A stretch of DNA of 64,000 nt from Dentipellis sp. KUC8613 (lineage: Eukaryota > Basidiomycota > Agaricomycetes > Russulales > Hericiaceae), in the NCBI GenBank assembly GCA_002286715.1, contig NSJX01000009.1, positions 745,966 to 809,965 of the forward strand. Reading direction: 5' to 3'. A program made the translations under genes and the position numbers. This document shows positions 1-64,000 of the stretch, piece by piece. Under the pieces are notes generated by a model. That model ran no database searches, was not told the origin of the DNA, and saw nothing but the letters and a program-made list of their open reading frames with translations. The stretch's first letter is position 1; each line of letters begins with the position of its first letter.

Positions 1-355
1 CTGGGAAGACATCAACGGGGCCTAAACTTCAGTGCAGAGATTGTATATTTGCTATCTTGTCAAGCATCGTTCTCCAGGCGTGTTCGCGTGCGATGGTCAT
101 CACAGGCACATTTGATCAAATTGGCATCCCCAATCCCCTGAGGCTGGCCGCAGAAGACCGTAGCGCCTTGTTACGCCCTTGTCACTTCCGCGGACTGGTG
201 ACATTAGAGCAAACATGCAACGACGGAAAGGCCGGTCATGAGTAACCCCTTCGGGATTGAGGCTAGAAGCGCGGCCTTCGACTTGGAATACGGATGGGTT
301 TATGTCTTCAGCTATAAGCTCAAGACAGTACCTTTTGCTGGATCCTCACCCGCCC
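1..355. other. Intergenic, no gene seen
   Basis: No reading frame here resembles a known protein or joins in frame to the P450 that starts at 356. It is probably the promoter and 5' leader of that gene, perhaps with the end of an intergenic gap whose other side lies outside the window. Confidence 0.5.
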
Positions 356-2262
356 ATGATGGACGAAATTTTCCTATCCTCAAATGTCTTTCGAAGCCCT
401 ATTTTCTACGCCGCTACCTTAGCCTTTTCCGCTTTTTGTGCGGTGCGCTATGCTCGTGTTACTCGGCGCAACCTTCCTCCTGGGCCACAAGGTATATCAT
501 TCCTACGCATTCTTCTTCGACTTCATCAAGAGCCATGGGAGATATTCAAGCAGCTGGGTCAAGAGTATGGCACGCATTTTTGGGCATTCACGACGATCTA
601 AATTGACATTGTGGGCAGGCCCGCTTGTTTATATGAACGTCTTAGGCCAACCTCTTGTCGTCATCAACTCGCCGAAGGTCGCAGCGGATCTTCTAGACCG
701 TCGGGCTGGGAAATATTCCGATCGGCCGCGCAACATTGTTGCTGGAGATCTCATGACGGGTGGGCTATTCATGCCGTTCAATCGGTACAGCGGGCTGTAA
801 GCTCGTTCCTTGCCTTTCCTAGATGATCTCACGTAGCATGTTCCATATCTCTAGCTGGCGTCGCATGCGAAAGGCGGCACACGAAGGGCTCCATAAGGGT
901 GTTATCACCATATTTTTACCGACACAGTATGACGAGGCCCTTGTGCTTACCTGCGGAGTGCTCTCTCACCCGCAGAACTGGGACGCCCATCTACGCCGCG
1001 CTTCTGCTTCGGCCACTATGTCCTTGGTGTACGATACACCTCCGATTGAATCAGAGGACGACCCATCTGTCAAAAGTATCAATGACTGCGTCGCTCGCCT
1101 GACGTGTGCCGCCGCTCCCGGAGCCCACCTTGTAGAACTCTTCCCCTGGATGATGCATATACCTAGCCGGTAAACTTCCCTTGTTACCCTGCCCATGCTG
1201 CATGATGGCTGATAGCACACAATGTAGACTTGCATCTTGGAAGCGGGTGGCTTTGGAGTGGTTTGCTCACGACTCGGCTATATTCGAGAAGCTCTTCCGC
1301 GCCGTGCGCGATCACCACGTAAGCTCTTACCGCCGTGGATCAGTCGACTTTATCCCTCATGGGTACATCTTGACAGGCTGCCGGGGTCGATCGCCCGAGT
1401 CTCGCGGCTACGTTCATAGAGGACTCCCAGCGCCATGGTTTATCTGAGCTTGAGAACTCCTGGCTATCCGCTACCTTGTAGTATGTCCTTGCGGCTCTTA
1501 CCACCATCAACATCGTACTGACGGTTTATCCTCCAGTGCCGCCGGGGCCGAAACAACATCAGGCGTTATGGCTTGGTGGATGCTTGCTATGGTTGCCTAC
1601 CCAGAGACGCAGCGTCAGGCCCAGGCAGAGTTGGACTCCGTTATTGGCCGCTCTCGCCTTCCGAAGTTTTCGGACTTCAGGAACCTGCCATATATCCGCG
1701 CCATGGTCAAAGAGGTTCTCCGCTGGCAGCCGGTCGATAGGTTGGGCGTGCCGCACCGTTCGACTGAAAACGACTGGTACGATGGCTACTTCATCCCAGC
1801 CGGATCCATCGTCATTGCAAATGTCTGGCGAATCAACCGCGACGCCAAATTATATGGTCCAGATGCGGAAGAATTCAACCCTGCGCGCCATCTCGATGAC
1901 GACGGCCAGGTTGCGCCTGGTCCCGCCGATATGAAGGAGGAGGGCCATGTCTCATACGGCTTCGGTCGCCGGATTTGTATCGGCAGGCATTTTGCGAATA
2001 ACTCACTGTTCATAGACATCGCGATGATGCTCTGGGCCATGAACATCGAGCAAGGGGTCGATGAACAGGGCCAGTTGCTACCCTTCGATCTGAACGGGTG
2101 CATTGACCACGGTTTGGTTGTGTACGTATTCTTCCACACCATCTGACCAACGACCGTTGACATTCTCTTATCAGACGCCCGTTTCCGTTTCATTGTAAGA
2201 TAACGCCGCGCTTTCCCGAAGTTACGTCTATCTTGCAGCAGGAACAGGAACTGCTGTCCTAG
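356..2262 (+). CDS. Cytochrome P450 monooxygenase (524 aa, 7 exons)
   Basis: Haem-thiolate monooxygenase, expected at the ER membrane with a P450 reductase partner. Exons: 356-569, 619-796, 855-1169, 1228-1318, 1377-1480, 1537-2121, 2175-2262. An N-terminal hydrophobic anchor (about residues 10-28) is followed by a proline hinge (LPPGP). Later motifs are the I-helix AGAETTSG, the K-helix ExxR in EVLRWQP and the haem loop FGFGRRICIG with its cysteine ligand. The sequence style fits the large basidiomycete group usually annotated as O-methylsterigmatocystin oxidoreductase-like; I cannot name the CYP family. The first intron starts with GC instead of GT, where the paralog at 25983 has GTACGT. 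It lies about 1 kb upstream of a sesquiterpene synthase on the same strand, so a role in oxidising that product is likely but inferred. The ATG at 356 is followed directly by a second ATG at 359, which could be the true start. Confidence 0.9.
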
Positions 2263-3280
2263 TGTTGTACTGTCCTGTATTTGTCATTCTCTCTAGGTAT
2301 CCGGATTGTCAACTCATAGCTCAAGACGGCGTCCCTTGTATGCGATTCGTATCGTCAGATCGTATTGGTATTACCAATGTATCCGGAAATATATATGGTG
2401 ACTTCGTTCGGCAGAAAGAGCCCGGGATGCGTCGATTGTCAAGTTTCTGACCCTCCGGATCCGAGCCGAGTCGTCAATAACGGAAATTCAAAAAATCGAA
2501 CTCACAATTGCAGCCTTACGTGGCGGCGGGGAGCCTGTGGGCTGGATCTTACTAATTTTAAGCTCCGATTGTCACTCCGATGAGGTCTGTTCTCCGAAAG
2601 ACTCGGGACGACTGTTGTTTTAACTCCGAGATGACGAGCCCTGCTGACCTTTGCTGCGCTGTATGGTGATATGAAGATCTCTGAGGACAACATCGTCACG
2701 GCCTGAGTCGGAGAAGATGGGAAATATATCGTCTCCGTAGCCGTGAGCTCGTTGTATCTTTATCTCTGGACCTCTATTCATAATGAACCATCTCTCGACA
2801 AGAAGATGTTCTGTCCTTCGGTGTAATTTGTGGGTCCTTTTCGAGGCAGATTGTAGGTATGTCCTATTCGTCGCTAGAACAATCCAAGTTACGCCTGCTG
2901 ATAACAGCTGTCAGTCCAATTCCCCATGTATCCGCATAACCCACTTCCAGCTAGTACGCGGCGACGGAGAGAATGAGGGGATCCTCCGTTTGAGAGGAGA
3001 TCCTCCGTTTGATGAAGAAGACAGCGTGCTGGCTGCCGTATTAACGCGGTGGAAAATCGATCCGTCAGGGGCGAAGATTTCCGTGAAGAACGATGACGGT
3101 ATCAAACGCAGGTAACTGGCTGAGACACACCGCTCGCGATGCTTATTGTCAGTCTTTGACCAATGTCCCACTCAGCGTCAAGTCAGAGCTTCTCGACAGA
3201 CTCAGCGTGATTTAAGGGGCCTCGATTTCGTTCTCTGCGCACACTCGCCTCAGAGCACCTACCTACTCAAATTTTACCGT
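2263..3280. other. Intergenic, upstream of the sesquiterpene synthase
   Basis: About 1 kb without a convincing gene. It holds a short inverted repeat (ATTGGTA/TACCAAT near 2364-2380) and a direct repeat of GATCCTCCGTTTGA near 2981-3012. An open stretch at 2783-3115 has no recognisable motif and no link to the next gene. It should contain the 3' end of the P450 transcript and the promoter of the synthase. Confidence 0.45.
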
Positions 3281-4548
3281 ATGTCCCAGAAATTCTACAT
3301 CCCTGACACGCTCGCAAACTGGAAATGGCCTCGTCACCTCAACCCGCACTATCTCGAAGTCAAGAGGGAGTCTGCGGCGTGGGCAGCTAGTTTCCGAGCG
3401 TTCAACCCAAAGGCCCAGCACGCTTTCGATCGCTGTGATTTTAGTACGTCCGCGTGGCATCGTCTGGCTTCCTCCCCAAAATTGAAAGAAAATAACACAG
3501 ATCTCCTCGCATCACTGGCATATCCATTGGCGGATAAAGGTCAGACCGTCAAATTCTGAGGCGCGACCTCGTTCTCTTTACTGATAATCTGCTACAGCAC
3601 GTCTGCGGTCGGGCTGCGACTTGATGAATCTATTTTTCGTCATCGACGAGTACTCGGACGTCGCCGATATTTCAGAGGTGAAGGGCCAGGTGAAGATCAT
3701 CATGGACGCCCTGAGAAACCCTCACAGGCCTCGTCCGAAAGACGAGTGGGTGGGTGGAGAAATCGCCCGACAGTGAGTCCTCCCTGACGCTCGTAAGAAT
3801 GATCACACCAAGAGCTAACGGGCAACCAGGTTCTGGGAGCTTGCGATGAAGACGGCCAGCGCGCAGGCTCAGAAGCGGTTCATCCAGACGTTCGAAGAAT
3901 ATCTGCAGTCGGTCATCCTCCAAGCCTCCGATCGTGAGTGCTCGCAGATCCGGGATATCGACAGCTACCTGAAAGTCCGCCGCGACACGATCGGTGCAAA
4001 ACCCTCGTACGCGCTGCTCGAATTCGACATGAACCTGCCCGACGAGGTCATTTCCCACCCGATAATTCAGGAGTTGACCAACCTATCCATCGATATGTTG
4101 TGTCTCGGCAACGTGAGTTATATCCGCTTCTACCCACCAGGTGCTCTCTTACAATGAGGAACTCCAATAGGACATCGTTTCCTACAACCTCGAGCAAGCC
4201 CGCGGTGACGATGGTCACAATATCGTGACGATCATCATGCACCAGTTCAAGACGGACGCCGCAGGCGCTATGAAGTGGGTGGCAGAGTACCACGCCAGCC
4301 TGGAAAGGAAGTTCAACGACGCATACCTAAAAGTGCCGAAGTGGGGTGGTCCTCTCGACCTGCAAGTGGCGCGTTACGTCGACGGCTTAGGAAACTGGGT
4401 CCGCGCTAACGACCAGTGGAGCTTCGAGAGCGAGCGGTACTTCGGCAACCAGGGTCTGCGCATCATGAAAACGCGCACCGTTACTTTGCTCCCGAAGGAG
4501 AGAACAGAAGCGGTTGGTCCTCAGGTTGTTGACGGGTCATTACTGTAA
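3281..4548 (+). CDS. Sesquiterpene synthase, class I (345 aa, 5 exons)
   Basis: Soluble Mg2+-dependent cyclase of farnesyl diphosphate. Exons: 3281-3443, 3501-3539, 3598-3772, 3830-4112, 4171-4548. The aspartate-rich motif is DEYSD at residues 84-88, inside [11 protein letters not shown]. The NSE motif is NDIVSYNLE at 220-228, with N220, S224 and E228 as metal ligands. The C-terminal Arg-Tyr pair is at 309-310 (ESERYF). The length is normal for agaricomycete enzymes. From memory, the N-terminal half ([22 protein letters not shown]) and the DEYSD form resemble the clade that includes delta-6-protoilludene synthases (Omphalotus, Stereum, Armillaria). The product is therefore predicted, not shown, to be a 1,11-cyclised sesquiterpene. 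It sits downstream of a P450 in the same orientation, with related P450s about 17 kb further on. Confidence 0.93.
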
Positions 4549-5001
4549 CCCGAGGCGGAGGATCAGAAAGGAAGGAAGGACCCGCTAGCGCGCTCGGGGA
4601 TCTTCAAGAACCGGTCTCTGTAACTTCTCTGTATTACAATACGTCAGTGTACGTTACTAAATCCATGCTGCGGGCTCATATTTTATCTTGTGTACTTCAT
4701 GACTCGGTTCACGTCGTTATGCAAGATGGTCTTAACCGAAGTCTCTCATTTAGCCGCAATATTACGCATGCGCCCATAATTCATGAACTAATGTTGGTGA
4801 CCTATCTCGGCGTTGAGGCGGCTCGCCGATCTCACAAAAGTAGAAGTCGTACACTCTACTCGCACACAAGCCGCAGTACCCGAGAACCTTGACGGATGTG
4901 AGTAACCAAGAATCATTACACAAGCCCACTGGCAAATGGGCACACAGCGTCGGCCTCGACAACGCCGCAAAGAATACATTTTAAGAATAGCACTGCACAC
5001 G
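4549..5001. other. Convergent 3' region
   Basis: The gap between the 3' ends of the sesquiterpene synthase (plus strand) and trpC (minus strand). No gene seen; presumably 3' untranslated sequence of both. Confidence 0.5.
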
Positions 5002-7383
5002 TTACTCGACCAAACCCTTCGCAGCCTTCACGAACTGCCTGACTTTCTCCACATCCTTCCCACCCTCCGCCGCTTCGACACCGCCGCTGACATCCACTGC
5101 CCACGGCCTCACCCTCTCGACCGCCTCCGCAACATTCTCCGGCGTCAGCCCACCCGCGAGAATAATCGGCATTGGCGAACCGCCCGCATCCACCCCAACG
5201 CCAAACTCACCCGCCTGCACCACCTCCCGCGCAAGGTCCCAATCAACCGCCTTCCCCGAGCCACCACTCAGCTTGCCGGGCGCGACCGCCGCATCAAGCA
5301 GCACAAACTGGTTCAGCCCTGGCCGCGTGAGGCCCTCGACGCGCTTCGTCTCCGGGTCGACGTGGAACACGCGGATGACAGGCACCGGGATGAGCCGCGC
5401 CCACTCCGCAGGCTCGCGCCCGTGGAGCTGCACGAGGTCGAGCTGCGCCGCCTCGACGCACTCGAGCACGAACGCGAGCGGCTGGTCCTGGAACACGCCC
5501 ACGAGCAGCGGGCGCGCGGGCGTGCCGGCCAGCCGCCGCGCGTGGCTCGCGAACCACGGCGCCGCGCCGCTCGTGTCGACGGGCTCCGCGTGCGGCCGCG
5601 GTTGCGACGCGCGCCGCACGCGCACGCGCACGGCGATCGCCTGCGCCTGCGCGAGCGAGACGTGCCGCCGGCTCGAGGGCACGAACATCAGCCCGAGCAG
5701 GTCCGCGCCCGCGTCCGCCGCGGCGAGCGCCTCCTCGTCCGTGCGGATCCCGCAGATCTTGACGAGAGGGGGAGCGGCGCTGTCGAGCAGCGGCGCGGGC
5801 GTCGGCCAGCCGAGCAGCGTGTGGATGAACGCGCGCGTGTCGCGCGCGCGCATGAGCGCCTCGCCGACGAGCATCGCGTGCACGCCCTGCGCGGCGTACT
5901 GCGCGACGTCCGCGTGCGCCTGGATCCCGCTGAGCGCGCAGAGCGTGACGTCACGCCCCGCGACCATGTCCGCCAGCCGCGAGGTCGTGCCCATGTCCAC
6001 CTGGAAGTCGTGCAGGTTGCGGTTGTTCACGCCGATGACCTTCGCGCCGAGCGCGAGCGCGGCCTCCATCTCGCGCGCGTTGTTCACCTCGACGAGCGGC
6101 TCCATGCCGAGCGAGAGCGAGTATGCGTAGAGGGCTTGCAGCCGCGCGAGGGGGAGCATCGCGACGATGAGCAGGACCGTGTCCGCGCCGTGCAGGCGCG
6201 CCTCGGCGATCTGGTACTCGTCGAGCACGAAGTCTTTGCGCAGGATCGCGGGCCGCTGCGGGAGGCTGTCGATCGCCTGACGCGCGAGGCGCATGTCGAG
6301 GAGCGAGCCCTTGAACCAGGTCGGCTCAGTGAGGACCGAGATGACGGACGCGCCGGCGAGGGCGTATGAGAGGGCTTGCTGGGCGGCGTTCGCGTCGAGC
6401 GCGATGGGGCCTTTGGACGGGCTGGCGCGTTTGATCTCGGCCATGAGGGCCGGGGTGCGCAGTTTGAGGCGGTCGACGACGGAGACAAGGGGCGGCGCGA
6501 GGTTGAGGTTGAGGAGAGCGGAGAGGTCGGTAGGCGTCGTTCCTGGCGTCGCTTTGGCAGCCTCGACGTCTTTCAGGCGCTGTGCGTATATTTTGTCGAG
6601 TACACTTGGGATGCTGGAGGTGCTCGCTGCGGGTTTGCCGTTCGGGACCTCGATCCCAAATGGCGGGAGCGCAGCGTCGAGGACGCGGGACTGCGGGTTC
6701 TCCTCCCAGCTGCCGCCCTTGAGCGAGAGGAAGTTGCGGAACATGTCATCGCCCGTCTCGGAGAATACGCTCTCGGGGTGATACTGCACGGCCTCGATGG
6801 TGTATTTTCGGTGGCGAACGCCCATGATGACCCCGCTCTCCTCGGTTGTGGCCGTGATGGCAAGGTCGTCTGGGAGTGTCTTGATGTTTGCGCTGAGGGA
6901 GTGGTACCGCGTGGACTTGAAGCCTTGAGGAACGTCCTTGAAGCAGCCGCGACCATCGTGTCGTATCCGACTGGTCTTCCCGTGCATGATCTCTCCAGCA
7001 TAGCTGCGCCGCAGAATAAATCGGTAAGCCGCATTTCCGCAGGTATACGCCGAGAATGATACGCACCTAATCTCCCCTCCGAAAACGTCTACTAAGCACT
7101 CCAAGCCCATGCACACGCCCAGCACGGGCACTTTCCCAGCAAAGTACTTGATCGCGTCGCGCGACACACCCGAGTCTGTGATGGGGTGCCCAGGTCCAGG
7201 CGAGATGATGAGCGACTTGATTTGAAGCTGAGGAAGCGCCTCGACGGGGATGGCATCGTTTCGGACGACAGTCACGTCTGCGCCGAGGAGGGTCAGTTGC
7301 TGGTAGAGGTTCCAGGTGAACGAGTCGAAGTTGTCGATCATGAGCACGTCCAGAGGACGCGCCAGATGAGCAGGGAGGGTCAT
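5002..7383 (-). CDS. trpC: Trifunctional tryptophan biosynthesis protein (772 aa after splicing)
   Basis: Fusion of three tryptophan pathway activities in the usual fungal order. The N-terminal class I glutamine amidotransferase (about 1-200) supplies ammonia to anthranilate synthase component I; its nucleophile is C91 in GVCMGLE, with the QYHPES box later. The central indole-3-glycerol-phosphate synthase carries EIKRASPSKG, LRKDFV and GVNNRNL. The C-terminal phosphoribosylanthranilate isomerase carries VKICGIR, QLHG and DVSGGVE. The frame is open from 7383 to 5002, but 7004-7066 is a 63-nt intron with no stop and length 3n. It starts GTGCGT, ends GCAG, and interrupts the conserved GGEI/YAGEIMHGKTS junction, so removing it restores the family sequence. 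This is a cytosolic housekeeping gene that separates the P450 duplicates. Confidence 0.96.
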   Translation of the reverse strand: MTLPAHLARPLDVLMIDNFDSFTWNLYQQLTLLGADVTVVRNDAIPVEALPQLQIKSLIISPGPGHPITDSGVSRDAIKYFAGKVPVLGVCMGLECLVDVFGGEIRCVSFSAYTCGNAAYRFILRRSYAGEIMHGKTSRIRHDGRGCFKDVPQGFKSTRYHSLSANIKTLPDDLAITATTEESGVIMGVRHRKYTIEAVQYHPESVFSETGDDMFRNFLSLKGGSWEENPQSRVLDAALPPFGIEVPNGKPAASTSSIPSVLDKIYAQRLKDVEAAKATPGTTPTDLSALLNLNLAPPLVSVVDRLKLRTPALMAEIKRASPSKGPIALDANAAQQALSYALAGASVISVLTEPTWFKGSLLDMRLARQAIDSLPQRPAILRKDFVLDEYQIAEARLHGADTVLLIVAMLPLARLQALYAYSLSLGMEPLVEVNNAREMEAALALGAKVIGVNNRNLHDFQVDMGTTSRLADMVAGRDVTLCALSGIQAHADVAQYAAQGVHAMLVGEALMRARDTRAFIHTLLGWPTPAPLLDSAAPPLVKICGIRTDEEALAAADAGADLLGLMFVPSSRRHVSLAQAQAIAVRVRVRRASQPRPHAEPVDTSGAAPWFASHARRLAGTPARPLLVGVFQDQPLAFVLECVEAAQLDLVQLHGREPAEWARLIPVPVIRVFHVDPETKRVEGLTRPGLNQFVLLDAAVAPGKLSGGSGKAVDWDLAREVVQAGEFGVGVDAGGSPMPIILAGGLTPENVAEAVERVRPWAVDVSGGVEAAEGGKDVEKVRQFVKAAKGLVE

Positions 7384-7969
7384 GGTGGTATGAGGGTTTC
7401 GCGAATTGCCAAGAGATGGGAGTAAGGGGGGTGTTTATGTAGGGGGTGTAATGAGGTGCGCTGAGAACGCGAGATCGCAGCTGCCAGAATCGGCGCTATA
7501 TCTATAAAGCTGGCGATGCATCAAGGAGAGCGCGATCTGTATTGAGCGCGCGTGAAACAGATTGAAAGTCGACTCACCAGGGTTCAAGAGCTCTATACCG
7601 ACGACCGCCCACACTAAACAAAGTTGGCCTCTACCTGGAGGAGGATGACTAGAAGAGGTGAGAGCACTGCGCCTGAGTCAAAGCAGCTGCTGAGTCAGCA
7701 CACTCAAGAGACTTCGGAATTCAGAAAAACATATCTCTACATCTCGACAAGTCGAAGTACAACAGCTATTTATACTTCACCCAAATCATCGACGTTTCTT
7801 CCTTCTTCCATGATCGCATTCGTGCTGTACACTGCCACATTTCACGTCTGACTTCCATCATAATGCCACTGGCCACGAATTCGAAGGCTCTCTGAATCGG
7901 TGACTTGCTGCTTCCTAGTGACAGGAGGATTCTGCTGGGTTTTTTCTTACGAACCCCGAAATTTTATCG
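7384..7969. other. Intergenic, trpC promoter side
   Basis: No convincing gene. It contains AT-rich TATA-like sequence near 7497-7507, readable on either strand, about 115 bp upstream of the trpC start. The rest is the 3' flank of the small gene at 7970-8479. Confidence 0.4.
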
Positions 7970-8479
7970 TTATAGACCAGCCTTTGTGTCCTTCGAATCA
8001 CCCTCCGTCTCTGTAACGCTGGAAGACCCTTTTTCTCGATCTTCATCCGATCCCCTCCCTTGATGCCCCTCGTTATATCGTTTGACCACCCTCAACAATT
8101 CTCTCAGCTTCTGCTTCTTGACACCGCCGAGTTTCACGTGTTGATAATGCTGTTTGTGCCAACGGAGTTGAAGTTCGAGCTCTGCGACGGTCCACGCCCG
8201 CTCCTGAATGACGTCTATATCCAGGCAAGGCCGGACGAATTCTGCCACGGTATCGACAGCAGCTGCTTCTGCGCGTCGAACAGCTCGTATCTAGATGCAA
8301 GTTCAATTCGATATTCTACTTGAGGAACTGGCATGTACCGCTTCTGCTTCTGCCTCTGCCTCTGCCGCCTGTCTCTGCTTCTCCTCACGACCTTGCCTTG
8401 TGATTGTAAGCTTTTTTATGGTCGCTTTTTGCGCGGCTGAACGTCTTGACTTCTTATTCCAGTTGGCAATGCGGCCCAT
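7970..8479 (-). CDS. Small basic hypothetical protein (153 aa, 2 exons)
   Basis: Not recognised. The minus-strand ATG at 8479 opens exon 1 (8479-8339). A 48-nt intron (8338-8291, GTACAT...TCTAG) joins it in frame to exon 2 (8290-7970). The N-terminus is very basic (MGRIANWNKKSRRSA) and is followed by a Gln/Glu/Ala-rich helix. A conserved-looking block around DIDVIQERAWTVAEL and QLRWHKQHYQH comes next, and the tail is acidic and Ser/Thr-rich. The unspliced frame would stop soon after the donor, and splicing gives one continuous frame, which supports the model. Three ACGCGT boxes lie 56-128 bp upstream, so cell-cycle regulated expression is possible. No enzymatic motif is visible. Confidence 0.65.
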
Positions 8480-8534
8480 GTTGATCGTGAAGAGAGCAAA
8501 CGGTTGTGAACGTTATTGAGCTTTAGTGGTAAAG

Positions 8535-8607
8535 ACGCGTCCGCCGCCGAGTAACCATGACCGCGCGCCACAGACGCGTCTTGTACAGACTCGTCGTCGC
8601 GACGCGT
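8535..8607 (-). promoter_or_regulatory. Three ACGCGT (MCB-like) boxes
   Basis: Exact ACGCGT hexamers occur at 8535-8540, 8574-8579 and 8602-8607, just upstream of the minus-strand start at 8479. In yeasts this hexamer is the MluI cell-cycle box bound by MBF at G1/S. Three copies within 73 bp is suggestive; function here is inferred. Confidence 0.45.
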
Positions 8608-8725
8608 TCAACAGTGGTACTTCATGCGTTCATGTATTTCCATCCCATGAATTCGCTTGCACTGGGCGACTGTAACGACAGCGACGCGATGCAGTTTGAA
8701 CGTACCTGCCAAAATGTCGCAAAAA

Positions 8726-8825
8726 GGGCCTGACCGGGAATTGAACCCGGGACCTCCTCCAATCAGCAGAACACTGTTCCGGGGTGCAACCCGAAGAAGG
8801 AATCATACTACTAGACCATCAGGCC
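8726..8825 (-). tRNA. tRNA-Pro(CGG) with intron
   Basis: The minus strand folds as a tRNA. The acceptor pair is GGCCTGA/TCAGGCC with discriminator C, and the T-arm is CCGGGTTCAATTCCCGG. The anticodon stem CCTTC/GGAGG carries loop TTCGGGT, giving anticodon CGG. About 28 nt after the base 3' of the anticodon form an intron containing CCCCG, which can pair with the anticodon. The body is nearly identical to the Pro(AGG) genes at 28 kb. No CCA is encoded. Confidence 0.9.
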
Positions 8826-9001
8826 GATGGAAAGCTTCCTCTTTATGTAACTATGACTTCGTGGCTGGTAGAAGGAGAGAGGGGGATAATTTTGTGGTGC
8901 AACTTGGGCGCCTGCGCTATTGGAGCTTGGGATGATACCCTACCTATTCCCCCTGCACACCTTGTAAATCTCCCACCTCTTCACTTCATTCACCACCAAA
9001 C

Positions 9002-10503
9002 ATGCCGCACTTTCCTCTTATAAGCCGTCTCTCCTCGCACGAGTACGTCGCCATCTTCCTTGGGTTCATCCTCATCGGCTTCGAGAACGTCCTGCGGGTC
9101 ATTATTGGCTTCCTTCCCAAGCCAGTCATCAACTGGTTCTACGAACGCTCCCGCTCTTTATTCATATATTTTATCGGTCACTCGCGCGACCGCTCGGAGA
9201 AGAAGCGCATCGCAGATCACATTCGCAAAGCCTACGACTTCGAGGAGCTCTGCAATGTCTTTGGTTACAAGCACGAAGAACATGTCGTTCTCACAAAGGA
9301 CGGCTATCTCCTCGGCCTTCATCGCCTGCCTTCGCGTCGCAATGAGCCCATGCAACGCCCTGGATCCTCGACTGGCAAACCTGTGGTCTACCTGCACCAT
9401 GGTCTCCTCATGAACAGCGAAGTTTGGGTCTGCTTGACGGATCCCGCTCGCTGTCTCCCATTCGTCCTCGCCGAGCGTGGGTTCGATGTATGGCTTGGCA
9501 ACAACCGCGGGAACAAGTACTCCAAGAAGTCGATACACCATAGTCCGAATGAACGCAAGTTCTGGGACTTCAGTATCGACGACTTCGCCTGGCACGACAT
9601 CCCTGACTCCATCGAGTATATCCTCAAGACAACTGGCGTGGAGAGCGTCGGATACGTTGGCTTCAGCCAAGGTTCCGCACAGGCCTTCGCTGCACTTAGC
9701 ATTCACCCACAGCTGAACCAGAAAGTCAACGTCTTCATCGCTCTCGCGCCTGCTATGAAGCCTGCTGGCCTCGCAGCCCCCATCGTGGACGGGCTCATGA
9801 AGGCCTCGTAAGCAGGAGTCCGCTCTATGATACCTTGTACTAATATTCTTTCAGCCCCACTCTCCTCTTCCTCATCTTCGGCCGCAAGATCATCCTTTCT
9901 TCTGCCGTCATGTGGCAGAATATCCTCTACCCACCCCTCTTCAACCGCGTCATCGACATCGCGCTCGACTTCCTCTTCTCCTGGAAGTCCCACAACATCT
10001 CCCCCCTCCAGAAGCTCGCCGCCTACGCGCACCTCTACTCCTTCGCGAGTACCAAGTCCGTCGTGCACTGGTTCCAGATCATGCGCAACTCGCGCTTCGT
10101 CATGTACGACGACGAGGTGTACACGCCCTCGATGCGCGTCAAGGCGCGCTCGGGCTACCGTCCCGTGAAGTTCCCCACGCACAACATTGCGACGCGCATC
10201 GTGCTCTTCTACGGCGACCGCGACAGCCTCGTCGACATCGACACGATGCTCCACGAGCTCCCGCGGCACACCGAGACGCGCCGCCTGCGCGGCTACGAGC
10301 ACCTCGACATCCTCTGGGGCGAGAACGTGCACGTCGACGTCATCCCCGACGTCGTCGCCGCGCTCAAGCGCCAGACGGACCACCCCGAGAAGCTCAATGG
10401 CGACCTCAACGGCCTGCTACTCACCGCGAGCCCGAACCTGGATGCGGGCGGCTGGACGCCGGAGCTCGGCACGTCGGGGTATGCGACATCGACGGATAGT
10501 TAG
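9002..10503 (+). CDS. Membrane-anchored sterol-ester/acylglycerol lipase (484 aa, 2 exons)
   Basis: Alpha/beta hydrolase of the acid-lipase/steryl ester hydrolase family (yeast Tgl1/Yeh1/Yeh2 type), expected on ER or lipid droplets. Exons: 9002-9807 and 9855-10503. A hydrophobic N-terminal hairpin (about residues 15-40) precedes the partial AB-hydrolase lipase region (GYKHEEHVVLTKDGYLL). Next come the oxyanion-region LHHGLLMNSEVW and the nucleophile elbow GFSQG with S222. The acid is probably the second Asp of YGDRDSLVD and the base the His of YEHLDILWG. The C-terminal ~50 residues are low in structure. The annotation is secure at family level; substrate preference is not visible. Confidence 0.92.
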
Positions 10504-10724
10504 GGTGATACCCCGGACCCTGGACAGGACCAGTCATTCGCGTATATTCTCTTGGACTTTGTCTAATTCTGTAATACTTACAGCTAATGCCACCTTGAGG
10601 CCTTTGTGCTAGCAAGAGTGTGGAACTTTGATTCATGTCGATGTGGCCCGAGTGCTGTCGTCTGTGGCATGCTACTTTGTGTGGCAGGGCCACTCGTAGA
10701 CAGGTGGCTGGGTTGAAGTATAGG

Positions 10725-10732
10725 TATAAATA
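10725..10732 (+). promoter_or_regulatory. TATA box (TATAAATA) of the kinase gene
   Basis: TATAAATA lies 64 bp before the ATG at 10796. It places transcription start near 10755, so the in-frame ATG at 10736 is probably upstream of the mRNA and the ATG at 10796 is the start used. Confidence 0.6.
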
Positions 10733-10795
10733 GGAATGCGTCCTCGCACAGTCCCTTCTTCCACTTCTCTCCTGCTCTACACCCCGACATTCTCT

Positions 10796-13135
10796 ATGGA
10801 CAGCAAAGCCATGGTCTTGGATCCTCAACTTGAAGCACCTGACCCGACGCTCAGTCCAAGACCCCGTGTCCTCGAGGACATGGAGATTGAACTGGACCGA
10901 TACGCCAGGGAAATCCCACTCGACACTTTCGTGCAAGCATTCCTCGGCGTGGCATCCGACAAATGGGCCGCGCCGCTCGAGCAGCTCTTGGGAGACGGCC
11001 TTGTCGAGCCCGAGCTGCGAGACTACTGCTTTCTGGCGCACATGTCCGACGCTCCCGAGCGGGTAGCGGATCTGCTCAACGCCATCAAGAAGCACGCTGC
11101 CAGGCTCCTCCATGTGGCGTACCCCATAGAGGATCTCTGCTTCGTCGGCCAGGACCCGCCTGATGTCCGCGAGCAGCTGCTCAATGGCGGAACCGTAGCC
11201 CGGACGGCGGATGTCGATGCGATTCGCAGGTCTGATTGCGGTGGCACTTATGGATCGGAAGATGTGCTGCTGCCGATACAGATTGAGATGACGGATGCTA
11301 GGACGTACGACGATCTTGGCGAGGACGGCGCGGACCTCTGCAGCGCGCTGTATGATAAATTTATCATGGTCAGTCGCCCGATTGTGCTGGGTATTCCTGT
11401 CGGTCTGCTCACGATCGTGCTTCATCTAGTGTATGTATTCCAGAACTAGTGTCCCTCCCGAGTCGAGGAGCCCAATCTCGAGTGCTGCGACCGCAGAGAT
11501 GGAGAATGCTCTCGCGTGTGAGGCTGAGACAGCAGACTTTGCTGCACCTCTAGCCGTTACGGATACGTCTCCCATGGCGCAGCTGATAGCCAAACAGGCC
11601 CGCGACGTCCTCGCCTACAGCCGCGGTTCTCGCCAGCACGCATTCGGCATGGTCCTGCGCGGCGAGCACATGCAGCTGTGGTACTTCAACCCGATCGGCA
11701 TCGTGCACACGCCGCAAGAGTTCTCCATCCTCGACGACTTTGGCACCTTCGCGAGCATCGTCGTTGCGTTTTGCAGCCTCACGGAGCGCCAGTGGGGCCA
11801 CCTTGAGATCGTGCAGTCGTATATCCCGGATAGCGATTCGCCGGCGACTGTACCGCGGTTCCCGCGTCCGTCGCTGACTGGCGCGCTCATCAAGTTTGAC
11901 GATGACCGCACGTACTGCGTTGAGGACCGCATCCATTCGGAGCCTGCGGCGATTGTTGGGAGGCGGACGTATGTGTATAACACGGTCCTGCGGAATCGGC
12001 GAGAGGCGGTCGACGACCATATTCCAGAGAATCTGGTAATCAAGCTCTCTTATGTGCCGTGCTGGTCAGAGCCGGAGTGGTCCTTCATCCTGGATGCGAA
12101 CAGGGCTGGGATCCAGCATATGCCGGAGGTCTTTTCGTGGGGCGAGTTTTTCCGTGTTTCCGAGCGTGGGCAGGGCCGTGTGCTGCTGTTGCAGAGGGAC
12201 GTGTTGTTCTCGGATCGCGCGCTCCGTGTTGCTGTGTTTCCGGAATATGAACCGTTCTTAGGCATGATCACACCTAAAGACTATGTTAGAGTCATACGGG
12301 AGCTCGCTATCAGTATGTCCATTTTCTCTTACCACTGCCTTGAAAACCGGATGACATATGTTTCGTAGGTTTGTATGGGCTGCATAAAATCGGGATCCTG
12401 CACCGCGACGTCAGCGAGAACAACATTATGGTCGACCCGCGCCACGCGGACCAGCCTTGGCTCGTCTTGAACGACTTCGACCTCGCCATCCGTGTCCAGC
12501 CCGACGGCATGGCTCCATGGACCGCCTTCGCAGGCACCCGGCACTTCCTGAGCTACAGGGCTTCTCTCCAGAAGCCAATGCGACACAGCCTGCGCGATGA
12601 TCTGGAGGCCCTGTTCACCCTCGCACTGTGGTGGGCTACGGACGTCCCTCATTCGTTTACGGAGGAGGAACTTGCAACACCGCTGGCGTGGTGGGTGCTG
12701 GCGAAGGGCGAGCCTGAAGTGCGCGCGTTCAAGGAGGCGCTGTATGCCAGTGCACGTGTGACGGACACGGTGCCGCTGGCGGCGGATTTTGAGCCATTCG
12801 CGCCGCTCTTGGATTTGCTTGTCGCTTTGTTCCGCGAGGTCAACCGGAGGCTGCTGCCGCCCAGCGCAGTTGTAGTTCGAAATGCCTCGCTGGACGCGCT
12901 GCTAATCCAGGTGCAGCGTCTGGCGGCTGCGATCCGATGCATCCATGGGCCTTATCTGAGCGATTCGCAAACGCGGTTCCTCTGCCAGCAGTTTATCGAG
13001 ACCTTTCGCCGTGCAATTGCGAGCGCTGCCCAGAGCTGCGGTAGAGGAATTCTGAGTAGACTCCAGATCAGACCCGTGGAAATTGTGGACGATGATGTGC
13101 TTGCTTTTACATTTCTGGCCACTCTACTTGCATGA
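10796..13135 (+). CDS. FunK1-type fungal protein kinase (740 aa, 3 exons)
   Basis: Member of the fungal-specific kinase family expanded in agaricomycetes. Exons: 10796-11368, 11430-12312, 12369-13135. The N-terminal ~190 residues are family-specific and the catalytic part is in the C-terminal half. The catalytic loop is HRDVSENN with HRD at 497-499. The metal-binding motif reads DFD at 521-523 (LNDFDLA) instead of DFG, which is common in this family. Before it, a degenerate N-lobe holds VIKLSY, likely the ATP-binding lysine. A GTRHFLSYR stretch replaces the usual activation segment, followed by LRDDLEALF. The physiological role of the family is largely unknown. No relation to the terpene genes is evident. 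Confidence 0.9.
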
Positions 13136-14007
13136 GACTGTGCATAAAGTAGCATTTTTGAGACAGCAGTTCCCACCTTGAATATCTCTTTATCTCGTCG
13201 TTCTTGACTGATTTGGGGCGCGAGAGGTCCTGCAGTCGTGAACGATTTCACCGACTTGCCGGGGTGTCCGGGATTTGCCGATGGGCCCCGTTTAGCAATT
13301 ACGATGGCCGTACGCGTCTTCCCACTTCCGAAGTCGCTTCCCTCTTGTCCTCGCGACGCGATACCTTCTGGTGATCCTCTTGTCTCAATCAACGCCCGTT
13401 ATTTCTGACCGTAGGGCATACACATGTGCATAGACCATGATGCATGCTCAGTCGCGCCTGTCGCTTTCATCATGTCGGGGAGATACCGCTCCGGAATACC
13501 AACAGCCACTGGCAGTCTCGGATTCGTGAAGTGAGTAAGCTCATCAGTCTCCTAAGTACTACAACGAAGACTTCGATCTGATCAGAACGCTCACGAATGT
13601 TGTCTTTCAGGGTCTGAAATTGATTAGGATATGGGCGCGCGGGCGCGGGGTCTCCCATCAAGGATCCTTTCCCTAAGCAACCTGCGTAGTTGATCTAACT
13701 GTAGATCGTCCACCAAAGTCGACGACCGCTGATCCCATGAGCAGAAAGCATGGCGAATTCATTGAATCCCGAAGGGCGACGCTCATGCAACAGGGTCATT
13801 GTCAAGGAATATATGCCGCCCAATAAGGCGCTCGTAGGCTCTTACGGAAAGGCGACACTTATATACCAATGATCCCTGTAATGCACGGGGAAGTAGCCAG
13901 TCTTTATCCTCTTCCCAACTCTTCAACGACCCTTCAGTGAGTATGATCTTGTTCTTTTTATGATAAAGGCTGACCTCGTTTCATTCTGCAAGAGTTGTCT
14001 CTCAATT
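13136..14007. other. Intergenic
   Basis: No gene recognised. The last ~80 bp probably contain the leader of the next gene, with a likely 5'-UTR intron (GTGAGTATGA near 13937 to CTGCAAG near 13992). Confidence 0.45.
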
Positions 14008-17000
14008 ATGTTGTCGCGAAAGAATGCCCAGCCACTCGAGCGAAAGCTCACGGTAGCCGCCGCGTTGATCGAGTCCAGTGACCCATCGAAGCGCAAAATC
14101 TCCAAAACTGAACGATTTTTGAACAGGTCGGGTGCGTGTGCTCTTCGCAGACAACACAATCCGTCCGATCGCTCACGTTTAACTCCAGGAGATCTTATCA
14201 CCACCGTCTCGGGCGCTGCCGCCGCCAACGAAGGTCTCGAGAAAAGTGCGAGTGCCATCATCAGCACGCTGAAACTTGAGTCAAGCAGCTTCGTGCAAAG
14301 CAGCAAAGCTTTGGTATCTGCGCTCGATGAAGTTGCGAAACTTCATCCGTTCGTCGGAGGTGAGACGTTTAGCCTGGAGGCTTCAAGCTGTAAACCTGAC
14401 TTTGATGCGCAGCGGCCGTATTGGTATTCACGACTGCCATTAATCTCATAATAAAACGACGGGAGAACGATGGAAAGGTCCTGGCGCTGAACGTGCAAAT
14501 GAGGGACATGATGTCTACTCTTCTTTTGTGCGTAATCCTGCTTCATCTTATTGTATGTACTAACGCGAGTTCGCCGGAAGGTTGAAAAATCTTACGAAGC
14601 CAGAGGCGAGCGCAGAGGCGCAGAATGAGATGACCATTGAATCGCGATTGGGTGGCCGTATGTCGGCGATGGTCGACTCCATGAAAGATTGTTCCAAGGT
14701 CTGCGACTCCTACAACAAACATCGTGTCGTCCGTGAGCATTCTTTCATCCCATCTTCCATGCGTTGTCATTCATGCCCTCGTCAGTGAAAATCCTTACGA
14801 GCTCCAAGTGGGAGCATAAGTTCGCGGCGATCTCGAAGCAGTTTGCAACGCATGCAGCGAAACTTCAGGATGATCTGGCCATGTACTCGAGCATCGGCAT
14901 CAATGCAGCCAACCAATCGCTCGCCGCACTAAGCAACAAGATGGATGAGGTCATGGCGACGGTGTTCAAGACCTTCCAATCCGCGGAGGAACGTCAGATA
15001 GGGGCGTTGGTAGCAAGCAAGGGCGGATCGGAGAAGGTCGCCGGCGACAACGCTGCTCTTGAGCAGCTTCTCAACAAGCAAAAAGAACTTGACGATGGAC
15101 CTGGCAAGAGAAGCCACGCCGGAGAAATGACTGTCAGCGACCTTCGGAAGGATATGCGCAAAGATGTGCAGGCGGTTCTCGATGAGAATGCGAGGGCGTT
15201 CGGCCAGAAATTCGAGCTCCAGCAACGACAGATCGCGGAAGAGATGAAGAATGCCGTGTTCGATGCACGGGACGAGATCATCAACGCCGTCCTTGCAGGT
15301 CCCTATGAGAGGGTCGAGGATGAGGTCAGTCGTGTCTTGCCTTCCCACTAGCTATCTAATTTTTTCGTAGGACATGCGGGCAATCTGGAAGGAAATGGTG
15401 GGTCCCTCATGATCTATATGTATGCGCCGTACTTCTTTGCTAATTCTATAACAGGGCTGGAAAGGGAGCGTGAAAGCACGCCATCTTGTGCTAGCAATGC
15501 ACGACTATTTTACAGAACAAGGCAAGATGGCGCCGCCTGCAAGTAACGAGCAGCTATCGACGAAGACGGTCACTCAGTCCGATGAGTGGGCACTGGAATA
15601 TATCAGCATCACTCGCATTCAACCATTGATCGAAGCCTTGGACGACGATGTTTCCTCTTTCGTGACGATTGCAGAGGTCAACGCATTCACAAGGGCACGT
15701 CCAGACGGTTGGAGGTGTGTCCTGACGTTGTTCATCTTGCACGGACTGGGCTGACCATCTCCTTAGTTTGCCGTATTGGATAGCCTACAATACAGTCGGT
15801 AAGAGCGGTGTCGCGATTGCATATGAGGCATTTTCTGACTTCAGTTTGACAGGTGTCGAGCTGTCGCTCAACTATTATTATCATCGCATTAACCAGCTAC
15901 ACTTGGCGACATTCGAAGCTTCCAAACACGCCCTTACCGCAAACAGAAAGGCCGTCAATGAATTTCTCTGTTCGCCATATATCAACGCAATGGACGAAGT
16001 CATATCTGGGATCCAAGACAGCGTGGTTGAACAGAGTATTGACTGGGATTCGGACCCTCTATTTCTGAAGTTCAAGTCGTACATCATGAGCGAAGAAAAA
16101 CGAATGAGGGATATACTTGAGGCACTTGACTTCAACATAGACGACGAGAGCACTTTGCGCCTCATCTCAGACACCCATAGGCCGGAGAGGGTCCGTCATG
16201 ATTTGTTCTTCTTCTTATGATCATCAACTCACCTAGGAAATTAGTATCTTCTTCCCATTCTCAGCATTCTCCTCGATCATTGCTTGTACGTCGTCGAAGA
16301 TGCGAGTAAGATCATACTGCCCGAGGATGGACTGTCGTTAATTGACGACTCGATCGAGACGTTGTGGACCGCTATCTCTAGTCGAGCGCAGGCTATGAAT
16401 GGTGAGTATATTAACATTCTAGCGGTGCCGAAAGCTAACTTTTCGCAGCGATCTTCAGGCTGCAGAATCTCAACAGCGGTGACCAGATGTCAAGATACTG
16501 CTATGGCATGGTGACTACCTTATCTTCGATGAACGAGTCTAATATTGATGAAACATGTAGTATCGGTATGTCTTGGACGACACGTTGTTCAAGGATAGCT
16601 TTTGGCAACAAGAAGCAGATATTGTCGGCGCGATTGGACAAGGCTCGGATTCGGACTCGGAAGCCGCCTCAGACCCAGGTTCGGACGATACTTCAGAAGC
16701 GGATGCGCAAGCCTTAGAGCCTGCCGCCGCCGATGAACTCGATTTGGAGGCCGACCCTCCTGCTTGCACTGTCGATATGTCGACATCCGCATGTGACTCC
16801 GCACTAGTAGTGGACGAGTTCCCGGTTTACCGAAGCCCATCGTGCATGTTTATTCCTACCGGGGAAGTACGTGCACTAGACCCCGACTCTATCGCAGGTG
16901 TATGGAGCGGGTCATTCATTCAAGACGAGGAGTCGGAGCTAGCTAGTGCCTTCACACTCACGATCTCATCGGTGGAACCCGACGGAAGCTTCGTTGGCTC

Positions 17001-18329
17001 GGGGACGGATAGCTTCGGAGACTTTACGCTCGAAGGTCGTCAGGATCAAAGTGATGGTCTATCCTTCATCAAAACTTATACACTCGGGCTCTTTCCGGAT
17101 GAAGTTCATCAAGGCAACATTGATGAATCCTTCGATGAAGTCAATGGGTCGTACAAAGCACCCGATTCTGAAGTGCCTGAGGCTTCCTTCTTCATGAAGC
17201 GGAAGCCCCTCATTTCTATCTTACTTCGCCCCGCGGACGAGGAGTTTAATAGTAACAAGACTCTGGCGCTGTGGAAATTCGCTCTGGACTCAGCAATGTA
17301 TATCGCTCGTACAAGGATCCTCACCTGGGAAAGTATTCGAGAGCGCCGAGTCGCACGTCGCCGCTTCTTGGAGCTTGAATTCAAGAATGAAAGCTTCAGC
17401 GGCCTTGATCCTAACGAGGAGGCAGAATACAGAGGTATTGTGGCGAATACGGCACCTCAGGATCTGTGTTATTGGAGGGCTGTTCTGAAGTTCATGGGTC
17501 CGCGTCGCATACTTCACTTGTAAGACCTTCCCGCGATTTTAGCGTCATACTCTTGTTGACGCTACTTGTCACTCAACAGACCTAGTTGTGACAACTGTGG
17601 AAAATGGTCCATTGAGTCGACGAGACTCGTCTGCCTACAATGCGCCGGTTACAATTCTGTGGACTTCTGTGCGGATTGTTTTGAAAATCCCATCCTCGTT
17701 GAAGAAGGACCAATCAAGAAGCACCATTCGTCGTCGCATGATTCCCTGCTGTTACGGATCCCTGTTCCGTTCCGCTATGACCAGTCACTCCAAGCGAGGG
17801 CTCGCCTCGTCCTTTCTGCCGCGCGAAGTCAATTCAAACCCATCGACGGCCAGGGGCTCATGTCTCCAACCACGCCTGGCGGCATCAAGTCTGCGGGGCT
17901 TCCAGCCGAAAGCATATGTATCTCGTGTAGCAAGTCTATATCCCTGCCAGTCTGGTGCTGCATGGCATGCGAAGAAGGTGATTGTGTCCTGAATTCAAAT
18001 CAGTGCCATATTGCTGATGATTCGTAGGCTCAGCACTCCTATGCTTAGAGTGTAATGATACCATCGAGAAGGAGAAGCCGTGGTTGTTCGAACGGGCTCC
18101 ACCGTCTCGAGCTCACAACTGGTCGCATCCGCTTGTGCTCATCCGTCCTCCACAGGCTGAAGCACCGGAATTTTCGACTCGCGAGAGACTGCAAGGCATA
18201 GAGGATGCGGTCGATTCCCTGGAAGGCAAGATACAGATCGTGGAGAATGCAATTGCCAGCCGCTTCCAGGCTATGGAAAGGCTGATCATGGGGATTGTGG
18301 ATAGCACGAGCAGCAGGAACCAGTACTAA
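14008..18329 (+). CDS. Multi-domain protein: helical N-terminus, EF-hand, ZZ zinc fingers (1211 aa, 14 exons)
   Basis: Exons: 14008-14131, 14189-14359, 14413-14527, 14581-14732, 14786-15324, 15371-15397, 15455-15714, 15767-15798, 15853-16190, 16245-16401, 16449-16510, 16561-17519, 17580-17977, 18028-18329. The first ~150 residues are amphipathic helices ending in RRENDGKVLALNVQMRDMM. This resembles helical adaptor-like N-termini of fungal signalling proteins. A coiled region follows (14786-15324). A possible degenerate EF-hand (ALDDDVSSFVTIAEVNAF) precedes a long helical domain. An acidic linker at ~16630-16750 leads to a beta-rich segment. The C-terminus has a ZZ-type finger (CDNC, CLQC, FCADCF, then His residues) and a second Cys-rich unit (CISC, CCMAC, CLEC). 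Such proteins recur in agaricomycete genomes without known function; a scaffold or sensor role is only a guess. The splice between exons 1 and 2 is the least certain. Confidence 0.85.
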
Positions 18330-19264
18330 GTCGGGTTGTGAGGATCCCGTAATGCATCGTTTCATTTTTTGTCATGCAATTCCTCCCTCCATCCACTGTT
18401 TGCATGACTGATGTCTGGTACGAATGTCAAATTCTTAACGCGCTTATAACACGCCTACTACTAGTCGCATAGACGGACTCACCACCACAGATAGAGGTGG
18501 TCGCAGCATGAGGGATCCTGAAGTGCCCCGGCAATCTTCTACCTACCCCACTTTGTTCCTCCAGACCATCAATTCTTAGAGACTATATATAACTGGCTTA
18601 CAGCAGTGAGTAGCGAATGATGATCGACGACCTTGTTTCCCCGAGCCTAACACTCCCACAGTGACACTACAGTGGCCCTAGTTACTCAGTGGCCACAACA
18701 CGAAAGCCCCCGTATCGCAGTAGTGCCCGTTGATGCGCCGCGGGCGGGCTTCATTCAACATTACGCTCGCTTTGTAGCCTTCCGGGTCAGCTTTTTGATC
18801 ACCGAGGAGCCTCAGCAAGGCCATGTTACGCGCATCAACTTTACCCAAGGATGGCATAATCACCCAGTGGAGTGAAGGGTCCCTGGTTGGGCGCGCAGGC
18901 TCCGGCGGGTGGAAATTGCCTGGCTATAAGCGCGTCCGACTATGGTGGCGCTCGAGGAAACATAGTCAAGGTGTTTCCCCTTACAACTGAGTGAGAGAAA
19001 AGCCTGCTAATTGCATTCTTTGAGGTAGATGGCCACCACCCGCTCGGGCACTAGCGCTGGAATGCCACGTAGCACAGCGGCATCTGGCTGCTGCGGTCAA
19101 CCATGTAAGGTTGGAGAGCTCACAAAGAGCGGGACTTTCCTCTTTCCCCACACGAGGCAGCGCTTGCGCCACGTAAGGCCGCAGTCCTGCAGCACCGAGG
19201 ACTGGTGACTGGATGGGCTTTAATAGCTGATCGGCGCACTTGTCCACGACACGCATCCCGCAAC
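18330..19264. other. Intergenic
   Basis: About 0.9 kb with no recognisable gene. Short open frames near 18.7-18.9 kb exist on both strands but show no motif and no plausible splice partners. Confidence 0.45.
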
Positions 19265-20430
19265 ATGCGCCCTCACAACGCCCCATATTTCCGACTGACG
19301 AACGACGGCTGGAAGTCAGCACCACAGTGGGCCATCCGTGCGCGCTCACATGTGACATGGCTTCATTGTGCTCTCTCGTTCACGGTCTTACTGAACATTA
19401 TCTTGGGACTTGCGTGGCGGCGGCACCATATTCACCACAACTTCTCGCCATTGGATGATTATCAAATATTGTACGTTGTATGCCGCACTGTTAGACGACA
19501 CGCTCACCACTTGCTCGTAGGAAAGAAGATTATAATCTCATCACTCCTTCTGACCCCAACGCCACTGCCATCGTGTCGTCGCTGTACAATGAACTTTACC
19601 TCTTTCCAGTCCTCACCCTTGGTCACTCCATATCCCAGCATTACGGAAACGACACGTCGCCCTCCGCCCCTTCACCACGGCGACTCCTGTTATACATCCC
19701 GGGGCGCATCTCGTCTCGCTCCCTCTGTCTTGCCCGTGCTGTCGGATGGACGCCCCATCCCGTATCGTTTATCCCGCCACCACATAATGGCGCGGACGTC
19801 TTCTATCGCTTCGTCGATCAGTACACCAAACTCGCGCTGTGGACGCTCGACCAAATTGGCATCGAGCGCGTCGTGTATCTGGATGGCGACACCCTTGTCC
19901 GCCAGCGTTTCGACGAGCTCTTTGCCCTCCCATTCAGCCTTGCAGCTGTGCCGGACGCATGGCCAAAGGGCTTCAAGCTCGACTTCAACGCCGGCGTTCT
20001 TGCATTGCAGACATCGACGAAGGTATTCGATAACATGATCGCACGGATGGACGGCGCCCAATATCCACTCAGGATGGCAGAACAGGCTTACCTTAATCTG
20101 TACTTCGGAGCCGAGACGGTGAAATTGCCATATGTCTACAACGCGAATTTGGTCATCAAGCTCCGCAGCCCGCGCTTGTGGCATTTTATGAGCAAGGCAA
20201 TGCGAGTCGTTCACTACACGATGCCAAAACCATTTCCGCTTGATCCGGCTTTGGGCCCCACGGGGGAAGGATCACTGGAGGATGCGCGGGTGAAGGTGCG
20301 CGAGGCCATTGATGATGCGAAGAGCATTCATGGTGGACTGTATAAGGAAGAAATCGGATGGTGGGAGGACGCCTGGCGAGAGATGGAAAGTGATAGGCGC
20401 CATGACATCCAGATTTGTGAACGAGACTGA
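19265..20430 (+). CDS. GT8 family glycosyltransferase, type II membrane (371 aa, 2 exons)
   Basis: Glycogenin/galactinol-synthase-like nucleotide-sugar transferase. Exons: 19265-19470 and 19521-20430. A short N-terminal tail is followed by one transmembrane segment (CALSFTVLLNIILGLAW), as in Golgi type II enzymes. The catalytic domain holds the metal-binding DxD in RVVYLDGDTLV. A later motif, FNAGVLALQ, and the closing HYTMPKPF (the GT8 HxxxxxKPW-like site) agree with the family. An in-frame ATG at 19205 would add 20 residues. The later ATG is preferred because it leaves a normal cytosolic tail before the anchor, but this is not proven. Donor and acceptor sugars cannot be read from the sequence. 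Confidence 0.85.
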
Positions 20431-21540
20431 CGACGGGGCGCCGAGTATCAGTACATACTGAGTACTCAGCTGGCGCGAGCCACTTTGCTCGACATTTTCA
20501 TGTCCCTTATTTATTCAGCAGCACTGGAAGTCGATAGGTAGCATAGTACTGTGATTGATACACACACAATTATAATGCCAGACAATCAGCCTTGACTCTG
20601 TCCCATATAAAGCGGTCCGCCCAAGTCAAGCGAATACTTCAGGACCTCAGGTCGATCCGCCCAAGAAGACGACGAGGAGGAGCCTGGGAGAGCGTCGGCA
20701 AGGCCCGGGGTAATAATTTGTAGTTGAATCCCGCGTGCCGCGTGGTGCCAGACGACGTCCTCGACTGGCGGACTCATCTACCAGCACAGTCGTCACTGAC
20801 ACACTGTGGATGTGATCTCAGACTCCGTCGTTCTGGCGTCTTCTGGCAAGTCGCCATCGTTGCTGCATCACCGCGCGTGACCGGCGATGTCTGTCGCATT
20901 GCTCGCTCGTGATTACCAAGTTCCGACACCTCGCTTGGTCGAGGATCTCTGCAGATATCACCGGTCGTCTGCAACATCGAAGCAGAGAGACATGTTTCGG
21001 GAAGTTCTCTGTACCAAAGTATGTATTTGGTTTCGAAGCTCCGTGAATGGTGGAATGTGTGTGGGATCTTGTCTCCGCTGATGTCGCCACGATTCCTTCG
21101 ATCCTAGGAAATTTTCCTCCGTCTGCATCCAGATGAGTGTCAGTTGATTTGCTCGTGCCGCCCCTTGTCTTGCTTCCCCGCCTGGTTTCGACGCTCCATA
21201 GCGCGCATACAGAGCAACATGGAATCCCGCAATGTCCTAACATCATAAGACAAAGCCTCTTCTGTATGTTCACGTTCCTGGAGCCTCTCGGTATAGCGAC
21301 TGACAACACGGTTGTGGAGCACTTTCTTATCTCTAGCTGTCACGATCTTTCGGACCACCAGAAAGATATGCCAGAACTGTCCCATTGGCTGGTACCATCG
21401 GTATCTTGGATTGTGTGATCCTCCGTTCAGCGTTCCCCAAGCCCAACAGGTCGGCGACGTACGTTCTTGTAACGGACCACTGTATCGCCGTACAAGTTAT
21501 AAGCCCAAGCTGTAGCATCGAGCATCTATGCAGCCCTGTG
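20431..21540. other. Intergenic
   Basis: About 1.1 kb with no recognised gene. Open frames on the minus strand at 20.8-21.3 kb have no conserved motif. The right end is the promoter of the P450 at 21541. Confidence 0.45.
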
Positions 21541-23449
21541 ATGGACCGAGCTCCCCCCTCGTCCGAGGCCTTTCGAAGCACGCATGTGTGGTTATTAACG
21601 CTGACATTTTGTGCTTTCTGTCTTGTGCGGTACTTTCAAAGCCCCTGGCGTAGCCTACCCCCTGGGCCTACAGTTTTACACTTCCTGGGGAAAATCTTTC
21701 AACTCCGTCAGGAGCCATGGGAGGTATTCAAGCAGTGGGGCCAGGTATTCGGTGCGTATTCTCCGAAGGTTGAAGAGCCCGGTGCTCATTCGGCAACTAG
21801 GACCTGTCGTCTACTTGAACGTCCTTGGCCAGCCTCTTGTCATCATCAACTCGCGGAAAGTAGCAGTAGATCTACTTGACCGTCGGGCTGAAAAGTACTC
21901 TGGTCGGCCCCGCAATATCGTCGCCTCAGATATTCTGACAGGGGGCCTTTTCTTTGCACTGGCCGGGTATAACACAACGTAAGCTGTGTGCTTGATTCCT
22001 TCTGCACAAGATCATAGCTAATGGTTCTCTGCTTAGGTGGCGTCGATTGCACAAAGCAGCACTCGAAGGCCTGAAGAAGAGTGCAGTCACTGAATATCGC
22101 CCGATACAATACAACGAAGCACTTTTGCTCACATCCGGAATGCTCTCTGACCCAAGAAATTGGGACACACATCTATACCGCACTTCCGCTTCGGTCACTA
22201 TGTCCATGGTTTATAATACGCCCCCAATCCAATCCAAAAACGATCCAGCAGTGAAAAGCATCGCCGATTGTGTCTTTCGAATCACGCGTGCCGTTATGCC
22301 CGGTGCCCACCTTGTAGAGTTCTTCCCATGGATGATGCATTTGCCTAAGTGGTAAGCTATTCGGCTATGCATAGAGCATGCACCAGCTGATTCTTTGCGG
22401 CTCAGGTTGGCATCCTGGAAGGCTGAGGCCATGGGATGGTTTTCTCATGACTCTGCCATGTTCGAAAGACTCTTCAGTGCTGCGCGCGATCGCTGGGTGG
22501 GTGTTTCAGGTCGCAGATCCTCTTTTTCTTTATCTCAAAGTCACGACAGGCTGCTGGAGTTGAGCGTGCGAGTCTCGCCACCACGCTTATTGAAGGGTCG
22601 AAGTATCACGGATTATCAGAGCGCGAAGTTGCATGGCTTGCCGCAACTGTGTAGTGCGTCTTTTCGCCTCGATCAAAAATCCCAAAGCTGACGTCATATC
22701 CAAATCCTCTACTATATTCCAGTGCTGCTGGTGCCGACACGACAGCCGCGACCATGGCCTGGTGGATGCTTGCTATGGCTGCACATCCCGACGCACAGCG
22801 TCGCGCTCAAGAAGAACTTGACACGGTAGTTGGGCGCTCTCGTCCTCCGTCTTTCGCCGATTTCGAGCACCTGCCTTACATTCAAGCCATGGCCAAGGAA
22901 GTTGTTCGTTGGCAGCCTATCGATCGAGTGGGCATTCCGCGTCGTTCTTTGGAAGATGATTGGTACAATGGTTATTTCATCCCAGCGGGGTCTGTCATTA
23001 TTGTAAACATGTGGCATCTCTGCCGCAATCCGGAAGTCTATGGTGAAGATGCAGCCCAATTCAATCCCTCACGCCATCTCGATGCCCACGGCCAGCTAGC
23101 GTCCAGCTCGATCGTCTCAAAAGAAGGACAAGTCGCATTTGGGTTCGGCTCGCGGATCTGTCTCGGTAGACACTTTGCGAATGACTCGCTTTTCATCGGC
23201 ATAGCCATGATTCTATGGGCTTTGAATATCGAGCCAGCAGTCGATGAGAAGGGCAATGAACTACCCTTGGATCTTGATGGGTACATTAACGATGGGGTGG
23301 TCATGTACGTGGTATCTCACACATTCTCAGATCTACATATCAGTTACACTTCACCTCACAGACGGCCGGTCCCATTCCAGTGCAAAATCACTCCGCGGTT
23401 TGCCGACGCTGTGTCCGTCTTGGAACAGGAGCGAGAGCTGTCGAGGTGA
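21541..23449 (+). CDS. Cytochrome P450 monooxygenase, paralog 2 (522 aa, 7 exons)
   Basis: Exons: 21541-21751, 21801-21978, 22037-22351, 22406-22496, 22550-22653, 22723-23304, 23362-23449. Exons 2-5 have exactly the same lengths as in the P450 at 356 (178, 315, 91, 104 nt), with the same phases. The N-terminal anchor (about residues 12-27) leads to the LPPGP hinge. The I-helix is AGADTTAA, the ExxR is in EVVRWQP and the haem loop is FGFGSRICLG. All key residues are present, so the enzyme should be active. It lies head-to-tail with two more paralogs and probably acts on terpenoid substrates, by association with the sesquiterpene synthase at 3281. The last exon joins by paralogy: the donor at 23305 gives IRPVPF. 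Confidence 0.9.
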
Positions 23450-23926
23450 TGAGGTCTCTTGCCGATATCCCGACGACGTAGATTTCAGTGCCTGATGCTG
23501 GCAGAGTTGTCCTGTGAAGCTCGCACCGACTTGTCAGATTAGGTTTTCGAGCAGTCTCGACCAAGACGAGAAGGCTTATGGTAGAGTGCGTCGCTGTTTG
23601 GTTCGACAGGTGCTTATCGAATATTTACGAGACGTTCGATGGTGATGCTGGTGGCGCTTCAAACTTCACCCAAGGTTCGTAAAAACATGTCACGGGTTAC
23701 CTACGTTGTCGGACATGAAGAGAAGAGAAGGCGCGTGTATTCCACGCTGTCTTCGTTGATTCATCGCGGCAAGACGGCTGGCCACCTTATCTCCTCACAC
23801 CACTTGAGACCCTGAGGGCGTCATCCTTGTCCTTTCGTCCTCTTCTCATCGTGTTCATTGGAGCTAATGCAGTGTAAGTTTTCCTTTCCGATACATTTTG
23901 TGCTGCTTCATGATCTATGCGATTAG
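23450..23926. other. Region where the 5' part of a P450 duplicate should be
   Basis: Paralogs have an exon 1 of ~211 nt and an exon 2 of 178 nt here. Neither can be recognised. Only a possible tail of exon 2 before a good donor at 23874 (GTAAGT) can be suggested. Confidence 0.5.
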
Positions 23927-25337
23927 TTGGCGCAGACTGCGCAAAGCAGCTCATGAAGGTCTCAATAAGGTCGCTGTCGTCAACTATCATGCAATTCAAT
24001 ACATTGAGGCCCTTATATTGGCCTCCGAGGTACTCACTCACCCGCAGAACTGGGCAGCTCACCTGAGTCGTGCGTCGGCGCCCGCTTCGATGTCTATGGT
24101 CTACGACGTACCGCCCATCACATCCGAGAACGATCCTTCGGTCAAAAGTGTGAACCAATTTGTCCTTCGCATTACACGCGCCGCCATCCCTGGGACTCAT
24201 CTTGTAGAGGTCTTGCCCTGGATGAAGTATATACCTGGCCGGTATGGGATTCCGCGACATGGGTGACGAGACGAGAACTGATGAACTGTGGATTAGATTT
24301 GCATCTTGGAAACGTGAGGCCATGAAATGGTTTGCTCATGACTCAGTCAGTTTCGAACAACTCTTCAACACTGTGCGTGAACGCCGCGTAAGTGCATATC
24401 ATTGTGGGAATGTTATGACGCATTTTATTCTGCAATCATGATAGGCTGCCGGTGATACTCGTCCCAGTTTTGCAGCGACACTAATAGAAGAGTCGCGACG
24501 TCATGGATTATCGGAGCGCGAAAATGCCTGGCTGTCCGCAGCCCTATAGTACGTCTTTCGCCCGAAGGCCAGTTGAATCGTTATCATACTCACCTATCAA
24601 CTCACAGTGCCACTGGTACGGACACGACTGCGTCGACTTTATCTTGGTGGATGCTCGCCATGATCGTCTATCCAGAAACACAACGTCTCGCACACGCAGA
24701 ACTTGACGCCAACGTTGGTCGGTCACGCCCTCCCCGCTTCTCAGACATTGAGAACCTGCCGTATGTCCGAGCAATGGTCAAGGAGATTCTGCGTTGGCAG
24801 CCGGTGTACCGGATAACCGTGCTGCACAGCTCTAACGAAGATGATTGGTACGACAGGTACTTCATCCCGGCAGGATCCACCGTGATTGCAAACACCTGGT
24901 TTCTCAATCGTGACCCCGAAGTATATGGCGCAGATGCAGAACACTTCAATCCTGCACGCCATCTCGATTCCTCTGGCCGAGCTGCACCGGGTCCCGTCGA
25001 CACGAAGGAGGAAGGCCATGTAACGTATGGTTTTGGCCCACGGATCTGCGTCGGCAGGCATTTTGCCAACAATACGCTGTTCATCAACATCGCGATGATG
25101 CTCTGGGCTCTGAACATCGAGCAGGGAATTGATGACAAGGGCCACTTACTACCTTTCGACCTGAATGGATGCGTCGACTACGGCTTGGTTGTGTAGGTGG
25201 AACCCTCCCCGTTATCGAATCCTGCTGATCAATGTTCATATCTGAGCAGACGGCCAATCCCTTTTGAATGCAAGATCACACCATGCTTTCCCGACGTTGC
25301 ATCTATCCTGGAGCAGGAGAGAGAATTATTGAGGTGA
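23927..25337 (+). pseudogene. 5'-truncated cytochrome P450 paralog 3
   Basis: Exons homologous to paralog exons 3-7: 23927-24241, 24297-24387, 24445-24548, 24608-25192, 25250-25337, with no stop or frameshift. It retains ATGTDTTAS (I-helix), EILRWQP (ExxR) and FGPRICVG (haem loop). Missing are the membrane anchor, the PPGP hinge and the conserved ~60-residue block that reads LLDRRAxKYSxRPRN in the other copies. Positions fixed in the other three copies have drifted: the Pro before His in the VPHRS-like stretch is Leu, YDGYFIP is YDRYFIP, and ITPRF is ITPCF. The spacing to the preceding gene (420 bp) leaves little room for hidden exons. It is most simply a recent truncated duplicate. A distant or divergent first exon cannot be fully excluded. 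Confidence 0.75.
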
Positions 25338-25982
25338 CGGACCGCTCATGTTGCAGATGGTGAGACTTACAAAACTGTACTGGTTGTCTAAGTATCAATG
25401 GTAAACGTACAATGAACGTGGCATACGACACGTCCATGAGTTTTTGAAGATCTACGACATCAGCAGCAGCTAGAGGGGTGTGTGTCACCTTCGTCCCCAA
25501 ACCACTGTGACAGAACCACGGGTTTCACCATGTCATATGCGCCCCTCAGAGGGCTACGAGGGTGCGGATCCATCTATGATTCTAGCAGGGAGTTTGATAG
25601 GTAATTGCTATCGCGTTCCAGGTTGTCACATACGACGGACATTTTCCCTTCAGAGCCTAGATCGCAGAACACGCTCAAAAGCTTCAGAAGGACACAAAGA
25701 AGTGTTTTTTGGAGTGTCCCTACACATCAGAATCCATTCAGCGCTCGGAACCTTTCGTAGAAGGGTCATGGGGTGTACCTTGTTCCCCAGAAAGGATATT
25801 CGAGCGCGTGCTTACGGTGGTCTCCTCGGTCATGTCATTCCAGTTGCATTGGCAGAGGCGCGTGCTCCATGTCGTCACGAAACCCCCCAGAGCTTATCCG
25901 TGGATCCTGGACCGTCCTTCTCACCGTGACGATTGTCCTGCTCTCAAGACTTGGCTGAGCAGCCCAGTCCCGCATACCTGCC
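25338..25982. other. Intergenic between P450 copies
   Basis: About 0.65 kb; no gene seen. Presumed promoter of the P450 at 25983. Confidence 0.45.
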
Positions 25983-27901
25983 ATGGATCAAGTTCTTCCC
26001 TCGCTCGAAGCTCTCCGGAACACACCTTTCGTTTTGTCAATTCTAGCAGTCGCCACCTTTGGCATCGTGCGATATGCTCAAAGCCCTTGGCGCAGTATTC
26101 CTCCCGGACCCAAGGGCATACCTCTTTTCGGGAACGTCTTCCAACTTGGACAAGAACCTTGGAATATTTTCAAGCGGTGGGGTCAGGAGTATGGTACGTG
26201 CCTTCGAAAGATCAAGATCGACGCTGACTTCGTTACCAGGACCCCTCATCTATCTCAATGTCGTTGGCCAACCCCTCATTGTCATCAATTCCCAGAAAGT
26301 AGCCATAGATCTCCTCGACCGCCGCGCCGTGAAGTACTCCGACCGGCCTCGAAATATCGTCGCTTCCGACTTCATGACAGGAGGCCTGTTCCTGGTCTTG
26401 ATGCCATACAATGAGATGTAGCTGTTTTCTCTCAACCTTCCTTGGACTCCATGCTAAAATTCTCTCCCTTTAGCTGGCGGAGAATGCGCAAAGCGACACA
26501 CGAAGGCATGACCAAGAGCGCCGTTGCCAGGTTTCAACCGGCACAGTACGGCGAATCACTCACGCTTGTGTCTGACATCCTGGCCCACCCGGAGAGCTGG
26601 GACGCACATTTGCGCCGCGCATCGGCGTCGACATCAATGTCGATGGTCTACGACACGCCGCCTATCAAGTCAGAGAACGACCCGGCAGTAAAAAGGATCA
26701 ACAACTGCGTGGCTCGCCTCATGCGCGCTGCCGCTCCTGGAGCCCACCTCGTTGAATTGATTCCGTGGCTGAGGCATATACCGAGCCGGTAAGCTACCTC
26801 TGCTTGCTTCAGATGTCGAATGGGCATTCACGGCCTGAGTGTACAATCCAGCTTCGCGTCTTGGAAACGTGAGGCTTTGGCTTGGTTCACTCGCGACTCG
26901 GCCGCGTTTGAGGAGCTCTTCAACGATGTGCGCGACCGCCATGTATGTGCTCTACGCTCGCAGTTGGGGTAACTTCTTGCATTGGTCTCATAGACGTTCT
27001 AGGCGGCTGGCGACGACCGCCTGAGTCTTGCGGCGATGCTTATCGAGGAATCGTGGAGGAACGGTCTATCAGAGCGGGAGAATGCCTGGCTCTCTGCAAC
27101 CGTGTAGTGCGTCTTCCTGCCGGGAATCACCATACTTGCCAATGTTCTACTCACTCAAAAATTAGTGCTGGTGGTGCCGAGACCACGTCGGGTGTTATGG
27201 CGTGGTGGATGCTCGCCATGGTCGCGTATCCCGAGACACAACGCCGTGGTCAGGCGGAGGTGGGTGCAGTCGTCGGGCGCTCCCGTCTCCCTACCTTTGC
27301 CGACTTAGAGCATCTGCCATACGTCCGTGCCATGGTCAAGGAGGCTCTTCGATGGCAGCCAGTCAATCGGGTAGGCGTCCCGTACCGGTCTACAAAAGAC
27401 GACTGGTACGATGGGTATTTCATCCCGGTGGGGTCTGTCGTCATCCCGAACGTCTGGCATCTCAATCGCGAACCCGAAGTTTACGGAGCAGATGCAGCAG
27501 AGTACAACCCATCGCGCTACCTCAATGCTGATGGACAGGTCGTGCCTGGTCCTGTCGATGCAAAGGAGGACGGCCATGTCTCGTATGGATTTGGCCGGCG
27601 GATCTGCGTCGGCAGACATTTCGCGAACAACGCGCTGTTCATGAACATCGCAATGATGCTTTGGGCTGTCAATATCGAGCAGGGTGTCGATGAGAAGGGA
27701 GCTCTGCTGCCCTTTGATGTCGAGGGGTGCATTGACAACGGCTTGGTGGCGTACGTTTTGGTCTGCTATTTCTTGCGTGCCTACTTATCAGCCGTTGTGT
27801 TTGCGACCAGGCGACCGATTCTGTTTGAATGCAAGATCACCCCGCGGTTCCCTGAGACTGTTTCTATCCTGGAGCAGGAGAGGGATCTCGCAAAGTACTG
27901 A
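25983..27901 (+). CDS. Cytochrome P450 monooxygenase, paralog 4 (524 aa, 7 exons)
   Basis: Exons: 25983-26193, 26240-26417, 26474-26788, 26852-26942, 27003-27106, 27166-27750, 27811-27901. The N-terminal anchor (about residues 13-28) precedes IPPGPKG. The I-helix is AGGAETTSG, the ExxR is in EALRWQP and the haem loop is FGFGRRICVG. It has the same length and intron phases as the P450 at 356 and is the closest in wording to it (AETTSGVMAWWM, EHLPYVRAMVKE, YDGYFIPVG). It ends only ~110 bp before a tRNA gene. Likely ER enzyme for oxidation of a small lipophilic substrate; the sesquiterpene made by the synthase at 3281 is the obvious candidate, by inference. Confidence 0.91.
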
Positions 27902-28011
27902 GATTCGAGTATTGCCCACCTTGTGCGGGAAGGACCTATGATGTAAACACCATCAATAAAACTGTTGGAAGAATGGGGCAAAATACTGAGGCAGGTGCTA
28001 CCTAACTGAGC

Positions 28012-28106
28012 GGGCCTGGCCGGGAATTGAACCCGGGACCTCCTCCAAATCACCTTTCCGTTTGGAAAGACCCTAAGAAGGAATCATACTACTAGACCAC
28101 CAGGCC
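28012..28106 (-). tRNA. tRNA-Pro(AGG) with intron
   Basis: Acceptor stem GGCCTGG/CCAGGCC with discriminator C. The anticodon stem CCTTC/GGAGG has loop TTAGGGT, giving AGG. The T-arm is CCGGGTTCAATTCCCGG. An intron of about 23 nt follows the anticodon and can form its own hairpin (CTTTCC/GGAAAG). Confidence 0.9.
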
Positions 28107-28314
28107 ATTATGATGTCATGGACTTGTAGTGACCTGGCCTCGAGCAAGCCTCTTGCTCACAATTAGCACGGCCTTCTCAACAAGCATAAAATGAGATTTG
28201 CAAACACCTTGTATGGTTCCAAAAAATACAAAGAGAAATATCTTCTTCACCGTGTATCTAAGGCCTGACCCAAGCATAGCATATGTTGATAAAAAAGATA
28301 CAAGCACACTTTGA

Positions 28315-28403
28315 TTCGGATACGGGGAATCGAACCCCGAGCTACCGCGCAGCACGAGCCTTTGACTGAGAGGCGGTAATGTTAGCCATTACACCATATC
28401 CGA
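28315..28403 (-). tRNA. tRNA-Glu(CTC) with intron
   Basis: Acceptor stem TCGGATA/TATCCGA with discriminator A, and T-arm CGGGGTTCGATTCCCCG. The anticodon stem ACCGC/GCGGT holds loop CTCTCA, giving anticodon CTC. About 16 extra nucleotides between the loop and the 3' stem are the intron. Confidence 0.87.
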
Positions 28404-28573
28404 TGGTAAAAATTGTGATATGTGAGACCTGAGATGTATACAGACTGAGCATTGTGACACAGTAGTCAGCCAGAGGTTCTTGAAGTGAGATATTGTTGTT
28501 ATAGATCTGTATGAACAGTTGCCGGGGTGTAGTCCACAATGAAAAAAAGGTATGCCCTAAAGAGTACGCGCAC

Positions 28574-28667
28574 GGGCCTCGCCGGGAATTGAACCCGGGA
28601 CCTCCTCCAAATACTTCGAAGAATGTTCGAACCCTAAGAAGGAATCATACTACTAGACCACCAGGCC
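28574..28667 (-). tRNA. tRNA-Pro(AGG) with intron, acceptor-stem mismatch
   Basis: Body almost identical to the gene at 28012 (AGG anticodon, same T-arm) but with a different intron of about 22 nt. The 3' acceptor strand reads CGAGGCC against 5' GGCCTGG, leaving a G6-G67 mismatch. The copy may be weakened or decaying. Confidence 0.78.
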
Positions 28668-28866
28668 GATATTATTTGATAATTATATACTACATTGATG
28701 AGAGGTGCCTCAGTCGAACGACGAGCATACCTCAACAGGAATCCTCTTTGCTCAGCTCCATGAACCATAATCGACTACATTAAATTATCATGTGTACAAC
28801 AAATTGCTCGTCTATGCTATCCAGATGCAACCATACAAGTCCGCGACCCGACGCCCCGAGCTCTCA

Positions 28867-30691
28867 CTACTGCTTCATGAACTTGAGCAGCGCCAGCGCA
28901 TCCTCGCGCGCCTCCCCGCCCTCATTCCACGCCGCATTGAGCGTGTCCGCCATCTTATCCACATTCCTGTCGATCTTCGCGCGCTCCTCCTTGTTGAAGA
29001 ACGCCTTCGTGATCACCTCCGTCGCCTCCTTCGTGATGTCCTCAATCGTGCCCGTCGGCTTGCGATCCGTGCTCGCGCGGTACTCGAGCCCGAACCCACA
29101 GCGCACCTCGCCGAGCTCGTACCCGCACCCGTACACCTGCGACACGAGGATCGACAGCACGGGCTGGTCCGCGAACAGCGGCCAGCAGAGCATCGGCACG
29201 CGCAGGCACAGGCTCTCGAGCGTCCCGTTGATCCCGCAGTGCGAGAGGAACCACCCGACCGCCGCGTGCGCGAGCGTCCACTGCTGCGGCGCCCACGCGG
29301 TGAAGTATGCGCGCTCGCGCGCTTTGCCCGCCGCGGCGAGGTCCGCGGGGAGTGCGCCCTGCGCGGCCTCGCTCATCACCATCACGAAGGGCACGTCGAG
29401 CGTGATGAGCACGCGCAGGACCGCGTACAGCATCTCGATGTCGGCGGGCAGGAGCACCGAGCCGAAGCCGATCTGCACGCCAAGGCGTCATCAGCTATGG
29501 GCGAGCGGAGGGGAGGAGGGAGGAGGGACGCACGTAGAGCACCGACTTCTCGCCCTTCGCCGCGAGGTGGCGGTCGAGGTAGGCCGTGAGGCCCGTCGCG
29601 TCCGCCTGCTCCTGCTCCTTGCGCACGACCTCGGGCGTGCGCGTCGACGTGAGCGGGCCGACCGCGAGCACGTCCGCCGCCTTGGGCTGCTTCTTCAGCC
29701 ACTTGGAGAACTCGGCGAGCCCCAGGCGCTCGAGCGCGTGCGCGGTGCTCGTGACGAGGATGTCGGCGTCGCGGATACCGAAGACCCAGTCGACGACCAT
29801 CGCGACGGGGAGGAGGACGGGTGGCTGTGAGGTGGGGTTAGTGGGGTGGATGCAATGGGAGGTGAGGGGGAGGAGAGCGTACCTCCTGCGGGAAGCCCTC
29901 GTAGTCGGACATCTCTGGGAAGCCCGGGATTTGGATGCGCCTGCCGTTCACATGCGAGAGGTATGCCTGGTCGTGTTGTACTCAGTGAGCTAACGACGTC
30001 AAAGGATACAGAAGGGGATGCGCGGACCTTGCTGTTCGCAGACATGTAGTCGAGGCCCTCGGTCTGCATGATCTCCTGCACCTGCTTCACGTACGCGTCG
30101 GGGTCGTCGCGGATGTAGCGGATGGGCGCCATGCTGCTGAACGAGGGCAGCGCGACGGGGAGCCAGCCCGCGATCTTGACGGGCTTGGTCGCGACCTGGC
30201 GGACGTAGGTGAAGAAGGGGTGGATCATGGACTGCACAACGCGCGCATATGCGTGAGCTCATTCCGCTCTTTACCGCTTGGATGGAAGAGCAACTGACCT
30301 CAAGCAGCGCGAGGTCGGGCTCCTTCTCCGCGATGACCTCGTCGTAGACCTTCTTGAGCGCGTCCATGTAGCTGTCTGCGGGCCAGAACATCGCGATGGG
30401 CGCGGAGACGATCTTGACGCGGACGTGCGCGGCCTCGATGCCCTCGCTGGAGAGCTCCTTCGAGAGCTCCGCCGTCGCTTTTGACACCGCGGCCTCCGCG
30501 ATGATGAGCACGGCGGTGATGTGCGCGTCGAGTGCGAGCAGGCGCGCGACGAACGCGATGATGGGGCGCATGTGGCCTGCGAGACAACAAACATGTTAGC
30601 CCCACTCACTATAGGATGGATCGTGAAGAGGATACACACCCCACTCGTTGGGGGGCACGGCGACGATGTGGTATGCTTTGGCTTCAGACAT
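28867..30691 (-). CDS. eriJ: UDP-glycosyltransferase (504 aa, 6 exons), EriJ-like
   Basis: GT1-family enzyme transferring a sugar from a UDP-sugar to a hydroxyl of a lipophilic acceptor. Exons in coding order: 30691-30640, 30576-30299, 30231-30028, 29966-29883, 29824-29534, 29472-28867. The N-terminal acceptor domain begins VAVPPNEWGHMRP, with likely catalytic H19. The C-terminal donor domain carries the PSPG-type box: WAPQQWTLAH, then FLSHCGINGTLES and PLFADQP. There is no signal peptide or terminal transmembrane helix, so it is probably cytosolic. It is the outermost recognisable gene of the diterpene cluster. In the erinacine pathway the GT1 enzyme EriJ is known, from memory of the literature, to add xylose to the cyathane C-14 oxygen. 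Assignment rests on cluster content and order; donor specificity is not readable. Confidence 0.9.
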
Positions 30692-32244
30692 GGTATGCAG
30701 GCAGGGTCTAGGTGCGGTATTCGGTGGAATCTGCGCGCCCGGCCGGGAGTTCTTATGCGCACGCGTGCCTGCGAACGTGCTGTGCTGCGTGTTGGACGAC
30801 TATGCGTAAAACGGTGATTGGCCGCGCACGTCGTCCCACTGGCATCTCCCATCGCGGCTCGCTGCGCTGCTTACTGATGCCTCCCTTCGCAGCGGGCCCG
30901 GAGGAGGCGGGCTGGTCGCATACTAAGGCGACAAAGCAGCTATTACATCGTGGTCCGTCATGATCTCTGCAGGGACACGCACGCGCCGAGGACGCGTAAA
31001 TTGGTATCATATCAGGCGCATGCTATATGCAGCAGCGCCTGTCTTGACGAAAACCATGACTTCATAGCGCAGGCCTACAAGTCCGGCGAAACTGGATCCC
31101 CTTGCATATAGGTACGCTTCTGAAGCCATGTCGTACTGACAGTGCAGGGAACACAGAACACACGCAGACAATGGAAAGAAAAAGGACTAACACTTCTGCC
31201 AATTGGGCTGGGTTTGCTAAAGGGACATCGCAATCGAGGCGCAGGCGCTACGATGTCCTCGGATGCCGCATATGGCAACGAGCGCCCCTGATGCGATGTT
31301 GCCGGCGCTGGGACCTGGCGTCCGGGTTTGCGCGGGTCACAGATTGCCTCGGCCGCTTGCGAGATGCACGACGTCGACGATCACGGTGGTCTTAGGTATC
31401 TCGATATCGGGCCCTGTTTCCGCCGCGGCCCTGGTCCCCAGCGCTCAGCCTCGGGATCTCGCCGCCCGGGCGGCTGGCGCGCAAGCATTATCTGGCCGTT
31501 AAGCGATATGGATTATTGGGATCAGACAGATCCTGTTTTCCATGTCCAGCCATATATTATTATTATCATTATCGATCCGGGGCGACTGGGGCTGGCATCA
31601 TCGCCGGTGTGCATGGCATGCAAGGCAAGGTACGCACCTCTCCGCCGCGCTGAAGCTGATCTTTGAAATTGGCTCTCGTTATGTTGCTGTTATGTTATTG
31701 TTAGAGACAGACTCTGGATCCCTGGACGCGCGTGCGCCCCGGGTTTATGAGCGGGCGCTCCGGGGGCGTCGCGCTCCGCATGCACAGCGACCAACAGTGA
31801 GTATATGTACGGCATGCGCGATGCAATGCATTGTCGACTGGGCTCGGCTAGATCGTGTTGGGTGTACGAGTACAGCGCCGTGCGTGTCGGTGGTACTGGT
31901 AGGGTCGTTATTGTGTTTTCCGTAAGTCGTCGTCCGATTTGGTTTCGGGATGCAATGTGTACGCCGAGCTGTATCGCACCATGCCCAGATATCATGCCCA
32001 GGAGGCGTAATTGGACTGGAATGCGCCATGCTGTTTTCCTAAAGTGTAAGCATAAGCGTAAGTGTAACTGTCAGTGCATTGTATAACGACCCTGGCGTCC
32101 ACGACTCGCATATGTATGTATATATGCCTTACCCGGCTCCCAGCGGCCGCGGGTGAGGCATATTATGGGCGGCGGGCTGTCGGGGACGTTGACGGACGGC
32201 GATTGCCTTACGTGCGGCATGCCAGTTTGCCTTTCGGTGTCGTG

Positions 32245-32320
32245 TCAGGTAGGCTCTAGCTCTGACGCTGGCTCTGACGCTGGCTCTGGCTCTGGCTCTG
32301 GCTCTAGCTCTGGTATGGAG
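32245..32320. repeat. Short tandem repeat, GGCTCT-type hexamers
   Basis: Runs of GGCTCT and GGCTCTGACGCT-like units in non-coding DNA. Confidence 0.7.
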
Positions 32321-32423
32321 ACGTGCGGGACACGTTTGCGTCCTGCGTTCTATTTTTTTTTTGTGTTCTGTGGAATGGGCCGGTTTTGGGAGTTTGACGG
32401 CATGTGCGCGCGATGTGGCTGGG

Positions 32424-32463
32424 CCGGCGGCGGCGGCGGCGGAGGTGGTGGTGGTGGTGGTGG
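32424..32463. repeat. GGC/GGT trinucleotide repeat
   Basis: About thirteen GGN triplets, first GGC then GGT, on the plus strand. No coding frame containing them is supported. Confidence 0.8.
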
Positions 32464-33291
32464 TACGATTGTACGCTTTCTCCACTGCAGCGAGGGCCGT
32501 GAGCCGATTGCGATAGGGAATTCTCTACTTGTTCTGCATGGTGTTCGTGTAACGCGTTATGGAGAATGTGTTCGTTTTGGGTTTGGGGCTGACGCGGAAG
32601 GTGAAGGCTGGTGTTTGGGCGGGTATGTGGTACGAGGATCGGGCTAGGTGTGAGTGCTGCCTAAGGCTAGTGGTAGTGCGATGTGCTAGGACATGATACG
32701 GTTCGCCAGACTGTTGGAAGAGGAGGGAGCTTAGAGGTGAGTATATGCGCGCATATACGTATACCTGTATTAGAGCTTCTCATATCTTACAACAAATACA
32801 CGGTGACTAGCACATCGATCGCCACCCGAACTCCCATCGATCGCTCTGAACACAAAACATAAAGCGCGGCCTTATCTCAGAGGTATACTCAGACTCGGAC
32901 AGAAGCAATCAAACAACTTGAACTTGCGATGCCAGCCAACACATTTGCTACTTGCTATTCAACGAGTGGGGTGATATGTACGATACGAGAGGTCAAGTCA
33001 AGTCGGGAGTCTACTATCGGCACTCTACTACGTATACGGCATCTACAATTCCTACACTAGACACTAGGCAAACAAGAAAGAAAGAAAGAAAACGACCGAT
33101 CCGAGGCGGAGTCCGTGTAAGAAATGCAATCTAACCATCCGACCACGCGACAACAACACGCGACGCCGACATCATCAGGCCTGAGCAACGCCAACATCAT
33201 CAGGCCTGAGCAACGCCGACATCAGGCTTGAGCGGTGCAAATGCAAAGGCGTAGATGTAGACGTAGACCCGCGCGACGCGACAGCTCAGGC

Positions 33292-35870
33292 TCAGGCCTG
33301 CGACAGCACGAGCGGCATCGACATCTTGCCGTCCACGTGCGGCGAGAGCGTGAGCCCCATCGGCCACGCGATCTTGTCCGCGTGCGCGGACGGCGCGAAG
33401 TGCAGCGCCGCGACGAGCTCGCTGATCAGGATCTCTGTGCGTGCGTTCGTGCGTGCGTGAGCGGTTGTTCATGTGACATGCAACGATGCAGAGGAGGTAG
33501 AGAGGGAGGGGATGGGGAGGATGGGGAGGGAGGGAGAGAGGAAGGGGAAAGAGGGGCTTACTGAGCTCCATCTGGACGTAGCGGTAGCCGAGGCAGTGGC
33601 GTTTGCCGTCGAGGAAGGTCATACTGCACACACACGCGTCAGTCGCATAACCAGACGAAAAATCATACAAAGAGCAGAGAAGAGGGAGGGCGGGGGGACG
33701 CACATGTGCGAGTAGATGCCCGGCATCTTGGTGCTCTTCACCGTCTCGGGCAGCGGCTCCATCCAGCGCTGCGGGCGCCACTCGTCCGCGTCGGGCCCCC
33801 ACACGGCGCGCGACCGGTTCACGCCGACGAGCGACATCGTCACGACGGTGCCCTTGGGCAGCACGAGCTCGTGCAGCGGCGTGCCGTCGCGACCGGTTAT
33901 GGGGAACGCGAGCGGGAGGACGGTGTCTTGGAGCGCCCTGTGTGCGTGCGTGCGTGCGTCAGCGTTAGCGTTATGGCCTACTGGGTGTAAGGGGGAAGGA
34001 GGGAGGGGACGGACATGCGGTCGATGAAGCCGGCAGGGGGGTACCTGTGACAGGGAGTTAACACGGTGAAAGGAACCGAGAGGGGAGCGGGAGGAGAAAC
34101 GCACAGCCGCAGCGTCTCGCGGTACACGGCGTCGAGCCACGGCAGCGCGAGCAGCTTGTCATACGCGATCTCGCCGCCGCCCTCCTCCTTGGCGGCCGTG
34201 ATCTCGTCGCGCAGCGCCGCCTGCACGTCGGCGTGCTCCGAGAGCAGCTGGATCGTGCGCAGGATGGCAGAGGAGGAGGTGTCGGTTGCGGCGAAGAGGA
34301 GCGTGCGGAACTGGTTGGTCGGGAGGGGGTGAGGAGAAGGATGGGATGGGGATTAGTGTATGTATGAATAAGATACTTGCGAGACGTACGTGCGAGGTGG
34401 CTTCTTGCTCCGAGACGCGGTCCGGTCTGTCCGCGAGGACGTGTTCGCTAACTGCACCCCCCGCATCAGCACATCCTCGCATACACAACAACAACAACAA
34501 CAACAACAACAGCAAGAAAAAACACTGACTGATAGCCGTCATAAGATCCTTGCCCATCGACGCGTCGCTGCCGTTGATGATCGCGTTCTTCTTCTCCTGG
34601 AACATCGTCTGCGAGTTGCGCTCGAGCTCCCAGATGAAGTTGCGGATGACCGCGACGAGCGGCGAGGGCACGAGCGTGAGGAGCCACCGGTTGAAGCGCG
34701 GCGTCGAGAGGCTCGCGATGCGCGGCAGGAAGTATTTGACGCCGAGGCGCGCGGCGGGGATCGAGAGCGCCACGCTGCGGGCGGTTAGTAGGCGCGAAGG
34801 ACGGGGATGGGGAGGGAGAGAAGGGAAGGACGTACAAGCCGCCCTTGAGGTCCTCGCCGTACAGGTTCGGCTTCGCGTCGACCTCGAGCGAGTCGAGCGA
34901 GACGCCCATCGCGCCCTGCCCGACGAACTCGAGCGACACGCGCGTGCCCCAGTGGCTCATGTCCATCTGCGCACCGCTCATCAGCCGCCATCCACAACCA
35001 CACACAGGCACACAGAGAGGGGAGAGAGAGGGCGTACCTCGGTCGGGCCGTCCGTGCAGAGCGTTTTGAGCGATTGGACGAACTGGTGTAAGGAGGAAGA
35101 TGGGGTGTTAGTAGGAAGGAGGAGTGGGAGAGAGGGGAGGGAAGGGGCGTACGCGGTGCGTGACCTCGTAGAAGAGCGGCGGCATGTGCTTGAGGTACGA
35201 CGCGCCGAAGATGGGGTTGAGGTACTTGCGCTGGCGGATGTGCTCCGCGCCGTGCGTCGACCCGAGGCCCTTGGTGCCGAGCACCATCTGCAGCATGAGG
35301 TGGATCTCGGGCGGGTCGTCCCAGATGTTCTCGTCCTAGGACAGGTCATATGGTGTTAGATAGGGTGGGTGGGAGGAGGAAGAGGGAAGGCGCACGCGGC
35401 GGCACATGTGGTTGAGCGCGAGCGGGTCGGCGATGTAGACGAGGTCATTGCACTGTGTAGGATGTTAGAAGGGTAGACGATGATAAAGAGGAAGGCGACC
35501 CACGAGAGGCGGCGTAGTGATCCTGCACACGTTTCCGTCTACACACAGCGTCAGCCGTAACCTTACATGCACTCTCGTTCCACATACAGTCCTTGTTAAT
35601 CTCGTCGAAGAACTCCCATCCCTTGTCCGCATCATGCAGCAGCACGTAGTTGCCTAGCGCGCACACCGGTCAGCTGAGCCCCCCGCACACGCACGGATCA
35701 GGCCATGACGTACCGGCCCACGCGCGCGACTCGGGCCCGGGGATGTTGCTGATCTGGTGCTGGATGCGGCGGCGGATGCGCACCCAGACGGCGAGGCAGA
35801 GGACGGAGGCGGCGGCGACGGCCTTGACGACGAGGTCGGGGGTGAGGGGCGGGACTGCGAGCGACGGCAT
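33292..35870 (-). CDS. eriI: Cytochrome P450 monooxygenase (551 aa, 14 exons), EriI-like
   Basis: Exons in coding order: 35870-35714, 35653-35588, 35538-35504, 35452-35396, 35335-35153, 35082-35038, 34966-34836, 34774-34530, 34451-34390, 34310-34105, 34044-34015, 33937-33704, 33623-33562, 33434-33292. A membrane anchor (about residues 12-30) precedes IPGPESRAWAG. The I-helix reads FAATDTSSSA, the ExxR motif is in YRETLRLYPP and the haem loop is FLDGKRHCLGYR. It belongs to a different P450 family from the four at 0-28 kb, with about twice as many introns. It is divergently transcribed from the SDR at 36325. By position and content it matches the first-named P450 of the erinacine cluster, expected to hydroxylate the cyathane scaffold. 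The symbol rests on synteny from memory. Exon 3 to 4 splicing (donor GTGGGT at 35503) is the least certain junction. Confidence 0.87.
34486..34511. repeat. CAA microsatellite inside a P450 intron
   Basis: Uninterrupted CAA triplets on the plus strand, within the intron between coding exons 8 and 9 of the minus-strand P450. Confidence 0.8.
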
Positions 35871-36324
35871 GGCGAAGACGGAGACGGACAGTAACAGTGA
35901 TGGTGCTCGACGGCATGGCGCGCGGCGCAGAATTATATGTAAGAGCTCCCCCCGGGCGTTTGTTGCGAGCAGGATGAGCCCACTCGCACTCGCACTCGCA
36001 CTCGCAGAGCGGGCCCGGACCCGAGCGATCCGGAGAACGCGGAGCCAGACGAGTTCGGATCGGGCGTCAGATCGCGCGAGATGCGCCGCGCGGTCGGGAG
36101 GGGCGCTGTCGAGCGATCAATTGCAAGCAGCAATTGCAATTTGTCGTATTTGTGCAGTTGAGTAGTCGCATGTTCCGTGCTCTGCGCGTCGCGAGACCCG
36201 CCATGCCGCCCGCAGGTACAAAAAACGGCCGGCCTCGACGCATTCTAGCACCACCGCTCCTCTATCTCTCCATCACTTCCTAGCTTTCCACTTCTCTCCC
36301 CACAACCCACTCACCACTTCAGCT
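35871..36324. promoter_or_regulatory. Bidirectional promoter, P450 and SDR
   Basis: 454 bp separate the divergent starts at 35870 (minus) and 36325 (plus). A TATA-like ATATAATT lies on the minus strand near 35932-35939. A TACAAAAAA stretch near 36215 serves the plus strand. Two CAATTGC elements lie at 36118-36124 and 36131-36137. Shared control of the two cluster genes is inferred. Confidence 0.5.
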
Positions 36325-37532
36325 ATGTCTGCGAAAGTCGCCATCGTCACCGGAGCCGCGCAGGGCATCGGCCGCGCCATCGCCGTGCGCCTCGCCGCGG
36401 ACGGCTTCGACATCGGCGTGAACGACCTCCCCACCCCCGAGCAGGCAGAGAAGCTCGAGGAGCTCAAGGCCGAGATCGAGAAGCTCGGCCGCAAGGCGAT
36501 CGTCGTCGCCGGCGACGTCTCGCAGGAGCCTGCCGTCGAGAAGATCGTCAAGGACACCGTCGCTGCCTTTGGCGGTCTTGATGTCGTGCGTGCTGTCCTC
36601 TCTCCCGCCTGCGCTCAATAACTGACGCGCCGTACTTAGATGGTCGCGAACGCGGGCACCTGCGAGCTCGCGCCCGTCGTCGCCAGTGCGTCTCCCCCTT
36701 CCATTACTCGAGCTCGCAGCTGACACGAGTGCGCACACCAGCCCCCGTCGAGCAGTGGGACGCGACGCAGGGCGTCAACCTCCGCGGCGTCTTCCTCTGC
36801 TTCAAGCACGCCGGCCAGCAGATGCTCGCCCAGGGAAAAGAGCGCGGCGGACGCCTCATCGGCGGCGCGTCCCTCGGCGGCTTCTCCGGCGTCCCCATGG
36901 GCGGCGCGTACTCCGCCTCCAAGGCCGGCATGCGTGGGCTCACGCATAGTGCCGGTGCGTATTTTGTTTTGGACTGGGCGTATGGCTGGAGGGCTGGCAA
37001 GCTGACTTCTGGTTGTGGATAGCGCGCGAACTCGGGCCGAACGGTATCACCGTCAACTCGTACGCACCTGGTGAGCACCTCTCCCTCCATCCCTGCTGCC
37101 TCTTCTGAGCCGTGTACTAATATGCACTACCACGAACAGGCATCGTCGTCACCCCTCTCAGTTGAGCCCTCTCCCGTCTTCCATCCTCTCCGTAGGATAG
37201 GGTGCCGGTACTGACGCTGCTCGCTAGCACTGCGGAACTTCGGCGCGGAGTTCCTCGAGAGCCAAAAGCCGTCGTGCGCGCTCGGCGATCACGGCACGCC
37301 CGAGGACATCGCCGCGCTCGTCGCGTTCCTCGCGTCCAAGGAGTCGCGCTTCATCACTGGTGCGTGCTGTCTCTCACTTTCTCACTTTGTCTATTGTGTG
37401 AGGCGTGCGTGCTGATGAGTCGGTTTCGTATAGGACAAACTGTAAGCAAATAATTCGCATCTAGTCCCCCGTAGTAGACGATACTGACTTGCTCTGCAGA
37501 TCATGATCGACGGCGGCAGATTGTGCATCTGA
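36325..37532 (+). CDS. eriH: Short-chain dehydrogenase/reductase (252 aa, 8 exons), EriH-like
   Basis: Classical SDR acting on an alcohol/ketone pair with NAD(P)(H). Exons: 36325-36582, 36640-36685, 36742-36954, 37023-37070, 37140-37160, 37228-37359, 37434-37441, 37500-37532. The cofactor loop is TGAAQGIG (residues 9-16) and the structural motif NAG is at 90-92. Catalytic residues are N114, S145, Y158 and K162 (YSASK). The C-terminus is GQTIMIDGG, encoded across an 8-nt exon; without it the frame fails and the conserved GQT is lost. The sequence style is near acetoin/diacetyl reductases, but the cluster context points to oxidation of a cyathane alcohol. The erinacine cluster has two SDRs (EriB, EriH); position next to the P450 suggests EriH. 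Cytosolic, with no targeting signal seen. Confidence 0.88.
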
Positions 37533-37934
37533 GCACTTAGTCTCTCCCGCCCCGCCTGTACCAAGAACGAGATAACACTGGGGGTGTATGCATGTGCATT
37601 GGCAAGGACGGACATTGTTGACATATGGATTAGAGGGGTGCAATTTGCAATTTTGTACGACGTAGAGGTAGAGATGTAGACTGCTGTCTTGGATATTATT
37701 CTGTTTCTCTTGCTTCACTTTACGTGCCCGCGCAGAGCATCGGGTGTGACACTTGATACCAAAGTCGGCCTCACCCTCATGCTCACCCTCGAGCTCAACA
37801 TACAACAATCAACGCAATATAAGATGCGGGATCGGCACCTGCACCTGCATCTACACTCATCTGATGGCATGATAGCATGGCCTGATGATTGGTGCCCCCT
37901 CCAATCTCTCTCCCCACCCGTCGACGCTTCGAAT

Positions 37935-37981
37935 CTGGCATCTGGCATCTGGCATCTGGAATCTGGAATCCGGAATCCGGA
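37935..37981. repeat. Short tandem repeat, CTGGCAT/CTGGAAT type
   Basis: Seven-base units (TCTGGCA, TCTGGAA, TCCGGAA) repeated about six times in non-coding DNA. Confidence 0.7.
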
Positions 37982-38599
37982 CGATGACCGAGCACCGCGA
38001 AGAACGGCTTGTTTGGTCACTCATAAGTAACTGTTGCTCATTGACTCAGTTATAATTACTGTACTCGTTCGCTGATTTGCTCAAAGTCGAAGTCGAGCCT
38101 GAGGCGGGTGAAGAGAATTCCCCAGCATGTGCATCTCGCGCGATCGGGGCTGGATCTACCCCGGGGGACGGCGCGGGTGTGGGTAATGGTGCGGAGGCGA
38201 GGGTGCGGGTGCGGGTAAAGGTGAGATGAGGGTTTTTGGATCTTGGATTTTGATTCCGAGGGAACTGGGTGATAGAGATACAGATACAGATACAGATAAG
38301 TCAAGGTAAAGGTAAACGCGTTTGTTGGGATCGCGAAAGAGATACGTATACATAATACGCGCTATGATCAGCGGTACGCGGTGTACAGTAAGTTCTTGTT
38401 CGAATATGCGTGTACGGTTCGAGTTTGGAGGACTGTTGCAGAGTGGGACGTAGATGTGGAGGCGCGTGTATACGTTGGGTTTGTTGGGATGGCGAGAAGC
38501 AGGATGTAGGGGAGATATGGGGCGGATGTGTATATGCACGCTCAAACAGCTGTGAATACTATGAGTGCGCTGGATCAGACGTGAAGACGCGCTCGGAGG

Positions 38600-39330
38600 G
38601 TAAGCGTGCGCTGGACGTCGATTGCAAGCGTGGTCGAAGTCATTTCGCAGATATCAGGGTAGGCGTAGAGAAGCCTGCGTGCGCGGAGGAGCAATTTGCA
38701 GAGTGTATCGATTGAGAAGACATGCGCGCAGAGGTAACGCGCTGGACGTCATCGTACATGTCAGGCCTCGTCCATGTCGAGCGTCGTCAAAGTCATTTCG
38801 CAGATATTGTGGTACGGGCGCAGAGAAGCCTGCGTGGACGAGGGCACTCTGTCTCTGTGCACGAAGGAGTAATCTGTGCACGGGATCAGGTGGGAAGGCG
38901 CGCGTGGTAGTCAGTGTGCGCTGGACGGAGAGAGCTATCAAGGTAATTTCGCTGCCAATATTGCAGTATGGGCGCAGAGAAGCGTGGGTTGGACGACATG
39001 AGACGAGGCGATAATGGAACGATGGAACGATAGAGTGAGGTGACGATGGAATGGTCCTAGGACAAGAAGTGCACGAAGGAGTCATTTTCGGCATGGATCA
39101 GGTGCGAAGGCGCCTCGGTGCGCTGGACGTCGAGAGTTGTCGAAGTTATTTCGGTGCCGCTGTAAGAGGGCGCGGTCCTAAGACGAGAACTTGAAGTGCA
39201 CGAGAAGTCATTTCCGGAGTGGATCAGATGCGAAGGCGCGTCTCGGTGCGCGCTGGACGTCGAGAGTTGTCCATGTCGTTTCGCTATCCATCGAAAAGAC
39301 GACGCGGCACGAACTTGAAAGTCGTTGAGA
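38600..39330. repeat. Diverged tandem repeat array, about five units
   Basis: GCGCTGGACGTC-like cores occur at about 38609, 38739, 38919, 39121 and 39250. They alternate with TCATTTCGCAGATAT-like blocks, GGGCGCAGAGAAGCCTGCGT-like blocks and GATCAGGTGCGAAGGCGC-like blocks. Units are roughly 130-200 bp and imperfect. No protein is supported. Confidence 0.65.
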
Positions 39331-41669
39331 CGAACGGCAGCGCGACGGCAATGGGCCGACCGATTCGTAGAACGACAATGAATTGACAGAACCAGAACGC
39401 CAATGGAATGACAAAACACCAACAGAACAACGGAGCACCAACGAAACAGTACTAGAGCACTCACCATTTGCAATTCGCCGTTTAGCAGAGTCTTCCGCAT
39501 GCGATCTGCACGATGCTGTGATACATACCGCCCGCGCCTCCGGGTTTGCTGGAACGCTCCGTGCATGGCACTAGTCCTAGCACCTCCCTTACTGTCATCA
39601 GCGCATTTCGAAAACACTTACACATCGCTCCAGAACGCCGCATAGAATCATACTACGGTGAATAACCGTGCCCGAGCATGAAAGGCGCATTCCAAAGCCC
39701 GTTTGGTCCTTGCAAAATGTCAAACTCAGTCAACGAGCCGCCGGCGAGCCCGGCGAGCGTGCGGGCATGCCCAAGTGGTTAGCGTGCGCTGTCGAACATA
39801 CGCACGAGTTCTGAGTTCTGCGTTCTGAGTTCTGCGTTCTGGGTTGAACGTTCTGGCTCGGGCTTCTTTCTGGGTGTTAGTCATGCGTCGGAGGGAGGGA
39901 GATGCCGCGAGCGTGCCGTGTCCCGTTTTCCATTGTGCGGCGTTGTGCGTTACTGCTTGGATTGTTGGGCTGGATATGGCGAGGCGCGAGGCACTTGTAA
40001 TATGTCGATTCCCTGGATTGTATGGGTAGGAGATGGCGCTGTGGGGCGCGTTCTGCTCTAGAGTGCACTTTCAGAAATGAGACGAGATGCGATGTGTGGG
40101 AGGCGCGAAATGGTCACTGGAATGCAAGTGTTCCTCCACTAGTCTCCACTGTCGTGACTCCTGCGATATCGTTATTGTTATCGTCATAGCCACACCACCC
40201 GCGGTATATCTGGTTCTTGAATGGATGTATGCTGCATAACCTGCTAGAGCTGGGCTTAGACTCCAGACATTAGGTTCAGGCTCAGGCCGGGAGCCTAACC
40301 GTAACGTCAACGCGACGCACTGATCATGATGCGCCTGGCGGCCACGCACCACGCACCACGCACCACGACCATTGTCTATGTCATCGCCCGCGCTCGTCGA
40401 TCCCTGGGTATATCACAGTGACATATACAGTGATAATACGCCGGCGAGCCAGCGCGGTGATCTAATCCGATAGACATCGCTCGCGGCTGTACATGTACAT
40501 GTGTGGCAATGACAATGGCAATAGATTCAAGTTATGGGTCAACGTCTTTGGCGAGGGGACGTTGCTGAATGGGCTTACCGTGCATGTCATTATGATAATT
40601 GCGCACGCGCGATCAGAAGCAAGGGACACAGTACTTACATCAGTCTCAGTCTGGGCTCTGCGGTTGCCAATTGCACTCGCGCGCAATTGCAGGACGCCTC
40701 GGGGATACCGCGTACACCCTGAGCTACGCAGACTGAGACTGAGAAGGCTGTCAGCGTGCGAAGCAGCCCGGCCTTCGCCTTCTATTCCATTTGAAAGAAG
40801 GGCGTGCAGGAAGAGGAAGTCGGGGTTACACCGAGACGGCTGTGACAGCCGCACGTCCGAGTCCGAGTCGATTCTGTCATTTCTCTACAGACGCCCTGGC
40901 GGAACCGCTGACGTAACGCTTTCCTATCCGGGCTGCGGTTCCGGCAATTCCCCGGCGCGGCAGGCCCGGGCGGCAGCGCGCTGCAATTGCAACTGTTGGC
41001 TTGTTGCCTTTGGTCACTCCTTCCTCGTCGGCGTCTGCCTCTTTTTCTGGCCTAGGCGGGCGCTGGGCGCGGTTCGCCCCATTGCCCTGTTTTGCTGTGA
41101 TTGGCTATTGGCTATTGCCTCGGACGCGCTGCCGGCTCGGCGAGTCCAGTGCAGGATCGCTGATTGACACTACTGACAGGATACGTCGGGATCGCGTATC
41201 TGCGGTATTTTCTGCCCAGTGCGCGAGTGCTCCCTCAGCCTCCGCGGTCGGCGTCTGCCTGCGCGACCGATTGCGACTGCGATTGCATATGGCTCTGACG
41301 TGCACTGGCACGCTGGCGTCTCCGGATATGCGTTGCTGATAGCGGCAGGGCGTATCATTTGCGGATATGAACGACGCGTGCCCGCTCCTATTGGCAGGCT
41401 TCGTCATGGACGGACGCTGGACGCTGGACGCAGCCCAATCCTGCTTCGACCCTGGAGAACGCAAGATAGTCGCGTTAGTGCGCCGTGGGTTCGCGGTTCG
41501 TGCTTCGCAACTTTCCATGCTGCGGGAGGGGAAGCTGTCGGGGAGGGACAGAGGACAAATGAGGCATCAGGCTCGAATCAGGGTGCGCGCGCAACGTGTT
41601 CTGTTTTTGTTCTGACTGACAGCGTCCGGCGTCTCCGTCACGACACGACTGCTGTCCGAGCAAAGTCGG

Positions 41670-41701
41670 ACTCGGTATCGGTATCGGTATCGGTATCGGA
41701 T
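41670..41701. repeat. CGGTAT hexamer repeat
   Basis: CGGTAT repeated about five times in tandem in non-coding DNA upstream of the UbiA gene. Confidence 0.7.
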
Positions 41702-41931
41702 CCGGCAGGCGACGGGCAACTGGCGCCCGCAGAAGTGCGAGCAATCAGCGCGCCCCTGATGCGTGTCCCGATAGAGCTCTATCCCAGTGCGGACGTCCAG
41801 ATGCGAAGATGCGCCTTGGGCGGACCAGGGCACTTTGTTCCGGGACCCCGCACAATCCGGCCCTGACGCACACCGTGGCTGCGGGCCCGTGGGGACTGCT
41901 ATCAGCCCCGCCCGTCGCCTGTGCGATCGCG

Positions 41932-41941
41932 TATTATAAGG
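41932..41941 (+). promoter_or_regulatory. TATA-like element of the UbiA gene
   Basis: TATTATAAGG lies about 170 bp before the ATG at 42109, with a CCCCGCCC GC-box some 25 bp further upstream and a CT-rich leader downstream. Confidence 0.5.
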
Positions 41942-42108
41942 CTTCTAGGTCGCGACACGCCGCTGCAACATCACCCGGCGCACACACGCTCGCGCAGGAC
42001 ACCCATCCGGCCTCGTCTCGTCCCGTCTCGCCTCCCCTCTGCGCGCTCGCCCCGCCGCCCGCTCTCCTTCATCCTCATCCTCATCCGCATTCCCTCTAAC
42101 GCCCCACC

Positions 42109-43092
42109 ATGTCCTTCATCGCTAGGCGCGTCGCCCGCGAGGTCGACGTCTTCATGGGCTTCTCCTGGCGAGACTGGTCCACGACGCTCATCCCCGGCTC
42201 CCTCTTCGCCTTTGGCGCACTGCGCACGCTCCCGCTCGCCGACGCGGTCCGCAGCTACCTCTTCCTCGTCACCTGGCTCACGCCGTACATCTACTTCTTC
42301 AACCTCTCGAACCAGATCACCGGCGTCGACGAGGACAAGATCAACAAGCCCGACCGGCCGATCCCCTCGGGCAAGGTGACGCTCGCGGGCGCGCAGCGCC
42401 GCTGGGCCGCCGCGCTCTCCGTGTTCGTGGGCGTCGCCGCGTACGCGCCCGCGCTCATGCCCGCGACGCTCTGCTGGATCCTCACCATCGCGTTCCTCAT
42501 CCTCACCCCCGGCGGCGACCACTGGTTCGGGAAGAACAACGTCGCGATGGCCACCGGCACCTGGGCGCTCCTCCAGGCGTCGTGGGTCGCGATCGCCCCG
42601 ACCACGCCCAAGGTCGAGGTGTACATCTACGCCGTGTCTGCCTGGGCGGGCCTCATCACGCACATCCAGGACCTCCGCGACCTCAAGGGCGACATTGCCG
42701 TCGGGCGCTACACGCTCCCCATCGCGTTCGGCGACCGCGGCAGCAGGCTCATTATCTCGTTCGTGTTCATCCCCATGGCGGTGTACGTGCTGCACCTCGC
42801 GGGCATCATGCGCCTCGCGCCCGTCACGCTCAGCGTGCTGCACGTCATCCTCATGTACCGCGTGCTCCGCATGGGCGGCCCGCGCTACGACCACAAGACG
42901 TACATGGTGAGTGCACTTGGCACTTGTACTTGTGGAGTACGAGGGTGGCTGATTGATCCTCGCGTGGCGCAGTTCTATACGTACATATTCTGCCTGATCC
43001 TCGCGTTCACCGCGACGGAGGGCATGGACCTCAAGGTGCTCGGCGGGCTGATCGGGGCGCTGGATTTTGGGGGCATGAAGGTCTCGGTTTAG
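42109..43092 (+). CDS. eriG: UbiA-family membrane prenyltransferase / diterpene cyclase (305 aa after splicing), EriG-like
   Basis: Integral membrane protein with about eight or nine hydrophobic helices. The first metal-binding motif is NQITGVDEDKINKPDRP (residues 68-84). The second is DLRDLKGD (187-194). The first differs from the canonical NDxxDxxxD of UbiA prenyltransferases: Gln and Gly stand where two acidic residues are usual, while D74, E75, D76 and D82 remain. The frame is open throughout, but 42907-42972 is a 66-nt intron (GTGAGT...GCAG) without a stop. Removing its 22 residues joins KTYM to FYTYIF within a helix. UbiA-type cyclases include fumagillin Fma-TC and EriG, which converts GGPP to a cyathadiene. 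A GGPP synthase lies 1.6 kb downstream on the same strand, so the diterpene cyclase reading is favoured over a quinone or haem prenyltransferase. Confidence 0.9.
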   Translation: MSFIARRVAREVDVFMGFSWRDWSTTLIPGSLFAFGALRTLPLADAVRSYLFLVTWLTPYIYFFNLSNQITGVDEDKINKPDRPIPSGKVTLAGAQRRWAAALSVFVGVAAYAPALMPATLCWILTIAFLILTPGGDHWFGKNNVAMATGTWALLQASWVAIAPTTPKVEVYIYAVSAWAGLITHIQDLRDLKGDIAVGRYTLPIAFGDRGSRLIISFVFIPMAVYVLHLAGIMRLAPVTLSVLHVILMYRVLRMGGPRYDHKTYMVSALGTCTCGVRGWLIDPRVAQFYTYIFCLILAFTATEGMDLKVLGGLIGALDFGGMKVSV

Positions 43093-44660
43093 ATGATCTA
43101 GTTATCACGCTGTATCTCACGTATTCGTTCGTTTTTTGTTTATGTAGAACGGTTCCGACAATATTTCGGTAGAGGTGTTCGATGTAGACCGGAGCGTTAG
43201 GGTTATAGAAGTGCGACTGAATTCCTGGAGGATGGCGAGTGGCCGCCCGTTTTGGGAAGTCCTGTAAGATTGATGCTGCGTGCGGCGGATGGAGAGAGAG
43301 GTGCTTTTCTTGGGCATATCGATAGGAATAGAGTATAGAATATCTGGTGTACTGTATTGTAGCTGTACGTGTAACGCTGTAGAGATAGAAACATAGAGCT
43401 TCTCCTTCTCGAATGTCGATTTGAATTTGGGCGAGCGCATATGTCGTGAGGGCGTGGGACGGCGCGGGAAAGGGCGGGCCACGCGCTTGGCGGCCGAGGC
43501 GCGGGCCGGTGATGGGGACGAGAAGCGAGGGCACTGGATGATCGGGAAGACGCATCAGGCACGGCTGCTGCCAGATGCGCTCCCACGTAATCAAGCGGAC
43601 GTCCGACGACTACGCTCGCCGCCAGCGCCAACGGCCGTGTGTACCCCTCGACGGCCATTCCATGGAATCCCCCTCGCGCCATCTTCGGAACGGAGCAGAA
43701 CACCCTGCTCTGCATCCGCCAGACGCTAGTGCGAACCACGCACCGCGACACGTACACCCCCCTGCTTCGCAGGATTCTCGAATCGCAGCGGTAGTACGAC
43801 ATATGCTACTGACACACGAGCGAGATGGCCTCATAGCAAGCAAGCGGGCCACCGCCAGAATTGCAAATCAGCGCGTGCCGTAAACACGCTGCGCGACCAG
43901 TCTGGCATCACGCCCTCATGAGATGAATGAGCTGCTGATTGGCAGCGCCCTCCCCCCCGCCGTCGCGATCCGCACGCGCCGCGCCGTATCGAGGAGATCG
44001 GGGTACAGGAAAGCCAGCGGTGCGGTGCACGGCTCCACGCCCCGCCCGTGGCGTTTTGTCGCCCCCATGCAGCACCGCCGACCACGGACGGCGGCGCCGA
44101 CGCGCCCAATAATGCCAAGCGGGCACCTTCTAGCAGGTTTGTCGTGCGCGTCATGTTGCTCGTACTGGAACTGTGGGTGCCCATCTGATGTCGGAAATGA
44201 GCCTTGTGGTTCTTAGAACAATGCATCATTGCGACAGCACGCTGCATCCTGAAGCCCTGCAGCCCCGTATAGTATCGCCACGGTCGGCGACAAGCGGTCA
44301 ATTTTGAAAGGCCCTGACTACATACTACTACTGCCGTGACTGGTGACTGGTGACTGGCGAATGGAAACAAACAGGCGCGGAGCGCGGATAGCCGCACGCG
44401 TGCGCTGCCGTTTTGGTGCGCAGGCTCTGATGCAGATTGGCGGGGCTCTGCGTTCGCGCTTCCCGGATCTGGGCCTGTGTCAGCAGCCGAATTCAGCTCG
44501 CTGCATCAGCGGCGCGTCGTATAAAAGGTCTTCTGCGCCGGCCCCGAGTCTGCAACTTGTAATTTCCGCCCGCCTTCTCTCCTTTGTGCCTCTCTTCTCC
44601 CCTCTTCTTCCCCACACACCACAACGCGCATCACCCCCCACCGCAATTTCGTCGTTCGCA
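43093..44660. other. Intergenic between UbiA gene and GGPP synthase
   Basis: About 1.6 kb. No gene recognised on either strand. The erinacine cluster has an eriF whose alphabetical place would be here, but I see no supporting frame or motif. The right end holds the GGPP synthase promoter. Confidence 0.5.
44520..44527 (+). promoter_or_regulatory. TATA box (TATAAAAG) of the GGPP synthase gene
   Basis: A perfect TATAAAAG lies 141 bp before the ATG at 44661 and is followed by a pyrimidine-rich leader (44560-44640), a common fungal core promoter layout. Confidence 0.65.
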
Positions 44661-46029
44661 ATGGCCATCTCTAACGGAACCACTTTCGCTGCGAAGCCTT
44701 ACATCCCTGGTGAGGACCTCTGGTCCGAGGAGGACGAGACGGTAAATAATACCTTGTTTTGTTGCCTCCTCGAAATGGGATACTGACTTGGCGATCCATG
44801 TGTAGGCCGTCACGGAGCCGTACACCTACGTCGCGTCCATGCCGGGCAAGGACATCCGCGGCCGCTTCATCGAGGCCGTCAACTACTGGCTGCACATTCA
44901 GCCCGAGCCGCTCGCCGTCATCTGCAAGATCGTCGCGATGCTCCACAATGCCAGCCTCCTGTACGTGTACCCGTCTTCACAATACGCAGCGAAACAGACC
45001 GCTAATGCGCTTGGTATTGCGCAGGATTGACGACATCGAGGACAACTCGCAGCTGCGCCGCGGCCAGCCTGTCGCGCATAGGATCTACGGCCTCCCGCAG
45101 GCGATCAACAGCGCGAACTATGTGTACTTCCTTGCGCTGAAGGAGGCGGTGGCGCTCAAGCCGTACGAGCTTCCTGGATACGATGTCCTCGACATCATCC
45201 TCCGTAAGATAAATTTCTTGAAGGCTGGATGGGACGACACGCTGACCGCTGTATAACAGACGAACTTGTAAACCTCCACCGAGGCCAGGGTCTCGAGCTC
45301 GTCTGGCGCGACTCGTTGCGCTGCCCGTCAGAGGACCAGTACATTGACATGGTCAACAAGAGTGAGCATCATCCCGTCTTCGCATCCGGCAATCGCTGAC
45401 GATGTATCGCAGAGACTGGCGGCCTCTTCCGTCTCGCAGTGAAGCTCATGACCGCCTGCGCACCCGAGCCTGTTCAGATGTACGCGTCCCCCCTCATCGA
45501 TTCCCCGCACGGCAACTAATGCCTTCGTCCCTATAGCGATTACGTCCCGCTGTTCAACCTCTTCGGCGTGTTCTTCCAGATCCGTGATGACTTGATGAAC
45601 CTCGACGACAACGAGGTAACTACCTTTCCCCCCTTCACACAATTTCCCCCGCTGATATAGCGGTTCGATCGCAGTACGAGAAGAACAAGGGCTTCGCTGA
45701 GGACCTCACGGAGGGCAAGTGGTCGTTCCCCGTCATCCACGGCGTCACCGCCGAGCAGGACAACAACGTCCTCACCAGTCAGCTTCCTCTCCCATTCCTA
45801 CCACACGACGCACACTGACAGCCTGCCGGTAGATGTCCTGCAGAAGCGCCCGACGACGCCGACGCTCAAGCTGCACGCGATCAACCACCTGCGCAACCGC
45901 ACCGGCTCGTTCGCGTACACCGAGGGCATCCTCGACACGCTCGAGACGCGCATCCGCACCGAGATCGACGCGCTCGGCGGCAACGACCGGCTGCTCGTCC
46001 TCGTCAACCTGCTCTCCGTGCGCAAGTAG
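44661..46029 (+). CDS. eriE: Geranylgeranyl diphosphate synthase (320 aa, 8 exons), EriE-like
   Basis: Trans-prenyltransferase condensing isopentenyl units to C20 GGPP. Exons: 44661-44741, 44806-44960, 45025-45203, 45260-45361, 45413-45479, 45537-45615, 45675-45777, 45833-46029. The first aspartate-rich motif is [12 protein letters not shown] (from 81). The second is DDLMN at 212-216, followed by [16 protein letters not shown] and [15 protein letters not shown] and the closing helices agree with fungal GGPP synthases. Length and motifs identify the C20 enzyme rather than FPP synthase. An extra copy beside a terpene cyclase is typical of dedicated diterpene clusters, where it feeds GGPP to the cyclase. 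In the erinacine cluster this is EriE. It may instead be the general GGPP synthase; a search for a second copy elsewhere in the genome would decide. Confidence 0.95.
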
Positions 46030-49000
46030 ACGTGCTCTCCCCCTCACCCCCTTTTTCTTCCTCCGTCATTTGCGGTCACGGTGTACCACAGCCTGTGTGT
46101 TGTTGTGTTGTACTTCTAGAGCCCCGCGCGCGCATTCATCTTTTCTTTTCCCCCCATATACATTCTGGCTCATTTATGTCTTTCTTTCTTGTCACCCATT
46201 CCATTTCATCTTCTCGTGGTTATCTATGCGGCGCAGCTCGGCGTCGTCTCTTACCGACTACTGACTATCGACTTCTGACTGGCACGGACATTGTACGATA
46301 TGTACCGACGTAAAATAGACAGCATCCCCGCCATCGCGCATATTTCGATTCCTACTTATTTTCTCTTTCTGCTTCCTCTCTTGTCAACGCATGCACGCCC
46401 AATCGATATCGATACTCAATACCAATGACATTGCCATTACAGAACCCATCAGCATTCGTTGTCACTTGCGCCGGCGTGATTGACTCACTGCGCGATCAGA
46501 CGCACCGCATGCATATATGGATGTGCATATAGATGTGGATGGCGATGGCGATGTCCCGGCTAAGCTGCCTCGGTACGCGGTCCTCGGTCCTCGAGCGCGC
46601 TATCCCCATTCGCCCATCTGCCTCTATCTGTATCGGCTATCTCTAAGTATCGCCCGTCGTCTATCTGCCACCTGGCATCTGGGAAGGCCACCCTTATTGA
46701 TAATTTGAGCAACCGTTACTGTAACTGTGACCGCCCGCACTGTGCGCACGCCCCGAATGAAAACCGCGTGCACCCGCGCACGCCGGCGCGTTCCGCATGC
46801 ACGCGCGGGCAGATCCTTTCGCAATTTGATATTACTCGTGCTTCATATGCGTATGTGCGGTGTGGCATTTCGCATTTCACATTGCATATGTCCATGTCAT
46901 GCAGTCCGGATTCGGATTCCTGACGGTGCGAGCGTCATTGTCGGTGTCCTGCCAGCCCAGGCGCGCGAGGGTAATATTAGCTCTGATATGAGGTGATGCG
47001 ATGTGATATGGCGCGCCTATCGACTCGGGTCAGGCACGCATCATCTTATCTCTGCGACAACTGGACATGTACATGTACATGGACAGGCCCCGGCGTTGGC
47101 AGATTGCTTCGACGCTTCGACTTCGACGTCGAAGCCTGATCCATGTAGCGGTCGTGGATGTGCCGCTGCCCCCTTGAGTGCGAGTGTGAGTATGAGTGTG
47201 AGTTCAATGGATCAGACGCGGTCGAGTTCGCGTAGCCGCTGATCAGGCCCCTCCCCTGCGCTGTGAGCGCGGCGCAGCCGAATCAGAGCTTCTTGCGCTC
47301 CTTGCAGCTGCGAGTTGCGAGTCGAGACGCTCGACGGTCGCCCTTGCCCTTGTTGTTGTCCTCGCGGTGAGGTGCGATTGATAGTTGAACTCGGCGGCAA
47401 GATATCGGTTTCCGCGATATCCACACATGCACAGGGAGAATCCAATTGCAAACCGAGTCCAAGAGGCGTGCTGGGTTCAATTAAAATGACGATGTCCGTT
47501 TGGCTCGTGCATAAATTGACTGTGTGGCGCCGGCGGTGCGCAACGTCAAACTGTGTGGCCACATCGTGGCACATGGCTGCACCGATGGATTGAAGTCAAT
47601 TATAGAGATAATACCCCCTTGCATCGGTCGTCCATACCCAAGCATCGATACTCGAAACTCGACATCCGTTCGAGACGCAGCTTGCGCCATGCGTATATTG
47701 CGATCGTGGACGCTGTATATCCTATCCCCAGTGGTCTGCGTAAAATCAATACGCACATCCCGAGTTGGCCCGTAACGACGTGCCGGTGGAGTCAGGTCCA
47801 TAGCGAAGATGTTGCAGATGGTATCACCACCGCCGAGCGGCATCGCCGGGGAAAACAAAGCTTGATAACGAGCACAGTACATTGCTAACGCCGGGTGCCG
47901 AGTATTGGAACGGGATGCGTGGGTAGCGCCTGCGATCCTCGCACGCAGAGTCTATCGGGTGCTGCGAGCCCCCGTGGGGACTCCGCGCCTCGCCGACGCT
48001 CGACGTGCTCAGCGGCAGGCGACTAGCGACTAGCGACTAGCGACTGATAGGCTTTCTCTGGCAACTTCGACTCGGAAGCGGGAGCGCCCCCGATGTCATG
48101 CACGCCGCCACTGCCGCGCAATTGAATGCACAGGTCAGCGGCATGCCATATATCATGCGGGGGCGAGGTCATGACATGTAGAGCTGGGCCCACGTGGGGG
48201 GACGCAATGAATGCGTGTCGGTTTGGCTTTGCACGGGTGTATGCGATGATTGGTGCGCGGTGTCGGGTTTTGAGTTTGAAGGACAGGTTGGGGTAGAGGT
48301 GAAAGGTGGATTGACGCTGTCGAGTCGGCGTCCCGCGGTCGAACGCGGTCTGGACATGCCTTGTCGCGATGGGGCCGCCGGAGAGCGCATACATACAGCG
48401 GATGGTCAAAGTTTGCAGTTGGAGAATTAAGGTTCAGGGTTTAGTGCTCATGCATGAAACCGGGAACAAGGATTAGTACTGACCATGGTGAAGGGTTGCA
48501 GTAACCTTGAAGCGTGGATCATCCACAAGCAGCAGCTTCCACCGGTGAACCTGAAATGCATCCTACATCTGGTATCGACTTCCCCTTGTGCCATGCGCGA
48601 ATCCCGTCTAGACGTAGCGAACCCGAGCTCGTAAGCTCCAGGCCGCACCACGGCGCGACTCTAGAGCTAGAGCTTGAGCCAGTGTCAAATTCACAATGCC
48701 AGTGACAGAGGTACAGACGTTCGTTTCGAATGCGCCTCAGGGACGGGGCCGCTGCTATCTCGTTCTGATTCGCCTTTCTGTTCTGCATTGACCTTCTCGT
48801 TCTAGAGTGTACATGGTCACTCGTGGACTTGAAGTGTATTGGCCACTCGGAAGCCCCTTCCGTGGAGAATACGTGTACTGATACATGGGCCCTGGCCATG
48901 GTAACTGAATGATCTGCACAAAGGGGAAATTTTGAATAAGAAGCACGGAGGGACGAAGAAAGCACGAAAATACCCCAAGCCCGACACCGAAACTGACATT

Positions 49001-52000
49001 TCTCACCGCTGCGTCCCAGGGCGGCAGGGAGCGGGACGCTCACGCTGATGCGCGGAGACAGCGCGGCCCCATGAATATGTTCCCACAAGCACGAAGACGG
49101 GGAGACGCCAGGCCAGACGACCCTGGAGCCCAGGCTGGATGAAAGCCGCTTGCAGCCGGGAGACGCGGCGAAAGAGAAGTCGCTGGCGCTTCGTCGACCG
49201 TGGATCGTGGATCGTGGGCCTCAGTCGTGCTTCGTGATGCGTCACGCATATGCTTCGCGATACAGGTGCTTCGCAGCATCGTGCGTCCGGTGCAAATCGC
49301 CGTGATCCTGATCCTGATCCTGGTTATGAGATAGAGAAGACCCGGAGCAAGATGAAATGAGACAGAGAAGGCGAAGCCTGCGGCGGGATGTGCGCGCGCG
49401 GACACAGCCTGAGGCGATCCCGAAAATGAAAGAAGGCGAAGACGTCGAGTGTTGTGCGTGGCCCGGGTGCGCACATGGCTCGGACGCGGCCGCGGACGCG
49501 GACGACGCCACGTTCTGCGTCCGCCAGTCAGTGACTCATACGCCGAGCTCGTGCGCAGGCCCGACAATGACCCATATAGAAGCCAATGAGAACGCGCGGG
49601 CTGCGGGGCGCTCGTCTCGCCCTCGCACGTTGCACGCTGCACGCTGCACGGGCAAGGCGAAAGGGCGTGCTGGGCTCCTGGCCGCGCGCGAAGGCGTGGC
49701 CACTCGCAGGCGCTGCGAAGTGACGACGGCAGAATGATACTCGGGCGCTAGAGCGGCCACCCCCGACCTGAGCTGCGAGCCGGGTGGACAAGCCCGTTGA
49801 GTATCAGCTTCCGCAGGCCCGGGGCATGTTGAAGTTCGTATTCGTATTCGAGGGTGCTTGGGCTAGAACAGCCCGTGTCGACATAGATGGTAATGGCCTG
49901 TTTCGCGCTCGAGCGAACGAGCGTTTGCTGTCGTCCGCGGTGATTGCAGGTGGATTTGAGGGTGGGTGATGATGGGGACGGTAGCCTATTGGGTGCAGAA
50001 TCGTGGTGGTAGTAGCATTAGGAGATAGAGGAAGGGTTGACAGCTTACAGCTTACAGGGCCGTGGAAGTGTCGCGTCTAATGCGTTCATGAATCACAGCG
50101 CCTGCCACGGCCTGCCGGGGATATTGATTGGAGAAATTTGGGCTCCACGATGTGTGCGTGTTCTGTGGTCTGCAGTCTGCAGTTTGAGGTGAGGGTTCCG
50201 CCCCCAAGACATCTCTTCTCTGGTCCCGCGGCAGAAGAGAGAAGCGGAAGCGCGCAGATCCCGAAGCCGGGTGGACCAACAGATGAAGTGAAAGCCCCCT
50301 TCGAAGTTCGAAGTTCTGCAGATCGGGTTCACCGCCGTCGGCTTGCTGCTCCACGACGCCCGATGTCAGACTTCGCGTCGCCTCATGTGTCATGCATCGG
50401 GCGTGGCGCAGGGGTAGCTTCTGCCGTCGGCGCTGACGGTGGTGATGTGAGCATGTCATCATTGAAGGATATCATGTGAGAAATTTCGCTCACATGCTGC
50501 GGAGGACAGACGTCTACTTCGACGGCGTGGATTTTCGAAGCGCAGCGCGCGCGCGCTGGGGACCTGGAGAGTAGAAGATTCCGGGAGTTCAGGTGAATGG
50601 AAGAAGGAATGGAATCAGAGATAAGAAAGAAAGTTTAATTGTCGTGTTCCATTCGCATACCCATTCGACGTCAGAGTCCTCCAGTCGTACTGGCGTTCGC
50701 ACTGATACGGGCACTGAGATCATCTTCAAAGCCCTGGAAAGAACCAGGCTTTGGAATCACATAGAACGCGAATCCGGAGAAAACGCTGCTGCATCCGGGC
50801 TGCTCATGCAGGCTCCTAGTAACATGGCTGCAGCACTGTTGTGCCGGCGGTGATACGTACACTAGAGCTGGCATTGGTACCGGCGGCGAAGCAAGAACCC
50901 TGCACTCGAATCGCAAACACAGCGACACACAAGCTTCCATCCGAGTGCAGCATGCTTCTCAACTTCGTCTACGCGTACGCATCCGCCATGCCCGTAGCGC
51001 GCTGTCCAGGTCTGCGATCATCTTCTATAGAGAAGAGCAGAAAAAAAAAAGAGGAGACAGGGAGAGCGGTGTGGCGTGGCCGATCGCGACGGTGCCAAGT
51101 TGCTTGCAATTGGAAAGATTGCAGAGCGCAGGGTGCTGAGCGAAAATGAACGAAACAGCCGCACGCGTGGTTTACGTTCTTATGCTGGACTGACAGGCCA
51201 GCTGATACAGGTCGCGTGGGGTGTCTCAGTCCTTGTTCGCTGTCTGTGCCTTGGCCCTAGGTGCAGTGCGATGGGGGTGAAACAGCCGCATGCGAGACAG
51301 GACAAGGCACTGGAAAACAAAAGGCGAGAGACGGCTCGACGAGGCAAGACAGGCCGGATGAATTTTGACGCGTGGCGCGTGACGCATGGGCGCTCCTAAC
51401 CCCAGCACGAGGTCACCGCGCGGCGCGCGTCTGCTAACCCCAGTTCGAATACTCTTGCTGGTTGCTTTGGACCTGTCGGTGCAACTGACTTGCTTCAAGC
51501 GTCTTCTATGTATAGCGAATGGGCGGACATGTTAACGGTATGGTATGAATAACTGAATCTCAGTCGACGATGCTGACAATGTGGTCGATCATGCTACAGA
51601 GGAGGCTACGTTACGGCCTACATCGTGCGTGACGCGAATTCATCGAAAATGCCTTGCACACAAGTGCAGGCTCGGACGAACCGTCGGCCTCGACTCCATT
51701 ACACTTTAGGCATCCACTTTAACTCTGTGTTCTGTGAGTGTATAGCCATCCGTCCCTTATCGTGCATTATTTACCTTTCATATTGACAGCTCATGCACTG
51801 TAACCCGGATGCTCTTGCTCTTGTTCGACAGATGGATCAACCAGTGTGGCCGAGATGCCTACTCGCTTCTCTGCAGAACGAGGTGTAGTGTTAATGACTG
51901 GTTTTAGGCTTGCGAGTGCCAGTGACGTAGAAGCATCCGCGTCCGCGCGCATACATCCGCGTGCAGCAAGTCGACCTTGTGTCGCGGTTCAGCGAGGTCA

Positions 52001-55000
52001 TGCTAGTCCCGTAGGTCATCCATTGACAATCTCCCGTCGCAATCCGATAACTGACTCTTGAATCGTCAGAATGACGGGTTGCTCTCAGTTTTCTTACGAA
52101 TTACCATGGCCAGCCATGTCTTTCTGCGACCAAGTGACAAAGCAGCAACTGACCACTGCACGCGTCATCCCATCATTTTGGAGCCTCCCTCCCCCCTTCA
52201 CAATGAACCACGTGAAAAAGCGCCAGCTCGCCCACAAAGCAAATTCCCTTCCCCAACCATCGCGCCCGACCCATCACACCATCACCGACGGCATCCAAAA
52301 CGGCACTCCCTTCCCCCTCCTCGCTAGACGGGTCCTGTCGACTGTCATCGTCTAACAGCCGTTAGCCGATCCCTCTCGATGGAGGGCGCCCACACGTCCG
52401 CTTCTCCCTGCGATCCACATCTGCCTCCCTCTGCACGTCTAACGGGCCATATCCACGGCAGCGGCACGCGTAAGAACGGGTCCGCTAGCCGTTTATTTAC
52501 AGCTAGATCAGATCCCGCCGCTAGCGCCTCGAGATTCAGGAGTGGACACGGATTTGCTGGATCGATACTTGCGTCGGAGCCGGCGGGCGTGGTTCTCGAC
52601 TGGATCTGCCCGCCTTCACGTCTAACCACGGTGGCGGGGTTTTGTTTCACGTTCGATCCCGAGATCAGATCGTGACGGCGGGGGATCTACATGAATCTCT
52701 GCGAGGGAGCGGATTGGTAGTGCGCGTTGCTGATTTTGGGTCGGGCTGTTGGGCTGAGGATGGTGAGGACATAGCTCTTGGCTTGAGTGGTCTCTTGATG
52801 GTGAGCTATCAATACGGATATCCTTCCCCTCCCTATGCTGATGAGCTACAGCAGTAACGCATTTTCGTGTCCGTTCTCTCCGAGATCGGATCTCGACGCA
52901 CCGAATGAACATCCTCAAATATACCTGCATTTCCCGGATTTGCATCGGAGCCGCTAGCAGCCTGAAACAACGTCTGTCTACGTACGCCTCGCTTCGTCAG
53001 CTCGCTGCGTCACTCAGGTTACTTCCCACAACATCTCGCCATTCTGTTGCACCGCATACTTGAATTCATTGGGATTCTTCTCCTTTCGACGACTCTGGCG
53101 GCTGCAACAATCTGTCTATCTATTGCACAGGACGCATGACGCGACGGGTGGACGAGGATAGCACGCGGCCTAGAATGCAACGGCTCACACCTGACGGTTG
53201 TAATTTCGATAACGACAAGCACGCCCTTCAAGTTTGCTTTGCCGCTACGGCTTGTCGGTCGCGGGGAGAGGCACATCTATGGGCCTGTCAGCTGTCACCC
53301 GTCGGCTGTGCGTTCGGGGCTGGTGGGGTCTGGATCACTACCACCACGTTGACAGGTGCCGGTGGTTTCTGATTCTGCTGTCATCGTCGGCATCGACTAT
53401 TCTTGTATCTCGTTGTTCGGGTAAGAAACCCATTTTCGGTGGGATAGGACTGTTTGCTCGTGGACCGCAGAGGTCGATTGACAACTCGCTCAGAGGGTAG
53501 TGTTCACTGCCTGATAGCAAGCGGGAACGCAAGAGGAAATCTAAAGCCATCCCTACAAACATCTCTGATCTCAGACTCGCCACTCGCCACTCGACTGTCG
53601 GCCGCGCCGCGCGGCCTGGCATCTCTTCCTGGGCTCTATTTTGGAATCGTTGGGTCTCAGCCAACTGGGGCGTTCGCGACGACTTGGTGACTGTGACTGT
53701 TTGGTGTCTTTCGCGGAAGAGTGGACGAATGGGGTGGATTGTGCACGGCCTCGATGCGCTCAGGTATGTCTATGTATATCCCACATCAGCTTGATATCCT
53801 CGTTCATTGGTCACTTCACCTTCCTAGTAGATGTGTATATGTAGACATCGATTCCTGCCGCACCTACGCGTCCTGCGGCCGGCTGCTAGCTGCTCAATCG
53901 GCGAGACGTGACTGGCAAGTTCATATCCCTCCCCCTACCTGTGTCAAGAAGAAGACAGCAGCTATCACGTATCTCTGACGTCGTCCTTCCCCGCTACAGT
54001 ATGTGGACATCGATGTGCTATGTACATTTGCCGAGCCGACGCGTCCCGCGGCCGGCTCAGGCTGCTGGATGGGCGAGTCGTGAGTAGCAGTTCCTGTTCC
54101 TTCCCCTCCTGCGACTAGTCTTTGACATCGTCGTTCACCTTTGTCGTTTCCTTTGCAGGATATATGCGTACAACGAAGTCCCTCGATGCGCCATATACGT
54201 TTGCCGAATCTACGCGTCCCACGGCTTCCTGCTCAACCTCAATGGCCGAGCTGTGAGTGGCAGTTGCCGCCTCTTCCCTATGGCTAGTCTTCGACGTTGT
54301 CATTGACCTTTGTCGTCTTCTTTGCAGGATATATGCTCGTCACTTGGTTCCTCGATGCACAACGTACACCTGCCGAACCTACGCGTCCCGCGGCCGGCTG
54401 CTATCTGCTCGGCGGGCGAGACATAGCTGGTAATTGATCCCCCCTTGCGGCTAGTCTTTGACGTCGTCGTTCACGTCTGTTGCCCCCTTTACAGGATATA
54501 TGCGTACAACGTAGCCCCTCAATGCACCACGTACACCTGCCGCACCTACGCGTTCCGCGGCTTCCTTCCAGCCAACGCGTGACTGGCATCTTCCCTTCGA
54601 CAAGTCAGTGACGTCTTCCCCTCATCCGTCACTCCGTCCCCCTTCACGTTCACAGTAGAGGTACACAGATACTCATACCTCGACGTCACGGTGCCGCACC
54701 TACGCGTCCCGCGGCCGGCTGCTCAGCGTCGGTGGGCGGAGCGTGACGGGCAATGGGTGGAGCGTGACGGGCAAGTGCTTCCCCCCGATTCCCCCTGGTG
54801 CTGCCTGCTGCTTGGATTGGAAAGCAGACAGCGGCTGTGACATCCGCGTTGGCGTTGGCGTTGGCGTTCGTTGTTCAGGTAGCCTTCGAAGGTGATAAGT
54901 ATATGTATACTCGTCTATCGACGCGCTATATACGTCTGCCGAATGTACGCGTCCTGCGGCCGGCTGTTATCTGCTCGACAGGCGGAACTGGCAGGAACAC

Positions 55001-56989
55001 ACGTACCTCCATAGTGCTCCCTGAGTCGGAAAGCAAAGACGGTTGGTCGTTCTTTCACCTTCACAGAACACGCATTCGAACTCCCCAAGGTGCTTTCTAC
55101 GGTTGCCGCACCTGCCATGCGCGTCCCGCCGCCGCTCGGTGCCTACCTGATTTGTATCAGAAAGGAACCAACCAACCGACCAACCAACTGTCGATGTGGA
55201 TACAAGTTCTAGCTCTAGCTCCAAGGGCTGGAGCACCCGCACGCGCACGTGCTTCACCGCGGTCACTCATGGGGATTGTTCACTGTCAGGCTAAATGCTG
55301 CCGCTGCATTCTTATCGTTCTATTTGTGGATCCGCGTGCGTGCCGTGGTACCGGCAGCCCCGTATACGTATGCGTTCGATTTCCAGACTCGGAGACTGCA
55401 TGACCGGTACTGGTGTTGGGTTGAGATCTATGGAAGGGAGGCGTGCGTAGGGGGGTGGGGTTTTCAGGTGGATGTGGTAAGGAGGGAGCGGGGTGGAGAG
55501 CAGAGGGGTTGTCTGTGGCTCGATGGAATGGGATGGTGGTGGCGATCGTGTGGAGGAGTATTTCTGAATGCGGAGAAGGACGGCATGGGGTGTCGCGGTC
55601 AGACCCGGGCAGAGAAGGGAAGGGGGCTCGATCACCGACTCTGGTGCTGCAGGTTGCGCCCGTTGGGGTTTTGGTCCGTGGTATATTTTCATACTCGAGG
55701 AGGGAGATTGTTTCTCAAGCCTAGAAGGGAGGTTATCCCATTGAAACTACTACAGTACAACGATCAAAGGCAGCAATCAGCAGCCTCACAACAATTTCCA
55801 CGCTATGTAGTACTAGTTCGACAACACTTACCTACTCTTCAATCACTCACATCCATCACCTAGAAAAATAATTCGATGCCCATATCCCCTCGCTCCGCGC
55901 TCCACGAATTTATCGGTATCATCCCCCGCACTCCATCACCTCACCGCCCCCGCCCCCCGCCGACATCGACCGCCAACAAAGCAGATGCGAGAATTAGCGA
56001 AATTGCAGTCCGCCGATGATCGCCACGGGCTCAGGGTGCACGCCAGTCGCAAGCTGCAATAGCCACGCAGATAACCAGCAACTGATTGTGCATTCTGATC
56101 ATGATGTGACCCGGGGAGCACGGAGCTGAGGTACGCAGGCGCGGCTTCCCCGCCAGTGCGTCCTGTTCGGGGTGTGCGCCTGCAGCATCAGGCATGGCGC
56201 TACGGCATGCGGGCGTGCTTGGCGACGGCGATGCTGGCTATGGCTTAGCCTGAGTGCGGCGGGTGACATGGACATGGGCGTCGCGCGTCGGCTTCTGTGG
56301 TGGGCGGGGAAGCGTGTCAGGTGGAGTGGGTTCTTTTGCCTTGAGAGGAGTTAGGAGTTGTTGCGATTGTGGTCTTTTTCTTGTTTGAAGAGGCCCCAGC
56401 TCCAACGAGTACTGCGCATTGGAGTTGGAGTTGGAGTGTGCGAGGCGAGGACGCACGACGAGCACGACGTTGGAGATTCCACTTGGGAGATCATTAGCAT
56501 GGGCGGGATCTCGGGTACGCGATCGAGGCGAGACATGCATTATTGTATATCTCGATCGGCCCGATGTCTGCGGCGATAGAACGACCCAGCCGCGCGGCGT
56601 GCCCGGCGGGACCAAAACCGCGATCTGGCGCCCAGATGCGGACGGGTCACGTGCGTGGGGGTACTCGGCCGCGACGGAGGACGGAAAAACAAAAACAAAC
56701 GGAAAGGGAGAGCGCACAGGCGTAGGCGCACGCGGCGGGGCGAGGAGGACGGGGTGGGCGGTGGTGCGTGATGGGCGGCGAGGACGGGCGAAGGGTGCGG
56801 AAGGGAGGGCGGAGGGCGCCAGGGAGAGGGTCCGAGGAGGGCGTGGGACAGGGAATGCCGGCCGAGGACGCGTCTGCAGGCAAGAACGATGAATGATCCG
56901 CTCAGTGTCACTGTGTCTCGACAACACAAAAGCGCGCATGTTCCTCTTCGCTGCCCAGTCCTCCTTCCTCTCTTTCTCTCTCTCCCTCC
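46030..56989. other. 11-kb gene-poor region
   Basis: Many short open frames exist on all strands, but none has recognisable motifs, consistent codon use or plausible splice partners. It contains microsatellite-like runs (for example GCGACTA near 48020 and GCGTTG near 54848), a ~165-bp-period array at 53.8-55.1 kb, and a CACGTG palindrome at 56648-56653 upstream of the transporter. I see no transposase or reverse transcriptase signature. A regulatory or fast-evolving gene could still be hidden here. Confidence 0.45.
53760..55140. repeat. Tandem array, period about 165 bp, eight cores
   Basis: The core CTACGCGTCC(C/T)GCGGCCGG or a variant recurs near 53862, 54032, 54206, 54374, 54540, 54694, 54939 and 55105. 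Several units are preceded by a tract like CTTTGCAG or TTTACAG and then GATATATGC(G/T), which looks like a splice acceptor followed by a short coding block (CRTYASRGRLL). Some units end in GTGAGT-like sequence. Units differ by substitutions and small indels. Confidence 0.75.
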
Positions 56990-59900
56990 ATGGCCGAGAA
57001 AGACGACAAGCGCGTCTCAGAGAGCTCCCTCCCCTCGTCGCGGGAGACCCACGCGGAGGTCGTCGCCCTCGCGCGCACCGTCTCCCAGCACAATGACGGC
57101 CCCCGCGAGGCAGACTCTGACGTCGAGAACCCGTTTCTCGGCACAGACGACCCCCTCCTCGACCCCACCTCCGGCAAGTTCGACGCCGTCGCATGGACAA
57201 AGGCCATCCTCCAGATCCAGGCGACCGATCCCGACGGCTATCCGCGCCAGACCGCCGCCGTCAGCTTCGAGAATTTGAACGTGTACGGCTACGGCAAGCC
57301 GACCGACCACCAGAAAACCGTCGGCAACTACCTCCTCGACATCCCCGGCGTCGTGCGCAACATGTTCGGCCGCCAGGGCCAGCGCATCGATATCCTCCGC
57401 AACTTTGACGGGTGCGTGCACCGCTTGCCGTTTTGGTGATATGGCGTTTCTGATTCGGGTTGCAGGCTCGTGCGCGAGTCGGAGATGCTCGTCGTCCTCG
57501 GCCGCCCTGGCTCCGGCTGCACGACCCTGCTCAAGACCATTGCAGGCGAAACCCACGGTCTCTGGATCACTGAAAATTCGCACATCAATTACCAAGGTAA
57601 GCGCCCGCACGCCGCTCGTCCCGCCGCTGACCGCGCTGCACACAGGTATCTCCTTCGACCGCATGCACAAGACGTTCCGCGGCGAGGTCGTCTACAACGC
57701 CGAGAACGACGTGCACTTCCCCAACATGGTGAGCATGCGAATCTCCGCGCGCAGTGCCTTATCGCGCCACCGCTGACCCGCCCGTTGCAAATTCGAATCC
57801 GCGCGCGCTCTAGACCGTCGGCCAGACGCTCAGCTTCGCGGCCCGCGCCCGCACGCCCCGCACGCGCCTCCCCGGCGTCTCGCGCGAGCGCTGGGCCGAG
57901 CACATGAAGGACGTCGTCATGGCCATCTATGGCCTCTCCCACACCGTCAACACCAAGGTCGGCAACGACTTTATCCGCGGCGTGTCCGGCGGCGAGCGCA
58001 AGCGCGTCTCCATTGCGGAGGTCGCGCTGAGTGGCAGCCCGCTCCAGTGCTGGGACAACTCGACCCGTGGGTTGGACTCGGCGACCGCGCTCGAGTTTGT
58101 CAAGTCGCTGAAGTTGTCCAGCAAGTATGCAGGCGCGACGGCGATCATCGCTATCTACCAGGCCTCGCAGGCCATCTACGATGTGCGCCACCCCCTCTCT
58201 TCCTCTTTTCACTAGCTAAAGCCGGGGTGTAGCTCTTCGACAAGGTGACCCTGCTGTACGAGGGCCAGCAGATCTACTTTGGGCGCGCGGACCGCGCAAA
58301 GCAGTACTTCATCGACATGGGCTTCCATTACCCGCCCCGCCAGACCACCGCCGACTTCCTCACCTCCATCACGAACCCGGGCGAGTGCCAGCCGCGGCCG
58401 GGCTTCGAGGGCCGCGTGCCGCGCACCGCGGACGAGTTCGCGCGCGCGTGGCGCGACAGCGCCGACCGCGCCGAGCTCCTGCGCGAGATCGCCTCTTTCA
58501 ATGCCGAGTTCCCCGAGGACGGCGCCCAGCTCGACCGCTTCCGCGCGGCGCGCAAGCGCGTGCAGGCCAAGGGCTCGCAGGCGCCGTACACGATCTCGAC
58601 GCCGATGCAGATCCGCCTGTGCCTGCGCCGCGCGCAGCAGCGTTTCGTCGCGGACACGAGCAACTTCCTCACGAACGTCATCGGCAACTTTATTCTGGCG
58701 CTGATTATCTCGAGCATCTTCTACGACCTCCCGGCGAACACGCAGACGTTCTACTCGCGCGGCGCGCTGCTGTTCTTTGCGATATTGATGAACGCGTTCG
58801 CGTCGTCCCTCGAGATTCTGCAGATTTACGAGCAGCGCCCGATTGTGGAGAAGCATCGCAGGATGGCGCTGTATCATCCGTTCAGCGATGCGATTGCCTC
58901 GGTGATATGTGATTTGCCCGGCAAGATTGCGGCGTCGCTTGCGTTCAATTTGGTGCTGTACTTCATGACGAACCTCCGCCGCACCCCCGGCGCGTTCTTC
59001 ACGTTCTACCTCTTCTCCTTCCTGTGCGTCCTCCCCCCTCCCTTCTTTCCTCGCTCGCGTGCTGACAATATGGTGTGGTTGTGGCGCACAGGTGCATTCT
59101 GGTGATGAGCATGATCTTCCGCACGATCGGCGCGACCTCGCGCACGATCTCGCAGGCCATGGCGCCCTCCTCCGTGATCCTGCTCGCGCTCGTCATCTTC
59201 ACCGGCTTCTCGATCCCCGTGCGCGACATGCTCGGCTGGTCCCGCTGGATCAACTACATCAACCCGATCGGATACGCGTTCGAGACGCTCATGCTGAACG
59301 AGTTCGCCGGCCGCGAGTTCCCCTGCGCGAACTTCATCCCCACCGGCCCCGGGTACGATAGCGTGCCCGCGACGAGCCGCGTGTGCTCGACCGCCGGCGC
59401 CGTGTTTGGCGCGAATGTGGTAGAAGGCACGGCCTACCTTGCGACGGCGTATAATTACGTCGACGCGCATAGATGGCGGAATTTTGGGATTTTGTGGGCG
59501 TTTATCATTTTCTTCGCCGCGACGTATTTGCTTGCGACGGAGTTCGTGAGCGCGTCGAAGAGCAAGGGCGAGGTGCTCGTGTTCCGCCGCGGGCATGTCC
59601 CCGGCCAGGAGAAGCGCGCGGCGGGCGTGAGGTGCTCCGACGTGGAGACGGGCTCGAATGGCACGAAGACGGACATCGAGATGGAGCCCGTCAAGAAGGA
59701 GGACACGGTCGCGAATATACAGAGACAGGTCGCCACGTTCCATTGGGAGGATGTGGTGTATGATATCAAGATTAAGGGCCAGCCGAGACGGTTGTTGGAT
59801 CATGTCGATGGCTGGGTGAGGCCGGGCACGTTGACGGCGCTCATGGGTGCTTCGGGTGCTGGCAAGGTGCGCTTCTCTCTTCCCCCATTCTCTTGTTTCT

Positions 59901-62097
59901 GCGGTTGTTGACGTGGGAATTTGCAGACGACACTCCTGGACACGCTCGCGAACCGCGTCACGATGGGCGTGGTCACCGGCCGCATGCTCGTCGACGGCCA
60001 CGAGCGCGACAGCTCGTTCCAGCGCAACACCGGCTACGTGCAGCAGCAGGACCTCCACCTCAACACGTCCACCGTCCGCGAGGCGCTCATGTTCAGCGCG
60101 CGCCTCCGCCAGGCGCACTCGATCCCCGACTCGGAGAAGGCGGCGTACGTCGAGGAGGTCATCCACTTGCTCGAGATGGAGGTGCGCTGTCTTCTTTCCT
60201 TTTGCGCATCCGTGCGGTGCTAATGGGGCACTTGGGTGGCAGAAATATGCGGACGCGGTTGTTGGTGTCCCCGGCGAAGGCCTCAACGTCGAGCAGCGCA
60301 AGCGGCTCACCATCGGCGTCGAGCTCGTCGCCAAGCCCGGGCTGCTGCTCTTCCTCGACGAGCCCACATCCGGCCTCGACAGCCAGACCGCCTGGTCCAT
60401 CTGCGCCCTCCTCCGCAAGCTCGCGAACAATGGCCAGGCCATCCTCTGCACCATCCACCAGCCGTCCGCGATCCTCTTCCAGTCCTTCGACCGCCTGCTC
60501 CTGCTCCAGAAGGGCGGCCAGACCGTCTACTACGGCGACATCGGCGAGAACTCGCGCGTGCTCACGTCCTACTTCGAGCGCCAGGGCGCGGACCCGTGCC
60601 CGCCCGCGGCGAACCCCGCGGAATGGATGCTCTCGGTCATCGGTGCCGCCCCCGGCGCGGTCGCGAAGCGCGACTACGGCCAGGCGTGGCGCGAGAGCGA
60701 GGAGCTGCAGGCGGTCAAGGCGGAGCTCGCGCGCATGCGCGAGAACCCGAAGGAGAGCGCGCCGGACACGAATGGCGAGGCCCATGCGGAGTATGCGGCG
60801 CCGTTTGGCGTGCAGCTGTATTATGTCACGTTCCGCTTCTTCCAGCAGCTGTATCGCACCCCGTCGTACATCGTGAGTCTCCCCCCCCTCTCTCTCTCTC
60901 CCTCTGGATGCTGATAGGGGATGGGGATGTAGTATAGCAAGCTGTTCCTCGTCGGCGCGAGCAATCTGCTTATTGGGTTCTCGTTCTTCAAGGCGGACAA
61001 CACGCTCCAGGGCCTCCAGGACCAGATGTACTCCGTGTTTATGGGCCTGACCGTCTTTGGAAACCTCGTCAACCAGATCATGCCGCACTTTGTCACGCAC
61101 CGCGCGCTGTATGAGGTCCGCGAGCGCCCGAGCAAGGCGTACTCGTGGTATGTGTTTATGATGTCGAACTTGATCGGAGAGTGAGTCCCCCTTTGTTTTC
61201 GCTGGTTGTATTGGCTGGAGCTGACGGTTGGTGTGTTTGTGTAGGCTTCCTGTGCGTTGATTCGTGGATGTGAAAGTGGAGATTGGTGCTGACGAGATTT
61301 TGTTTGTTTGTAGTGGAACACCCTCGCTGGCATGATCCTCTTCTTCACGTGGTACTACCCCATTGGTCTCTACCGCAACGCCGAGTGGACGCACGCCGTC
61401 ACCGAGCGCGGCGGTCTCATGTTCCTCCTCGTACGTACCCCCTCCCTCCCCTTGCGCATAATGGACTATGTCTGACGGCCTTTCGTAGATCTGGGAATTC
61501 ATGCTCTACACGTCGACCTTCGCGCACATGCTCATCGCGGGCGTGGACTCGGACGTCACAGGCGGCAGCATCGCCAGTTTGCTGTTCAGTTTGACCTTCC
61601 TGTTCTGTGGTGTGCTCGCTGGTCCCAGCGGGCCGAACGCGTTCCCGCGCTTCTGGGTGAGTGCCCCTCCTGAGTTCTAGGGGGAATGAAAATTGCTGAC
61701 GCGGCGCACGCAGATCTTCATGTACCGCCTCTCGCCGTTCACCTACCTCGTCGACTCGATGGTCTCTGTCGGCGTCGCCAACGCGCCCGCACACTGCTCC
61801 GACATCGAGGTGCGCCACTTCGAGCCGCCGTCCGGCCAGACGTGCGGCCAGTACCTCGCGCAGTACCTCTCGTCGAACCCCGGCGAGATCTTCAACCCCA
61901 ACGCGACCTCGGACTGCCAGTTCTGCGAGATCACGAGCACGAACTCGTTCCTCGCGGGCATCAATGCGAATTATGAGCACCGCTGGCGCAATTTTGGCTT
62001 CTTGTGGGCGTTCATTCTGTTTAATATGGCGATGGCGGTGTTCTTCTATTGGCTGGCGCGCGTGCCGAAGGGCAGTCGCGTCAAGAAGGAGGCGTAG
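56990..62097 (+). CDS. eriD: PDR-type (ABCG) ABC transporter (1459 aa, 13 exons), EriD-like
   Basis: Full-length plasma-membrane efflux pump with layout NBD-TMD-NBD-TMD. Exons: 56990-57411, 57466-57596, 57646-57728, 57814-58182, 58233-59023, 59092-59866, 59927-60181, 60243-60872, 60933-61180, 61245-61251, 61314-61430, 61489-61656, 61714-62097. NBD1 has the degenerate Walker [12 protein letters not shown], signature [10 protein letters not shown] and Walker [16 protein letters not shown]2 has canonical Walker A GASGAGKTT, signature [10 protein letters not shown] and Walker [14 protein letters not shown]. This asymmetry is standard for PDR proteins. The C-terminal [11 protein letters not shown] block is the PDR-CDR signature. 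Exon 10 has only 7 nt and completes the conserved ELPWN. Expected role in the cluster: export of, and self-protection from, the diterpenoid glycoside. Confidence 0.95.
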
Positions 62098-62776
62098 GTT
62101 CGTGCAGGGGAAGGGAAGCGATAGACGGTTACATGGACTTCGTCTCGCTTTTGCTATGAGTTTTGGCAGCGAACCGCGCGTGGTTGCTTGCGCGGTATCG
62201 TGATTGACATGTTCTTCGTCGTTTTTGTTTCGTGGTGGTCGTAGTGGTTTTTGTCTAGTCGCGCATATCGCATATCCACATCAGAGTCTTGTCGTATACC
62301 CATCCTTATTATAGAATTGAATTGCAGTCTTTTTGACGCAGCTAGTACTTTCGTGCATGCGAGAACTTGGTCGATGGGCCCAGGGTAGTGTGTCTGGGTT
62401 GCCGTTGGGTTTGGATTTGAAGGGACTTCAAGTTTTCCTCGAAAGGTCTGAAATGTGCATGTGAAGTTTTGAAATTTCGAGTTGGGGCACACGTTTAGAA
62501 TCGTGCTTCGCTCGCAGTCGAGTGACCGAAGGTCGAAGACCAGTCTCACCGTTCAGCGATTGCAGCAGCGCCAGACTTCTCGCGACCCAACCCCAGTTCA
62601 CACGCACGCACGCACGCACGCTTCAGATGATCCACACAATAAATATTCCATTACCAAAGCACAAATAAGAGCTGTGTCACTACTCTACTCTATTCTACAC
62701 TCCCGACCGTACTCTATACACCGACCACACCCAACCCAACCCCCTCTTACACTGAAAAACAAGAGCGTGTACACGC
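62098..62776. other. Convergent 3' region
   Basis: The gap between the stop of the ABC transporter (plus) and the stop of the last P450 (minus). No gene seen. A short ACGC run lies near 62601-62620. Confidence 0.5.
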
Positions 62777-64000
62777 TCACTCAGCATCCACCAGCCCTTC
62801 CAGCCGACTCACGCCCGGCACGCGCTCCACAATCCGACACTCAAACGGCAGCGGGTGCCGTGCCATCTCCTGCCCCCACGCCGCCTCGGGCACCCTCGCC
62901 TTGCCCTTCCCTGTGATCCCCTTTCCCCCTATCCCACTCCCACCAACACCCGCGGCGCCCTCCTCAGCGGGCAAAAACTCGAACGCGGCGAGCATGCGCG
63001 CGATCGCGGTCCAGACGGAGTTGTCCGCGACGTGCGCGCCGGGGCAGCGCCGCCGGCCGAAGCCGAAGACGACGTCGCGCGGGTCGCGCGGGACGGCGCC
63101 GCGCTGGCCCTCCGCGTCGGCGAGGTGCGGAAGGAAGCGGGTGGGGTTGAAGGAGGTGGGCGCGGGGCAGGCGGTGAGGATTGCGCTGGGCGGGCGGGCG
63201 TGTGCGGGCATGGACGGGCGAGTGCGGGCATGGACGGGCGAGTGGGAGTGGGAGTGTGGGCGAGCGAGTGGAAGGAGGGGGGGATAGGTGTGGTGGGGGG
63301 GAAAGGAAGGAGGAAGGGGGAGGAAGGAGAAGTCAGCGGAGAGATGGAGGGAGGGAAGGAAAGCGGGGCGTACTGCAGGTTCGCGATGATGCTCGTGCCC
63401 TTGGGGATGAAGTAGCCGTCGTACGTGTCGTCCTGGATGACCGTGTGCGGGATCGCGATGCTCAGCGGGCAGGCCCATCTGTGCGTCTCGGCATCAGCAC
63501 GAACCACCCCTCAAATTTATTGTGGAGCGGACGGAGTAACGCCGCGACCAGGACAAAGTCGGGAGGGACGAAGCGAGTGGAAAAGATGGGGACAGCGGAG
63601 AAGACAAGACGCACCGATACACCTCCTTCACCAACGCCTCCAAGTAGGGCAGCCGCGCGCGGTCATCGAGTGACGGCACGGTGCCGCGCGGGAGCACGGC
63701 ATCGAGCTCGGCGTGGGCGGCGCGCTGCACGGAGGGCGTGCGCACCATGGCGAGGATGAACGAGTTCAGGGTGGCCATTGTCTGTTGTTCCGCTGTTAGT
63801 GTTTCTTAATTCGGGGGAAGGGGGGAGGGGACGTACGGTTTCCTGGCCGGCTGATTGTGCGCGTGGGCAGGGATAGGAGGAAGAGTGGGTAAGCGGGAAT
63901 TTGAAATAAGGGAGGGAGAAAGAGGGACGCACCACCATACAGGATCCCCGCGAGCCCGCGCACGTCCGCCTCGTCCTCCGCCGAGATGTGCTCGAGCCCG
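62777..64000 (-). CDS. eriC: Cytochrome P450 monooxygenase, 3' part only (EriC-like)
   Basis: The gene runs off the right edge, so the N-terminal half is not in the window. Visible exons in coding order: from 64000 to 63933 (partial), 63850-63837 (14 nt), 63781-63615, 63478-63374, 63185-62777. The I-helix is assembled across three exons as AGQETTMATL. The ExxR motif is in EALVKEVYR. The meander reads SFNPTRFLP and the haem loop FGFGRRRCPG. A Gly-rich insertion (about GVGGSGIGGKG) sits near the C-terminus. It is a third P450 type in the window, different from both the left-hand paralogs and the P450 at 33-36 kb. As neighbour of the transporter it fits the position of EriC, a cyathane hydroxylase, by synteny from memory. 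Further cluster genes (EriB, EriA) would lie beyond the window. Confidence 0.85.

What the first reader, a model, noticed from the sequence alone, without database searches (positions are those of the whole stretch)
28867..64000. Colinear erinacine-type (cyathane xyloside) gene cluster
The order UGT, P450, SDR, UbiA-type cyclase, GGPP synthase, PDR transporter, P450 provides every class of activity needed for a glycosylated diterpene. Read right to left from the edge, it matches the lettering of the Hericium eri cluster as I recall it: C P450, D ABC, E GGPPS, G UbiA cyclase, H SDR, I P450, J UGT. The families are seen in the sequence. The identity with eri is recalled and inferred. If the organism is not Hericium, this would be a new carrier of the pathway.
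Basis: partly seen in the sequence, partly recalled or inferred. Interest (0 to 1): 0.9.

Follow-up and report, generated by a model that had tools for sequence, protein, structure and literature searches.

The report
Cyathane-xyloside gene cluster in Dentipellis
This stretch of a wood-decay fungus (Dentipellis) carries, in the same order as lion's mane, the genes that lion's mane uses to build erinacine-type sugar-bearing diterpenes; it is a further, nearly complete copy of a known pathway rather than a new kind of pathway.

Summary
In detail: UGT, P450, SDR, UbiA cyclase, GGPPS and PDR transporter lie intact at 28.9-62.1 kb; the edge P450 continues past the window, followed by a third P450 (L009). 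Three gene models equal Dentipellis sp. KUC8613 proteins exactly, so the genome is that fungus or a near-identical strain. The UGT is 71% identical to Hericium EriJ (41/44 in the sugar-donor motif). The neighbouring P450 is 74% identical to a Hericium alpestre P450 numbered next to H. alpestre's EriJ. Order fits Hericium (A-C-D-E-G-H-I-J); no EriB or EriF counterpart lies in its slot. The cyclase is already in print as 'DenTC3', reported to give a diterpene in yeast (PMC8594250, a review), and Dentipellis fragilis makes cyathane xylosides (PMC9405216). So: a new member of a known kind. Newer leads: EriJ-type UGTs were found only in fungi whose genus or species is known to make cyathane xylosides, plus Rickenella mellea; and Bondarzewia and Rickenella versions are more alike than their different orders would suggest, a hint of horizontal transfer (against it: a Rickenella cyclase gave nothing detectable in yeast). 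EriG, EriI, EriC, EriA, EriH, EriE and EriD were not compared directly.

The parts
28867..30691 (-). EriJ-type UDP-glycosyltransferase, 6 exons, 504 aa
   Evidence: model identical to P0121 Dentipellis sp. KUC8613; 71% to ERIJ_HERER P0123; donor (PSPG-like) motif 41 of 44 identical to EriJ
33292..35870 (-). EriI-type cytochrome P450 (predicted C-14 hydroxylase), 14 exons, 551 aa
   Evidence: 100% to P0128; 86% to Dentipellis fragilis EVG20_g8434; 74% over 386 aa to Hericium alpestre EWM64_g7641; EriI itself not in the listing
36325..37532 (+). EriH-position short-chain dehydrogenase, 8 exons, 253 aa (TGAAQGIG and YSASK seen in the sequence)
   Evidence: PF13561 199.2 bits, model; orthology with EriH not measured
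42109..43092 (+). EriG-position UbiA-type diterpene cyclase (DenTC3 of the literature), 2 exons, 305 aa
   Evidence: identical to P0001 = DENSPDRAFT_713581; motifs NQITGVDED and DLKGD; reported as giving a diterpenoid in yeast (PMC8594250)
44661..46029 (+). EriE-position GGPP synthase, 8 exons, 320 aa (DDIED, DDLMN seen in the sequence)
   Evidence: PF00348 217.9 bits; exons; second, more distant GGPPS elsewhere on the contig; orthology with EriE not measured
56990..62097 (+). EriD-position PDR-type ABC transporter, 13 exons, 1459 aa
   Evidence: two ABC and two ABC2 stretches, PDR_CDR (on an earlier 1446-aa model); open 1459-aa model with 13 exons; orthology with EriD not measured
62777..64000 (-). 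EriC-position cytochrome P450, 3' part (gene continues to L009:1285, equivalent 65285), 10 exons, 524 aa in all
   Evidence: PF00067 194.7 bits; exons; orthology with EriC not measured

Best explanation
An erinacine/striatal-type cyathane-xyloside biosynthetic cluster of Dentipellis. The dedicated GGPP synthase makes GGPP; the UbiA-type membrane cyclase folds it to a cyathane hydrocarbon (cyatha-3,12-diene by analogy with EriG); the P450 beside the UGT hydroxylates C-14 (as EriI), and the two P450s at the right end hydroxylate C-15 and C-11 (as EriC and EriA); the SDR adjusts an alcohol or ketone; the UGT attaches D-xylose from UDP-xylose to the C-14 hydroxyl (as EriJ); the PDR pump exports the product. 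An O-acyltransferase 4.6 kb further on may supply the C-11 acetylation that EriL provides in Hericium. Shown here: gene families, open frames, UGT and P450 kinship to Hericium genes, order. Reported in print: diterpenoid formation by this cyclase in yeast. Inferred: cyathane skeleton, each oxidation site, the SDR's role, xylose as the sugar, export, acetylation.
For: UGT 71% to EriJ, with 7 proteins at E<=1e-3 among the 7998 candidates scored. The UGT has no other match in this genome. P450 74% to Hericium alpestre EWM64_g7641, whose number follows EriJ-like EWM64_g7640 on a contig of the same length. UbiA 68% to the Cyathus africanus diterpene cyclase, 65% to EriF, motifs intact. DenTC3 = protein 713581 at scaffold_9:787690-789069, matching C161:788074-789057. 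Gene order agrees with H. rajendrae gene numbers g9579, g9580, g9585, g9586, g9587 (PMC10608310). Dentipellis fragilis makes dentifragilins A-H, striatal D and laxitextine A (PMC9405216).
Against: No EriB-like SDR in the 0.57 kb between the two right-hand P450s and no second UbiA between GGPPS and cyclase. The identity of DenTC3's product was not read. EriG, EriI, EriC, EriA, EriH, EriE and EriD were not compared directly. No expression or metabolite data for this strain. An 11 kb stretch with no gene recognised separates GGPPS from the transporter (10 of 10 open frames tested there have no Pfam match). In the trees the window cyclase groups firmly only with Dentipellis copies.
Confidence: 0.9

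Rival explanations
1. A UbiA-diterpene glycoside cluster of the same stock whose cyclase makes a different skeleton, so that the product is not a cyathane.
For: EriG was not available for comparison, and apart from its own record the window cyclase is 65-72% identical to its best named relatives. It groups with two Dentipellis UbiA copies on long branches (100/99), so function in this clade may drift.
Against: Cyathane xylosides are known from the genus. The EriJ-type UGT, whose Hericium form acts on 14-hydroxy-cyathanes (PMC10830979), is kept at 71%. The cyclase motifs are intact.
Confidence: 0.06
2. An intact-looking but silent cluster: orthologous to eri, but not expressed or not completed in this strain (no EriB in its slot, EriM not identified).
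For: EriB and EriF are not in their slots; EriM and EriL orthologues were not identified by sequence. No transcript data.
Against: All eight genes are open from ATG to stop, including long multi-exon ones. The related species D. fragilis makes the compounds.
Confidence: 0.03
3. Chance neighbours: common secondary-metabolism families that happen to lie together.
For: P450s are numerous in this genome (94 exon matches to the edge P450), and SDRs and PDR pumps are common families in general.
Against: The UGT and UbiA are specific, not generic. UbiA and UGT share a contig (judged by equal contig length) in 4 of the 4 genomes, Dentipellis included, whose UGT is on a contig over 50 kb.
Confidence: 0.01

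Closest known systems
eri (erinacine) cluster of Hericium erinaceus, H. rajendrae and H. coralloides
   Same: UGT 71% to EriJ; P450 74% to the H. alpestre P450 numbered beside its EriJ; same gene classes, and order C-D-E-G-H-I-J with a further P450 in the A position
   Different: No EriB counterpart between the A- and C-position P450s, no EriF between E and G; an acyltransferase lies 4.6 kb beyond the A-position P450, whereas EriL is described as an extra-cluster gene in Hericium (PMC12843870, passage). Spacing was not compared, as no Hericium DNA was held.
col cluster of Cyathus olla (PMC11186289)
   Same: transporter, cyclase, GGPPS, P450s and SDRs of the same kinds; C. olla makes cyathanes
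   Different: as lettered in that paper's Table 3 the order is rearranged (transporter-G-E-I-H-C-B-A), and C. olla is reported to have no EriJ homologue and no glycosylated cyathanes
DenTC3, UbiA-type diterpene cyclase (PMC8594250, citing Li et al. 2019)
   Same: it is the same gene as 42109-43092: protein id 713581 and matching scaffold position
   Different: the review (section 8 read) treats the cyclase alone and not the cluster; the product structure is in a figure that is not held, and Li et al. 2019 was not seen

Membership tests
eri-type cyathane-xyloside cluster | UbiA-type cyclase with NxxxG/AxxxD and DxxxD motifs | tested here: met
   NQITGVDED at 68, DLKGD at 191; 68% over 298 aa to the C. 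africanus diterpene cyclase. EriG itself was not available.
eri-type cyathane-xyloside cluster | EriJ-type glycosyltransferase | tested here: met
   71% over 503 aa to ERIJ_HERER, donor motif 41 of 44
eri-type cyathane-xyloside cluster | EriI-type C-14 P450 beside the UGT | tested here: met
   by surrogate: 74% over 386 aa to H. alpestre EWM64_g7641, number next to EriJ-like g7640. EriI itself did not appear in the listing.
eri-type cyathane-xyloside cluster | dedicated GGPP synthase in the cluster | tested here: met
   PF00348 217.9 bits; a second GGPPS, 49-68% alike exon by exon, elsewhere on the contig. Orthology to EriE not measured.
eri-type cyathane-xyloside cluster | EriC and EriA P450s | tested here: inconclusive
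   two more P450s in the right places, but the search with the three-P450 alignment returned no relative of these two above 39% identity
eri-type cyathane-xyloside cluster | SDR EriH and ABC transporter EriD | tested here: inconclusive
   families and positions fit; identity to EriH and EriD not measured
eri-type cyathane-xyloside cluster | gene order as in Hericium | tested here: met
   compared with gene numbers in PMC10608310 and with Her1A5908/5910/5912 in PMC8594250 and PMC11969743. One number, g9677 for the GGPPS, breaks the H. rajendrae run as printed. No Hericium DNA was aligned.
eri-type cyathane-xyloside cluster | EriB and EriF inside the cluster | tested here: not met
   0.57 kb between the A- and C-position P450s; tblastn with EriF finds only the one cyclase in 104 kb. 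I do not treat them as defining: EriF lacks the first cyclase motif; that EriB acts late is inferred. EriB was not sought elsewhere in the genome.
eri-type cyathane-xyloside cluster | product is a cyathane bearing xylose at C-14 | not testable with these tools
   no metabolite data for this strain; Dentipellis fragilis makes such compounds

The most novel reading that the evidence does not exclude
The xyloside form of the cyathane cluster has passed between orders of mushrooms: Rickenella mellea (Hymenochaetales) carries a UbiA-UGT pair closer to that of Bondarzewia (Russulales) than Bondarzewia's is to Dentipellis in its own order. If so, R. mellea is an undescribed producer of cyathane xylosides, and presence of an EriJ-type UGT predicts xylosides across basidiomycetes.
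Probability: 0.33. Interest if true: 0.55.

Novelty: new member of a known kind. Interest (0 to 1): 0.4.

Why it matters
It gives the likely gene set for the dentifragilin/striatal/erinacine chemistry of Dentipellis and links a yeast-tested cyclase (DenTC3) to its likely tailoring genes. It offers EriJ and EriI-type homologues, and by position EriC and EriA counterparts, for combinatorial biosynthesis of erinacines. Comparing carriers turns 'which mushrooms make xylosylated cyathanes' into a testable genomic prediction. The field would not be surprised that a Hericium relative has the cluster.

Tried and rejected
Rejected: (1) the eri genes lie elsewhere in this genome. The UGT has no other match; the next UbiA matches are a tandem pair at C1:2119188 and 2121424, 65% and 64%, and none of the UGT, EriI-type P450, GGPPS or C-position P450 searches lists a hit on C1 within 100 kb of it (only the best candidates are scored there, and part of the flank could not be read). 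(2) Agaricales-Hericiaceae transfer from the P450 tree: with an outgroup, Cyathus grouped with Hericiaceae (100/100), but without it the Agaricales rows are one side of a branch (77/80), so this is not claimed. (3) An early reading of 12-28 kb as empty was wrong: the codon-based predictor missed a P450 array there. I therefore tested open frames in the two gaps inside the cluster with Pfam: 10 of 10 in 46-57 kb and 6 of 6 in 38-44.5 kb had no match at E<=0.01 (a choice of the longer frames). (4) My first count of nine MBOAT_2 genes was wrong; regrouping the 15 matches gives twelve (chance figure redone).

Led nowhere: direct comparison with EriG (not among the 120 of 168 hits shown). The three-P450 alignment search mostly returned relatives of its first row, so EriC and EriA were not reached. 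PMC8463280 (EriL and EriM biochemistry) is not held. ARAGORN found no tRNA in L009, although tRNA-like stretches are visible by eye.

Papers: PMC12843870, PMC11186289, PMC11969743, PMC9405216, PMC10830979, PMC10608310, PMC11044139, PMC8594250 and PMC11909596 were seen as passages by term search; in addition PMC11969743 section 14 and PMC8594250 section 8 were read in full; other titles were seen as listings with abstract openings only. Li et al. 2019 was not seen. Not-in-print statements rest on the 10 searches in one open-access library.
Full report
WHAT IS THERE. The window is G000:C161:745966-809965 of a 34.1 Mb assembly. Gene models were built with a small codon/splice-site program and then corrected by hand. 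Left to right: UGT 28867-30691 (-), P450 33292-35870 (-), SDR 36325-37532 (+), UbiA cyclase 42109-43092 (+), GGPP synthase 44661-46029 (+), PDR transporter 56990-62097 (+), P450 62777 to the edge (-). In the next 10 kb (L009) the edge P450 starts at the equivalent of 65285, and a third P450 runs 65859-68473 (+). All eight match their families over the Pfam cut-offs. In the gaps inside the cluster, 16 of 16 longer open frames tested have no Pfam match.

WHOSE GENOME. The UbiA and UGT models equal annotated proteins of Dentipellis sp. KUC8613 letter for letter (P0001, P0121), and the first P450 matches P0128 over its whole length: 3 of 3 proteins that could be compared. PMC8594250 lists protein 713581 ('DenTC3') at scaffold_9:787690-789069; the window's cyclase is at C161:788074-789057. 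The contig length differs slightly (857677 here, 861260 in the protein database), so the assemblies are not letter-identical as wholes.

IS IT ERI. The UGT is 71% identical over 503 residues to ERIJ_HERER, 72% to a Bondarzewia mesenterica protein, 69% to Cyathus striatus and 66% to Rickenella mellea. Only 7 proteins reached E<=1e-3 among the 7998 best candidates that were scored; they include its own record and P0127, which matches over only 22% of the query. The donor motif shares 41 of 44 residues with EriJ. The P450 beside it is 86% identical to Dentipellis fragilis EVG20_g8434 and 74% to Hericium alpestre EWM64_g7641; the H. alpestre EriJ-like protein is EWM64_g7640 on a contig of the same length, so the I-J neighbourhood appears shared with Hericium. 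The cyclase has the motifs NQITGVDED and DLKGD, is 68% identical to the Cyathus africanus diterpene cyclase and 65% to EriF. The second test, eri genes elsewhere in the genome, came out in favour of the window: the UGT has no other match, and the next best UbiA genes are a tandem pair on C1 at 65% and 64% with no cluster partner matched within 100 kb. EriI, EriC, EriA, EriH, EriE and EriD were not compared: the last protein search, an alignment of three P450s, returned close relatives of its first row only.

ORDER. In H. rajendrae the paper's gene numbers are g9579 (a post-modifying protein), g9580 (P450 on the methyl at C-12), g9585 (cyclase), g9586 (C-14 P450) and g9587 (xylosyltransferase); the GGPPS number as printed, g9677, does not fit the run (PMC10608310). 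In H. erinaceus, P450s Her1A5908 and 5910 and GGPPS Her1A5912 = eriE fit eriA, eriC and eriE lettered by position; that equation is my inference. The window, read right to left from beyond its edge, gives A-C-D-E-G-H-I-J. Cyathus olla, as lettered in its paper, has the same kinds of genes in another order and is reported to lack EriJ and glycosylated cyathanes. Not at their slots: EriB (only 0.57 kb between the A- and C-position P450s) and EriF (tblastn with EriF finds only the one cyclase in 104 kb). EriF lacks the first cyclase motif, so its absence costs nothing obvious. EriB was not sought elsewhere, as its sequence was not at hand.

HOW IT MOST LIKELY WORKS. By analogy with the reconstituted eri pathway (passages of PMC12843870): GGPPS to GGPP; UbiA cyclase to cyatha-3,12-diene; C-14, C-15 and C-11 hydroxylation by the three P450s; acetylation; xylosylation; export. 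PMC8594250 states that DenTC3 was functionally expressed in yeast and that the four working genes gave three diterpenoids; the structures are in a figure that is not held. EriJ also takes UDP-glucose and UDP-GlcNAc (PMC10830979), so xylose here is inferred. Dentipellis fragilis makes eight dentifragilins, striatal D and laxitextine A, all cyathane xylosides (PMC9405216). An intact MBOAT_2 acyltransferase of 382 aa (equivalent 73078-74339, minus strand; PF13813 83.5 bits) lies 4.6 kb beyond the A-position P450 and could do the job of EriL. The genome search lists 15 MBOAT_2 matches, which I group into twelve genes, so one falling within 10 kb of a 40 kb cluster by chance has a probability of about 0.02, a post-hoc estimate. 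That EriL's relative ple2 is of this family is recalled, not tested.

WHO ELSE HAS IT. By equal contig lengths: UbiA with UGT in Dentipellis, Bondarzewia mesenterica (gene numbers g4624/g4625), Cyathus striatus and Rickenella mellea, which is 4 of the 4 genomes whose UGT lies on a contig over 50 kb. UbiA with the EriI-type P450 but no protein among the 7: Galerina marginata, Collybia nuda, Dendrothele bispora and Gymnopilus dilepis. No close EriI-type P450 was listed for Bondarzewia or Rickenella, which is unexplained. Xyloside chemistry is reported for Hericium, Cyathus, Laxitextum incrustatum and Dentipellis fragilis (PMC10830979; C. striatus named there) and for Bondarzewia mesenterica (erinacine P, PMC11044139). 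For Rickenella mellea one search gave two papers; one of them, PMC8594250, lists its UbiA proteins 782838 (RicTC3, my P0003), 857243 (RicTC4, P0005) and 845642 among genes outside the four that gave products in yeast, which counts against a working Rickenella cyclase or at least against those gene models. In the UbiA tree the window groups with the two C1-type Dentipellis copies (100/99) and, less firmly, with EriF (87/91) in the 42-row tree; the link to EriF is lost in a 16-row tree. Bondarzewia and Rickenella are 87% identical in UbiA and 78% in UGT, against 69% and 73% for Bondarzewia and Dentipellis of the same order. Holding the Russulales rows together is rejected for the UGT (p-AU 0.009) but not for UbiA (0.067), and the group was named after seeing the tree. 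Transfer between orders is therefore a lead, not a result; duplication with loss is not excluded.

VERDICT. A real, intact, eri-type cluster in Dentipellis; the cyclase and the genus chemistry were already known, and the assembled cluster was not seen in print in the 10 searches listed in Tried and rejected.

Noticed in passing
window 413-2232, 21779-23425, 24609-25307, 25998-27874 (+), and L012: An array of related P450 genes or fragments (62-88% alike in the C-terminal half, 35-46% to the C-position P450) lies directly left of the cluster; completeness not worked out.
   Followed up: partly
L010, equivalent window 75276 to about 77369 (-), with shorter pieces near 79.4-80.5 and 84.9-86.4 kb: GMC oxidoreductase gene (PF05199, PF00732; 5' end not resolved) and apparent relatives beyond the acyltransferase; could include an oxidase for the C-15 alcohol step, or be unrelated aryl-alcohol-oxidase genes.
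   Followed up: no
G000:C1:2119188-2122209 (L005, L006): Tandem pair of UbiA cyclase-like genes, 64-65% to the window cyclase, motifs kept (P0009 and P0011), on long branches; long-branched duplicates also appear in Cyathus striatus, a pattern that recalls EriF beside EriG.
   Followed up: partly
G000:C150 about 505-568 kb: Several exon matches at 36-67% to the C-position P450, many with stop codons in the reading frame: a second group of relatives, partly decayed or with introns read through.
   Followed up: no
Bondarzewia mesenterica EW146_g6869 (P0127): Gene model with a partial EriJ-type match (57% over 22% of the query) and another Pfam domain: possibly a second, partial UGT copy.
   Followed up: no
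window 5002-7434 (-): Trifunctional tryptophan biosynthesis gene (GATase, IGPS, PRAI) marks ordinary chromosome left of part of the P450 array.
   Followed up: yes
window 54102-54561: Tandem repeat of a 169-base unit, 2.7 copies, inside the 11 kb stretch between GGPPS and transporter.
   Followed up: no
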